Below are positions 1 through 64,000 of a DNA stretch of 64,000 nucleotides, one piece after another (position 1 is the first letter of the stretch; each line of letters starts with the position of its first letter). The stretch is taken from assembly GCA_019828595.1 (NCBI GenBank), contig JAHQRK010000008.1, positions 868,001-932,000 of the forward strand, written 5' to 3'. A program made the translations under genes and the position numbers. Origin of the DNA: Aphanomyces cochlioides (taxonomy: Eukaryota; Oomycota; Saprolegniomycetes; Saprolegniales; Verrucalvaceae). Under the pieces are notes generated by a model that saw only the letters and a program-made list of their open reading frames with translations, did no database searches and had not been told where the DNA came from.

Positions 1-840
1 GCCACTGAGTTACATAACCAATCTGGTCACAATAGCTCATCCCTCTCAATTTCACTCACCACAAAGCTCGACACATAAAATTTCATACATAAGCGACTGG
101 GCGTATCTCCACCCTCCAAGTCCAAAACAATACCAATAAGTCGTCATCAACTCCACTCTCCAAAGCTGCTTTATTGGGTTTTGACACCGGTGAACTCGCT
201 ATTTCCCGAAACTAACGTCCAAGCATCGGGGCTTGATTGAAATTAATCCACCGGACGAGTATCTCGCACAAAGCTGATGGAAGAACGAATACCTAACCAT
301 GGTGTAACAATTCCTGGTGCAATCCCTGTCTTTTGCAATCGGACCTTGAAAAATGGTCTTTGTCACGCACGGTTTTGGTGGGCAATTCGACCATGTCTCA
401 GTGAGGATCTGCCAAGAAGCTGCGAGTTTTTTAGGGCCAAGTTGTCCAAGGGCCTGCAAGCTCTTCGATGGAAGGACATCTTGGAGTGTTGAGAATGTAC
501 ATTGCTCTCGCTCGACTTGGTATTGGAGAGACTTATACAAATTAATCCAGCAAAGCTTGTGAATAAACTTGACGTGGCTTGTGTTTTGTCTTATGTCGAT
601 CACAGTCGTCACACTTTTGAAACCCTTCTCAAGCCTTCTACGAAGCGTCATCTATTGCTGGCCCTTCGCTGTACACTACCCAAAGGAAAGGGATTGGACT
701 TGACATTCAACATTTTTTCCAAAAGACGTCAGAAAGAAGCAGTTGCATGTACATTAGGTAACTGAAGGGCTTCTCGAAGAACTGCTCACGTCCTGGTGTC
801 ACTCGTTCCTAATTCCTACGACACCAAGTTTCCATAAATT
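1..840. other. Unassigned sequence at left edge
   Basis: Overlapping open frames occur on both strands here, the longest being 150 codons on the minus strand at 199-651. None shows a motif, a start context or an intron pattern that I recognise. Given the transposon-rich surroundings this may be an old element remnant, but I cannot support any gene. Confidence 0.3.
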
Positions 841-846
841 AATAAA

Positions 847-943
847 GGTCATGTTTTCTCTCATTTACAGTGTTAAAAAAAATGAGATACTACGTAGTAA
901 AACATGACCTCTCATTTAAAAAAAAATGAGAGAAAACATGACC
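847..943. repeat. Inverted repeat, 20-bp perfect arms
   Basis: The arm GGTCATGTTTTCTCTCATTT at 847-866 is matched by its exact reverse complement at 924-943. A further AAAACATGACCTCTCATTT segment sits between them, and CTACGTAG is palindromic near the centre. This could be a tiny MITE or one end of a foldback element. It lies just outside the Tc1/mariner element that follows. Confidence 0.7.
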
Positions 944-1011
944 GTTTGTTTTCAGAGGAATTTGAAGATCTTAAAATTTATCATTACATTACATAAATAC
1001 TATTAACAGTA

Positions 1012-2755
1012 CTACCTCTGCACCTCAATACCGTTGACAAAAGTAAAAATCATTTGCACCACTTTACTGTTGACTTTCAACTCTGATTGGTCGAGGAAAA
1101 ATGCATGAATTTAATTCGTTAAAAATCAGCCTCCTAATGCTCAGTCATGTCAGAAAGACGTTGCTGACACTCGAAGACAGCCTGATGGTAGAGAGAAGCA
1201 GGGCAAGGGAGAACTTGCTGAAGGGTGCCAGCGCGCTTCTTTGCTTGCTTCCCAAGATGTGGCAACTTGAAACCATTGTCACCGTGATTCTCCATGACAA
1301 GAAGCATCACAGATTGTAATGTGATGAAGACGTCGTTCAATTTGTCCGCTGAGAGGACATCGAACGCGATCTGGGTAGCCTGAATTACTTCATCAACCGT
1401 GCGACTTACCATCTTGTATTGTAGAGATTGAATTGAGGCAAAGAACCCCAAGTCAAGAACGTTGAGATTCTGGCTGTTTGCGGGCTGCGGGCGCAATAAG
1501 AAAGTCCAGCCATCGGTGGACGCCTCTTGCAATACATCTTCAGTGATCGATGAGTGTGGCGATGCGTTGTCATGCTGCACGATGATTCTCTTCGTCACCG
1601 ATGGGAATTTTCTCTTGATGGCTGGCACAACTTTCTTCAAAAAGCACTCAAGGTACACCTCCGCCGACACATTCACTAGCGTTGTGACCATAGAGCCCGC
1701 GCGACGGTTGCACGAATTGCGTCTTGCAGGTTCTTGGCGGACAAAAGGCCAAAGACCAAGTTTACCATCAAACGTACAGTTGCCATTTTCGTATTTTCGT
1801 CAAAACGAGGACGCGCGACGGCCCCAAGGAACATGACCTTGGGCAAAAAGCGCGTCGACTTGCAAGATCGTTTTGGCGCTTCTTCGTCTTTCGTGAGGTA
1901 CACTTTTCGGCGTTTTTTGTCGGCATTAAACCATTTCTCGTCAAGGTGAACAATGTCCATCATGTCCTAAAATTGACAGTTTTCAAGAGCACTGGTCTCG
2001 TAGGTCTCCGCAAGCGTGGACGGCGTGCAGCGCTGGACATGAGAGCAGGAAAACATCAAGCGCTTCAGGTGGTTGGTTTCTGTCAAGTGGGGCTTCAGTC
2101 GTGAAGAGCTTCTGCGAAGTGTCCCGAGCTTCGTGTTGCGTTCAATCGTGCCCATAGAAAGTCCCGAGGCTTCGAAGTGTCCCGAGCTTCGTGTTGCGTT
2201 CAATCGTGCCCATGGAAAGATCCCGCATCGTTGTGCGCTGTTTTTGTGGTACGTCTTTGACAATTTCCGTTACTGCATCTGGTGTGTAGATTTTCTTGCG
2301 CCCACAGCGGCCTTTCTTTTGGGAGTCGGTTCTGCCGGCATGATAGTCTCTCCAAATTTTTCCGACAGTCACACGGTGAACTTTGTATATCGCGGCTGCG
2401 CGGTAGATGGCGCCACGGGAAAACTTGCCGCCGTTCATTTCTCCGTAAAGGTGCCTTACTACTTCCAATTTGAAAGCCACATCTAGTTCACGGGAGGTGC
2501 GCACGGCCGCCATGATCTTCAAGATGCTGACAACTCCTTATTTTTATAAATGAGCGAAAAATTTCATTATAATTTTTTCGAACGAAGCGATTTTTGGGCG
2601 GGAAGATGTCATTTTCGCGCCATACGCCCGATGAACAATACCTTCCTTTTCTTGTATTCTTTTAAATTTGATACAAATTATCAAATTTGGACAAGAAATG
2701 AATTTTTGGGGTCGCTTGGAAGTCTTCCGTCAACAGTATTGTGGTGCAGAGGTAG
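1012..2755 (-). mobile_element. Tc1/mariner-type DNA transposon with TIRs and TA duplication
   Basis: The left end CTACCTCTGCACCTCAATAC (from 1012) and the right end (to 2755) are inverted repeats of about 27 bp that differ at two positions. Each is flanked by TA (1010-1011 and 2756-2757), the target duplication expected of Tc1/mariner elements. The interior carries a degraded minus-strand DDD transposase. The intact ends with a broken transposase indicate a dead copy that was once mobile. Confidence 0.85.
1134..2522 (-). pseudogene. Tc1/mariner-like transposase, frameshifted
   Basis: The enzyme would cut and rejoin DNA at the element ends. The minus-strand frames must be read in pieces: 2522-2142 holds an N-terminal helix-turn-helix region with an R-G-A-I-Y-R-A-A-A-I-Y-like stretch, 1963-1676 holds the first catalytic aspartate in HLDEKWF, and 1691-1134 holds the second in IVQHDNASPH and the third in NSQNLNVLDLGFF. 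LDEKWF and LNVLDLGFF are familiar from oomycete Tc1/mariner relatives (family knowledge). At least two frame changes separate the pieces, and near 2142-2210 a GCTTCGTGTTGCGTTCAAT segment is repeated. It is therefore a pseudogene within the 1012-2755 element. Confidence 0.8.
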
Positions 2756-2809
2756 TATTACTTTTTGTAAGTTATAAATAATACTAGTGTCATGTGCGTC
2801 AGCGTATAT

Positions 2810-2830
2810 CACATTGGGGACCCCAATGTG
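2810..2830. repeat. Perfect hairpin abutting MULE end
   Basis: CACATTGGGG, one A, then CCCCAATGTG form a perfect 10-bp stem with a one-base loop. Pairing continues outward with one mismatch (GCGTATAT against ATACACGC). It lies immediately left of the long TIR of the MULE and may belong to its extreme end. Confidence 0.6.
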
Positions 2831-4243
2831 ATACACGCTTTATCCAATTTGGGGTAAATCTCACGATCGTGCCACCGCACCCATACTTTATCAAGATTGT
2901 GCCATTCCCAAGTTGTATCAGGATACAACTTGGACCGACGTCGTGCCACTATTAATAGATACAATTGGTTGATAATTAACCAATGATATGCGATATGTTA
3001 AGAAACGTCCCAAACGTGTCTTTGGAAATAGACATTGAATAGTGTTGAGTCAATTCAGCGCAGTCAGTTTGAAAAGCTTAAAATAGTGTGAATTTCAATA
3101 AAAATGCTTCGTTTTCCAAAACAAAAATAAAACTGTGTTTTGACATTTGGTGATTATGCTTTGACACATTTTTGGATGGTTGATTCATTTCATTTTACTA
3201 TAAAATTCAAATTGACATCTAATACAGATATATCATGTTCTGCTCGACATAAACTTAGTTGGAGGAAAATGACCTCTATCAGACGCATGGAAATGTCAAA
3301 AACAAATGAGACTAGATCTAAACGCACAAAAGGCGACAAACACACTTCGCAAATCGTGCTGAGGTTGTAAGGGAATGCCATCAATGATAATAGTGAAGCC
3401 AAAGACCCATGTATACTTCTATGAGTGTCTGGGTGCAACCAAGGAAGGTGGACTTGTCAAGGACCGATAATCAACGCTTGACAGGCATGAAAGGTACGTT
3501 TCACAGACATATCACGATGGCGGACGACACAGCTCTCATTTTCGCTGTACAATGGAGCAAACGCCGGAGGTCTACTCGAATTCCAGGCTGGAACTGGCAC
3601 AGGGCAATTGATACAGGGACATCGCAACAAAGCAACTGGTACAAATCACTTCGTACAGGGCATTGCTGGCAGTGAAACGGATTTTGCGGTCAGTAACAGC
3701 ATCATACATCAATCTGACCGTCGTCCATGGATAAAGACGAGCTATCAGGCTTTATGTGCTACAGGTCATCAGAACTCAAACCCTAAATTGGTACCACAGC
3801 TTTATCTATGCGGCGCTCCTGATGGATACAACGCAGTTAATCCAATTTTTTTATCGTGTATTGACAACACGGCCTGACATCCATGGACGTATCGTCAGTG
3901 GTGTCACCCAGCTCAAGGTATGCCCAATGAGCACTTGACATGCTTGCAAATGGCAAGTGGCGGAGTCTGGATCACATCGAGGAAAAGACAGTCACTTTGC
4001 TCGTATCGTCGAAAGCAGCCGCCTTCAAGGACTCATGCAAAACCGCCATGGCAGCTTAGCATCCAGCCACGAGGGTGAGGTCCGTGTGGAAGTCGGTAAG
4101 GAGCATTACCTCTTTCTGGATGAAACTCATCCAAATACAGATTTAGCGAGCATGTGATTTACCTCTTTCTGGATGAAAATGCGATTTTCCTGGGTGCCAT
4201 TTTGAGATATCTAACATGCTTTTTAGGGACAGTGATGAAGATT

Positions 4244-4290
4244 TAATTTTTGTGAATAGATGTATAATAATTTTTGTGAATAGATGTATA
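4244..4290. repeat. Two-copy 24-bp tandem repeat
   Basis: The 23-bp string beginning TAATTTTTGTGAATAGATGT occurs at 4244-4266 and again at 4268-4290. It lies in the non-coding 5' part of the MULE and has no evident function. Confidence 0.7.
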
Positions 4291-4657
4291 AACCAATTCA
4301 ACACTTCTGTGTGTCGTGAGGCAGCCTATGTGGAAGATAGCAAAAGATAGAGTGCATTACCAAATTATCCTGCTCTGTGATATGCAAAATGTTGAATCTA
4401 ACTATGTATACTCAAGAGTTTATCTTTGGACCTCCTGTTGGCATTAAACAGTACAAGCCGCACTGCAATTCAAATTAAGCCATACATAATACAAGTATAT
4501 ACAGGAAAAATAAATTAATGTATAAGAAAGAGTATTCTATTTCAATGGTCTACGAAGCACTGTAAAAGTTTATAAAGTCGTGTTATAGGGGTTTTGAAAG
4601 ATCCATAGTGAAAGAGGTTACATTTTTCAGTCTCGAACAGTCCCTTCCGACTTTGCG

Positions 4658-7600
4658 TTGAACGTGATGATAAACTTGCTTGATGTACATGGTGTGGCTG
4701 GTCTTACTCTGGGTATGTCCATGGAAACAGCTGAAAACTTGAAATTCTTTATCCAGGATGTTGCTTTGAATGATGGAAAGACTGTGAAAACCCCTGAACG
4801 GAATGGTAACAAAGTTGTTTTTGTTTGCAGCAGCCCTACCTTGTGCTCATGGACTGTGATTATTAAACGTCGTCGGTTGAAGGGCAAACCTATGTTTTAC
4901 TATGTAGCAAGCTATGGACCCTATCCATTCGTTTACGTGCTCATCAATTTTGAATCCCACCGAACGCCAAATGTCTCTTTTGCCTAGTTTTTCCAGTTTG
5001 ACCAAATCAAATACTACAATTTCTAGACGCGATTTGGTGTCGTCTGTTCAATTGCTCGACAACGTTTTGTTGGGAAATCGTCGCGCTGGAGTCTACCGAG
5101 CAAAAAATTTAGCAGTGGCACGTCTTCTAGACTCCCCAACCTCTTCTTTCAAAAATCCCCTCATTGCTGCTTAAATTTTCTGAATTAAACCCAGGATCCA
5201 GAGTTGATCTAGAGCTTGACACCCAAGGTCGATTTTACAGGGCATACTTTTGCGCTTCTGCCATATCCAGTTGTCAAAGATTCAATCTGAAAGTGTTAGG
5301 ATGTGATGGCGCACACTTCAAAACTCAAGAATACAATGGTATTACATTAAACATGGTTGGCAAAGATGGAAATGGAAAGAATTTATTGTTGGCATTAGCT
5401 ATTGTTCCTAAAGAGACTACCGACAATTTGGCTTGTTTTTTACAAATTGCTTGAGAGCTGGATTGAATTTGACTGAGTCTTGTTTGTTTGTCGACCGAGG
5501 AAAATCACTTGGAGCCGCTGAGGCACTCAAACAAAGTGGCTTCTTGCTTTGTCTAAAGTTTTGTACTCGCCATATACTCGGAAATGTTAAAGTGAAATTT
5601 GGTCTCCACGGGCAAGTGTTTGAAAATCATATTTGGCGACTGCAAGGTAGTGAAAACCAGACGCAGTACGAAGGGTGTTTGAATTCTATACGTGAACGAT
5701 ATGGAATCATGGTTGAAGGATATCTTCGTGATATTCCACCAATACATTGGATTTTGTTTGCCAACCTAAATACCGCATATGACCATACACAGCAGCGTCA
5801 ACTTTATGGATGCAGGACGACAAATTTCGTTGAATCTGACAACAACCAGAATTTAACAGTACCGGACATCATCGAGAGGGAATCCGGATAAGGAATAAAA
5901 AGACGAAGGCTTGTACGAATAATTATGGTGGATCAATCTTAAGACTATTACTTTTCAGAGACCTGCATCCTCTATTTCAGAAAAACTGTCGTCGTCATTG
6001 GAGTCTTCATCACTGAAAGAGTCTTGATTGTCGATATGGTGCACTTCAGATGTGAGTTTGAGAAGCTTCGCTTCTGCACTGTTGATACATCCCTTTATTG
6101 TAGCTGCTGAAAGGTTTTCGAAAGCTTTGTCCAGTCTGTTGCGAACTTGCTCAAACTTTGTGGACGTAGAGTACTGCCGTCCAACTTCGCCCTTGACGGC
6201 TGCCCATATCATTTCGATTGGTTGAAGGTCGCTATGATGTGGTGGGGTGTATTGTACGGTGTGGCCAGCCTGGGCTGCCATGGATACAATCAAGGGCTGA
6301 ATGTGCGCAGCAATATGTTGCTTCAAACGTGACGACAACACTGACTTGGTGTCACTCGAATCATAAGCGATGTTGTACTTATCACACGCCTCATGTAGAA
6401 CGGCCTTTCGATCACCATACTTTGGCGTGTCAAGTGGTTTTGTTCGATGATACTTGGCATTATCCAGAGCGATGATTGCGTTTCGAACTCCGATGCCATC
6501 CAATTCGCGCAACATGCTCGCAAACCATGAGATGTAATAAGCATGATTGAACATTGAGTGATAGTCTGTAGGACCACGCTTACCACCCTCAAAGATGTCC
6601 AATGCAATCAGTCAGCATGGCCCATGTATGCCTTCGTCCACAATTGCTGCGACAAAGCATAAACGTTGGCCTTTGTGCTTTTGTTTTGGAGCATTGTCAA
6701 GTACGTCAGTTGGATCATACAAGGAGTCTTCATGTCGAGAGTAGTGGTGATGTATGAACGATTCGTCCGTATAGACAACAGTTCGACGGCTAGCCAAATT
6801 GACAACTTGAGTCGACGCTGTCATGGTGGTGAGATATATATCTCGTAGTAGGCGATGTGATTGTGCAAGGTGGTAGGACTGCGAGCCTTTTTTTCGACCT
6901 CGTTTGTAGCCAAGTCGGATCAACAATCGACGGACAAGTCGCAAGGCAGAGTCGATTGATTTGGGGCTTAGCCGGTCTACATCAATATGGTTGCCATCCT
7001 CAAGGAAAGTTAGCACGTCGTTGGCAACAGTACGTTCATGGTTGAAGCGGCGCTGGCGAACAAAAGCTTGCAGTTCAGAAATGAGCATTGAGTTAATGAG
7101 TAATCGTGTAGGGTGCGATGATCGATTTGCTGGGGGTAAAGACAACGAAAGATGTCGACTCGAACAAAATTCATTCCACACACTTTGAACGGTATTCTTG
7201 CTGCGGCCAAGTAATGTAGCAATCGATTGAGTGACATCGTTAGCCCCTTCTTTTCGCAGCTTGGCATGCATTGCGAGAATGTCAAGTTTTTCTGGAAGTG
7301 TCAAGGCTCGTGGGCGATTGGACTTGATGTATCCTAAGGCTGCTTCTATGTCTTCGTTGATCATTTTGCAATGAACACTTTTTACATGACAATCAACTCT
7401 GTGAGGTTTTACTTGTAAAAAATGATATTGATATAGAATAGCATGAATATAAAATATAACGAGTTTATTAGTTGTAACAGTCAAAAATACCATCACTCAA
7501 GCTATTGATCGATCATATTTCTGTGATTATTGTTATTTAAGAGTCATTTTATATCACAGGTTGACGTCCTCTCGAAGTGCTTTTGATTGGACAAAACAGA

Positions 7601-8401
7601 TCAAAATTTGGACCAATAAACTGCGCGTTTCGTTAAGAATCATGTCCGGAGCTGTAAGAAACAAAATGCGATGGTCGAACCCACTGCATGCACTTGTCAT
7701 AGCCATGGATGAAGCAGCAAAAGGTTTGACGAAAAGAAGGGCTAACTCCAAAAAGTGTCTTGAACAAAGTCGAAGGGTAACTCCGTACGCCACAGACATG
7801 TTTGAGAATGAAAAACGCTTTGCTCAGATGTATGAATGTATTGATGGTGGTGGTGATGTGTATTTTGTGTTTCACGTGTCGACTCCCACGAAAAAGCAGA
7901 GAGTTTGTTCGACCGTCTTGTCCTGTAGTTGTGCATATCGTGATCAACATGGTTTACCCTGTCGACACTTAATTCGCATTCTTATTGCCAGAAATGAAAT
8001 GCACAGAATATTCGACGCGTATGAATATGCCTATACTGTTGAGGCATATTCTGCAACACACGTATTGAATCCCCATTGACAGTGATATAACTCTTGATAT
8101 GAGAGTCAAGTCACCACCGATCTACAGACAGTCAGGTCGTCCTGTGAGCAGAAGAATTGCCAGTCAAGGGGAAGAAGATAGACAACGAACTTATAAATGC
8201 CGAAAATGTGGTGAATATGGCCACAATCGCGTGAGTTGCAAACGTCATTCAAGGCGCGATGTCGAAATTGAACATGCGACTCCATTTGGACAAAGTTTTC
8301 CAGGCTTTCATTCCCCACCACTGTACAGTAGAATGATAATCGAAGACATTCTCGCTGATCCTGACGAGAACAGTAGTGATGGCACACAAGGTTCGATGTG
8401 A
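4658..8401 (+). pseudogene. MULE transposase, broken and interrupted
   Basis: The protein would catalyse Mutator-type transposition. It is read in fragments. At 4658-4987 there is an N-terminal FAR1/FLYWCH-like region with CSWTVIIKRRRLKGKP. At 5164-5454 the first catalytic Asp lies in VLGCDGAHFK. At 5433-5891 the second Asp lies in LFVDRGKS and the catalytic Glu in TTNFVESDN. After the nested insertion, 7561-8079 carries a SWIM zinc finger (CSCAYRDQHGLPCRHL), and 8099-8401 carries a CCHC zinc knuckle (CRKCGEYGHNRVSC). Several frame changes and the insertion between the NNQNL and LTSSRSAFDW parts show that it is inactive. The order DDE, SWIM, zinc knuckle matches MULE transposases generally. 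Confidence 0.8.
5955..7364 (-). pseudogene. Nested IS630/Tc1-superfamily transposase with in-frame stop
   Basis: The reading frame runs from ATG at 7364 to a stop at 5955, 470 codons including the terminal stop, and contains a single in-frame TGA at 6612-6614 (codon 251). The N-terminal part has a helix-turn-helix (LLGRSKNTVQSVWNEF). The catalytic residues are visible as YTDESFIHHHYSR, ALDNAKYHRTK and LQPIEMIWAAVKGEVGR, that is, a DDE triad. The C-terminus is very acidic (SDEDSNDDDSFSEIED). It lies antisense inside the MULE transposase gene and so inserted later. I could not find its terminal repeats. One stop in an otherwise clean frame suggests a young copy, or a readthrough or assembly issue. 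Confidence 0.8.
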
Positions 8402-8678
8402 CCATTATGATAGCAAACAACAGCGGTGTTTCGTATGATGCATGCGTGTGAATTATCAACCAATTGTATATAGTGGCACGAAGTCGGTCCAAGTTGTATC
8501 AGGAATGGCACAATCTTGATAAAGTATGGGTGCGGTGGCACGATCGTGAGATTTACCCATCACATTGAAGGTAAGCACGAATTCTTCCTAACAGTGACCT
8601 TGAGTTTGCTTCGCTTTGAACCCTCTGTACAATTGCACAAAGTTTGCACCCATAAGAATCAACATCAAACAACTTCCA

Positions 8679-8706
8679 AATTCATGCACAACATTGTGCA
8701 TGAATT
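8679..8706. repeat. 28-bp perfect palindrome
   Basis: AATTCATGCACAA, CA, TTGTGCATGAATT: both 13-bp arms are exact reverse complements. It lies about 120 bp outside the MULE right end. Confidence 0.75.
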
Positions 8707-9727
8707 CCAGGAATCACCCTGCCAAGGGAGCTAGCGACCACTACAGTACTGTAGTCCAAAGTAAAACAGTGCAGTCTATTGCAAAAGGTGATGTGACGAG
8801 ATCGGTTGTGGGATGTACCACCCTTAGTCAAGAGCGCCTTTGAGTTGTGTGTGAATTGGTTTCAGGAGGTTTTGAACAATAGGGGGTTTCAAAGCTGAAA
8901 ATCAAGGGACAAGAGAGAAACTTGTTGAAAGCCACAAGGGAATCGCACCCATGACATATGTCGATCGAGATGATAACGGTAGTTTTAACGTTTCTTGGCA
9001 CAAAATGTTCACTTCTACTTGAACCTCGAGGTGTCGATGATGAGCCCAAATACTCCTCTGTTGGCTTTAAAGTCCTCAATGTCTGAAGAGTTTGAATAGC
9101 TGTTCGAAAAATTCTGCAGCGTGACTGATGACGGCACTCCGTGACAATTTCAAGCCCTCTATGAATTCTTTCAAATTAGCATAAATCGTCACTCATGCAA
9201 TTTCAAGCTCTATGAATTCTTTCAACTTAAGCATAAATCTTTGTTCAATGTTGTGATAAGAGACGACAACTGGGAGGGCAGAGAGCAGACCGTTTCGACC
9301 AGCGAACGAGCCCTTTGCAGCAGTTCCCGTTGGACAGTAGAAGCTTAGTGGTCACATACCCTGTAACGTGTGAGAAGGAGAATGGTGGATTACCATACCA
9401 ATGCTTACCATGATATTCGACAGCTGGCTTGCAACAACAGAGCATGTACATATGATGACTTTGTTGCTTTAGATTGCTGTCCAATGCGAGCTGGTTTTCA
9501 ATGGAGCTGAGATATCTCACAGAGCTTGATGGCATTGACGATTACTGCATTGCTGCAAACAGAGTTATAAACAAAGATTTCGTATGTACGCCGAAGCATT
9601 ATCGAGCATTGGCATGAAGCTCAATAACTGTTTACGGCAACAGTCACTTCATTATTCTGTTGCAACAGACAGAGTTTAGACAGCATACCAATGCTTTATG
9701 ACACCTTACAGTTAAGATAAGTTTATA

Positions 9728-9758
9728 CATGCAGACTCTATAATATAGAGTCTGCATG
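9728..9758. repeat. 31-bp perfect palindrome
   Basis: CATGCAGACTCTATA, A, TATAGAGTCTGCATG form a perfect 15-bp stem around one base. It is not followed by a T-run and not next to a gene, so I do not call it a terminator. Confidence 0.75.
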
Positions 9759-9996
9759 TGTCATGGCTTGTCGCTGTAGAATATCTTTCAATGCGAACTA
9801 GTTTTCAATAGAGCCGGGGTATATCTGAAAACCTGTTTACTGCAAGAGTCTTTTAATGAATGTCTCTGTTGCTGTAAACCAATTTTGTCGTGCTTGAATT
9901 GCTCGGCCTATACCCTCCTCATAGTATTGACAAAACAGCAACAACAGCAAAACAATCAGACATAATATTTAAAAGTGTGAACTAACAATGTAAATT

Positions 9997-10050
9997 GCGC
10001 ATGCAGGTACAGCTGTACTCGAACCCGCAACCTGTGGGCTATCTACTGGT
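9997..10050 (-). other. Possible tRNA-derived (SINE-like) fragment
   Basis: On the minus strand the sequence contains GCGGGTTCGAGTAC preceded by GATAGCCCACAGG. This resembles the B box and T arm of a tRNA (GGTTCGANTCC). No acceptor stem or A box can be matched, so this is at most a fragment of a tRNA-derived repeat next to the MITE at 10050. Confidence 0.25.
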
Positions 10051-10486
10051 ATGGTGCACATCAGCTGTAGACTGTATTCTGGCCAATTTGACCTCACATG
10101 GTTTTATTATATAACGTAGACTGTAATAAGTTAGACTTTTGCGTTTAACCTATTAATTATTAAACGTTATATAGGTCTCAAGTGGTTAAACTCACCAATA
10201 TGTCCGGATAAAATGTCCGGATATAATAAGTATACAAACATCAAGATAGACCGAACGGCCAAATTATGACAGACTCCATCCATTTTTACAGTTCAAAGCA
10301 TTGACGTTAAATATCCATAACTTTTTTAGTTTTCATCGGATTGAAAAACCAAGCGATAACTTCTCTTCGTCTTGTCCAGCGCTAACGTTTTTGTGGTCTT
10401 ACATACCTGAATATGCACTTTCAAATGACTTATAGCAATAGGCGTTAGGCTATAAATTTCGCTGTCTTCAGCTGATGTGCACCATA
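10050..10486. mobile_element. 437-bp MITE with 18-bp perfect TIRs
   Basis: TATGGTGCACATCAGCTG at 10050-10067 is repeated in exact inverted form at 10469-10486, and similarity continues inward for about seven more bases. The interior has no open frame of note. It contains two TGTCCGGATA copies near 10200-10222. The features fit a miniature non-autonomous DNA element, possibly with a TA target. The superfamily is not determined. Confidence 0.7.
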
Positions 10487-11020
10487 GACGGACGCCAACG
10501 CATTGGATAGGAGGAATGTTTTCTATACTACCGTACTGTACTTATCAATTCGGAAAGTCGATACAAGTAACGTTATACATTAGTTGATGTAGTAGGGATA
10601 GGTGTCAATATATCCTTGTGGACATACATATGTCTTGATGTTTCATCTTTCAATTTTTGCCGAGAAAAGAATATAAATAGTTGTCTTTTACGAAACGTAA
10701 ATTTCGGATATGAGGAAATTCACGAAACAAAAGTGTTGCGTAAACCAACAATATGTAAATTGATATGCCTTCAAGATTGTTTGAGTATAAAAATAGGACC
10801 ACCATTATCCGTAAACGTATCCGAACGCTTCCGGCAACCGTATATTTTAACTTAGAACGGACAGCTCAAGAAAATATTTAAGTGATACTTTTGGAGTGAA
10901 ATAAGTATCAAAACAGAGTGTCATCTTAATGACACTTTACTACAGTGTACTACTCTGTTTTGCTTTTTTTGTCAGCAAAGATTCAAGAGTATAATAAAAC
11001 CTTGTATAACAAATCTGTAT
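10487..11020. other. Non-coding AT-rich stretch
   Basis: An open frame of 79 codons (10616-10855) is the only candidate and has no recognisable content. A CAAAACAGAGTGTCATCTT / AGTGTACTACTCTGTTTTG pairing near 10909-10961 forms an imperfect inverted repeat. Confidence 0.35.
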
Positions 11021-12157
11021 TTAAAAAGTTAATCCACTGAACATAATTGCTACCAAGTCCATTCCATCTTCCTCCTCGATTCTAGCAGTCATCACTTGGC
11101 GACAAGAAGCGTTCCATTCAAGTTCATCAGTCCCTTCAAGTGTGTTTCTAAGAAATAAGTTAGGAAATAAACAGTTTTGTCTACCATCCAAAGTAATGAC
11201 AGGTTGGCAGTATTTTACCGCCCTTGCACTGAATCCCGACAAAAAGAAACTTCTGTGAAAATGGCCACCAAACGACTCCACTTTGACATAAGTTCCAGGA
11301 TTCGCACTTTTGATTTTTTCGAAGTAATTGTTCAATTTTTCAAATGAGACATCTAAACCACCATAAAGGGCGAAAACGAGTGTCATTTTCGCATTGCTTG
11401 CTGCCGATGACGATATATCAAGTCCGTAGGTCGACTTCACAAGCTGCATGATTTCCTTGCCCTTAATTGTTCGGGGATCGTGAGTTCCTGAGTCGAACAA
11501 TCTACGCCACAAATATTAGCACTTGAACAACGATGTAATGATCCACTGGCCCGTCTACCACATGTGCACTAACTATGACATCTTAACAACAGACAATTTA
11601 GTCAATTTGGCCTAAGCAGACACTTGACGGGTGAAATGAACAGACACTTGACGGGTCAAACGACCAGACACTTGATGGGCCAAATGACCAGACCCTTGAC
11701 GGGTTAATCGACCAGACACTTCAAGGGTCAAATAACCAGACATTTTACGGGTGGAATTGACAAACGGTAAACAGGCCAGTTGGACAGTGTGACGTACCAT
11801 CTCGTTGCGCAGCCCTTCATGGCGACGCATTGTTACTTCGTGGTTTAGAGTATGGTTGTGGGTCAGATCCATTGACGAAATGTACACAGACTTATCCACG
11901 TGAACCACCGCTCGCATATAGAAACAGCTCTTTTCTGTTCTGCAAGCCCAAGATCCACTTTTGTTGTTTCGATCCACCTGCTTGAGACTGAATCCATCAG
12001 ACAAGGCCAAATAATCCAGGCATTCTCGGAGATAAGCTAGAGAGCTGAAGTTGTACGAGGTTTTGGCGAAGATAAAATCACAGTCCTCGGTTGGAGGGAG
12101 TGTAAGCCCCAAGGACACGGCCATCTTAAGGTAGTCTTCTCCAACTGTTCGCTCCAT
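11021..12157 (-). pseudogene. Second MULE transposase remnant
   Basis: Two minus-strand frames face the same way. The upstream one (12157-11612) begins with a FAR1-like zinc-cluster pattern, WACRTEKSCFYMRAVV followed by LTHNHTLNHE, the type of DNA-binding head seen on MULE transposases. The downstream one (11512-11021) contains SARAVKYCQPVITLDG, equivalent to the CRPVI-x-LDG motif around the first catalytic Asp. The rest of the catalytic core and the SWIM finger are missing. The first frame ends in a run of eight-residue repeats encoded by a 24-bp tandem array. It is a truncated remnant, distinct from the 2.85-8.56 kb MULE. Confidence 0.6.
11619..11762 (-). repeat. Six-copy 24-bp in-frame tandem repeat
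   Basis: Six imperfect 24-bp units of the type GACACTTGACGGGTCAAA plus six bases run without a gap. Read on the minus strand they encode the eight-residue unit SGRLTRQV (variants SVHFTRQV, SGHLAHQV, SGYLTLEV). The divergence between units keeps the frame open. Confidence 0.85.
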
Positions 12158-12260
12158 TTCCCGCAGTATTTTTAACTTCAGTAGTACCTACCTCTTCACT
12201 CACCTTCCGGACATTTATCCGGATGTACTGTTTAAGGTAATTATTGCCGGATAATTTTAT

Positions 12261-12316
12261 TCCTTCATAACAGGATGATTCCAGGTCGAAAGAGTGTCAT
12301 TCCTGTTATGAAGGAA
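12261..12316. repeat. Inverted repeat with 16-bp perfect arms
   Basis: TTCCTTCATAACAGGA at 12261-12276 pairs exactly with TCCTGTTATGAAGGAA at 12301-12316 across a 24-base loop. TATCCGGAT-like words sit just to the left (about 12215-12225). From here to 12897 I see no supported gene. Confidence 0.7.
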
Positions 12317-14773
12317 TTGCTCGGCAAGAAATTGATGGAATAATCACCTATCAAGGGTTCGAACTTGACTTGAAGGGTTGAAAATACAGCAGTCCGCTAG
12401 TTTTCGCCTCATGCATTTTTCAAAATTTATATCAGGGTATTATGATTGGAAATATCATATTTCAAAGGTTTGGGCTATTAATATTGGGTACTGTAAAAAT
12501 AAATATTCCAAACAAAATTATATTATACAGGATATAAGTTTGGAGTGGGAGGCGAAAACTCGGGAACTGCTGTACATGAGGGGAAAGGACAGGAAACCCA
12601 TTTCAAACGCCTAAACCCCTCTCAAATGAAGTTTTTAGAAGAATCAATTTTGCCAGCCTAGCACTATTCACGACGACGTCAACCCACACCATCAAATGTT
12701 GAGTGTTCTCGCTTTAGTGTGCTGATAATAGGTACCTTGAGATACGTTTCGCATTCCTTACAAAGTTTTTCCATTATGGAGACTTTTTTCGCAGTTTTAC
12801 ATAGTTCTCCCTCGCAAATGGCCTTCGATGGACCTTCACTGACTTTCGATCGTCGTATTTGACCAATCAAGAATCAGTAGTTCAAGTTGTCCACTTAGAG
12901 CATCCCCACCGGTACCCACGAGATGTTAAACATCGAACCCCTTTTTCTGTTTGTCAGACCCTTTAACTTGAATAAAATATGCACATACAAATCATTGTAT
13001 AGCCATAAATCTAGTACACTGTATGGCTAGTTGTTGTACTATCTTCTTTATGTTTGCTTCGCGTCTGGATTGACAAGAGAGACAGATAGATGCCAAAACG
13101 ACTTGAAGCATTATGATGGTTCCTTACTTCAAGTGTTGCGTGAGGGGAAATTCATTCAACTCATTAAAAGTTGACATGCAACCCAGGCTTGCATCGTTCA
13201 TTAGCATCGATATCTTTACTTGAGAAAACATATATTACAATTTGGCGCGACAAGAGTTCATCATGTAGCTACTGATGCAGATGTATATATGCTGAGCCTA
13301 CGAGGTATTTGTAGATCTGCAATGGCTTTGACATCCTGTCAACTATAAGAATTTCATTTGATGGGGAAAGATTAATCAACGCAATCGACTATCTGGCGTA
13401 TTTGTTGGTGTATCTGACATAGACTGCTACGCGTTGTAATCAACCAATTCTGTGACTTGCGATTATTGATAGCAACCACGTCCATAATGTAAATCTATTC
13501 TATGTCAACTATAGTTTTGTTCTTACAGCAAGTCAATTGATTTCTCATGAGTCGCAATAAGCTTACTATAGAAAGACTTTGAACTCCACTGTAGGCACAA
13601 ATGCTCAACAACGATGCAGTAGAGTACGATTTAAATGCATCCAGAAAAATGGTCCGAACTTTCCGTGAGTATGGCAAACTGCTTGTCGAGTATTTTGAAG
13701 TAGAAAATACATTTATGGCTCGAATACTTTTCAAAGGAAAGCTGCTAGATTGCAGTTCGATAGGTTTGCTCGAGAAAATGCAATACATTTTAGTGCTACA
13801 AAACTGCAAAGTCTCCAGCCACTATTTCCACACGCTATGCCAGTAAGCTATTTGCAAAACAGAAATTGATACTGCGTCATAGTTGAACATTTGAACCTGC
13901 GCTGCATTTGAAAGTTGTTCTAAAGTAGTCATATGAATTGCTGTAAGAGCAATTGACATGAAGTAAATTGTGTTGTGGTCGTGATCGCCCGTATTATTCG
14001 CAAGTCACAAAACTAGTTGAGTAGAGCACTCAGCAGTCTTTGGCAAGTAGACCCACAACAACGACAGATAGTCGATTGCGTTTAATAATATTTCCCCGTC
14101 AAATTAATGAATGATCGTTGACAAGATATCAAGGAATTTCAGATCTACAAATATCTCACAGACTCAGTGTTAATATAGGCGCACCAGTAGCTTCATGATT
14201 AGCTTTGTAGTCTAGACCTCTACAGCAACGAAATGCTGTGTTTGTTCTCTCGAGTAGAGTTATCAATGCTAATCATGTAAGCTGTCGTATAGATCAAGTC
14301 GTATGAGCCTGCAACTGTGATTCAACCACCAAGAAAATGCAGGCTCCACCCTGCAAGCCTGGGTTGCATGTCAACATTTAATGAGTCGAATGAATTTTCC
14401 TCTCTCGCAACACTTCTACTTCCGGGAGTTAGACAAAAACGAATGACTCTGCTTTATTCTTCATGCTGTTTTTCATAGCGCCGTTTGCCTCCAAGCATTC
14501 ATAACAGAGTTGTCCAGTTTGTCCAGAGTTTCTTTTCAGCTCCAGTATAATGTTAAATATTCTAGCGTGCTTTCTACTCCCAAAGGAATCTTCGTAATGC
14601 TTCAAGTTATAGTACAACATTAATCGTAATTCGTCGAGAGAAATACAAATTTTAAGTATGAGAAATGTGAATCGCTGAGAGAACTCTCAGTATTTTCGTG
14701 CATCGGCCATTAAATTGATCCGAAATATATGATATTTTGTATTGCCTCACTATTGGAGATATCTTGTCGAATT

Positions 14774-14791
14774 TGCTGAGGATAGCCTCAG
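14774..14791. repeat. Short hairpin GCTGAGG/CCTCAGC
   Basis: GCTGAGG, four bases, CCTCAGC form a perfect 7-bp stem in the unpaired part of the foldback element. No function is evident. Confidence 0.5.
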
Positions 14792-16097
14792 CAATAGGGT
14801 GGGCCTATAGAGTAACTAAAAATTCAAAAAATGCACCCAATCATGCCAAAAACAAATCATAACGTTATCATTTATAGGATCGCATGCTCTACTATGCATA
14901 CGGAGTAGGCATTGGAGACAATGAAGCATTCACCATGTTCACTAGTAAGACGTATCTACAACACTAAGTAGCCTATACATTGACTAGCTGCAATTTTGTG
15001 GATTTTATATCGAAATTCCACCTCGCTAAGCCGAGAAAGCCTCCATCATGTTGACCCATTGTAGCTGAAAAAGTGCAAATACTATGAGCACTAACTCCAG
15101 TTTGAAGCTATAGTTTGGAATTTCATTTGTATCGTCTGTTCAAATGATAACAGGATATAAAATGATGTCTATGTGTGAAACTTCTATTGCTCTGCTGTAA
15201 AAACAAGGCACGCTTTGACAGTATCGCGCCACGACTGTCTCAAACTGTGTCTTGTACACGAGATTTCAAATCAGCATGATCATTCTTGCAAATGTCATGT
15301 TCAGAGGGAGTTGTAGATTAGTGAGACATTAAACTTTTACTATGCATTATGTATGTCTGGGCAAAGCAAACGTTCATCTCTGTCGTTGTCATCACTTGAA
15401 AGTCTAGCTACATAGTGATATTAAACGCCATGCGTATTGCATGAGCGCTACGAACTCTTTTGCTATTTGCAAGCGATGGAGGCTTGGCGACAACTCTGAA
15501 AATCACAAAGTCGATTACATTTGTCCAATCAAACGTATTCAATAAAATAATTGGTCAAAATTTACAAGCCGAGATTCCTCTCAGCAAATTCCGATAACAA
15601 GTCAACTAGCCATACTAGATTTATGGTTATACAATGATTTGTATGTGCATAATTTAGTCAAGTTAAAGGGTCTGACAAACAGAAAAAGGGGTCCGATGTT
15701 TAACATCTCCCCGCTAAAACGCTAATTTACAGTTAACGTTAGCTACTATTAGCGCTTTTGCGTGAATTACTCACACGAGTTTTCCCAGCGGAGGAACCAC
15801 GCTATCACTACACTTGCTGATATTCACCAATCAACACTCGATAAAGCCCATTTTCTTGCCAATCAGATCTTTGTTGCAATGTCAACTACTGTATCCCTAC
15901 CTTCCACCATGCCATTTATGCCCAACAAAGACAGCAAAGACGGCCATGTAAACTAAGCGATAGACGAAAGTATAGTCATCTACATCATAGTTCATTGCTA
16001 CAGAAGTCTATATAATGCAGATTGCTGGCTTTTTGTTTCATTCCGCTTCGAATTTGGAGTCAAATCAACTCGCCCGAAAATAGCGTATTCTATTGCA

Positions 16098-16146
16098 CAC
16101 GCTAGATGACACGCTAAATATAGCGTGCCAAGTGTCATCTAGCGTG
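16098..16146. repeat. Hairpin with 15-bp perfect arms inside foldback element
   Basis: CACGCTAGATGACAC at 16098-16112 pairs with GTGTCATCTAGCGTG at 16132-16146, with CGCTAAATATAGCG also self-complementary between them. This AGCGT-rich block exists only in the right arm of the large element and may be a nested miniature element. Confidence 0.65.
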
Positions 16147-16234
16147 TCAAGTGTGCCAATAGCGTCACCGGTGGGAAATTCAAAACGCTAAATTTGTGAA
16201 ATTTAGCGTGATAGCGTATCCGGTGGGGATGCTC

Positions 16235-17626
16235 TTAGTGACGACCTGCACATCAAGTCTCAACACATGAGGTTCAACTTGATTTACTCGACATCCTTCA
16301 AAGTGTTCACAGATTTGCACAGAAGAACAATGGTGACTCACATGCAAAGACTCTCTGCTGCACGCTCTACGTGACAGAAACGTTACTGTCTACCATGGGC
16401 AACAGGAGGTTCAAGGTCCTGCTTGAACCTCACCTTGTCACACGAACTTAGAGCTCTCATAAAGATAATAAATACTTGGCGGTAAAAATATTTGATGTAG
16501 TAGGATATCGAGTTATAAGAATTTAAGCTAACCGAATGAACCTCGGAAGAGGTTTGAGGGTCTTGTCAAATGGCTACTGATAGTTTCTTTGTGGTCGCAA
16601 GGCACAACATGGCAAGTAATGAAAGTAATAGTCCAAAATCTTGGAGTAGAAGAATTACCATGCTCTAACGCAAAAAATACCTACGACCCAAGACTTGAAT
16701 GATTTCATTTGTAGTATTGTTTTTCACAAAAAAATTTCGTTAATGCATTTTGCGTAAGTGGAGCAATTCGTCCGAAAACAGTTGTAGTAGCACGAATACA
16801 GTATCAAATTTTGTATCCCAAGAGCCCAAAGCAAGCGTGGAAAGCTCTTCGACGATGGTTAATTCAAATTTCAGGAAAATCGACCTCGAAGCATTAAGCA
16901 TCTATCCATCCTCCAAGTAGGCATATTTGCTTACCGCGGCTGGCAAATTTCATTTGCGGGGTGTCCTTTGATGAGTTTCGCATCTCGACAATGCAAGTGT
17001 CCACCTCTTTATGTTTTTGTAACTGTTCAGGTACAGTATTCCTTCCCGCGAGACATTTGGTGGATCCATACTTACGGTATGCAGAAATGCGGGTGACTCG
17101 CTTCTGTGCTTCTGCGTGGCAATATTCTACTTTGATTGACCACGTTATGTATCCTAAGCGACTGTTCAACACCAGGGTCACAGCAGTGAGTTTTATCGGT
17201 GCAGGGCTTCACTCACTACAATCTCAACTTTCCACCCATCAAATACAGTAGTTTTTGCAGCAAGCACGTAGGTAACGGTAAAAAGTAGCCATATGGCATG
17301 CTACATGTTGTAGGCTACAACTCGTAGCCCCATCAAGGAGCTTCAGTCATTCAAACAGATAGTAAATTTGTATGCCTTCACCATGCCATGAAAACTTTAT
17401 TCGTTGGCAAGCTGAATTGCGTTGATAATAGAATGGACCCTATACGAGTCGTATCAGATGCAAAATTTATAACCATGAATAGAAAGTATAGGCTGTAAGA
17501 CCTCACCGTTAGTGGAAACTGATTGACGAGTCCATTTCAATTCGATGTTGCTAAGAGAGTTTTGAAAATAATTTTTCCTTTGCATGGTGAGAAGTTTGAA
17601 CTTACTTTTCTCATAAAATCAATAGT
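16235..17626. other. Non-coding region upstream of the NRPS
   Basis: Open frames at 16894-17251 exist on both strands but show no motif, splice structure or start context that I can support. If the NRPS has distal regulatory sequence it should lie here, but I recognise no site. Confidence 0.4.
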
Positions 17627-17636
17627 GTAATGGCAG

Positions 17637-17909
17637 GGAAGTGATAAAGGCACCACCCCAGGAGGTTAGCGGCACCACCCCGGTACTTAAATAAGGAAAT
17701 GTTTAGGGTAAATCTCCTCAGGGTATGCCCGTGCCAGCTGAAACTGCGCCGCCAAGCAGCTCCTGAGCCTGGCACGTCCTTCGCCACGGCAGAGCAGTAT
17801 GTACGTCTACCCTGTTCAACTACAACGCATTCTTGTTTAGGCTCCTAGGCACACAAAAGCAACATATGTTTCTTATTTAAGTACCGGGGTGGTGCCTTTA
17901 TCCGTCCCC
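17637..17909. mobile_element. 273-bp MITE with 10-bp target duplication, in the NRPS promoter
   Basis: GTAATGGCAG occurs at 17627-17636 and again at 17910-17919, directly flanking a 273-bp element. Its ends share GATAAAGGCACCACCCC (17643-17659) inverted at 17886-17902, and CGGTACTTAAATAAG also recurs inverted further in. A 9-10 bp duplication is characteristic of Mutator-type insertion. The element ends 74 bp before the NRPS ATG, so it sits in the proximal promoter or 5' leader. Confidence 0.8.
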
Positions 17910-17950
17910 GTAATGGCAGTACCGTAATCTCTTTACCACATCAGGAAAAA

Positions 17951-17967
17951 CATCATTTGGGTTTGCG
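17951..17967 (+). promoter_or_regulatory. Candidate oomycete initiator-like site
   Basis: CATCATTTGGGTTTGCG lies 17-33 bases upstream of the NRPS ATG. It resembles the oomycete initiator pattern TCATTYY followed by a TTTG-type flanking box. The resemblance is loose and no transcription start is known. Confidence 0.3.
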
Positions 17968-17983
17968 ACAACTGACAACCACA

Positions 17984-20900
17984 ATGGATCCTTCCGCAGC
18001 ATCCGCCGCGACAAGCGTAGTGGATTCCCTGATGCTCAGAAGCAAGCCATCCGCAGCCCTCGATTCGGATACAACAATGAACATTATTTCTCATTGGCAA
18101 GGACGACATCCCCGAACCGAGACTTCCTTTTCGGTATACTACGTATCGCACTCGCAATCCTCCAGCATCCTCTCCCCTACGTCAGAAGCGCAGCAGCAGG
18201 TTGCCACGATCGATGACGATATTTCATTTGATGCGATCGCTGCTGCTTTTCAAGAGGTTGCCAAACAACGAGATATTCTTCGAACAACTTTTCTTCAAAC
18301 GCCTGATGGAGTCGTTCAGGTTATCAGGGTGGAGAAAACGCCACGACTTGGTCAAGGCATGTCCGTAGTGGTGTCGTCCATTGACCAATTTCTCGAAGTT
18401 GATCGGGCAAGTGGATTCAAACTTGGAGATGAATATTTTTCTCGCCTGACGGTTGTCATTACTCCTCAAGAAAAGAGACGTCTTGTTTTCACGACTCACA
18501 CAGCTCTGTGTGACTCCGAATCTGCTGCATGGATTTTAACTGACCTTTTGCATGCCGCTCGAGGAGAACCGCTCATTGATCGCTCATCTTACCAGCAAGT
18601 CGTTGATTGCATTCTTAGCCATAACGCTGAATCAAGCAAGGCCTTCTGGCAAACTTACATGGCTGACCTCAAAGCCGAAGCACTTCCGTCGATGGCTGCA
18701 TTCAATTTCAATAGTGCAACTTCGGATGTTTGCGCCTTTCCGCTTGCCATGCCTTTATCAGTTTCTGCGGCAGATCTAGTAGAGCGAGCTCAATTAATTG
18801 GAACAACTGCAGAAGTGCTGGTGAAACTTGCGTGGGCCACAACCCTGCGCAAGTACACTCGGACAAATGACACTCTGTTTTACCAAAGAGTTTCAAACCG
18901 AGCGCTTCCAATTCCAAGTGCAAACAGGTGAGCGGTCAGCTGTTGAAACTAAATATTCTAACTTTTGTAGGGCTGTCGGACCGTTTACTAGTACCGTTCC
19001 ATGTCGCATTCAGTTCGATGAATCATTCGACATTCGCGAGATGATTAGAACTGTCCACGATCAGCATGTCACCCTTGCTTCTCATGCTCATTCGATTGGA
19101 ACCGCTTTTCACGATTCTTTTGATACTGAAGCCGGTTTATTAGATACACTGTTCGAATTTGAATCCGTCTCGTCTCCATTGTCTGGAGTTGATGTACGTG
19201 TTCACTCGAATGATTATGCCTTCGAGTTACGTGTTGCTGCCGCGGATTCTGTTGTGAGCTGCAAATTTGATCCACAACGAATGCCCCGAAAACAAGCCAG
19301 CTTCGTGCTCAACGAATTTAATTTTACATTGAAGCTTCTGCTGGACACCGTTGTTGCTACTCGAGATATCTCCAGTCTCTGGCAGGTGTCACCAGAGCAA
19401 GAAGAGGCAATCCAACTGATGTGTCGTGGATCAACCGAGCCTCTTCCCTTCGATTTGCTGCACCATGCTTTTGAACGCCAAGTTTTAATTCGTCCCAAAG
19501 CTTGTGCAGTTGAGTTTGAAGAGAAACGACTGACGTACGCGGAGCTGAACGCTCACGCCAATACCATCGCAAATCGGCTGGCGTCCATCGGTGTCCAAGC
19601 CAACTCCCGCGTTGCCGTTATAATGGAGCGCTCTTTAGAATTCACTCTTGGTATGGTTGCGGTACTCAAAGCTGGCGGATCTATCATGCCCTTGGATGCC
19701 ACATTCCCGCCGAATCGATTGACCTATATGTTGAAAGATGCAGGTGCGGTGGCAATCTTGACAGCGCAACCTTACCACAACACCATGGAGAGCTTGGGTC
19801 TCTCTATTCCAATCCTAACCGTGAATGTGGTGGAGCTGACAAGTAACCCTGAATCCTATCGTCCAAGCCACGCGACCAATGCCGATGACGAAGCTTACAT
19901 TGTCTACACGTCAGGTTCAACAGGCAAGCCGAAGGGTGTCCCTGTTCTGCACAAAAGTGCTGTAAATACAGCTGAGTGCAGTAATTTGTTGTTCCCCACC
20001 GAGGGTCATCGTGTTTTACAGTTTTTGGCTATCGGATTCGACATGTGCCAATGGGACACCTGGGTAACACTTTCTTATGGCGGAACGCTTGTGCTTCGCA
20101 CCATTGATGCCTTTGAGTCTTTGGCCAAGGTTGACATGGTGATGCTCGTTCCAACAGTATTGTCTCTTGTGGGCCATCCACGAGAGTTTCCCAACCTCCA
20201 GTATGTTGCGGTGAGTGGCGAACCCATGCCAGCACCTTTGGCGGAACTGTGGTCAAATTACGTCACCTTTATTGAGGGTTATGGACCGACAGAAACGTGC
20301 CAGATTACCCATTTCGAAGTAGTAGTTCCAGGTCAACGTAAAACGCTTGGCTTTCCCTTCAAAAATGTGACGTGTTATGTGCTGGACGAACAGAAACGCA
20401 TTGTTCCGATGGGAGCTGTGGGTGAAATCTATTTGGGTGGAGTATGTGTGTCTCCATTTTACGTGAATTTACCCGAGCAAACAGCTGAACGCTTTGTTGA
20501 TGATCCATTTGAAGGTGGCATTATGTTTCGATCTGGTGACATGGGCCGCCTGCTTCCGAATGGAAAGCTGGATATTGCAGGACGCGTGGACAATCAAGTC
20601 AAAGTGAAGGGATATCGTATCGAACTGGACGAAGTATCGCAAGCAATGAAGCAACACCCAGATGTGTTGGTCGCAGTTGCTTTAGTCAAGAATAAAAACC
20701 TTGTCGGATACTACTCTCCATCGTCCGTAAATGTTGACGCCATTCGTGACGTCGTCGCACGTCAGCTCCCTGCTTATATGATTCCAGCAGTTTTTGTTGG
20801 ACTGGATTCCATGCCTCAAAACTCCAATGGTAAAGTAGACAAAAAAGCTTTGGAAGCAATCGATGTTCAGTTGAAAGTCAAAAGCTTGGCGACAGACGTG

Positions 20901-22540
20901 GAGACTCGTATGGCTCAAGTTTGGGCAGAAGTTTTGGGAATCAGTATCGATGATATAGGCCGCGACTCGTCGTTTTACGCTTTGGGAGGTGATTCCATAT
21001 CAGCCATTCGATTGGTGTCGAAAGCAAAGAGCGCTGGTTTCGTGCTCACAACAGTCCAAGTATTGAAAACTCCTGTGTTTCTGAATATGGTGTCAGCTGC
21101 CAAGTTTATTGATACTCAAACGTCAGCCAAGCGTGAGAGAATAGAAGTGTTCGGCAATGTGCCATTAACTCCCATCCAACACTATAATTTCTCGCACGAA
21201 TGGAATAATATTCATCACTGGAATCAATCAATCACAGTAAAGATGCGAAGGCAGCTGAAACAACAAGAATTAGAAGATGCTCTGAGGGCTTTGGAAAACC
21301 ATCACGACATGCTTCGTGCGCGTTTTCAACATTCTAATGAAACCGGATGGTCCCAATTTATTCTAAAAGAGCACGATACCGGGCGCCCTAACGTATCTTT
21401 TCTGAATTTGGAGTGCATGGATGATTTGGACGTGCAGATTTTGGCCCAAGAAAAATCCTTAAATCTTATCAACGGCCCTGTGTGCGCAGCGACAGTTTTC
21501 CAAACCGTGGATAATGTCCAGCTCTTGCATTTGACCATTCATCATTTACTCGTGGATCTCGTTTCGTACCGAATTCTTATTAATGATTTGCAAGCCTTAC
21601 TTGAGGGTAAACAACTCGACGAGAAATCTATGTCATTCAAGGAATGGTCCGAGCAACTATCGAATCAGTCGTCACAGTGGGATCCTGCTTTGTGGGACGA
21701 ATACATGTATGACGACGAAACACCAACGACACCCAGGTAATTTTACGTGCAGAATGATGTATAAATTAATCCTTCCGTGGTAGAACTGCAAAAGTCAGTG
21801 CAAAAGGCATTCTTGATGAGCATGTATCTTCGAAACTATCTGCTGCAAATCACCCGTACGGAACAAATGTCCAAGATTTGGCTTTGGCCGCGTTGACGCT
21901 CACTTATGCACAACTCAAGCAAGAAAAAGGTTCAATTGAAGGCTATTGTTTTCCATTGATGCTTGAGGGTCACGGTCGTGAGCCATGGCATGCCGATTTG
22001 GACATATCAAATACAATCGGATGGTTTACAAGCATTTACCCAATCGTTTTTACGGCAACAATGGATATTGATCGGCTTCTACGGCAAGTGAAACAAAAAC
22101 TTCGTTCCGTGCCGCATGGAGGGATTTCTTATGGCGCGATAAAATACTTGGCCCCAATGACAGATGCTACACGTTCTATCAAGTGCCATCGCAGACACAA
22201 TATCATGTTTAATTATGCCGGCTTGTTTCAGGAAATGAACTCGGCGAACAGTCTGTTTGATGTAATGGATGTCGTGAAAGACGTCTTGGGAGAGGACGAG
22301 CCCGACTTTTCGGCTGAAAACATTTTTCTATATCACAAAAATAATAATCTTGTGATCGAGGTAAGTTTGAACGACAATGTTCTGTCAGCAGCCCAAGTTC
22401 AAAGCATGGTTGACTTGTGGGTCGAATGGATGGCAAAAATTGTAGATTATTGTCTTGACACAAAAACCGTTGGTGGTCGCATACTTTCGGATGTGCCACT
22501 GCTAGCGTACAACGAAACATTGCAAAATGCTGAAGCTGAA
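17984..22540 (+). other. NRPS module 1: degenerate C, A1, T1, E1
   Basis: This would be the loading module. The first condensation domain (to about 19390) has THTALCDS where HHxxxDG is expected, so the catalytic second His is Thr and the Gly is Ser. It probably does not condense. A1 (about 19430-20860) has YTSGSTGKPKGV, FDMCQWDTW, GYGPTE and NGKVDKKAL. The pocket residues I read are D-M-W-M-A-S-G-Q-I-K. T1 has LGGDSIS near 20983. E1 (about 21150-22540) has IHHLLVDLVSYRIL, EGHGRE, IGWFTSIYP and FNYAG, all epimerase signatures, so residue 1 should be D. Confidence 0.85.
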
Positions 22541-25500
22541 ATACTATCGACGTTGCACTTACGTCCAGTGGACGTTGCTGATATGTATCCAGCAACGCCA
22601 CTTCAGACCGGTCTGGTTTTGGCCATGGTGAAAGATCCGACCGAGTATGTGCTTCAAAATATTTTTGATATTCGAGGCGATTTGGATTTTGAGAAATTTA
22701 AACATGCTTGGCACAAGTTGTCGATTCATGAGCCTCTATTGCGTACTGTATTTGTGTCGACAATATGTGGTATGGTACAAGTCGTCACGAAAGAGGATTT
22801 CAGCACTTGGACAATGTTGGAAGGTAAATGGCGAGAAGAGAATCTAGAAGCACAAACAAAGCAGTTTTTATTACAAGATCGCGAAAATGGATTTTCATTG
22901 TCGAATCTGTCGTATCACAGATTTACAGGAATACAAATCAACGGTATGAACAAATCTTGCGATTTCATTCAACCTGAAAATTTTAGATGGAAGCCTTCGA
23001 CTAATCTGGACAACTCATCATTCAATAATTGATGGATGGACCGGAAGCCTGGTTGCGCAAAAGTTGCGATCTATATGTCGGGGTGAAGCTTTCGTTCCCA
23101 GTTCAGTGTCTTTTAAGGATCACATCAAATGGTTGTCAGAGAGAGACGACACTAGCAGCAAGGAATTTTGGGAGCATTATTTACAAGGCATTGATCTCGC
23201 TGCTCCACTTCATTTCCCAAAACCTTACGAAAAAGTCGAGAGTGGACCAAAATATACTCTTATTCGTCAAATTATACAATTACCAGAAATCAACATGCTT
23301 TGTCGACAACTTGGCGTGACCCCAAGCAGTGTATTCCGGGCTGCCTGGGCTGTATTGCTTTATCAGTATACTCGTTGTGACGTGGTGAAATTTGGTTGTG
23401 CGATATCTGGTCGCGACACCAATATTCCAGGCATCGAAAGGTACGATCACACAGTTTGAAACTTTCCTCACGTAGTTGTAGCACTGTTGGTATTTTGATG
23501 AACACTATCCCTGTCATAGCTAAGTTATCCTCTGAGACTCTTGTTACTTCTCTGATATCATCGCTTCACTCTTCGTCCCTGGAAGTTATGCCTCACTCCC
23601 ATTGCGGTCACGAAGATATCAAGAAATGGTCTAGGGCTAAACTCGACCTTTTTGACACAATTATGATGTACGGTAGTTATCCTGAAGTAACCCCAGATCA
23701 TCACACAGCCTTTTCGATTAATTATCACGAGACCGATGAAAACGTCGATACGAATCTCGGCTTGGCTGTATATCCAGTTGAAAAAGGCTATCGCATTGAA
23801 ATTGGCGGGAATGTACGTGAGGTTGATCAGCGGATGTTTGACTATGTTACTGACCGTTTCGTTGAAATTGTTCGTCGTGTGGCATCATTGGAAGCCGCCT
23901 CTATCCCAGTTAATGCCCTCGACACGTTTGGTATAAGCGAGCGACAGGTGCTAGACTCGGTGATGGCTGGGCCAACAACTCCGCTGCCACATCGGCTGCT
24001 TCACGATGCTTTTTTGACCTGGGCAGAGCGCAGTCCAAGAGTGCCTGCATTAGAATTTGAAGGCGTGACTCTTAGTTATGAATCGCTGAATTTTCGGGCA
24101 AACTATGTGGCAAATCAGCTAGTCAAAATTGGAACGTCGCCGTCTGCACGTGTTGCTGTTATTATGGAGCGCTGCTTAGAATTTCCAATCGGCCTTCTCG
24201 GTGTTTTGAAAGCAGGTTGTACTATGATGCCTCTTGACGCGACCTTTCCAGCGTCGAGATTATCGTTTATTCTCTTAGACGCAAATGTTCAAGCCATAGT
24301 GACGACAACGTCGCAAACGCTCCAGATGCTAGAAATAGGTTTGTCGATTCCAGTGATTTATATCAGCTTGATTGATTCGGCAAGTGATACAATTACACCA
24401 ATTTCTCTCTCCTCACCTGACGATGAGGCGTATATTGTGTACACGTCTGGCTCCACCGGTAAACCAAAAGGCGTTCCTGTTCAGCATAAGGGTGCTGTCA
24501 ATGCTGTGCTAAACAGTGCATCCAAGATTCCGATTGAAGCAGGTCAACGCGTGATGCAATTTATGTCAATCGGCTTTGATGTGTGTCAATGGGAGATTTG
24601 GAAAACCCTCTCTAGTGGTGCAACCCTCGTCCTGCGTGGCACTGATCCCTACGGTACAGTAAAGACTGTTGATATGAGTATGTTCACGATCACTGCATTG
24701 ACTCAATTGGGCCACCCAAGTAATTATCCCAAACTAAAATGCATTGCAACAGGTGGTGAGTCCATGCCAACTTCATTGAAGGACTTGTGGAGTCCATACG
24801 TTCGTCTCGTGAATTGTTATGGCCCGTCAGAGTGCTCCATCACTACGCACTTTGAGATCATGTCAGTTGAGTCCCCAGTAATGATCGGAAGGCCCATCGA
24901 CAATGTTTTATCGTATGTGTTGGATGAGAACCAGCGACTCGTCCCAATTGGTGTAGTGGGTGAATTGTATCTTGGTGGTGTGTGTGTGTCCCAAGGATAT
25001 ATCAACTTGCATGAACAAACAGAACAACGATTTCTCCCGGATCCTTTTGCTGGTGAGAGCACGACTATGTTTCGAACTGGTGATTCCGCTCGCTTGTTGC
25101 CCGACGGCAACCTTCAAATCATGGGACGCTTGGACACTCAAGTGAAGGTGAAGGGGTATCGAGTCGAGCTCGATGAAGTTGCAGAAGCAATGATGCAACA
25201 TCCTCGAGTGATTTCAGCTGCTGCCATTCTAAAAAATAAAACACACCTGGTAGGGTACTTTTCCCCAGCCGATGTACCGGTGAATGAATTGCGACTTCTC
25301 GTAAGCGAACTCTTACCTGTATACATGGTTCCCGATATTTGGGTCGGATTACATTCACTGCCTGAAAGTGTAAACGGCAAGACAGACCGAAAGGCTCTCG
25401 AAGACATGGATGTGGTTATCGAAGTGGAAGACTTGTCATCGAGCAATGAAATTCTTTTGGCCAGAGTTTGGGCAGATGTACTTGACATAAAGTACGAAAG

Positions 25501-28500
25501 CGTTGGACGCACTACGTCGTTCTACTCACTTGGCGGGGACTCTATTTCTGCTATCCGTCTTGTTGCCAAAGCAAAGCAAGTGGGCCTAAATCTGACCAGC
25601 GCCAACGTCATGAAATTTCCAACACTTTCAGAAATGGCAGCAATTTCAAAAGATTACAAGCAGCAAAGAGATTTGGAAGAAACTCAGGTAGTCGGTCACG
25701 TCCCACTGACCCCTATTCAACACTTCAATTTCTTGCATCCATGGAAGAACGCAAATTTCTGGAACTTGTCATTCACAATACAACCACGCGAACCACTTGG
25801 TGTCTCCGATTTAGAGGAAGCCGTGACAAAGCTTGTGGCGCATCACGATGTGTTAAGAACTCGATTCTCGTACTCCGATTCGTCAGGATGGACCCAACAC
25901 ATCTTGGAAATGGATAATTTTGTCTTCTCGAAGGTCGAACGAATCGATGTATCAAGATTTGAGGAGTTGGAAAACGCTATTTTGGCGAAAGAAACGTCTT
26001 TGAATTTGGTGGATGGACCTGTGTATCGAGTGACCTTGTTTGTTGTTCCAGAAAATACCCGATATATTCATTTTACTTTGCATCATTCGATTACAGATTT
26101 GGTATCATGGCGCATTTTGATGGATGATTTGCAAACGTGTTTGTCAAAGAAGCCGTTGATGGCCAAGTCGACATCGTTCAAAGAATGGTCGGAGAAATTG
26201 ACTCAACAGGCGTTGCATTGGCATCCATCCAAGTGGTTGGAATTTATGGACGAAGATACAGTGGCGCCTGCAAATGCTTCAAGGTACGTTCTATAGTATG
26301 AGATACATCTGACGATAGTTTTGTGTACTTGTAGTTTTTCGCTTGTCAATACAAGAGGTGTACTGGAAGCTGAAGCAGCTTTGAAGCTCGACGCCGCCAA
26401 TCTGAAGTATGGGACGAATATTCAAGAAATTGCACTGGCTGCTCTGACAGGTGCTTGGGGGGAACTTCGAGGTGGTGATTGTCCGTTGCGTCTGATGATG
26501 GAAGGTCATGGTCGTGAACCATGGACCTCTGACTTGGATTTATCGAGTACGGTGGGTTGGTTTACTTGCGAGTATCCAGTTGTATTTTCTTCTTCTACAA
26601 ACTTGGCACATTTGTTGCGACAAGTGAAACAGAAATTGCGAGGATTGCCTGAAAAGGGGTTATCGTATGGAGCCATAAAATATCTTGTTCCTGATTCGGA
26701 CGAGATCAAATTCATCAAGGGGCATCGTCGACACAATTTATCGTTCAACTATATGGGTAAATTCCAGGAAGTTGGGTCAGGTAAGCGCATGTTTTCCATG
26801 ACGGAGGGTATTGATTTACCACAAATGGACTCGGATGAAGTGTCGTTTAGCCCAGGCTTGGCGAGTTTGCGTCATGTCGGTTCATCCTTGGTGTTGGATT
26901 TAGCGATTCCTGAGTGGATGTTGTCGCAAGCTGAGATTGAGAGTTGGTCCAAACTATGGATAGAATGGATGCACCGTACTATAGATCATTGTCTCGACGA
27001 GTCGACGATAGGTGGTCGCGTGCTTGCGGACGTTCCATTGCTCGGCTCATCGGATGTATTGAAGGAAGTCGAAGAAGGTCTTTTGGAGACTCTGAACTTA
27101 CGTCCGTTGGATATTGAAGATATTTACCCCGTGACAGGAATGCAGGCAGGTCTTTTATCAGCAATGATGCGTGATCCGAGCGAGTATGTGTTGCAGTCTG
27201 TGTTTGATATCATTGGTGACTTTGACTTCGAGCGATTGCAATCTAGCTGGAAGAAGCTATCTCTTGATATCCAAGTGCTTCGAACAGTGTTTGTGTCAAC
27301 TTCGCACGGAATTTACCAAGCGGTGACGAAGGACGATTTCAGTGAATGGCAATGGTTGGATGAGACATGGTCTGTGGATGATCTCGAGTCGAGAACGAAA
27401 GAATTGATGGTTAACGATCGTCTTCGTGGGTTTACACTGGCATCGAAGTCATTTCAGCGCTTTACTGGAATTCGTGTATCAGGTACGGTAAAATGTATCA
27501 ACTGCAGGTCATGTGTGTAATTTAGATGGTCGAACTCGAGTTCTATGGACTCAACATCACTCTTTGGTTGATGGGTGGACATTGTCTTTGATGCGCGATA
27601 GGCTGGTTCAAATTTGTTTCAACAAGCATGAGCGGGCGAATTTTATTCAATTCAAAAGCTACATTCAATGGCTTTCTAATCAGCCTCGAGACATGGGACA
27701 ATTGTTTTGGTCAAAGGCATTAGCTGATGTGAACAACGCTTCTTCATTATCGCTTGCGAAGCCGCATGTGTTGCCGTCAGATATGCGCATTAAATATCAA
27801 AAGGTGGAAACTCTCTTGAGTCTTCCTGACGTGACAAATGTTTGCCGACACCTTGGAGTCACTGTAAGCTCTGTGTTTCGTGCAGGTTGGGCAGTCCTCT
27901 TGAAGCATTACACAAGGAGCGATTGGGTTATGTTTGGCTCCATCGCTTCTGGTCGTGACAGTAATATTGATGGAGTGGAGCGGTAAGAAATGCTCTATTT
28001 ATTGATACTAAGTGTTTTTTAGGATGGTTGGAGTGTCTATAAATGCAATTCCAATATTGTCTCATACAAAATCAACATCCACGATACAAGACGCAATTGA
28101 AGATATGCACGCCTACTCTGCGGCGACTGTTCAGCACGCTCATCACAGCCTTCTTGATATCAAACAATGGAGTGGAATGACCGCACGCAAGAATTTCTTT
28201 GATTCTATAATGGGATATCAAAATTTTCCTGTAACTGAACTGGAAGCAAACACTGCACGCCCTTTTGCACTTGAGTTTCAAGTCGCAGAAGAGTTCGCAG
28301 ACTCAATGATAAGCGTCATCGCTGAGCCAGCAGGGCCAGATTATTCTGTGACTATCACCTATCAAACAAGTGAAGTCGATCGTTTTGTGGTTGAAACTAT
28401 GCTTGAGAGATACACAAGTATATTGAAGCGAATGGCCACAGTGTCAAATCTAAGTGAAACAATCGCGAGCCTCGACCAACCATCGCAGAGTGAACTTGGC

Positions 28501-31500
28501 GTCATACAATCATCAACATTTGTTAACGATGTCGAACTCCCTTACAAACTCTTGCACCATGCGTTTGAATCAAGAGCTCTGGAGTTCCCCGATTTGAGAG
28601 CTGTGGAATACGAAGAATCCTGGTTGTCTTACAGTCAATTGAATTCTCACGCCAACACGTTGGCGAGTATGTTGGTATCGATTGGTGCCCAAACTGGTCG
28701 CCGTGTTGCTGTGGTCATGGATAGATCTCTTGAGCTCATCGTCGGTTTATTGGCAGTGCTAAAAACTGGCGCTTCAATGATGCCTGTTGACGCTTCATTT
28801 CCTGCAAATCGAATATTGTACATGTTGGAAGATTCAAACGCAATAGCAGTGGTCACAATGAGAGAGCACAAAGAAAATATCGAGGAAATGCAGTTGAGTG
28901 TACCTGTGGTGTATACTAGCGTAAAAGAATTGGATAAAAATCCAGTCGAGCTTCAAACATCAATGTGTCACAAGGCAACGCCAAACGACGAGGTGTATGT
29001 GGTTTATACTTCGGGTTCCACAGGTAAACCAAAAGGTGTCCCTGTATTGCACCGTAGCGCCGTGAATGCTGTGTTTGTGACCAGATCTCACGTTCCAGTT
29101 GAAGTTGGAGACCGTGTTATTCAGTTTATGGCGATTGGGTTTGATGTTTGCCAATGGGAAATTTGGAAGGCATTGTCAAATGGGGCTACTCTTGTTTTCC
29201 GAGGGTCTGACCCGTATAAAACTCTCCAAACAGTAAATGTACTGCTCTTTACGGTATCAGGGGTGCAAAAACTGGGCGACCCAATGAACTATCCAAATAT
29301 CAAGGTCATTACAATTGGGGGGGAGTCCATACCTTCGACGCTGAAGGATTTATGGAGTCCACATGTTCGTTTGGTAAATTGCTATGGTCCCTCAGAGTGT
29401 TGTATTGCTACCCATTGTGCAGTGATGTCATTTGATGCACCTGTGAGTATTGGACGGCCAATCGACAATGTCTGGTCGTATGTGCTGGATGAGAACCAAC
29501 GTGTTGTTCCTGTCGGTGTGGTTGGCGAACTATATTTGGGTGGTATTTGTGTGTCGCCTGGGTATATCAATTTGCCTGATCAAACAGAAATGCGTTTTAT
29601 CTCAAATCCTTTTGTGGCAGATGGTGGATTGATGTATCGCACTGGTGACAGCGCTAGGGTGACCCCAGAAGGAAACATACAGATTCTCGGCCGACTCGAC
29701 ACTCAAGTGAAATTGAAAGGCTATCGTGTCGAGCTGGATGAAGTCGCAGAAGTAATAACGCAGCATCCGTCAGTGAAGGAGGCAGCCGCTATAGTGAAGG
29801 ATAAAGTACATCTTGTGGGATACTTTACACCTGCAAACGTGGATATTGTTGAATTGGAAACGTTTGTAGCCAGCATGCTTCCTGTTTACATGGTACCAAG
29901 CGTGTGGGTAGGTTTGGATGAAATGCCAATTAGTACGAACGGCAAGATTGACAAAAAGGCATTGGAAGCTTTGGAAATCGACATTTTTGTGGACGAGCTA
30001 GAATCCGAGCCCGAAAGACGCATGGCTGAGATATGGGCAACCGTGCTGGAAGTAAATATTGCTGAGATTGGTCGCAATTCGTCCTTTTTCGCACTCGGTG
30101 GTGATTCTATTTCAGCTCTGCGAGTGATTGCAGAATGTGCTCGTCATGGCATAGTATCAACAGTTGCAGAACTGTTTAAGGTTTCAACGCTGAGTCGATT
30201 CACTGCCAGTACAAACAGTCAAGCTGATTGGAGTTGGCCTCCTGTGTCGGTGGCTCATGATGTAATCGATGAAATAGTCTCTACGTGGTCTGCGGCCCTC
30301 GGGCTAACTGATTTTGTTATCTATCCTGTAACTCCACTCCAAGCGGGAATGGTGTATCAAACTATTCAGATGTCGACAGCGTATGTGATGCATTTGCCGA
30401 TTGCATTGGCAGATGATGTTGATGCCAACAACGTCATAAATGCTTTCCTGGAACTCGTTGGGCGGAACGAAATTCTCCGTACTACTTTTGTGACGACAAC
30501 GAAGGGAATTTTTCAAATCATTCGACAGGATACGGAATTCTTTGAGGTCAATCAAGTTGCTGTTCCATCCTTGGATGACTTATTGGAGTCAACATATTGT
30601 CGCGGCTTTGCCATTGGTGATAAGTGCTTTTGCCGTTTGACAATTTTGACGACTCCTTCAGAACGTTATGCCTTAATGACAATCCATCATGCGTTGTACG
30701 ATGGCTGGTCAACGAGCATGATTGTATCTGACTTTCTGAGCCTTCTTGACGGTCAAGAAGTGATAGATCGACCACCGTTCCGCAATGTGATTGACTATAT
30801 TGAAGCACAAGACAAGGAAGAAACTGAGTCGTTCTGGCGAACGTACCTTGATGGCGCGACTTCACACGATTTGACTCTTGGAAAGGCGGGTACTGAAGAA
30901 TGTAACTCATCGTTGTCATTAATTGCATCGGTGTCGATGAATGAGTTGACGGTTACAGCAAAAGAATATAGCTCGACAGTGGCAGTAATGGCTAAATTGG
31001 CATGGGCTGCGACACTGCGCAAATATACCCGTTCGAATGGCGTGGTGTTTGGTCAAGTAATGGCAAATCGAGATATCCCAGTGTCAGGTGCAGAGAGGTG
31101 CGTTGGATGCATAATTGGCAGGCAATAATATCTTGCGTAGGATCTTAGGGCCACTCTTAAGCACTGTTCCATGCCGCGTAGAGTTCGATGACAAATCTTC
31201 ATTATCTAGTCTTGTATCCATGGTCCAGGAGCAGCAAGGACTTGTGGCTAATCATTCACATGCCAGTTTGGTTGACATCAAGAAATGGTGTGGAGTTGAA
31301 GGCGACTTGTATGATACTCTTTTTGTGTATCAGAACCTACCAGATACACCAATGCAACCAGAATTTGAAGATGATGTTACTGCTTCCATTCAATACGCAG
31401 TAGACCATGCATTTGAACTGATTGTAGAACCCAATTCGACGAATTTGACTGTCCGATGTGCATTTAATCCCTCCAACATGACATGGAGAGATGCCCGATG

Positions 31501-34500
31501 GTTATTGGAAGAATATGATTACACCCTGAAGCAAATGTTTATCACTATGGAACCCTCGAGTGAGCTTTCAGCGTTGTGGGAATTATCCAGCGTTCAAAAT
31601 GAGGTAATTTTTTCAGCAACACGTGGTATCCACGCTGATTTACCGTTCTCGTTGCTACATCATGCGTTTGAAAAGAGATCTAGAAGTCACCCTGACTTTC
31701 CTGCGATTGAGTTTGAAGGCCAAAGCCTGTCGTACCGTGAACTGGATTCTACAGCCAACACGTTGGCAAGCAAATTGGTCGGTTTAGGAATTCGCTGTGG
31801 GTGTCGCGTGGCTGTGATCATGGAGCGGTGTTTGGAATTTCCTATTGGGTTGCTGGCCGTCTTGAAAGCCGGAGCTGCAATGATGCCGTTGGACGCCATG
31901 TTTCCAGCCTCTCGACTCACGTATCTACTTTCTGACGCAAGTGCAGCAGCTGTGATAACTACTGAAGCGTATCGCTACCGCATAGACGAATTGAAGTTAT
32001 CGATTCCTGTTGTGTACATCAACTCTGAAGATTTAGCAACGAATCCGCTCGAGTATTCTCCGTCTTCTGAAAACATTGCCTCTCCAGAGGATGAAGCGTA
32101 CATTGTTTATACGTCGGGATCCACGGGTAAACCCAAGGGTGTGCCTGTCCTCCACAAGGGCGCAGTGAATACGATGATGCATGGCACAATCAAATTTGAT
32201 CTCGAGGGAGCTCGTATGCTTCAATTTTTTGCCGTTGGTTTCGATGGTTTTCAGTGGGATATGTGGTTGGCCCTCACGCAGGGTGCGACTCTTGTACTTC
32301 GAAGCAACAATAATCTGGATGACCTCTTGTCTACGATTGATATTGTGTCAATAACACCAACGGGCTTGGCGCTATTGGGAGACCCCAATAAATATCCTCG
32401 ACTCCGATGCGTCGGTGTTGGAGGAGAATCAGTACCGACTGCGTTGCGAGAATTGTGGGCTGATAAGGTTCGTTTCATAAATTGTTATGGGCCTAGTGAA
32501 TGTAGTATGGTAACACACCTTGAACTCATATCTCCAGGTCAAGCGATTTCAATCGGAAACCCATTTACCAACGTGAATTCTTACGTCTTGGATGATCTTC
32601 AGCGACCAGTACCAATCGGGGTGATTGGTGAATTGTATTTGGGTGGAGTATGCGTTTCGCCATCTTATATTAATTTGCCAGAAGAGACAGCGACGAGGTT
32701 TTTGGCAGATCCGTTTACCGGTGGTCGTATGTTCCGTACGGGCGATGTCGCCCGCCTGTTATCGAACGGCAAAATGGAAGTTTTGGGTCGTCAAGACAGC
32801 CAGGTGAAATTAAAGGGGTATCGAATTGAGTTAGATGAAGTAGCCGAAGCTATGATGCAACATCCTCGAGTGACCACCGCTGCTGCGATTGTGAAGAACA
32901 AGACTCAATTAATTGGGTACTTCACGCCTGCTAATGTCTCCACAGTCGAGCTACGCCAAACTGTAGCAGACATTCTTCCAACGTACATGGTGCCTAGTAT
33001 ATGGGTGGGATTAGATAACATGCCTCAAAACGTGAATGGCAAGACTGACAAGAAAGCTTTGGAAGCGATGGATATAGTGCTTGAAGTGGACACGCCTGAA
33101 ACTGATGAAGAAAAGCAAATGGCACAAGTTTGGGCCAATGTGTTGAATATCAATGTGGACGACATTGGTCGAAATTCATCTTTCATTGAGCTTGGCGGAG
33201 ACTCAATTTCGGCAATCAAAGTGGTTGCTGCATGCAGTGCGCTTGGGGTGTCTATTTCTACTGCTCAATTGTTTAAGGGAGCCGTTTTGAGTAGAGTTGC
33301 TGAGATCTCAACCAAACTTGGATGTACCATTTGGCCGTCTGTATATCTTGAAAAAGAAGTTGTCGATGAGATTACAGAATCATGGTCGAGGAAACTCAAT
33401 TTAGATAATTTCATTGTCTATCCCCCGTCGCCATTGCAAGCAGGCATGGTGTATGCGACGTTGAATAACCCTTCCTCGTATGTAGCGCAAATGCCAGTGG
33501 TGCTTGAAGAGAACACGACGACGGATGCACTTATGACTGCATTTAAACAACTCGTGGAAAGACATGAAATCCTGCGCACTACATTTGCAACGTCCACCTC
33601 CGGTATTGTTCAAGTGATTCGAAGCGACATCGTTGGTCTGAAAGTCGAAACATCTTCGTTGGAACTGGAAAATTTCCTCTCAGATGATCTCGCTCGTGGC
33701 TTTAGCCTCGGTGACAAGTATTTCTGTCGTTTGACGATAGTGACTTCAAACAGCCAAAGGACTGCTATTTTGACATTACATCATGCATTGTACGATGGTT
33801 GGACTGTAGGAATGCTTTTGTCGGACTTATTGTGTCTCGTTCGTGGAGAAGAAGTGGTGGATCGTCCTCCGTTCCGCCGAGTTGTCGATTACATAGAAGC
33901 GCAAGATAAAATTGCTACACAAGATTACTGGAGTACATACTTGTCTGGTGTCGTGCCGAGCCACTTGGCTGGAGCCAGCAATATTGCTTATAGCTCTGAA
34001 GGAGACAGTCGTCCTTTGTCCTTGGTTACGACTTTGCCGCTTGCGTCAATGATCGAAGTAGCCAAAAAGTTGGGAATTACGGTTGCCGTTTTCGTCAAGC
34101 TAGCTTGGGCTATTACATTACGCAAGTATACAAGATCAAACGATGTAGTGTTTGGGCAAGTCCTTGCAAACCGCGATATTCCCGTGCAGGGTGCTGAGAG
34201 GTATGTTTTCTGCTGATGCATCATTGCTCATGATGAAAATTATTTTGTAGGATACTTGGTCCTCTCCTCAGCACGGTTCCGTGTCGTGTACAGTTCGATG
34301 ATTCCAAGTCGGCCAAAGAACTGGCTTCAGTTGTGCAGTCTCAGCATGGTTTAGCGACCATTCATTCGTATGCAAGTTTGACTGACATAAAGCACTGGAG
34401 TGGTGCTGAAGCCAACTTGTACGATTCCCTCTTTGTGTATCAAAATTTGCCTGACGTGCCAACTAATCCAAATGACGACGACAATGACGCGACGAATGAG

Positions 34501-37500
34501 CCAATTCATTCTGGTTCGGACAACAATTACGAGCTCATCGTTGAACCTAATGGACAGATCATGAAAGTTCGTTCACACTTCAATCCGTCGAAATTGACAT
34601 GGAGTGACGCTCGAAACATCTTGATGGAGTTTGATTACTCTCTTACACAATTACACAATGTGGCCAAAAAGTCAGGTTGTGTGTCTGAATTCTGGCATCT
34701 TTCTCCCGAACAAGAGTCGTTTATCCATTCAGCAACACGTGGTGGATCAGAGAAAGAGTTGCCATTTGAGCTGTTACACCATGGGTTTGAAGCTAGAGCG
34801 ATATCCGAACCAGATGTCCAAGCAGTGGAATTTAAAGACACTTCTCTTTCTTATAGAGAATTAAATGCGCAAGCAGACACTGTAGCATATTTACTGTATT
34901 CTGAAGGTATTTATGTCGGATCGAATGTTGCCGTCATCATGGAGAGATCATTGGAATTCGTCATTGGTTTATTAGGAGTCCTCAAGGCTGGTGGTGCACA
35001 GGTTCCGATTGATGCCACTTTCCCAGCAAATAGGATTACTCATATGCTTATTGATGCAAATGTAGAGGCCATTGTGACAACTGAAGCATACCGGGAACGT
35101 ATTGTCGAGTTAGCCGTGGAGATTCCAGTGATGTATATCAATTCGAATGATCTTGCAGAGAATGCCCACCCGCTCGACAGCAGGAATAAAAAACCTGCGT
35201 CAAGGGATGATATTGCGTTTGTTGTGTATACTTCAGGATCGACTGGTAAACCAAAGGGCGTTCCAGTAATGCATAAGAGTATGATCAATACCGTGACCCA
35301 TGGAGCTGAAAAGTTTGACTTTAAAGCAGCTCGCATTTTGCAATTTTTGGCTATTGGATTTGATATGTGTCAATGGGATGTTTGGACTACCTTAACTCAT
35401 GGCGGTACATTAGTCCTCCGGAACGACGTAAACTTGGACGACCTGTTGAAGACTATTGACATGGTGACTCTTACTCCAACTGGATTGTCTCTTCTTGGTG
35501 ACCCTAAACAATACCCACGCCTCCGATGCGTTGCCACAGCAGGTGAAGCTTTGCCTGCTCCTCTGGCTGCACTGTGGAGTAAACACGTTCAGTACGTTAA
35601 TGGTTATGGTCCTTGTGAGACTTGTATTTGTACTCATTTTGAAGTATTATATCCTGACAGCCCTATTACGATTGGTAAACCCATCGCAAACGTGAATTCA
35701 TACGTTCTTGACGCCGAACAGCGGCCTGTGCCAGTGGGAGTCATTGGTGAGATGTACCTGGGCGGAATTTGTGTTTCGCCATCGTATATCAACTTGCCCA
35801 AAGAAACTGCAGCCAGATTCATGGATGATCCATTCGCCGGAGGAACAATGTATCGCTCTGGTGATATGGCCCGCTTACTACCGAATGGCAATTTCGAGAT
35901 TCTAGGTAGAAAAGACAATCAAGTCAAACTAAAAGGCTACCGAATCGAGTTGGATGAAGTATCAGAGGCAATGATGAAACATCCTGATGTCAGTTTGGCT
36001 GCAGCAATTGTGAAGGATAAAACACATTTAGTGGGTTACTTCACACCTTCGAATGTCAACGTGAGCGAGTTGCGATCCGTTGTTGCGAGTCTGTTGCCAG
36101 TGTACATGATTCCTGCTGTTTGGATTGGCTTAGAAATAATGCCACTCAACACAAATAACAAAGTCGACAGAATGACTTTGCAATCTTTGGAGATTAAAAT
36201 ATCTTTGGATACTCTCGAGACAGATCTGGAAATGAGTCTGGCCCAGGTTTGGGCGGACGTATTAAATGTCGATGCCAGTGAGATTGGTCGCCACACATCA
36301 TTTTTTGCCCTTGGTGGTGACTCCATCTCAGCCATTCGACTTGTCGCAAAGGCGAAACAAGTTGGACTGACACTATCGAGCACTAAAGTCATAAAATTCC
36401 CAACCATAGCCGAAATGGCTAGTGTAGCAAAACGACAAGGGAAATCTGTTTCTGTTCATGCACCTGCAACAGGCAACGTCCCTTTAACACCAATCCAACA
36501 CTTCAATTTCTCTCTGCCCTGGAAGAACGTGAATTTCTGGAACTTGTCATTTACAATTCAACCACGCGAACCGCTCGAAGTTTCAGATTTAGAGGAAGCT
36601 GTGACAAGTCTTGTGTCGCATCATGATGTTTTGAGAACTCGATTCTCGTACTCCGATTCGTCAGGATGGACCCAACACATCTTGGAAATGGATAATTTTG
36701 TCTTCTCGAAGGTCGAACGAGTCGATGTATCAAGATTTGAGGAGTTGGAAAACGCTATTTTGGCGAAAGAAACGTCTTTGAATTTGGTGGATGGACCTGT
36801 GTATCGAGTGACCTTGTTTGTTGTTCCAGAAAATACCCAATATATTCATTTTACTTTGCATCATACGATTACAGATTTGGTATCATGGCGCATTTTGATG
36901 GATGATTTGCAAACGTGTTTGTCAAAGAAGCCGTTGATGGCCAAGTCGACATCGTTCAAAGAATGGTCGGAGAAATTGACTCAACAGGCGTTGCATTGGG
37001 ATCCATCCAAGTGGTTGGAATATATGGACGAAGATACAGTGGCGCCTGCAAATGCTTCAAGGTACGTTCTATAGTATGAGATACATCTGACGATAGTTTT
37101 GTGTACTTGTAGTTTTTCGCTTGTCAATACAAGAGGTGTACTGGAAGCTGAAGCAGCTTTGAAGCTCGACGCCGCCAATCTGAAGTATGGGACAAATATT
37201 CAAGAAATTGCACTGGCTGCTCTGACAGGTGCTTTGGGGGAACTTCGAGGTGGTGATTGTCCGTTGCGTCTGATGATGGAAGGTCATGGTCGTGAACCAT
37301 GGACCTCTGACTTGGATTTATCGAGTACGGTGGGTTGGTTCACTTGCATGTTTCCTACTGTATTCTCGTCAAGCTCTGATATTTCATATTTGTTGCGACA
37401 AGTGAAACAGAAATTGCGAGGATTGCCTGAAATGGGTTTATCGTATGGAGCCATAAAATATCTGGTATTGGATTCAGACAAGGTCAAAGTCATAAAAGAC

Positions 37501-40500
37501 CACAGGGGGCATAATCTCTTGTTCAATTACTTGGGCAAATTCCAGGAAGTTGGGTCCAACAAAAGTATGTTCGTCATGGAAGGCAATATCCACACACTGC
37601 AAAAGCAGATAGACGACGTTGACTTTACACCAGGCCTTGTCAACTTACTTCATGAAGATTCAGCGTTGGTGCTTGACCTAAGTGTTCCTGAGTGGATGTT
37701 GTCGCAAGCTGAGATTGAGAGTTGGTCCAAACTATGGATAGAATGGATGCACCGTACTATAGATCATTGTCTCGACGAGTCGACGATAGGTGGTCGCGTG
37801 CTTGCGGACGTTCCATTGCTCGGCTCATCGGATGTATTGAGGGAAGTCGAAGAAGGTCTTTTGGAGACTCTGAACTTACGTCCGTTGGATATTGAAGATA
37901 TTTACCCCGTGACAGGAATGCAGGCAGGTCTTTTATCAGCAATGATGCGTGATCCGAGCGAGTATGTGTTGCAGTCTGTGTTTGATATCATTGGTGACTT
38001 TGACTTCGAGCGATTGCAATCTAGCTGGAAGAAGCTATCTCTTGATATCCAAGTGCTTCGAACAGTGTTTGTGTCAACTTCGCACGGAATTTACCAAGCG
38101 GTGACGAAGGACGATTTCAGTGAATGGCAATGGTTGGATGAGACATGGTCTGTGGATGATCTCGAGTCGAGAACGAAAGAATTGATGGTTAACGATCGTC
38201 TTCGTGGGTTTACACTGGCATCGAAGTCATTTCAGCGCTTTACTGGAATTCGTGTATCAGGTACGGTAAAATGTATCAACTGCAGGTCATGTGTGTAATT
38301 TAGATGGTCGAACTCGAGTTCTATGGACTCAACATCACTCTTTGGTTGATGGGTGGACATTGTCTTTGATGCGCGATAGGCTGGTTCAAATTTGTTTCAA
38401 CAAGCATGAGCGGGCGAATTTTATTCAATTCAAAAGCTACATTCAATGGCTTTCTAATCAGCCTCGAGACATGGGACAATTGTTTTGGTCAAAGGCATTA
38501 GCTGATGTGAACAACGCTTCTTCATTATCGCTTGCGAAGCCGCATGTGTTGCCGTCAGATATGCGCATTAAATATCAAAAGGTGGAAACTCTCTTGAGTC
38601 TTCCTGACGTGACAAATGTTTGCCGACACCTTGGAGTCACTGTAAGCTCTGTGTTTCGTGCAGGTTGGGCAGTCCTCTTGAAGCATTACACAAGGAGCGA
38701 TTGGGTTATGTTTGGCTCCATCGCTTCTGGTCGTGACAGTAATATTGATGGAGTGGAGCGGTAAGAAATGCTCTATTTATTGATACTAAGTGTTTTTTAG
38801 GATGGTTGGAGTGTCTATAAATGCAATTCCAATATTGTCTCATACAAAATCAACATCCACGATACAAGACGCAATTGAAGATATGCACGCCTACTCTGCG
38901 GCGACTGTTCAGCACGCTCATCACAGCCTTCTTGATATCAAACAATGGAGTGGAATGACCGCACGCAAGAATTTCTTTGATTCTATAATGGGATATCAAA
39001 ATTTTCCTGTAACTGAACTGGAAGCAAACACTGCACGCCCTTTTGCACTTGAGTTTCAAGTCGCAGAAGAGTTCGCAGACTCAATGATAAGCGTCATCGC
39101 TGAGCCAGCAGGGCCAGATTATTCTGTGACTATCACCTATCAAACAAGTGAAGTCGATCGTTTTGTGGTTGAAACTATGCTTGAGAGATACACAAGTATA
39201 TTGAAGCGAATGGCCACAGTGTCAAATCTAAGTGAAACAATCGCGAGCCTCGACCAACCATCGCAGAGTGAACTTGGCGTCATACAATCATCAACATTTG
39301 TTAACGATGTCGAACTCCCTTACAAACTCTTGCACCATGCGTTTGAATCAAGAGCTCTGGAGTTCCCGATTTGAGAGCTGTGGAATACGAAGAATCCTGG
39401 TTGTCTTACAGTCAATTGAATTCTCACGCCAACACGTTGGCGAGTATGTTGGTATCGATTGGTGCCCAAACTGGTCGCCGTGTTGCTGTGGTCATGGATA
39501 GATCTCTTGAGCTCATCGTCGGTTTATTGGCAGTGCTAAAAACTGGCGCTTCAATGATGCCTGTTGACGCTTCATTTCCTGCAAATCGAATATTGTACAT
39601 GTTGGAAGATTCAAACGCAATAGCAGTGGTCACAATGAGAGAGCACAAAGAAAATATCGAGGAAATGCAGTTGAGTGTACCTGTGGTGTATACTAGCGTA
39701 AAAGAATTGGATAAAAATCCAGTCGAGCTTCAAACATCAATGTGTCACAAGGCAACGCCAAACGACGAGGTGTATGTGGTTTATACTTCGGGTTCCACAG
39801 GTAAACCAAAAGGTGTCCCTGTATTGCACCGTAGCGCCGTGAATGCTGTGTTTGTGACCAGATCTCACGTTCCAGTTGAAGTTGGAGACCGTGTTATTCA
39901 GTTTATGGCGATTGGGTTTGATGTTTGCCAATGGGAAATTTGGAAGGCATTGTCAAATGGGGCTACTCTTGTTTTCCGAGGGTCTGACCCGTATAAAACT
40001 CTCCAAACAGTAAATGTACTGCTCTTTACGGTATCAGGGGTGCAAAAACTGGGCGACCCAATGAACTATCCAAATATCAAGGTCATTACAATTGGGGGGG
40101 AGTCCATACCTTCGACGCTGAAGGATTTATGGAGTCCACATGTTCGTTTGGTAAATTGCTATGGTCCCTCAGAGTGTTGTATTGCTACCCATTGTGCAGT
40201 GATGTCATTTGATGCACCTGTGAGTATTGGACGGCCAATCGACAATGTCTGGTCGTATGTGCTGGATGAGAACCAACGTGTTGTTCCTGTCGGTGTGGTT
40301 GGCGAACTATATTTGGGTGGTATTTGTGTGTCGCCTGGGTATATCAATTTGCCTGATCAAACAGAAATGCGTTTTATCTCAAATCCTTTTGTGGCAGATG
40401 GTGGATTGATGTATCGCACTGGTGACAGCGCTAGGGTGACCCCAGAAGGAAACATACAGATTCTCGGCCGACTCGACACTCAAGTGAAATTGAAAGGCTA

Positions 40501-43500
40501 TCGTGTCGAGCTGGATGAAGTCGCAGAAGTAATAACGCAGCATCCGTCAGTGAAGGAGGCAGCCGCTATAGTGAAGGATAAAGTACATCTTGTGGGATAC
40601 TTTACACCTGCAAACGTGGATATTGTTGAATTGGAAACGTTTGTAGCCAGCATGCTTCCTGTTTACATGGTACCAAGCGTGTGGGTAGGTTTGGATGAAA
40701 TGCCAATTAGTACGAACGGCAAGATTGACAAAAAGGCATTGGAAGCTTTGGAAATCGACATTTTTGTGGACGAGCTAGAATCCGAGCCCGAAAGACGCAT
40801 GGCTGAGATATGGGCAACCGTGCTGGAAGTAAATATTGCTGAGATTGGTCGCAATTCGTCCTTTTTCGCACTCGGTGGTGATTCTATTTCAGCTCTGCGA
40901 GTGATTGCAGAATGTGCTCGTCATGGCATAGTATCAACAGTTGCAGAACTGTTTAAGGTTTCAACGCTGAGTCGATTCACTGCCAGTACAAACAGTCAAG
41001 CTGATTGGAGTTGGCCTCCTGTGTCGGTGGCTCATGATGTAATCGATGAAATAGTCTCTACGTGGTCTGCGGCCCTCGGGCTAACTGATTTTGTTATCTA
41101 TCCTGTAACTCCACTCCAAGCGGGAATGGTGTATCAAACTATTCAGATGTCGACAGCGTATGTGATGCATTTGCCGATTGCATTGGCAGATGATGTTGAT
41201 GCCAACAACGTCATAAATGCTTTCCTGGAACTCGTTGGGCGGAACGAAATTCTCCGTACTACTTTTGTGACGACAACGAAGGGAATTTTTCAAATCATTC
41301 GACAGGATACGGAATTCTTTGAGGTCAATCAAGTTGCTGTTCCATCCTTGGATGACTTATTGGAGTCAACATATTGTCGCGGCTTTGCCATTGGTGATAA
41401 GTGCTTTTGCCGTTTGACAATTTTGACGACTCCTTCAGAACGTTATGCCTTAATGACAATCCATCATGCGTTGTACGATGGCTGGTCAACGAGCATGATT
41501 GTATCTGACTTTCTGAGCCTTCTTGACGGTCAAGAAGTGATAGATCGACCACCGTTCCGCAATGTGATTGACTATATTGAAGCACAAGACAAGGAAGAAA
41601 CTGAGTCGTTCTGGCGAACGTACCTTGATGGCGCGACTTCACACGATTTGACTCTTGGAAAGGCGGGTACTGAAGAATGTAACTCATCGTTGTCATTAAT
41701 TGCATCGGTGTCGATGAATGAGTTGACGGTTACAGCAAAAGAATATAGCTCGACAGTGGCAGTAATGGCTAAATTGGCATGGGCTGCGACACTGCGCAAA
41801 TATACCCGTTCGAATGGCGTGGTGTTTGGTCAAGTAATGGCAAATCGAGATATCCCAGTGTCAGGTGCAGAGAGGTGCGTTGGATGTATAATTGGCAGGC
41901 AATAATATCTTGCGTAGGATCTTAGGGCCACTCTTAAGCACTGTTCCATGCCGCGTAGAGTTCGATGACAAATCTTCATTATCTAGTCTTGTATCCATGG
42001 TCCAGGAGCAGCAAGGACTTGTGGCTAATCATTCACATGCCAGTTTGGTTGACATCAAGAAATGGTGTGGAGTTGAAGGCGACTTGTATGATACTCTTTT
42101 TGTGTATCAGAACCTACCAGATACACCAATGCAACCAGAATTTGAAGATGATGTTACTGCTTCCATTCAATACGCAGTAGACCATGCATTTGAACTGATT
42201 GTAGAACCCAATTCGACGAATTTGACTGTCCGATGTGCATTTAATCCCTCCAACATGACATGGAGAGATGCCCGATGGTTATTGGAAGAATATGATTACA
42301 CCCTGAAGCAAATGTTTATCACTATGGAACCCTCGAGTGAGCTTTCAGCGTTGTGGGAATTATCCAGCGTTCAAAATGAGGTAATTTTTTCAGCAACACG
42401 TGGTATCCACGCTGATTTACCGTTCTCGTTGCTACATCATGCGTTTGAAAAGAGATCTAGAAGTCACCCTGACTTTCCTGCGATTGAGTTTGAAGGCCAA
42501 AGCCTGTCGTACCGTGAACTGGATTCTACAGCCAACACGTTGGCAAGCAAATTGGTCGGTTTAGGAATTCGCTGTGGGTGTCGCGTGGCTGTGATCATGG
42601 AGCGGTGTTTGGAATTTCCTATTGGGTTGCTGGCCGTCTTGAAAGCCGGAGCTGCAATGATGCCGTTGGACGCTATGTTTCCGGCTGCTCGACTTTCGTA
42701 TGTGCTTTCAGACGCAAGTGCAGCCGCTGTGATAACTACTGAAGCGTATCGCTACCGCATAGACGAATTGAAGTTATCGATTCCTGTTGTGTACATCAAC
42801 TCTGAAGATTTAGCAACGAATCCGCTCGAGTATTCTCCGTCTTCTGAAAACATTGCCTCTCCAGAGGATGAAGCGTACATTGTTTATACGTCGGGATCCA
42901 CGGGTAAACCCAAGGGTGTGCCTGTCCTCCACAAGGGCACAGTGAATACGATGATGCATGGCACAATCAAATTTGATCTCGAGGGAGCTCGTATGCTTCA
43001 ATTTTTTGCCGTTGGTTTCGATGGCTTTCAGTCGGATATGTGGTCGGCCCTCACGCAGGGTGCGACTCTTGTACTTCGAAGCGACAATAATCTGGATGAC
43101 CTCTTGTCTACGATTGATATGGTAACAATAACACCAACGGGCTTGTCGCTATTGGGAGACCCCAATAAATATCCTCGACTCCGATGCGTCGGTGTTGCAG
43201 GTGAATCCGTGCCGACGTCACTGCGAGACTTGTGGGCAGATAAGGTTCATTTGATAAATTGTTATGGGCCTAGTGAAGGCAGTATGGGAACGCATTACGA
43301 AACCATTTACCCGGACAATGCAATTACCATAGGCAACCCATTTGCAAACGTAAATGCATATGTCTTGGATGATCTTCAGCGATTAGTACCAATCGGGGTG
43401 ATTGGTGAATTGTATTTGGGTGGAGTATGCGCTTCGCCATCTTATATTAATTTGCCAGAAGAGACAGCGACGAGGTTTTTGGCAGATCCGTTTACCGGTG

Positions 43501-46500
43501 GTCGTATGTTCCGTACGGGCGATGTCGCCCGCCTGTTATCGAACGGCAAAATGGAAGTTTTGGGTCGTCAAGACAGCCAGGTGAAATTAAAGGGGTATCG
43601 AATTGAGTTAGATGAAGTAGCCGAAGCTATGATGCAACATCCTCGAGTGACCACCGCTGCTGCGATTGTGAAGAACAAGACTCAATTAATTGGGTACTTC
43701 ACGCCTGCTAATGTCTCCACAGTCGAGCTACGCCAAACTGTAGCAGACATTCTTCCAACGTACATGGTGCCTAGTATATGGGTGGGATTAGATAACATGC
43801 CTCAAAACGTGAATGGCAAGACTGACAAGAAAGCTTTGGAAGCGATGGATATAGTGCTTGAAGTGGACACGCCTGAAACTGATGAAGAAAAGCAAATGGC
43901 ACAAGTTTGGGCCAATGTGTTGAATATCAATGTGGACGACATTGGTCGAAATTCATCTTTCATTGAGCTTGGCGGAGACTCAATTTCGGCAATCAAAGTG
44001 GTTGCTGCATGCAGTGCGCTTGGGGTGTCTATTTCTACTGCTCAATTGTTTAAGGGAGCCGTTTTGAGTAGAGTTGCTGAGATCTCAACCAAACTTGGAT
44101 GTACCATTTGGCCGTCTGTATATCTTGAAAAAGAAGTTGTCGATGAGATTACAGAATCATGGTCGAGGAAACTCAATTTAGATAATTTCATTGTCTATCC
44201 CCCGTCGCCATTGCAAGCAGGCATGGTGTATGCGACGTTGAATAACCCTTCCTCGTATGTAGCGCAAATGCCAGTGGTGCTTGAAGAGAACACGACGACG
44301 GATGCACTTATGACTGCATTTAAACAACTCGTGGAAAGACATGAAATCCTGCGCACTACATTTGCAACGTCCACCTCCGGTATTGTTCAAGTGATTCGAA
44401 GCGACATCGTTGGTCTGAAAGTCGAAACATCTTCGTTGGAACTGGAAAATTTCCTCTCAGATGATCTCGCTCGTGGCTTTAGCCTCGGTGACAAGTATTT
44501 CTGTCGTTTGACGATAGTGACTTCAAACAGCCAAAGGACTGCTATTTTGACATTACATCATGCATTGTACGATGGTTGGACTGTAGGAATGCTTTTGTCG
44601 GACTTATTGTGTCTCGTTCGTGGAGAAGAAGTGGTGGATCGTCCTCCGTTCCGCCGAGTTGTCGATTACATAGAAGCGCAAGATAAAATTGCTACACAAG
44701 ATTACTGGAGTACATACTTGTCTGGTGTCGTGCCGAGCCACTTGGCTGGAGCCAGCAATATTGCTTATAGCTCTGAAGGAGACAGTCGTCCTTTGTCCTT
44801 GGTTACGACTTTGCCGCTTGCGTCAATGATCGAAGTAGCCAAAAAGTTGGGAATTACGGTTGCCGTTTTCGTCAAGCTAGCTTGGGCTATTACATTACGC
44901 AAGTATACAAGATCAAACGATGTAGTGTTTGGGCAAGTCCTTGCAAACCGCGATATTCCCGTGCAGGGTGCTGAGAGGTATGTTTTCTGCTGATGCATCA
45001 TTGCTCATGATGAAAATTATTTTGTAGGATACTTGGTCCTCTCCTCAGCACGGTTCCGTGTCGTGTACAGTTCGATGATTCCAAGTCGGCCAAAGAACTG
45101 GCTTCAGTTGTGCAGTCTCAGCATGGTTTAGCGACCACTCATTCGTATGCAAGTTTGACTGACATAAAGCACTGGAGTGGTGCTGAAGCCAACTTGTACG
45201 ATTCCCTCTTTGTGTATCAAAATTTGCCTGACGTGCCAACTAATCCAAATGACGACGACAATGACGCGACGAATGAGCCAATTCATTCTGGTTCGGACAA
45301 CAATTACGAGCTCATCGTTGAACCTAATGGACAGATCATGAAAGTTCGTTCACACTTCAATCCGTCGAAATTGACATGGAGTGACGCTCGAAACATCTTG
45401 ATGGAGTTTGATTACTCTCTTACACAATTACACAATGTGGCCAAAAAGTCAGGTTGTGTGTCTGAATTCTGGCATCTTTCTCCCGAACAAGAGTCGTTTA
45501 TCCATTCAGCAACACGTGGTATCCACGCTGATTTACCGTTCTCGTTGCTACATCATGCGTTTGAAAAGAGATCTAGAAGTCACCCTGACTTTCCTGCGAT
45601 TGAGTTTGAAGGCCAAAGCCTGTCGTACCGTGAACTGGATTCTACAGCCAACACGTTGGCAAGCAAATTGGTCGGTTTAGGAATTCGCTGTGGGTGTCGC
45701 GTGGCTGTGATCATGGAGCGGTGTTTGGAATTTCCTATTGGGTTGCTGGCCGTCTTGAAAGCCGGAGCTGCAATGATGCCGTTGGACGCTATGTTTCCGG
45801 CTGCTCGACTTTCGTATGTGCTTTCAGACGCAAGTGCAGCCGCTGTGATAACTACTGAAGCGTATCGCTACCGCATAGACGAATTGAAGTTATCGATTCC
45901 TGTTGTGTACATCAACTCTGAAGATTTAGCAACGAATCCGCTCGAGTATTCTCCGTCTTCTGAAAACATTGCCTCTCCAGAGGATGAAGCGTACATTGTT
46001 TATACGTCGGGATCCACGGGTAAACCCAAGGGTGTGCCTGTCCTCCACAAGGGCACAGTGAATACGATGATGCATGGCACAATCAAATTTGATCTCGAGG
46101 GAGCTCGTATGCTTCAATTTTTTGCCGTTGGTTTCGATGGTTTTCAGTGGGATATGTGGTTGGCCCTCACGCAGGGTGCGACTCTTGTACTTCGAAGCGA
46201 CAATAATCTGGATGACCTCTTGTCTACGATTGATATGGTAACAATAACACCAACGGGCTTGTCGCTATTGGGAGACCCCAATAAATATCCTCGACTCCGA
46301 TGCGTCGGTGTTGCAGGTGAATCCGTGCCGACGTCACTGCGAGACTTGTGGGCAGATAAGGTTCATTTGATAAATTGTTATGGGCCTAGTGAAGGCAGTA
46401 TGGGAACACATTTTGAATTCATTTCATCCGGAGAAGCAATATCAGTAGGGAATCCTATCGCCAATGTCAATGCATATGTCTTGGATGATCTTCAGCGACT

Positions 46501-49500
46501 AGTACCAATCGGGGTGATTGGTGAATTGTATTTGGGTGGAGTATGCGTTTCGCCATCTTATATTAATTTGCCAGAAGAGACAGCGACGAGGTTTTTGGCA
46601 GATCCGTTTACCGGTGGTCGTATGTTCCGTACGGGCGATGTCGCCCGCCTGTTATCGAACGGCAAAATGGAAGTTTTGGGTCGTCAAGACAGCCAGGTGA
46701 AATTAAAGGGGTATCGAATTGAGTTAGATGAAGTAGCCGAAGCTATGATGCAACATCCTCGAGTGACCACCGCTGCTGCGATTGTGAAGAACAAGACTCA
46801 ATTAATTGGGTACTTCACGCCTGCTAATGTCTCCACAGTCGAGCTACGCCAAACTGTAGCAGACATTCTTCCAACGTACATGGTGCCTAGTATATGGGTG
46901 GGATTAGATAACATGCCTCAAAACGTGAATGGCAAGACTGACAAGAAAGCTTTGGAAGCGATGGATATAGTGCTTGAAGTGGACACGCCTGAAACTGATG
47001 AAGAAAAGCAAATGGCACAAGTTTGGGCCAATGTGTTGAATATCAATGTGGACGACATTGGTCGAAATTCATCTTTCATTGAGCTTGGCGGAGACTCAAT
47101 TTCGGCAATCAAAGTGGTTGCTGCATGCAGTGCGCTTGGGGTGTCTATTTCTACTGCTCAATTGTTTAAGGGAGCCGTTTTGAGTAGAGTTGCTGAGATC
47201 TCAACCAAACTTGGATGTACCATTTGGCCGTCTGTATATCTTGAAAAAGAAGTTGTCGATGAGATTACAGAATCATGGTCGAGGAAACTCAATTTAGATA
47301 ATTTCATTGTCTATCCCCCGTCGCCATTGCAAGCAGGCATGGTGTATGCGACGTTGAATAACCCTTCCTCGTATGTAGCGCAAATGCCAGTGGTGCTTGA
47401 AGAGAACACGACGACGGATGCACTTATGACTGCATTTAAACAACTCGTGGAAAGACATGAAATCCTGCGCACTACATTTGCAACGTCCACCTCCGGTATT
47501 GTTCAAGTGATTCGAAGCGACATCGTTGGTCTGAAAGTCGAAACATCTTCGTTGGAACTGGAAAATTTCCTCTCAGATGATCTCGCTCGTGGCTTTAGCC
47601 TCGGTGACAAGTATTTCTGTCGTTTGACGATAGTGACTTCAAACAGCCAAAGGACTGCTATTTTGACATTACATCATGCATTGTACGATGGTTGGACTGT
47701 AGGAATGCTTTTGTCGGACTTATTGTGTCTCGTTCGTGGAGAAGAAGTGGTGGATCGTCCTCCGTTCCGCCGAGTTGTCGATTACATAGAAGCGCAAGAT
47801 AAAATTGCTACGCAAGATTACTGGAGTACATACTTGTCTGGTGTCGTGCCGAGCCACTTGGCTGGAGCCAGCAATATTGCTTATAGCTCTGAAGGAGACA
47901 GTCGTCCTTTGTCCTTGGTTACGACTTTGCCGCTTGCGTCAATGATCGAAGTAGCCAAAAAGTTGGGAATTACGGTTGCCGTTTTCGTCAAGCTAGCTTG
48001 GGCTATTACATTACGCAAGTATACAAGATCAAACGATGTAGTGTTTGGGCAAGTCCTTGCAAACCGCGATATTCCCGTGCAGGGTGCTGAGAGGTATGTT
48101 TTCTGCTGATGCATCATTGCTCATGATGAAAATTATTTTGTAGGATACTTGGTCCTCTCCTCAGCACGGTTCCGTGTCGTGTACAGTTCGATGATTCCAA
48201 GTCGGCCAAAGAACTGGCTTCAGTTGTGCAGTCTCAGCATGGTTTAGCGACCATTCATTCGTATGCAAGTTTGACTGACATAAAGCACTGGAGTGGTGCT
48301 GAAGCCAACTTGTACGATTCCCTCTTTGTGTATCAAAATTTGCCTGACGTGCCAACTAATCCAAATGACGACGACAACAACGCGACGGAAGCGCCAATTC
48401 ACTCTGGTTCGGACAACAATTACGAGCTCATCGTTGAACCTAATGGACAGATCATGAAAGTTCGTTCACACTTCAATCCGTCGAAATTGACATGGAGTGA
48501 CGCTCGAAACATCTTGATGGAGTTTGATTACTCTCTTACACAATTACACAATGTGGCCAAAAAGTCAGGTTGTGTGTCTGAATTCTGGCATCTTTCTCCC
48601 GAACAAGAGTCGTTTATCCATTCAGCAACACGTGGTATCCACGCTGATTTACCGTTCTCGTTGCTACATCATGCGTTTGAAAAGAGATCTAGAAGTCACC
48701 CTGACTTTCCTGCGATTGAGTTTGAAGGCCAAAGCCTGTCGTACCGTGAACTGGATTCTACAGCCAACACGTTGGCAAGCAAATTGGTCGGTTTAGGAAT
48801 TCGCTGTGGGTGTCGCGTGGCTGTGATCATGGAGCGGTGTTTGGAATTTCCTATTGGGTTGCTGGCCGTCTTGAAAGCCGGAGCTGCAATGATGCCGTTG
48901 GACGCTATGTTTCCGGCTGCTCGACTTTCGTATGTGCTTTCAGACGCAAGTGCAGCCGCTGTGATAACTACTGAAGCGTATCGCTACCGCATAGACGAAT
49001 TGAAGTTATCGATTCCTGTTGTGTACATCAACTCTGAAGATTTAGCAACGAATCCGCTCGAGTATTCTCCGTCTTCTGAAAACATTGCCTCTCCAGAGGA
49101 TGAAGCGTACATTGTTTATACGTCGGGATCCACGGGTAAACCCAAGGGTGTGCCTGTCCTCCACAAGGGCACAGTGAATACGATGATGCATGGCACAATC
49201 AAATTTGATCTCGAGGGAGCTCGTATGCTTCAATTTTTTGCCGTTGGTTTCGATGGCTTTCAGTCGGATATGTGGTCGGCCCTCACGCAGGGTGCGACTC
49301 TTGTACTTCGAAGCGACAATAATCTGGATGACCTCTTGTCTACGATTGATATGGTAACAATAACACCAACGGGCTTGTCGCTATTGGGAGACCCCAATAA
49401 ATATCCTCGACTCCGATGCGTCGGTGTTGCAGGTGAATCCGTGCCGACGTCACTGCGAGACTTGTGGGCAGATAAGGTTCATTTGATAAATTGTTATGGG

Positions 49501-51693
49501 CCTAGTGAAGGCAGTATGGGAACACATTTTGAATTCATTTCATCCGGAGAAGCAATATCAGTAGGGAATCCTATCGCCAATGTCAATGCATATGTCTTGG
49601 ATGATCTTCAGCGACTAGTACCAATCGGGGTGATTGGTGAATTGTATTTGGGTGGAGTATGCGTTTCGCCATCTTATATTAATTTGCCAGAAGAGACAGC
49701 GACGAGGTTTTTGGCAGATCCGTTTACCGGTGGTCGTATGTTCCGTACGGGCGATGTCGCCCGCCTGTTATCGAACGGCAAAATGGAAGTTTTGGGTCGT
49801 CAAGACAGCCAAGTGAAATTAAAGGGGTATCGAATTGAGTTGGATGAAGTAGCCGAAGCAATGATGCAACATCCTCGTGTGAAGAATGCAGCAGTTGTCT
49901 TCAAGTCAAAGAAGCACTTGGTCGGTTATTACTCTCCATCTTCCGTTGATTCAGCTGAATTGCGCCAAACTGTGGCATATATTTTGCCATCATATATGGT
50001 TCCCGATGTATGGATCGGGTTGGAAGACTTGCCACAAAACGCGAATGGTAAAATTGACCGAAAAGCACTTGAAGCCATGGAAATTCATCTTGAAATTGAT
50101 GCGTTAGAAACTGAAGCAGAAAAACAAATGGCAGAAATATGGGCAGAAGTGCTAAATGTACCTGTGACGCAAATTGGGCGAAATACTTCGTTCACATCAC
50201 TTGGCGGAGACTCTGTTTCGATAGTAAAAATTGTCAGTTCGTGTCGCCGAGCGGGAATATCTCTTTCTGTGGCTCAAATTCTCAATGAATCAGTTCTTTG
50301 GCAAGTGGCTGCGATTGCATCGAAGACTAGGAAATATGCTGTCCAACCAAAGGTGGAAGTGGATGAGTCAATTGTGCGTGAGATCGAGTCCTCATGGTCG
50401 ACGAAGCTCCATGTGAAGGATTTCGCTGTTTATCCCGTCACAGGGACACAAGCTGATATGCTCCAAATGTCTAAACTGTCATCGTCATTGTATACGATTC
50501 AATCGACGTTGAAACTTTCCGAAGATATGACAGCAAATGATGTCTGTGGTGCATTTAAAACACTTTTGAATTCCCACGAAATTCTGCGGACAACATTTGC
50601 CGAAGTTGGATCAGAAATGTACCAAGTAATTCGAAGTGATGCTGACGATTTTGAGATGCCAATGACGACTGTTGAGACTCTGAACACGTACCTTGCTAAT
50701 GACTTGGCACGTGGTTTTACATTCGGCGAGAAGTATTTTGTGCGATTTGCAGTTATTACTGAAAGCTGCAATCGCGAGCATACAGCTGTCTTTACAATGC
50801 ACCACACTTTGTACGATGGATGGTCCTACGGCATGATCATGCAAGATTTTTGGCATGCTTTCATCCACAAATCAGTTCCATCTCGACCCGTCTTCCGGTC
50901 AGTTGTCGACTATGTGGAGGCAGATGCGTCGGCAGCAGAACAGTTTTGGCGAGCATATATGGCCCCCGTGCAACCCGTAGAGCCAATCGTCTTCCCTGAG
51001 GTGCAAGACGCTTTGGATGCTAAGGGTGACTTAATCCTTTCAGTCGACCACGACACAATTTTGAGGTCTGCCAAATTGATTGGCGTGCCTTTGACGATTA
51101 TCCTGCAATACGCTTGGGCTGCCACTTGGCGAAAATATAGCAAACGAAATGCTATTGCTTTTGTTCAAACCATGGCCAACAGAACGCTTCCCGTACCTGA
51201 CGCTGACAAGATTATTGGGCCACTCATGAATGAGTCGCCATTTCGTATTCGCTTTGACGATGATTCAATGCCTATAGCGACCCAGCTGCGTGTTTTGTAC
51301 CGTGAGGAAGCAAAACTCACGGCGCACTCGCATACGAGCCCATCGAGGATAGAAACCTGGTGTGGTACACCGCCTGGTCGTACCTTGTGCGATACTCGAT
51401 TTGTCTATCAGAATTTCCCACGCATGGAGAACTCAACATCCAGTGAAACTCCTCAATTCCAAGTCACCACTCGCAACAAAGAGCTTCTTCAGTCTGTCGG
51501 AATTGACACTGCAGCGGTCGAGGCTTCTCAGCAATCTCAATTTACTTACATGATTGGAATTGAGTTGAATGGCAACAATATCGTCGCCAAAGGTGTGCAT
51601 GACCCAGCCAAGATGAGTCCAAGCCAAGCCCAAGGAATTTTAAGCGAATTTGACAAGACTCTGCTTGACATTTTAGCAGCCACAAAGGCGTAG
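17984..51693 (+). CDS. Giant nine-module nonribosomal peptide synthetase (15 introns; 1-nt frame break in module 6)
   Basis: This enzyme would activate nine amino acids as adenylates, load them on carrier-domain phosphopantetheine arms and condense them into a peptide. The start is ATG at 17984 (A at -3, G at +4, MDPSAAS). The frame leaves and re-enters at GT...AG introns: 18928-18970, 21737-21783, 22944-22986, 23441-23481, 26284-26334, 27483-27525, 27983-28022, 31098-31140, 34201-34250, 37062-37112, 38261-38303, 38761-38800, 41875-41917, 44978-45027 and 48094-48143 (678 nt in total). The spliced length is one base short of a multiple of three, which independently agrees with the single missing C at 39365-39367. 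Counting that base gives about 11,010 codons. The domain order is C*ATE-CATE-CAT-CAT-CATE-CAT-CAT-CAT-CAT-C. All nine carrier domains keep LGGDS(I/V)S. There is no thioesterase or reductase. If the frame break is real, the protein stops in module 6 and the gene is a pseudogene; if it is an assembly error, the gene is intact. Confidence 0.9.
22541..27070 (+). other. NRPS module 2: C, A2, T2, E2
   Basis: The condensation domain follows an epimerase and carries THHSIIDGW. It has an extra phase-1 intron just before that motif. A2 (about 23960-25400) gives the pocket D-V-W-M-A-G-C-I-T-K with FDVCQWEIW and CYGPSEC. T2 has LGGDSIS near 25530. E2 (about 25690-27060) has LHHSITDLVSWRIL, EGHGRE, VGWFTCEYP and FNYMG. 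Residue 2 is therefore predicted to be D. E2 is the parent or sibling of E5, see the duplication entries. Confidence 0.85.
27071..30230 (+). other. NRPS module 3: C, A3, T3
   Basis: The condensation domain after E2 has QHHSLVDGW and the two introns typical of the post-epimerase class in this gene. A3 (about 28540-29990) has FDVCQWEIW, IGGES and CYGPSEC, with pocket D-V-W-L-T-G-C-I-A-K. T3 has LGGDSIS near 30100. There is no epimerase. This module is duplicated as module 6. Confidence 0.85.
30231..33330 (+). other. NRPS module 4: C, A4, T4
   Basis: The condensation domain has IHHALYDGW and one phase-2 intron after GAER. A4 (about 31640-33080) has FDGFQWDMW, VGGES and CYGPSEC, with pocket D-G-W-S-G-G-C-M-V-K. 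T4 has LGGDSIS near 33190. The outer scaffold of A4 is the template for A7, A8 and A9. Confidence 0.85.
33331..37850 (+). other. NRPS module 5: C, A5, T5, E5
   Basis: The condensation domain has LHHALYDGW. A5 (about 34750-36200) is unlike its neighbours: FDMCQWDVW, TAGEA and GYGPCETCIC, with pocket D-M-W-T-A-A-G-I-C-K. Seven of ten positions match the known phenylalanine code of GrsA (D-A-W-T-I-A-A-I-C-K), so an aromatic residue is a weak guess. The A10 motif reads NNKVDRMTL instead of NGKxDxxAL, but the Lys is kept. T5 has LGGDSIS near 36315. E5 has LHHTITDLVSWRIL and EGHGRE, so residue 5 should be D. Confidence 0.85.
37851..41005 (+). other. NRPS module 6: C, A6 (frame-broken), T6, a copy of module 3
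   Basis: This is a near-identical copy of module 3, offset by 10,778 then 10,777 bases. The offset changes because one C is missing from a CCCC run (28587-28590 in module 3, 39365-39367 here). The frame then reads into TGA at 39372-39374, at the start of the adenylation domain, while the downstream frame stays fully open. The pocket residues are identical to A3. Confidence 0.9.
41006..44110 (+). other. NRPS module 7: C, A7, T7
   Basis: The condensation and carrier parts copy module 4. A7 keeps the A4 scaffold but has FDGFQSDMW (Ser at the third code position), VAGES, CYGPSEGSMG and a THYETIYPDNAITIGNPF patch. The pocket reads D-G-S-T-G-A-C-M-G-K, identical to A9. Confidence 0.85.
42391..49862 (+). 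repeat. Tandem 3116-bp A-T-C repeat units (modules 7-9)
   Basis: The marker CAGCAACACG followed by TGGTATCCACG begins units at 42391, 45507 and 48623, exactly 3116 bases apart. It also occurs at 31614, in module 4. The third unit is partial and diverges after about 49862. Each full unit holds A, T and the following C domain with its intron, so one crossover adds or removes a whole module. Confidence 0.9.
44111..47215 (+). other. NRPS module 8: chimera of module 5 C and module 4-type A, T
   Basis: The second half of the condensation domain copies module 5 up to SATRG; the sequence then switches to the A4 type (IHADLPFSLLHH). A8 has FDGFQWDMW like A4, but VAGES and CYGPSEGSMG like A7. The pocket reads D-G-W-T-G-A-C-M-G-K. 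T8 has LGGDSIS. Confidence 0.85.
47216..50335 (+). other. NRPS module 9: C, A9, T9
   Basis: This repeats module 8 at a 3116-bp offset up to about 49862, then turns into unique sequence (from the MMQHPRV stretch through NGKIDRKAL to LGGDSVS near 50204). A9 has the FDGFQSDMW form, with pocket D-G-S-T-G-A-C-M-G-K. The carrier domain is the only one with LGGDSVS. Confidence 0.85.
50336..51693 (+). other. Terminal condensation-like domain of the NRPS
   Basis: The protein ends with a full condensation domain (MHHTLYDGW at about 50800-50826) and no thioesterase. In fungal synthetases a terminal C domain can release the peptide by macrocyclisation (family knowledge), so a cyclic product is a reasonable inference. 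Unlike all other C domains here it has no intron at the conserved site; the equivalent place reads PVPDADKIIGPL without interruption. The stop is TAG at 51691-51693. Confidence 0.8.
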
Positions 51694-52143
51694 CACGATT
51701 GCTAAAAATTACTAGTAATGTATATTAGATTTAATGAAATTGTGCAGGGGGCAACCGAGCTTAACGATCTCAAAGCTCTAGTTTGCAATATCATAGAAGA
51801 AACGTTTCGCACTCAATTTCAACTATGCTATATCCATCACCAATTACTCTTTGATAAATTCTGTCCATCAGTGTAGCCCAGTGCAGAGGAAGCATCAGGA
51901 ATTTCTGGAGATACGTTGGAGAGCAAGGAGAATTGTCATATCCGTTTGTCAACCTTGATCATGAGAAGAATCATACGGATAATAACACAGCTATCCGGTT
52001 ATAAACGTCAATTAATCCGGATAAGATTAATTATGCGGATATTCAGGATATCCGGATCTTTTATCCGGATAATTGCTTAATTTTTGGCACCAATCAAAAT
52101 GCTCGAAAAACTTATTGGTGGTCATTTTTGGTCAAAGGCAGGT
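51694..52143. other. Intergenic region with ATCCGGAT repeats
   Basis: Between the NRPS stop and the L1 start there is no gene. From about 51970 to 52072 the word TCCGGAT or a near form recurs several times in both orientations (for example TATCCGGATCTTTTATCCGGAT). The same word occurs near 10210 and 12220, so it may mark a small repeat family. Confidence 0.4.
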
Positions 52144-53214
52144 ATGGCGCTACTCGTTCGATGCCGCGCGACTTTGGCCAACCGTGGCATGCAAATCCGG
52201 TCGATTGCGTTGGCGACACGTTTTCCTGAGACGGCATTTGAAATCAAGTCGAATGAAGTGAAAAAGGTGAAATGCCTAGTTTGTTGTTGATGACTGATGC
52301 TCGCGATACGATGTAGCCCTTGTTGAGTCTACCTGATGCCTTGACGCTTTGCAAACAGCACGCTGTGCGCAAGTTTGATGAAGTACTATCGAGCTTGTAG
52401 TTGTTTCTAGACTGCTTGTTTCTGTATGTAGACTGTCGATATCGTTGTCGAACTCGGTGTGGACCCTCGCAAGCCGAACCAGAGCGTCCGAGGGGTAGTG
52501 ACGCTTCCCAACGGCACGGGCAAAGTTGTGCGTGTTGCTGTGTTCGCCAAGGGCGATAAAGCAGGTACAGTGAGATTGTTGATTCTGGTTAATATGCTAT
52601 GCTGTAGACGAAGCTCGGGCCGCTGGCGCAACCATCGTTGGCGCAGAAGATTTGCTTGCAGACATCCAAGCCGGCAAGATTGACTTTGACCGATGCGTCG
52701 CTACGCCCGATATGATGGGTTTGGTTGGTCGTGTTGCTCGAGTATGTTTGGCTGGTCGTTATTTTGTCCTAAGTTAATTGACAGGTCTTGGGTCCCCGTG
52801 GATTGATGCCAAATCCCAAGCTCGGCACAGTCACGCAAGACGTCACAGCTGCCATCCAGGTACAGATAAATCACCACTAAGGACGGGATCCTCATCACAA
52901 CGATAGGCGGCCAAGGGCGGTCAAGTGGAATTCCGCGCTGAAAAGAAGGGTATTGTGCATGCTGGCGTTGGCAAAGTCAGCTTTTCAGACGAAGCCTTGG
53001 TCGAAAACATTCGAGCCTTCATGGTATATACTATTGTATGGTAGTTGTTGTGGCTCAATTTATTTTCCAGGTGGCTATCGGTGAAGCCAAGCCTGAAGGC
53101 GCCAAGGGTAAATACATCAAGGCTTGCCACTTGAGCAGCACGATGGGCCCTGGCATCCGCTTAGAATCTCGTTTCTTGGACCCATCGTCGCCTCACTTTA
53201 TGCGATTTAATTAA
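52144..53214 (+). CDS. Mitochondrial large-subunit ribosomal protein L1 (uL1m)
   Basis: The protein would bind 23S-type rRNA at the L1 stalk of the mitochondrial ribosome. I chose ATG 52144 because it gives an Arg-rich, acid-poor leader ([19 protein letters not shown]), as expected of a mitochondrial presequence. Six introns (52267-52316, 52383-52431, 52565-52607, 52742-52784, 52860-52906, 53024-53070) join a continuous L1 protein. It carries [25 protein letters not shown], the box [15 protein letters not shown], then [10 protein letters not shown] and GIVHAGVGK. The stop is TAA at 53212. The bacterial-type sequence plus the leader argues for the organellar form and not cytosolic uL1. Confidence 0.9.
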
Positions 53215-53645
53215 ATGATCGCGCTGTGCACTACATGACATCTTTTCCAGGACTATCTTCCAACACCTGGTCATCGAAGCACAGTCATTTCTTAGCGCTT
53301 CCAGGAGCAAAATTGCATTCAGTTCGGTGAAAACTCAGGAAGGCTTAAGTTCCGCTTGCTTGTCCAAATTGCCATCAACCACCGCAAAGAGGCAATACTC
53401 GCACTCACGTAGCTCATATTCCCCATCATTTACAATCAGTGGCAAGCAATGACAACCACGAAGAGTGGCAAATTTCCCTCTTTTCCTTCATGCCTAAGCC
53501 CTCACAGCGTCGGTACAACGAACGGGAATACAAGCACTGCACCGCACAGGGGTCGTCGGTCCTTGGGCATTCACAGGGGGGATGGGGGGCAATTTACAGT
53601 CTGCCATAAGTGCCGTGTATTTCAACCAATGGCATATTTGAAATC
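53215..53645. other. Intergenic, no gene seen
   Basis: Open frames here are short and without motifs. The sequence must hold the L1 3' end and the promoter of the phosphatase gene, but I recognise no specific site. Confidence 0.4.
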
Positions 53646-54686
53646 ATGGATTCAACGACGACGTCGGCATCGATCGATGTGATTGCGCTGTTGTCAGCTT
53701 GCGTCCATCTTGGCGCTTTTGCCGGCCAAGCAATTCGTGACGTCGTAGCATCTGGTGAATCTCTTGGTATCGTGAACAAAGCCGACGGAAGCGTCGTGGC
53801 GTTTGATCCACAAACGGTACGCCAAGATTTCGACGTCGATAACATTGCCTTTGACAATAGATTGCCGATACGCGAGCGCAGCAGCGCATTGTGGAATCTC
53901 TCAGGCGACATTTTGGCCCAGGTCTAGTCATCGTGGGCGAAGAAGGACAACTCGATCCACCAGCAGCAGAGGACATCTTGCACCATCCGTCGACGGATTT
54001 ACTACCGTTTCCTCCCACCCCAGTCGATTTGAACCAAGACCTCGTCGTGTGGATTGATCCACTCGATGGCACGCGTAAATTCACTGAAAAAGTCTACGAC
54101 GACGTCTCAGTATTGCTCGGCATTTCGTATCAAGGTCGTCCCCTCGCTGGTACATTAGTCCTCCGGTGACCTTCAGTGAATTTACGTCCTAGGCGTCATG
54201 CATCAGCCATTTACTGGCCCCTTTGGCACGACATACTTTGGGGGCCCCGCTGTCAATGGCGTATTCCAGTGCCAATTGGGCTCAGACGCTCCAACGAGAT
54301 GGAACTTTTCACAACTGCAAAAGCCACCGCCGCCTTCAAGACCCAAACAAATCGTGGGCGTCTCTGAGAGCCCTTGCCAATTCGTCGACCGAATATTGCC
54401 GTCATTAGACATGCAAATTGTCGCGAAAGGATCCACCGGAAGACTGCTCTTGGATGTTGTCCTCGGTGACGTGGACGTGTACTACCGCTACGTTCATCGC
54501 ACGAAGCGATGGGATACATGCGTCGGCGAAGCGTTTTTGAGCGTCTTTGGTGGTCGGTTGGCCGATCGATTCGGTCAATTGTACGACTACAACGCGACGA
54601 CAAACCACGACAACGTGAGTGGGGTTGTCGCGGCGCTGGATCCAGCTCTCTTGGCTGTTGTTGTCGAGAAAACCCACCTTGAATAA
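53646..54686 (+). CDS. BPNT1-like phosphatase (inositol monophosphatase superfamily)
   Basis: Members of this family remove the 3'-phosphate from PAP/PAPS or dephosphorylate inositol phosphates, and depend on Mg. Two introns (53817-53860 and 54150-54192) restore one frame from ATG 53646 to TAA 54686. Visible landmarks in order are VNKADGSVV, then after intron 1 IADTRAQQR, the metal-binding GEE (IVGEEGQ), the signature WIDPLDGTRKF, AGVMHQPF across intron 2, and KRWDTCVGEAFLSVFGG near the C-terminus. The WDxCxxEA and HQPF motifs favour the BPNT1 branch over simple inositol monophosphatase. Length is about 317 residues, normal for the family. I cannot decide the exact substrate. Confidence 0.85.
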
Positions 54687-54883
54687 GCGAGACAGAGTGC
54701 ATGGACTCGTCAACGTTAAAAGCTAGATAAAAACTTGCAAGTAATCCAAGTGTAGTCCAACTACTTCATCCTCGACTGCATTCGAGGGTTAAATGCGGTG
54801 GCGCGTCCATTCTCCACGGTTGACATGGCCATTTTGAGCTAGTCGCCTACAAATACACTGGTAAATCAGCATTTCTGTCGACA

Positions 54884-55938
54884 CTACTCGGTCCAAATTG
54901 TCGCTTGGGCTTGGAAATCGTCGGTGAAGACACTCGAGACCAAACCAAAGCGTTGCGCAGTGTCCGCGGTGATCTTTTCACCCAGATAGAGCAGTGTATT
55001 CGCATGGATTGGTCCCATCTTTTTGAAAAGCGCATCCGGCGTTGGAAATGCCGATCCAAGGGGAATTTCAAACGTTGCGCGCGCATGCGCAAAGACAAAA
55101 TCGCTCAGACTTGCAACAGCGACTAGAAAAAATCGGTCCGCTGTTGAATAGTGCACTGTAGAATCAAATACCAGTCAAGCCACTTGCAGCGGCTGGAACG
55201 ACCGTCACAATAGGCTTTGGGAACGTTGCAATTGTCTCGACCAGAGTTTTTGTTGACGCTTCATTGTCTAGATATGGAAACATAAAGTTGTTCTGGTCGT
55301 TCTAGCCGTCATACCGCTTGATAAAGCACTTGGAGGCTCTAGGACGATGACTTTCACGTCAAATTTGGACGCTGCTGACTGAAAAGCAGCAGTAAGCACG
55401 TTGACAGTCAATGAGTCCATGGCGGCAGAGGACCACGACAACTTGACAACACCATTCCTAGCAACATGATGAGCGTTTTCGACTTACGTCGAATAAAAAA
55501 TTCGTACGCAGCGGTCGTTTGAAGAGGGGAGGCAGCCTTTGTCGATGATGCAGTGGTTGTCGTTGTCGTTGTACTTTTCGCAGCGAGCGCATCGATGAAG
55601 TCGCAATACTTTTTCATGGCGTCGTCTTGACTTAACGAGCCCAACTTGGTCCACGCTTCCCATTTCGCTTTCCCCTGGTACAGATTAAGGATCGATCGAA
55701 GATTCTAGTGGAATTGACGTACGACAAAGTCGAACATGCCTGGCTTGGGCTGTGTGCACGGTCCTTCCGTCGCTTGCTTGAAGAGCGCATACATCTCCAG
55801 CTTGGTCTGGTTGTCTTCTAGCTTGGGCAGGGTCTTTCCAAGCGCAATTTTTTCTTCAAACAAGGATTGAATCGCTGGAGACGACGAGAAAACACGGGCG
55901 ATCCACTTGCCATGTTGGAGACGAGCAATACCGAGCAT
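54884..55938 (-). CDS. Acyl-CoA-binding / enoyl-CoA delta-isomerase fusion (ECI2-like)
   Basis: The protein would shift cis/trans-3-enoyl-CoA to trans-2-enoyl-CoA in the oxidation of unsaturated fatty acids, with an N-terminal acyl-CoA-binding domain holding the substrate. The minus-strand ATG at 55938 opens a basic leader (MLGIARLQHGKWIARVF), suggesting a mitochondrion. The ACBP part reads KLEMYALFKQATEG, then across intron 55722-55675 KAKWEAWTKLG. A Thr/Ser/Ala linker follows, then the crotonase part: VVKLSWSSAAMDSLTVNVL, FPKPIVTVVPAA, SLSDFVFAHARATFEIPLG and YLGEKITADTAQRFGLVS. At least two more introns are needed; the junction near 55155-55175 (after AAASGLTG) did not resolve cleanly. The C-terminus ends soon after QAQATIWTE, shorter than usual. 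Confidence 0.8.
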
Positions 55939-56867
55939 CTTCAAAAAATTGACTTGTTTACTGTAATTGACCTGAATATCAACAGAAATGCAGCTTTATA
56001 TATAAAGTCGTCCACACGGGATGACAATACAAAATACAGTGCAAATGCTCATGAATCTTGCAGCTCGAGCGGACGATCTGTTGCTTCCTCAAGAGCAAAC
56101 TGCAAAGTGCCGCATGCAAACCTCACACTGCTCAATTGTCCACAATGACCTATTGAACTTTTGGACTCCTCGATGGTGTCGTCAAATGTCACAACGGCGA
56201 ATTGCCCATTCTTTGATTCGATTCATCAGCGATACAGCCCCATCCCAGCATAACCAGTGCTTGCATTAGGGAACGATCAAGGCGAACAAAGTCGTCGACT
56301 TGCCATCAACAAAGACCTGTCGATTCGAAGTTGCTCTTATGACTGGATTGATGGTGACCTTGGTGGTACAATCTCCTAAATTGTTTATACTCTTTCATTT
56401 ATCCATTTCCAAAGGTATTTATTTATATAAACTTTGTATAAATAGACTGATTTAACTCTATCAAATTATAATCAAAATATGAATTTTAAAAGGGTATGTA
56501 TTGTAAGAGATTCTGAATGGCTGTCTTGTGTTTCTTTGGACTTCTCGATGGTGTCGACGACTACGGCTATATGAGAACTTGCAGCGGCACTCATTGAAAA
56601 GTTGCAGGACAAGTCGAGCTGGACGTTGTAAAGCCGATGCATCTAATGCGAACGTTCCTACGACGGCGTTGATGCAAGAGATGCTTCGGTATTGTATTCA
56701 ATGCGCGACGGCAGCGTTGCTTGTGGCTCAAGCGACAAGCTCGAAAGCGTTGCAAATGGATATCCAGGTAGACAAGACGCTCTAGTGAGGATGTTGCGCC
56801 TCTGAGCAGTCATTGTCTGTTCGTTCCAATTTCGCCTTATCGAGTATTTCAGTTTGCAATTTTCCGC
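55939..56867. other. Intergenic or decayed sequence
   Basis: No gene is supported. The phrase GGACTCCTCGATGGTGTCG at 56163 recurs as GGACTTCTCGATGGTGTCG at 56538, each in a similar setting, so this may contain a duplicated and decayed exon. The middle (56380-56500) is strongly AT-rich. Confidence 0.35.
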
Positions 56868-57546
56868 ATGCAAGTCAAGTCATTGGTGTGGTTGGGCCTC
56901 TCTGCCGTTGCTGTCGTCGTCCATGTTGTGTGTGCGCAACTCGGACTGTACCAACAATTGCTGCTCGATCGAGTATTCGACATCTGATGGCAAGTGCAAG
57001 TGCACGCCAGGATCGACGAAATGCACGGGCAACGAGACTGCCATCAAAGCTGCTGCGACGACTGCCGCGCCGTCGAATAAAACCAACACCACAAGCGGCA
57101 CGAAACCGGAATGGGAATTCTGCGCTGTGAATGCAGAGTGTGCCAACAATTGCTGCTCCAACGAATACTCGACGTCGGATGGCGAGTTCAAATGCACGCC
57201 TGGTGGCACCAAATGCACAGGCGACATTGGTGTGAAAACAAACTCGACTGTGAACGGCACGGTACCAAGCAATTCAACGGTTCGCTTGGCTCTTGATGGC
57301 GACACGTGTACTGCCAGCGTGCAGTGCCAGAGCAACTGCTGCTCGAGTGAAAAGTCCACGGACAAAAGCCTGATCTGTATTGCATCAGGCCAGCAATGCC
57401 AAAGCAATACAATTACAACGCCGCCCCCGACGACGACGACGAGCACGACTGTAAAACCAACAACGCCAGTGCCAACGTCTGCTTCAATTGGCAATGCACT
57501 GGCATCGATCTCTACCGTCGTGGCTGTCGTTGTTGCTACAATGTAA
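56868..57546 (+). CDS. Secreted cysteine-rich three-repeat protein, probably GPI-anchored
   Basis: I do not recognise a named family. From ATG 56868 the first frame encodes a good signal peptide (MQVKSLVWLGLSAVAVVV, then HVVCAQ). The mature part is open in a different frame from about 56930 to TAA 57544. It has three repeats with the core CxxNCC: DCTNNCCSIEYSTSDG, ECANNCCSNEYSTSDG and QCQSNCCSSEKSTDKS. They are separated by Thr/Ser/Pro/Ala-rich, N-glycosylatable linkers. A Thr/Pro stalk and a hydrophobic end (ISTVVAVVVATM) suggest a GPI-anchor signal. No intron explains the frame change near 56930-56950, so it is a frameshift or a sequence error. The main open frame itself lacks a signal peptide. 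A cell-surface role is inference. Confidence 0.65.
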
Positions 57547-57642
57547 TGCGTTGAATTGTTCACTGTGCTTTTGTTGATTTGGAGTTTTCTTGAGAAGTGT
57601 AACCGACAGAACGGTTTCACCCATGCTCAGTTACATTTCGCC

Positions 57643-58490
57643 ATGGGCAACATGGTCGAGCCCGTGCATCCGACAAGCACATGTCTTCTCCACCGACAGA
57701 ACTCCATTACGTCGCTTCTCCGCACGAAAACAAAAGGCCACATCTCGACAAAGTAAGCCTAGCTAGCCGATGCCACAGTGATCACCGTGGATTTGTAGTG
57801 TCCATCTCCTTTGTGTCGGTTTAGACGGCAGCGGCAAGACGAGCATTGTACAAGGCGCGACGTATTCTATCACAGTCGAGCTCAAATATGTGCTATGTAG
57901 GCTTGACTGGCAAGGGTGGACTTGGTGGGGACCAAACGATGTTGGCAAATCCACTCCCAAGTCGTGCCGCCACTGTGCGAGTCATCCGATTGGGTTCCCG
58001 CGATGTTTTGCTGCAGGATTTTCCCGGTCGTCGTGAATTCCGCCACGTCTGGTTGCTCCATGCGCCTCATTTCTGCGCTGAAATGCTCTTCATAGGTACT
58101 CGACCGTCCCGAAAGAGGAGGTCGGCGCGGTTTGCTTTTGCGTCGATATCTCTGATACGATTCGCTTCCCGTCGGTGGCTTTGGAATTACAGCGTCTCCA
58201 TGAATTCCAAACAAAATTCATACTCGCCAACGTGTGGCTCTTGTTTACAAAATGCGATTGCCGTCCTGTAAGGCTCAAAGTGCTATCGTCGCTTGGACTT
58301 CATGGTCGTCTAGGCGAACAACAAAACGCCGTTGGATATCTTCGAGCAACTCAAGACACTCTATGCTCAATTGACCAAAGATCGATGCCTTTGGGCATTT
58401 CAACTCGTTCCGTTGTTGGATTTCACCGAAAAGAACAGTGTCAAGACCTTGAAGACATGGATGAACGATACATTGACACATTTCCCATGA
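57643..58490 (+). CDS. ARF-like small GTPase, spliced
   Basis: The protein would be a membrane-switch GTPase of the ARF/ARL group. ATG 57643 starts MGNMVEP, where Gly2 could be myristoylated. Introns at 57753-57798, 58052-58095 and 58268-58313 splice well; another lies near 57862-57900, but its exact junction did not resolve in frame. Motifs are P-loop CVGLDGSGKTS, switch-II DFPGRREFRHVW in place of the usual DxGGQ, then KEEVGAVCFCVDISDTIRF (the ARF VxxVxDxxD region), and TKCD for N/TKxD. The C-terminal part reads NNKTPLDIFEQLKTLYAQL and ends at TGA 58488. The Pro-Gly in switch II recalls ARL13-like members. The subfamily is uncertain. Confidence 0.7.
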
Positions 58491-58956
58491 CTCAAATTCC
58501 AACATGACCGGCAGGGGACGCGGCTTAAGCTCGAGTAATACCAACGAATTCACGGTAGCAATCCATGGAAGATCCTAATCAACTAAACTTTGACCCTGGA
58601 CACCACACAAAGCTAGCCGTTGCTCTGTGCCCTCAGTTTTGCTTCACCACGTTGTTTTGGCGAAAGTCAGGAGCGGTCACGATGGCTCGGAGGTATAATA
58701 GATGGAGGAACTTTGCGGCTCAGGACTTCCAAAGCCCGGCCATGCTTTATTGATGCATATAAGTTAACCAGCATAAAATTGCCGTCTCCGGGGGAATGCG
58801 CATACGTTCTCTTGATTCATGATCTTGTCAGAGCTCGGGAACGACAGCATTTCGATCGATGAAGCTCTCGGTTTGCTCGCTTGTGACGTGTTGGAGTAAC
58901 AATCTTGGAAGTGCACTTTGCACTAGTGGTGATACATTGGTCTTGAATAAATAGGC
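58491..58956. other. Intergenic, no gene seen
   Basis: Only short, featureless open frames occur here, between the GTPase stop and the convergent 3' end of the membrane-protein gene. Confidence 0.4.
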
Positions 58957-59586
58957 TCATATGTAGTCGATGTAGTCGAATTGACTGCGGGCAGACATGT
59001 CGAGCATGGGCATCATTGCTCGGAGCATGTCATCCAGGACGGGCATGTTTTCGTCGATGGACATGGCTGACGTGGCTGTCGCTGCGGGCGAGAGTGGGCT
59101 ATAACTCATCACATACGGCTCGACGTCTTGTAGAAACGTTTGGATTTCACAGTGGTTGACAAACGCATGGCCCATCGCGATATGGCCTTCAAAGCCAAAG
59201 CGAGCGGGTTTTTCGTGGACGACAATGTGCGGCTTCTGGATGCCAACCATGTCGTACTGGGCAGACGCGAGCTTGATGCGACCCAGGACGCGCGCTTCAT
59301 ACGTCCACGATCTTGGCGTGACGATGTACCGTTCAACCCCCCACAGCTGCCATGCAATCCAACCAGCGTAGACGGACAATGCAAATGCAATCGGCACGGC
59401 AAAGACAAGCAGGACATGCGCTGGAAACCCATAAGCAATCATGAGTGGCAGCGCAACGACGATCGGAACGTTCAAAATCGACCACAGCAACGCTCGCCAC
59501 GGGCGTACTTTGGCTGGCACATTCACTTCGACCCCGCCCGTGGCAAGGGGCCGGAAGTTATACCGGCGAGATGCGTCTGGCGTCAT
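58957..59586 (-). CDS. Two-helix membrane protein, paralogue of the gene at 61599
   Basis: I do not recognise a named family. From ATG 59586 the 209-residue protein has a short N-terminal domain, then two closely spaced hydrophobic helices (LLWSILNVPIVVALPLMIAY and HVLLVFAVPIAFALSVYAGW). A WGVERYIVTPRSWTYE stretch follows, then a soluble domain with ARFGFEGHIAMGHAF and EIQTFLQDVEPYV. The C-terminus is Ser/Ala-, Met- and acid-rich. No intron is needed. The closest relative visible is the gene 2 kb away, which shares W-x-x-ERY/F-V-I/T-P-x-x-WTYE, RFGFEGH and the helix spacing. The hairpin followed by a soluble domain suggests an organelle membrane anchor, which is inference. Confidence 0.7.
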   Translation of the reverse strand: MTPDASRRYNFRPLATGGVEVNVPAKVRPWRALLWSILNVPIVVALPLMIAYGFPAHVLLVFAVPIAFALSVYAGWIAWQLWGVERYIVTPRSWTYEARVLGRIKLASAQYDMVGIQKPHIVVHEKPARFGFEGHIAMGHAFVNHCEIQTFLQDVEPYVMSYSPLSPAATATSAMSIDENMPVLDDMLRAMMPMLDMSARSQFDYIDYI

Positions 59587-59699
59587 TTTTGCGAAATGGG
59601 GCCAGCATCGCCGAGGCCTGTTTGAGTTTGCAACTTTGTCCGATTGGCTCCATGCGTGAGAAAGTTCTGGTCTCCGTGACCGCCTCGATCTGTCCACTG

Positions 59700-61050
59700 G
59701 ATTTGAAAAACTTATTTAATCTACACTTTGTCGTGAACTTTGTAGCCTTTGGCTTAAATGAGAGAATTTAGTTGAATTCGAACCTTTCGGACAAGATACG
59801 ATGGGTGTCAGGACGGACAGCCGCGATGGAAACGTCAACACTTGCATCTCGCAGGGCGCGGTGAACAGTCTTTCGCTTGGCGAGTTTCGCCGTCTTTTTC
59901 GCGGGATTTGCGGCTGGCGAGATTGCCGTGAAAGGCACATTGCACAAAAGTGCAATGTCGAATTCACATCCAATGGGGTCAGATGCGATGAAATTTCCAC
60001 CAAGAGGTTGGTGGCAACATACCGTGTACTCGTACCCAGATTATTCGCCGCTGGCTGTGCGGTTGCATGGCTTGAAAGGAGCGAGAGAGAGAGAGCCTGA
60101 AAGTACGAGTCAGGACGTCAAAGAGGAGGGGCAATCTTTCAACTTTTGGATTCATGCTTTGTGAGAGAAAATTGCAATGTGAATTCTGGATAGCCAACTT
60201 GTTTGGACGCACACATGACTCAATCTGGACTCCCTACGTGATATATCTGTGCGGGTTGACTCGACGACGAGGGGCGGCTGTCGTCGTCTTGACGGAATTT
60301 GTCACGGTTGGACTTTGATCGGGTGTACTGACCACTGTGGATCGCCGTGGGGTGGTGCAGCCGTTGTGGAAGATTGCAACACTGGTCTGCGTCAAGGGAC
60401 AACTGTGTTGCGGAATTTGGGACGGCATCTGTTGCGATTTCGTCGAGCGATCGTCCACGTTGACTCGTCTGTCTACAAGCAATAAGATCGAACGCGGGTG
60501 GCGTGCGAGTAATGAATTCTTACTGTCTAAAGAGTGTTGGACTATGGCCCCGAACTTGACAGTCTGCTTCCTTTCATCACAGCAATCGCCGAGAGTTCCT
60601 GTTTGGAAAATCATCGAGAAGACTGGTAGAGTCCCCAAGCACTGGAACATGAGTTTGACCATTGTATCCCCCTCAATCCTTCAATTTATGTCCTTCATTG
60701 GCATTCGACTAGATTATAGCGTCTGGTAGAATTCCCCGGCAGGGCAAATTTCCCCCCAAGAGTGCGACATCGTCCCCCCTTCTCGACTGGCTTACATTCC
60801 CAGCAGAAGTATTTTCGCATCAATGGCTCATCGTGGATAGAATTGCTACAAATGAAGTCGTCGTCGAGGTGAATGCCAAGGTAGACATTGTCCCCGCGAC
60901 GGCAGCGCCCCCCCCCCGCTACAACCCCCTCTACAGGGATTTTGATTCACACCACAGCATGCAATCATCGCGTGAGCTTGACGTCCCCAATTTTTTGAAA
61001 GTGAGCAATCGCGTGATTCGAGCATGGACATTTTCTTCGGCATGGGCACA
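59700..61050. other. No supported gene
   Basis: Open frames overlap on both strands at 59716-60164, 60220-60729 and 60833-61096. They have no conserved motif, and the longest (60234-60662, minus) is low-complexity Thr/Pro/Ser sequence. A spliced gene cannot be excluded. Confidence 0.35.
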
Positions 61051-61602
61051 TCAAAAGCCACGACATGTTGGAAACCTACACACAAAACCCTTGTAATTTT
61101 TCAACATGGAGCGAAACCATCGAGGTATATTCAACCCATTGAGCATACATTGGGCTCCACATTCAGCTAGAGCATTGCGTGGCGAGAGATGAGGATCCAT
61201 TGAACGCGGCATCTTGAATCCGACTCTCCTTGAAATATGAAAAACTTGGTATATTTCTATCTCCATTGGATACATTTCCCCATTTTTACACGAACTCAAC
61301 AAGTGATATTCTTTGAAAACCAAAGGGCGAAGCCACGGAGGTGATAGCTCAAGTGGGGGCTCTTCTCCATCGACTGACGTTGCCTCGGCACCAGGATGAA
61401 CTCCAACGACGACCGCTATAAGCCATAGAGTGAGTGGATAAATAGTTTCTATTATAATAGTGCCGTGGTTATAGTACTGGTCATTCTGACCACAGCGTCG
61501 ACAGTGGCTCGTTTGCGTCTTGGACGGCGGCGATCGAGCGCTTGACATGACATGGCCTTGATGATCTTGATGGGAAACACGTAGCTCTTGGGCTCGCATC
61601 AT
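61051..61602 (-). CDS. Hypothetical 183-codon open frame
   Basis: I do not recognise this protein. It holds one hydrophobic segment (IYPLTLWLIAVVVGV), a CRRCGQND stretch and a C-terminal part with several Cys. It ends right next to the upstream membrane-protein gene and could be a read-through open frame of its 3' flank. There is no independent evidence that it is expressed. Confidence 0.25.
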   Translation of the reverse strand: MMRAQELRVSHQDHQGHVMSSARSPPSKTQTSHCRRCGQNDQYYNHGTIIIETIYPLTLWLIAVVVGVHPGAEATSVDGEEPPLELSPPWLRPLVFKEYHLLSSCKNGEMYPMEIEIYQVFHISRRVGFKMPRSMDPHLSPRNALAECGAQCMLNGLNIPRWFRSMLKNYKGFVCRFPTCRGF

Positions 61603-62171
61603 ACTTCGCTTTCTTCCACGATGGGCGACATGCCGACCCGTGGCGGCTCCACGTTCGCGTTCATAGGCGGGCTGTAAGCAACGTTCGGGGGCAACAACGG
61701 CGCGATCTGGTCGAGGAACTCGATGATCTCGACTTCGTCCTTGAACGCTACACCAAAGCGCATGTGCCCTTCAAAGCCGAACCGGACGGCCGGCGCGTCC
61801 ACCTGTAGCTTGCCTGCTGTGTGGAGGTCAAAGCTCTGCGCGTCTGTCGTGGCCAAGCCGCGGTATTTTCGCTCATACGTCCACGTTGTTGGCGAGATGA
61901 CAAACCGTTCGAGGCCACGGAGTTCCCAGAGGAGCCACGAGCCAAAGGCCCACAATTCAAAGCCAATCGGGATCGCAAAGAAGAGGACAACCCATCGATG
62001 GTCCGTGAAGTGGGCAATCACGGGCACAATCGCAATGAGCAGCAAATGCACAACTATCCATGTAATTACGCGGCGCTGATGGCACACGACGGGGACTGTG
62101 ATGGCCGTGCCACCCGTCGGCAACGTCTCGAGCTGAAAACGCGTCGACCCGCGCATTCCGACATAATGCAT
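61599..62171 (-). CDS. Two-helix membrane protein, paralogue of the gene at 58957
   Basis: From ATG 62171 the 190-residue protein has a soluble N-terminus, two hydrophobic helices (WIVVHLLLIAIVPVIAHF and WVVLFFAIPIGFELWAFGSW) and the sequence LRGLERFVISPTTWTYE. It then has AVRFGFEGHMRFGVAF and EIIEFLDQIAPLLPP, and ends in a Pro/acid tail (SPIVEESEV). Spacing and motifs match the gene at 58957-59586 on the same strand, so the two are a dispersed tandem pair. No intron is needed. The function is unknown; the family appears to be a membrane hairpin with a C-terminal soluble domain. Confidence 0.7.
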   Translation of the reverse strand: MHYVGMRGSTRFQLETLPTGGTAITVPVVCHQRRVITWIVVHLLLIAIVPVIAHFTDHRWVVLFFAIPIGFELWAFGSWLLWELRGLERFVISPTTWTYERKYRGLATTDAQSFDLHTAGKLQVDAPAVRFGFEGHMRFGVAFKDEVEIIEFLDQIAPLLPPNVAYSPPMNANVEPPRVGMSPIVEESEV

Positions 62172-64000
62172 CGAGAACTAGTCAAGGCGGATTTGAGAAT
62201 GGCAACGGTCAACTAGTGCAGCTGTTCGTCAGTCAAAACGGAGTGACTTCCGTCGTCGCCACGACATTTTGCATCATCTCCTCCCTGTCTCCCATGGCAT
62301 CTTCATGGCAAAACTCCACCGAAATATCGACTCCATGGTACAAAAATGCACTTTGCACTTCCGAAAAGGACACTTTTAACTGCAATTTCGTCTCGACATG
62401 CACAATTTCGTCTGGAATTGACTCGGAAAAATGCTATCAAGCTGGGAATGCTCGAACGATTCGACAGTGGATGTCTCTCTCTTCCCCGCGTTGTCGTGAG
62501 CCACTTGGACTTGAATTCATGTACAGAATGTCGCCCGTCGTGGCCCGTGTCACCTGCTGTGGCCACTGTATCTTGGGTGTTTCCCAGCATGAAGGTTGCA
62601 TGACGAGAAGAGTAGCACTGGAGGAGACAGTCACGACGGGCATGTGGCGTGGAATTGCCTTAAAGCATGCCATCCATCCAAGCACCCATTGCATCTGGAC
62701 AGTGCGCGACCAGCGTTCGCGCCTCCTGTCGACTGAATTTCCACGTGATCTATGGCTAGCTACTGACATTTTTGTCAACTTGCCGCTCGACGCGCTGGAA
62801 AATCAAGCGCAAAGCGCAAGACAAGAGCGTGTTCACGTGCTAACGACTCAACTGCACTTGGTTGATGCAATTCAGACAGCGTGGGACGACGTAACAAGCG
62901 TGGTGGTGCATGTTTCTCCTCGGGCCAAGTTGGCCGCTCGGCGTTCTTCACCCACTCACGCTTCAATTCATCCACGCACATTTGAACGCCAGCCACATCG
63001 GAGATTTCACGAGATTGAAATGGCCACCACGACGACGGGCTTTATGTGTGTGATATTTTACTCGCCCCTCTCTCAAGGCTGACGTCATATGCAGAGACCA
63101 CGCGGCGGCGGCTGGTGGGCAATAGACACGAGATGGACTTGGCGACGACGCGACCATGAAAACTGTTGCGGTCATCCAGCTAGAAAGATTCTCGGCAAGA
63201 CGAAAGTGTCCGTTGTACAAGTCCAGCGAGTTGTCAAACTTGATGGTTGAGAATTCCATGTTGGCAGAAAGTGCATTCTTCGCCCGACGACCGAGACGGC
63301 GACATGTTATTCATTGTTGTTCGCAACAAACTGTCGCAAAGGTTGCACGCACTTGAGCTGCAAAAAGAGCACTCTACACTGTACACGAGCATAAATTTGA
63401 AGAGATTCCACGACAAGTGTCAGCTTGTTGGCAAGAGAGAAAGAAGCTTCACATGGTTGATCTGCTAGCGTTGAACGTGAAGCTCTGCCGCCCTCCATGC
63501 ATCTCGTCGTGGTCGCCAGCTCGTTTTCAACGACCACTGCGAAAACAGAAGGAGTCGGAACAGCTTGTTGTTCATCCAGAGACGGGAAATTCATGCACAG
63601 CGACGCTGGTCGTTCATTTCAAGCATTACAACACATCATTCTCTTGAACGCCGTTGCCTGTTGATGCAAGCAAAACGTCGTTGCATCGAGTTTGCACTTG
63701 GCAACGCACAAATTTGCACCAAAATTTATGAAATTTCATGTGTTTTTGAGATTTATCTTCGACTGCTTTGGGAGAATTTTGGACAAGCAAATATTGACAT
63801 ATACCTCGTTTTAATGACATTGTAGAGTAAAAGACCTTATTTTAAAGACTTTTCCATTTAGTCTTGACATGGTAGATGTTGTTAAAGCAAGGTAGAAGTC
63901 GCAATGCGATAATTTGATGTTGAAATGGGAAACACCAACAACTTCAATCCGCAAATCCCGGTCAGAGAGCACATGCCACGGGTGTGCAAAGGACAGAGAG
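62172..64000. other. Unresolved, several overlapping open frames
   Basis: A 288-codon plus-strand frame (62216-63082) overlaps three minus-strand frames (62437-62778, 62775-62996, 62963-63259), and another minus frame lies at 63307-63594. The minus set could be exons of one spliced gene (for example NKLTLVVESLQIYARVQ followed by MEFSTIKFDNSLDLYNGH), but I find no diagnostic motif on either strand and leave it unassigned. Confidence 0.3.

Follow-up and report, generated by a model that had tools for sequence, protein, structure and literature searches.

A nine-module linear NRPS gene in Aphanomyces cochlioides, from a family shared with chytrid fungi and probably acquired from them

The 64,000-nt stretch of the Aphanomyces cochlioides genome analyzed here (the window; positions 868001-932000 of contig C78) contains a linear nine-module NRPS gene that belongs to a family shared with chytrid fungi and, in our fairly confident judgment, was probably acquired from them. 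The gene is a real, very large NRPS of ordinary mechanism, and what makes it notable is its lineage, its likely chytrid origin and the recent duplication of its modules. The host, which the first-pass annotation of the window had taken for a probable oomycete, is indeed one: A. cochlioides belongs to the Saprolegniales and is described as the cause of root rot of sugar beet (PMC11653986). Its assembly totals 76.2 Mb in 94 contigs, and the contigs with NRPS loci include C78 (2,878,150 nt), C29 (516,174 nt) and C24 (794,967 nt).

The gene occupies positions 17984-51693 of the window on the plus strand, from an in-frame ATG at 17984 to a stop codon that ends at 51693, and comprises 17 open pieces on that strand (17849-51693) in which Pfam detects nine AMP-binding and nine PP-binding domains as well as the expected Condensation matches. 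Together with motif inspection, this bears out the initial count of nine adenylation (A), nine carrier (T), three epimerization (E) and ten condensation (C) domains, and the initial size estimate of about 11,000 residues agrees with two coding pieces of 6951 and 4068 codons that overlap by 25 nt, the second carrying the stop codon. By motifs, the domain order is C*-A-T-E, C-A-T-E, C-A-T, C-A-T, C-A-T-E, C-A-T, C-A-T, C-A-T, C-A-T-C, so that, save for a frame break discussed below, repeated C-A-T modules reside in one gene as expected of a linear multi-modular NRPS. All domains are on the plus strand, and the ends of C1 to C9 are approximate. Module 1 consists of C1 (18125-19300), A1 (19368-20906, pocket code DMWMASGQIK), T1 (20877-21092) and E1 (21090-22459, motif HHxxxDLVSY); module 2 of C2 (22514-23880), A2 (23909-25450, DVWMAGCITK), T2 (25424-25642) and E2 (25631-26998, HHxxxDLVSW); module 3 of C3 (27050-28440), A3 (28462-30018, DVWLTGCIAK) and T3 (29989-30207); module 4 of C4 (30244-31540), A4 (31565-33118, DGWSGGCMVK) and T4 (33086-33304); and module 5 of C5 (33338-34650), A5 (34678-36234, DMWTAAGICK), T5 (36205-36423) and E5 (36412-37776, HHxxxDLVSW). 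These are followed by C6 (37828-39220), A6 (39240-40795, DVWLTGCIAK, with the frame break near its start) and T6 (40766-40984); C7 (41021-42320), A7 (42342-43895, DGSTGACMGK) and T7 (43863-44081); C8 (44115-45430), A8 (45455-47011, DGWTGACMGK) and T8 (46979-47197); and C9 (47231-48550), A9 (48571-50127, DGSTGACMGK), T9 (50095-50313) and the terminal C domain (50350-51690, HHxxxDG). Every one of the nine T domains carries the carrier serine motif GGDS. Of the ten C domains, nine have HHxxxDG, and only C1 lacks the first histidine (THxxxDS); the E-type motif HHxxxDLVS[YW] follows T1, T2 and T5.

Fifteen GT-AG introns of 40-51 nt were assigned by hand from the listed GT-AG candidates, one per joint, at 18928-18970, 21737-21783, 22944-22986, 23441-23481, 26284-26334, 27483-27525, 27983-28022, 31098-31140, 34201-34250, 37062-37112, 38261-38303, 38761-38800, 41875-41917, 44978-45027 and 48094-48143 (introns 1 to 15, plus strand). 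As judged by the flanking residues, nine of them lie at one and the same place in C1-C9, three in the E domains and three in the post-E C domains; twelve introns have phase 2 and the other three phase 1. The earlier statement that 15 short introns restore a single frame holds for the introns but not for the frame, which shifts near 39.36 kb (about position 39360), at the start of A6. Modules 3 and 6 are near-identical in DNA on both sides of this point, where the offset between them changes by one base, and the one-base length difference sits in a short run of a single base; downstream of the break, only one of the 844 compared codons differs between the two modules, and this difference is synonymous. 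A sixteenth intron at 39.36 kb was considered and rejected given that every listed GT-AG candidate (20-130 nt) removes residues that are retained in module 3. The break may be either a leftover assembly error or a real lesion.

A search with one exon of the gene (1031 aa) retrieved, among the best 120 of 5,761 matches, pieces from A. euteiches at 84-88% identity and proteins of other Aphanomyces at 41-72%, then chytrid proteins from Polyrhizophydium (47%), Chytridiales sp. JEL 0842 (46%), Batrachochytrium (42%), Globomyces and Clydaea (both 34%); after the chytrids come bacteria and other proteins at 28-36%. A longer Aphanomyces query added, within its best 120 matches, Irineochytrium, Zopfochytrium, Quaeritorhiza and Boothiomyces, with Dimargaris among the other fungi. 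No other named oomycete appears in the best 120 of either list, which hold proteins of about 567-1804 aa and 987-3139 aa only. When a Polyrhizophydium protein served as the query, the best 120 of 267 matches came from its own species, bacteria and a few Dikarya, with neither Aphanomyces nor another named chytrid; this result, which may stem from candidates having been pre-selected on shared words, lends no support to the chytrid link. Relatives are present in four other Aphanomyces species, and the orthologous pieces of A. euteiches are 95-96% identical in module 1, 92.5% over 1736 aa (from inside A2 to inside A3), 92% over 1346 aa (A6 into C8) and 90-91% in A9 and the terminal C domain.

The phylogeny of the A and C domains, suggested in the first-pass annotation as a check, identifies chytrid fungi as the nearest named relatives outside the genus. 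Two A-domain trees were built, with 69 rows (seven of the nine window domains) and 68 rows (five of the nine), the remaining rows being hand-picked and the searches quick; protein P0015, without a long A match, was dropped from the smaller tree. In these trees, the Aphanomyces rows and protein P0066 form a group (SH-aLRT 100) inside the chytrid group. The grouping of Aphanomyces with chytrids has an SH-aLRT value of 100 in the 69-row tree and 91 in the 68-row tree, with Dimargaris just outside (96); in the latter tree, an inner group with a value of 100 unites Aphanomyces with Batrachochytrium, Polyrhizophydium, Zopfochytrium and Chytridiales sp. JEL 0842. In a C/E tree of 77 domains, the C domains reproduce the nesting of Aphanomyces among chytrids with weaker support (88-98), and next to this group come Dikarya, not bacteria. 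The three E domains of the window are separate from bacterial E domains in this tree and group with chytrid E domains and one further protein (SH-aLRT 97). The AU test with 24 chytrid rows, which represent nine taxa, rejects a single chytrid clade (p 0.0018), the tested group having been picked after inspection of a tree; with seven chytrid rows, such a clade is not rejected (p 0.22). The placement of chytrids with Dikarya to the exclusion of Aphanomyces received p < 0.001, and the two tests that bear on this grouping address one split from both sides and are counted once. Aphanomyces is nested inside the chytrids in the 68-row A tree, and this nesting, with 24 chytrid rows, suggests a transfer of the NRPS family from chytrids to an ancestor of Aphanomyces, which we consider likely.

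The converse scenarios, namely that the family reached Aphanomyces directly from bacteria or passed from Aphanomyces to chytrids, appear improbable to us. They draw some strength from the position of two Mortierellales rows among bacteria in both A trees, which implies that NRPS do move from bacteria into early fungi, from the outcome of the test with seven chytrid rows, and from Globomyces and Clydaea, which are no closer to the window exon than some bacteria. These observations have to be set against the support for Aphanomyces with chytrids in both A trees, including the fully supported inner group, against the rejection of one chytrid clade with 24 rows, and against the agreement of the E and C domains with the A trees. 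Contamination by a fungal or bacterial genome, which the first-pass annotation had named among the findings that would overturn it, was rejected as very unlikely, and indeed we assign it hardly any probability: A. euteiches carries the orthologous pieces at 90-96% identity and other Aphanomyces species carry relatives, the gene lies on a 2.88-Mb contig of the A. cochlioides assembly and contains introns, and a search of prokaryote genomes for one exon, of a kind that finds close relatives only, confirmed none of 60 pattern matches.

The domain order and the C-domain clades both support the earlier prediction, by co-linearity, of D residues at positions 1, 2 and 5. At modules 1, 2 and 5, the E motif is followed directly by a distinct type of C domain: C2, C3 and C6 form a clade with one A. 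euteiches domain (SH-aLRT 100) and are the sole window C domains in it, whereas C1, C4, C5, C7, C8, C9 and the terminal C domain belong to another clade, together with chytrid C domains (SH-aLRT 98). C domains split by whether the donor is a D or an L residue, and the post-E clade fits this split in a tree without a labelled reference. The fact that exactly the three post-E C domains form their own clade thus argues for D residues at these positions. Among known proteins, E2 matches PvdL and then the chains of tyrocidine synthetase and gramicidin S synthase 1, and the later halves of E1 and E2 match TIGR01720 with 68.5 and 64.6 bits, just below the cut-off of 74.2. The best solved match of the terminal C domain, the presumed release domain, is bacitracin synthase 3 (2e-21), whereas the TqaA chains give weak matches (1e-6), and in the C/E tree this domain falls in with C domains of Aphanomyces. 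For its part, C1 departs from the usual type and is perhaps a vestige.

To obtain the pocket codes, the nine window A domains were aligned and the codes located with the help of motifs, in columns that we take to correspond to the GrsA positions. The A5 code shares seven of ten positions with the phenylalanine code of GrsA and is presumably Phe-like, so that residue 5 is probably aromatic; to our knowledge, none of the other codes resembles a described one, and no substrate was called for them. The codes of A3 and A6 are identical, as are those of A7 and A9, and accordingly one amino acid is expected at both residues 3 and 6, and likewise one at both 7 and 9. As predicted from the domain order, each A domain would load one amino acid onto its T domain, the C domains would join the loaded amino acids, E1, E2 and E5 would epimerize residues 1, 2 and 5 to D residues, and release of the nonapeptide, through cyclization or hydrolysis, would fall to the terminal C domain. 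The likely product is an undescribed cyclic or linear nonapeptide.

The gene contains internal repeats. The sequence at approximately 25.7-34.7 kb recurs 10.78 kb downstream (spacing 10,777 nt), and a second repeat, with a spacing of 3,116 nt, involves modules 7 and 8 and the beginning of module 9; some of the module copies are still 99-100% identical in DNA. The gene would have grown by duplication of such near-identical blocks, with spacings of 10.8 and 3.1 kb. Modules 4 and 7 differ at 50 of 1,033 codons, and 31 of these differences fall within the 104 pocket codons (positions 232-334), where 5.0 are expected (p 1e-20); modules 7 and 8 differ at 26 of 870 codons, ten of them in the pocket (3.1 expected, p 4e-4). 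Between modules 8 and 9, which diverge past 46.7 kb and were compared over the earlier part (562 codons), no pocket enrichment is seen, with three of ten differences in the pocket (1.9 expected, p 0.28). Across the 27 different-code pairs of eight of the nine A domains (A6 being left out), identity is 0.64 in the pocket and 0.66 in the scaffold, and the pocket is lower in 17 of the 27.

The gene is not alone in the genome, contrary to its original description as a stand-alone NRPS. An inverted five-module relative is located at C78:848134-867692 and ends 18.3 kb upstream of the start codon of the window gene; it is 98.9% identical to 18236-32075 and 95.7% to 46115-51871 and lacks the 14 kb that span from inside A4 to inside A8. 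With 12 frame-changing exon gaps, three new stops and, over 6,310 codons compared, 140 codon differences that are nonsynonymous against 132 that are synonymous, this copy is, judging from its sequence, decaying; its fourth A domain also lacks model positions 172-220, the site of motif A3. Larger arrays are found at C78:2608-2671 kb (17 A domains in 19 pieces and seven E domains) and C29:16.8-75 kb (16 A and seven E domains), where split pieces were counted once and the counts refer to domain matches rather than gene models; both arrays contain some broken pieces. More Condensation matches lie on C29:204-263 kb, C24, C30, C1 and C12, which is a lower bound given that 88 of 155 candidates were scored.

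In these arrays, the modules resemble one another and differ mainly in the specificity pocket. Over all 16 A domains of the C29 array, the mean pairwise identity is 0.95-1.00 in 15 of 26 blocks of 60 nt and drops to 0.57-0.66 in a run of five adjacent blocks; reduced values also occur in the first two blocks (0.68 and 0.80) and at some borders. The main low stretch covers codon columns 196-321, between motif A3 (184) and residue 331 (320), and further divergence is seen in columns 0-32 and in the last few columns. All 100 different-code pairs of this array are lower in the pocket (means of 0.575 in the pocket and 0.965 in the scaffold), and so are 92 of 93 pairs of the large C78 array (0.584 vs 0.847), for which 15 of 17 A domains were used, the two split ones being left out. 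The cassette pattern accordingly rests mainly on these two arrays, given that the window gene shows an excess in modules 4/7 and 7/8 that is absent from 8/9. Movement of pocket cassettes between loci was tested and found unsupported: 14 same-code cross-locus pairs average 0.70 identity over the pocket and 0.71 over the scaffold, and the pocket is higher in five of the 14. Because these pairs are about equally similar in pocket and scaffold, the pocket types probably date back to the split of the loci, the scaffolds having been homogenized within each locus. Gene conversion or unequal crossing-over would account for this pattern if selection or exchange keeps the pockets distinct. We tentatively propose, while placing it slightly below an even chance, that in Aphanomyces a giant NRPS family derived from chytrids has turned into a peptide-diversifying system, in which recombination homogenizes the modules, pockets of about 126 codons are held apart or swapped like cassettes, and the reshuffling of pockets and of module number gives rise to new peptides.

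In line with the absence of partner genes from the 64 kb described initially, Pfam detected no NRPS partner domain in the 36 frames scanned out of 85 flanking stop-to-stop open reading frames of at least 90 aa; small exons could escape such a scan, and domains of the phosphopantetheinyl transferase type do occur on other contigs. The domains detected in these 36 frames are transposon-type on the left and inositol monophosphatase on the right. Other contigs carry six ACPS-type matches. Three of these have frames of 179-245 codons and fit stand-alone phosphopantetheinyl transferases, two lie in frames of more than 4,000 codons, and one is partial. MbtH has no match in the genome (none of four candidates); the three thioesterase matches are all on contig C6 and none is near the gene. 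None of nine FSH1 hydrolase matches is in the window gene, the large C78 array at 2.6 Mb or C29, and one weak FSH1 match lies about 9 kb beyond the small NRPS locus of contig C1. Rfam and tRNA scans of the 64-kb window gave no match.

Three further readings concern the gene and its product. The gene could be a recent pseudogene whose protein ends early in module 6, as the decayed state of the inverted neighbor (12 frame-changing gaps and three new stops in about 19.6 kb) and the failure of any intron candidate to account for the frame break would allow. We consider this unlikely: there is a single break in 33.7 kb, the nine carrier serines and nine of ten C motifs are intact, and the A. euteiches pieces remain 90-96% identical. 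Moreover, long-read assemblies frequently contain errors of this type, with a short homopolymer one base too long or too short. That the number of modules is an artefact of assembling near-identical repeats, the true gene having fewer or more, is less probable still. The copies at spacings of 3,116 and 10,777 nt, stretches of 100% identity, the near sameness of modules 3 and 6 and the five modules of the inverted neighbor all point in this direction; against it, modules 4, 7, 8 and 9 differ mutually at tens of codons and hence are not one sequence repeated by error. Somewhat more weight has to be given to the view that the NRPS is not used co-linearly, with modules being skipped or working iteratively or with C1 loading an acyl starter, so that the product is not a nonapeptide. 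The long branch and atypical motif of C1 speak for it, yet C1 still falls among Aphanomyces C domains (SH-aLRT 93, in a tree without a known starter C domain) and the C types match the E positions exactly, as co-linear use predicts. On this evidence, non-co-linear use seems rather unlikely, and we retain a co-linearly acting nine-module enzyme as the preferred interpretation.

Multi-modular enzymes of 9-17 modules would open unseen chemistry in a genus that includes crop and animal pathogens. The family would also provide a case in which the passage of very large genes from fungi to an oomycete can be put to the test, and its exchanged modules and pockets would form a natural series that illustrates, in a eukaryote, how assembly lines evolve. 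Exchange of A subdomains reportedly occurs in bacteria, in the NRPS for hormaomycin and cyanobacterial peptides. The Aphanomyces arrays resemble these systems in that the specificity core differs and the rest of the A domain is alike, and differ from them in belonging to a eukaryote and in comprising 16-17 A domains.

NRPS enzymes of this kind are barely described in the oomycete lineage, whose members have been inferred to make few secondary metabolites (PMC4594904). In the literature examined, with subscription literature mostly outside the search, the only report for Aphanomyces concerns three expressed unigenes of A. euteiches that are similar to NRPS and have no Phytophthora match, two of them with a condensation domain (PMC2248709). 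These come from the same genus as the window gene, to which A. euteiches database pieces are 90-96% identical; the account, as far as consulted, contains no architecture, gene size, product or origin. A term search of the main text of PMC5907361, PMC8780586, PMC3681718, PMC13327255, PMC5023847 and PMC11653986 found no mention of NRPS. In Plasmopara halstedii, NRPS-like genes of two to four domains are reported, likewise oomycete adenylation-thiolation enzymes, with no multi-modular C-A-T chain in the parts of PMC4594904 consulted, and two proteins of Pythium insidiosum are listed for their similarity to a bacterial NRPS (29% identity to DhbF), with no architecture given in the part of PMC5841299 consulted. 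The nearest named relatives outside Aphanomyces in the A, C and E trees are the chytrid NRPS of Polyrhizophydium stewartii, Batrachochytrium dendrobatidis, Chytridiales sp. JEL 0842 and Zopfochytrium polystomum, and the closest three among the matches listed (best 120 of 5,761) are 42-47% identical to the window exon. In one A. stellatus protein and three chytrid proteins, the last carrier is followed by an FSH1 hydrolase at the C terminus, and an FSH1-type ending has been reported for the B. dendrobatidis NRPS (PMC2823734); the window gene, unlike these chytrid proteins, ends in a C domain without FSH1. Cyclosporin synthetase SimA resembles the window gene in being a single giant protein described as having grown via tandem module duplication (PMC2823734); it is from an ascomycete, and the window gene differs from it in that some module copies of the latter gene are still 99-100% identical in DNA.

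On contig C78, which also carries the window, a decayed five-module NRPS (848134-867692, minus strand; L001-L003) is oriented opposite to the nine-module window gene, ends 18.3 kb upstream of it, and lacks the segment running from within the adenylation (A) domain of module 4 to within that of module 8. Between these two head-to-head NRPS genes sits a 97-nt inverted repeat (96%; window 12920/15613), and the left flank (window 1-17900) contains remnants of transposon type, namely DDE_3 (5955-6608, minus strand), SWIM (7453-8076, plus strand) and, with a match below the cut-off, DUF7769 (2145-2537, minus strand). On the right, inositol monophosphatase pieces (53861-54686, plus strand) start approximately 2.2 kb 3' of the NRPS stop, and two 90-nt direct repeats (79%; 56944-57225) both fall within ORFs without a Pfam match.

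Elsewhere in the genome, arrays of 17 (C78:2608617-2671331) and 16 A domains (C29:16812-75167) combine near-identical scaffolds with divergent specificity pockets. Two opposed open frames, each of more than 4,000 codons, with phosphopantetheinyl transferase-type (ACPS) domains (C11:717339-724984) might perhaps, at a guess, encode type I fatty-acid synthases.

Five FSH1-type serine hydrolase matches form a tandem row (C4:2241361-2246657); a weak FSH1 match (C1:225043-225342) lies approximately 9 kb past a small NRPS locus (C1:212-216 kb). Fusions of NRPS with FSH1 occur in chytrids and A. stellatus.
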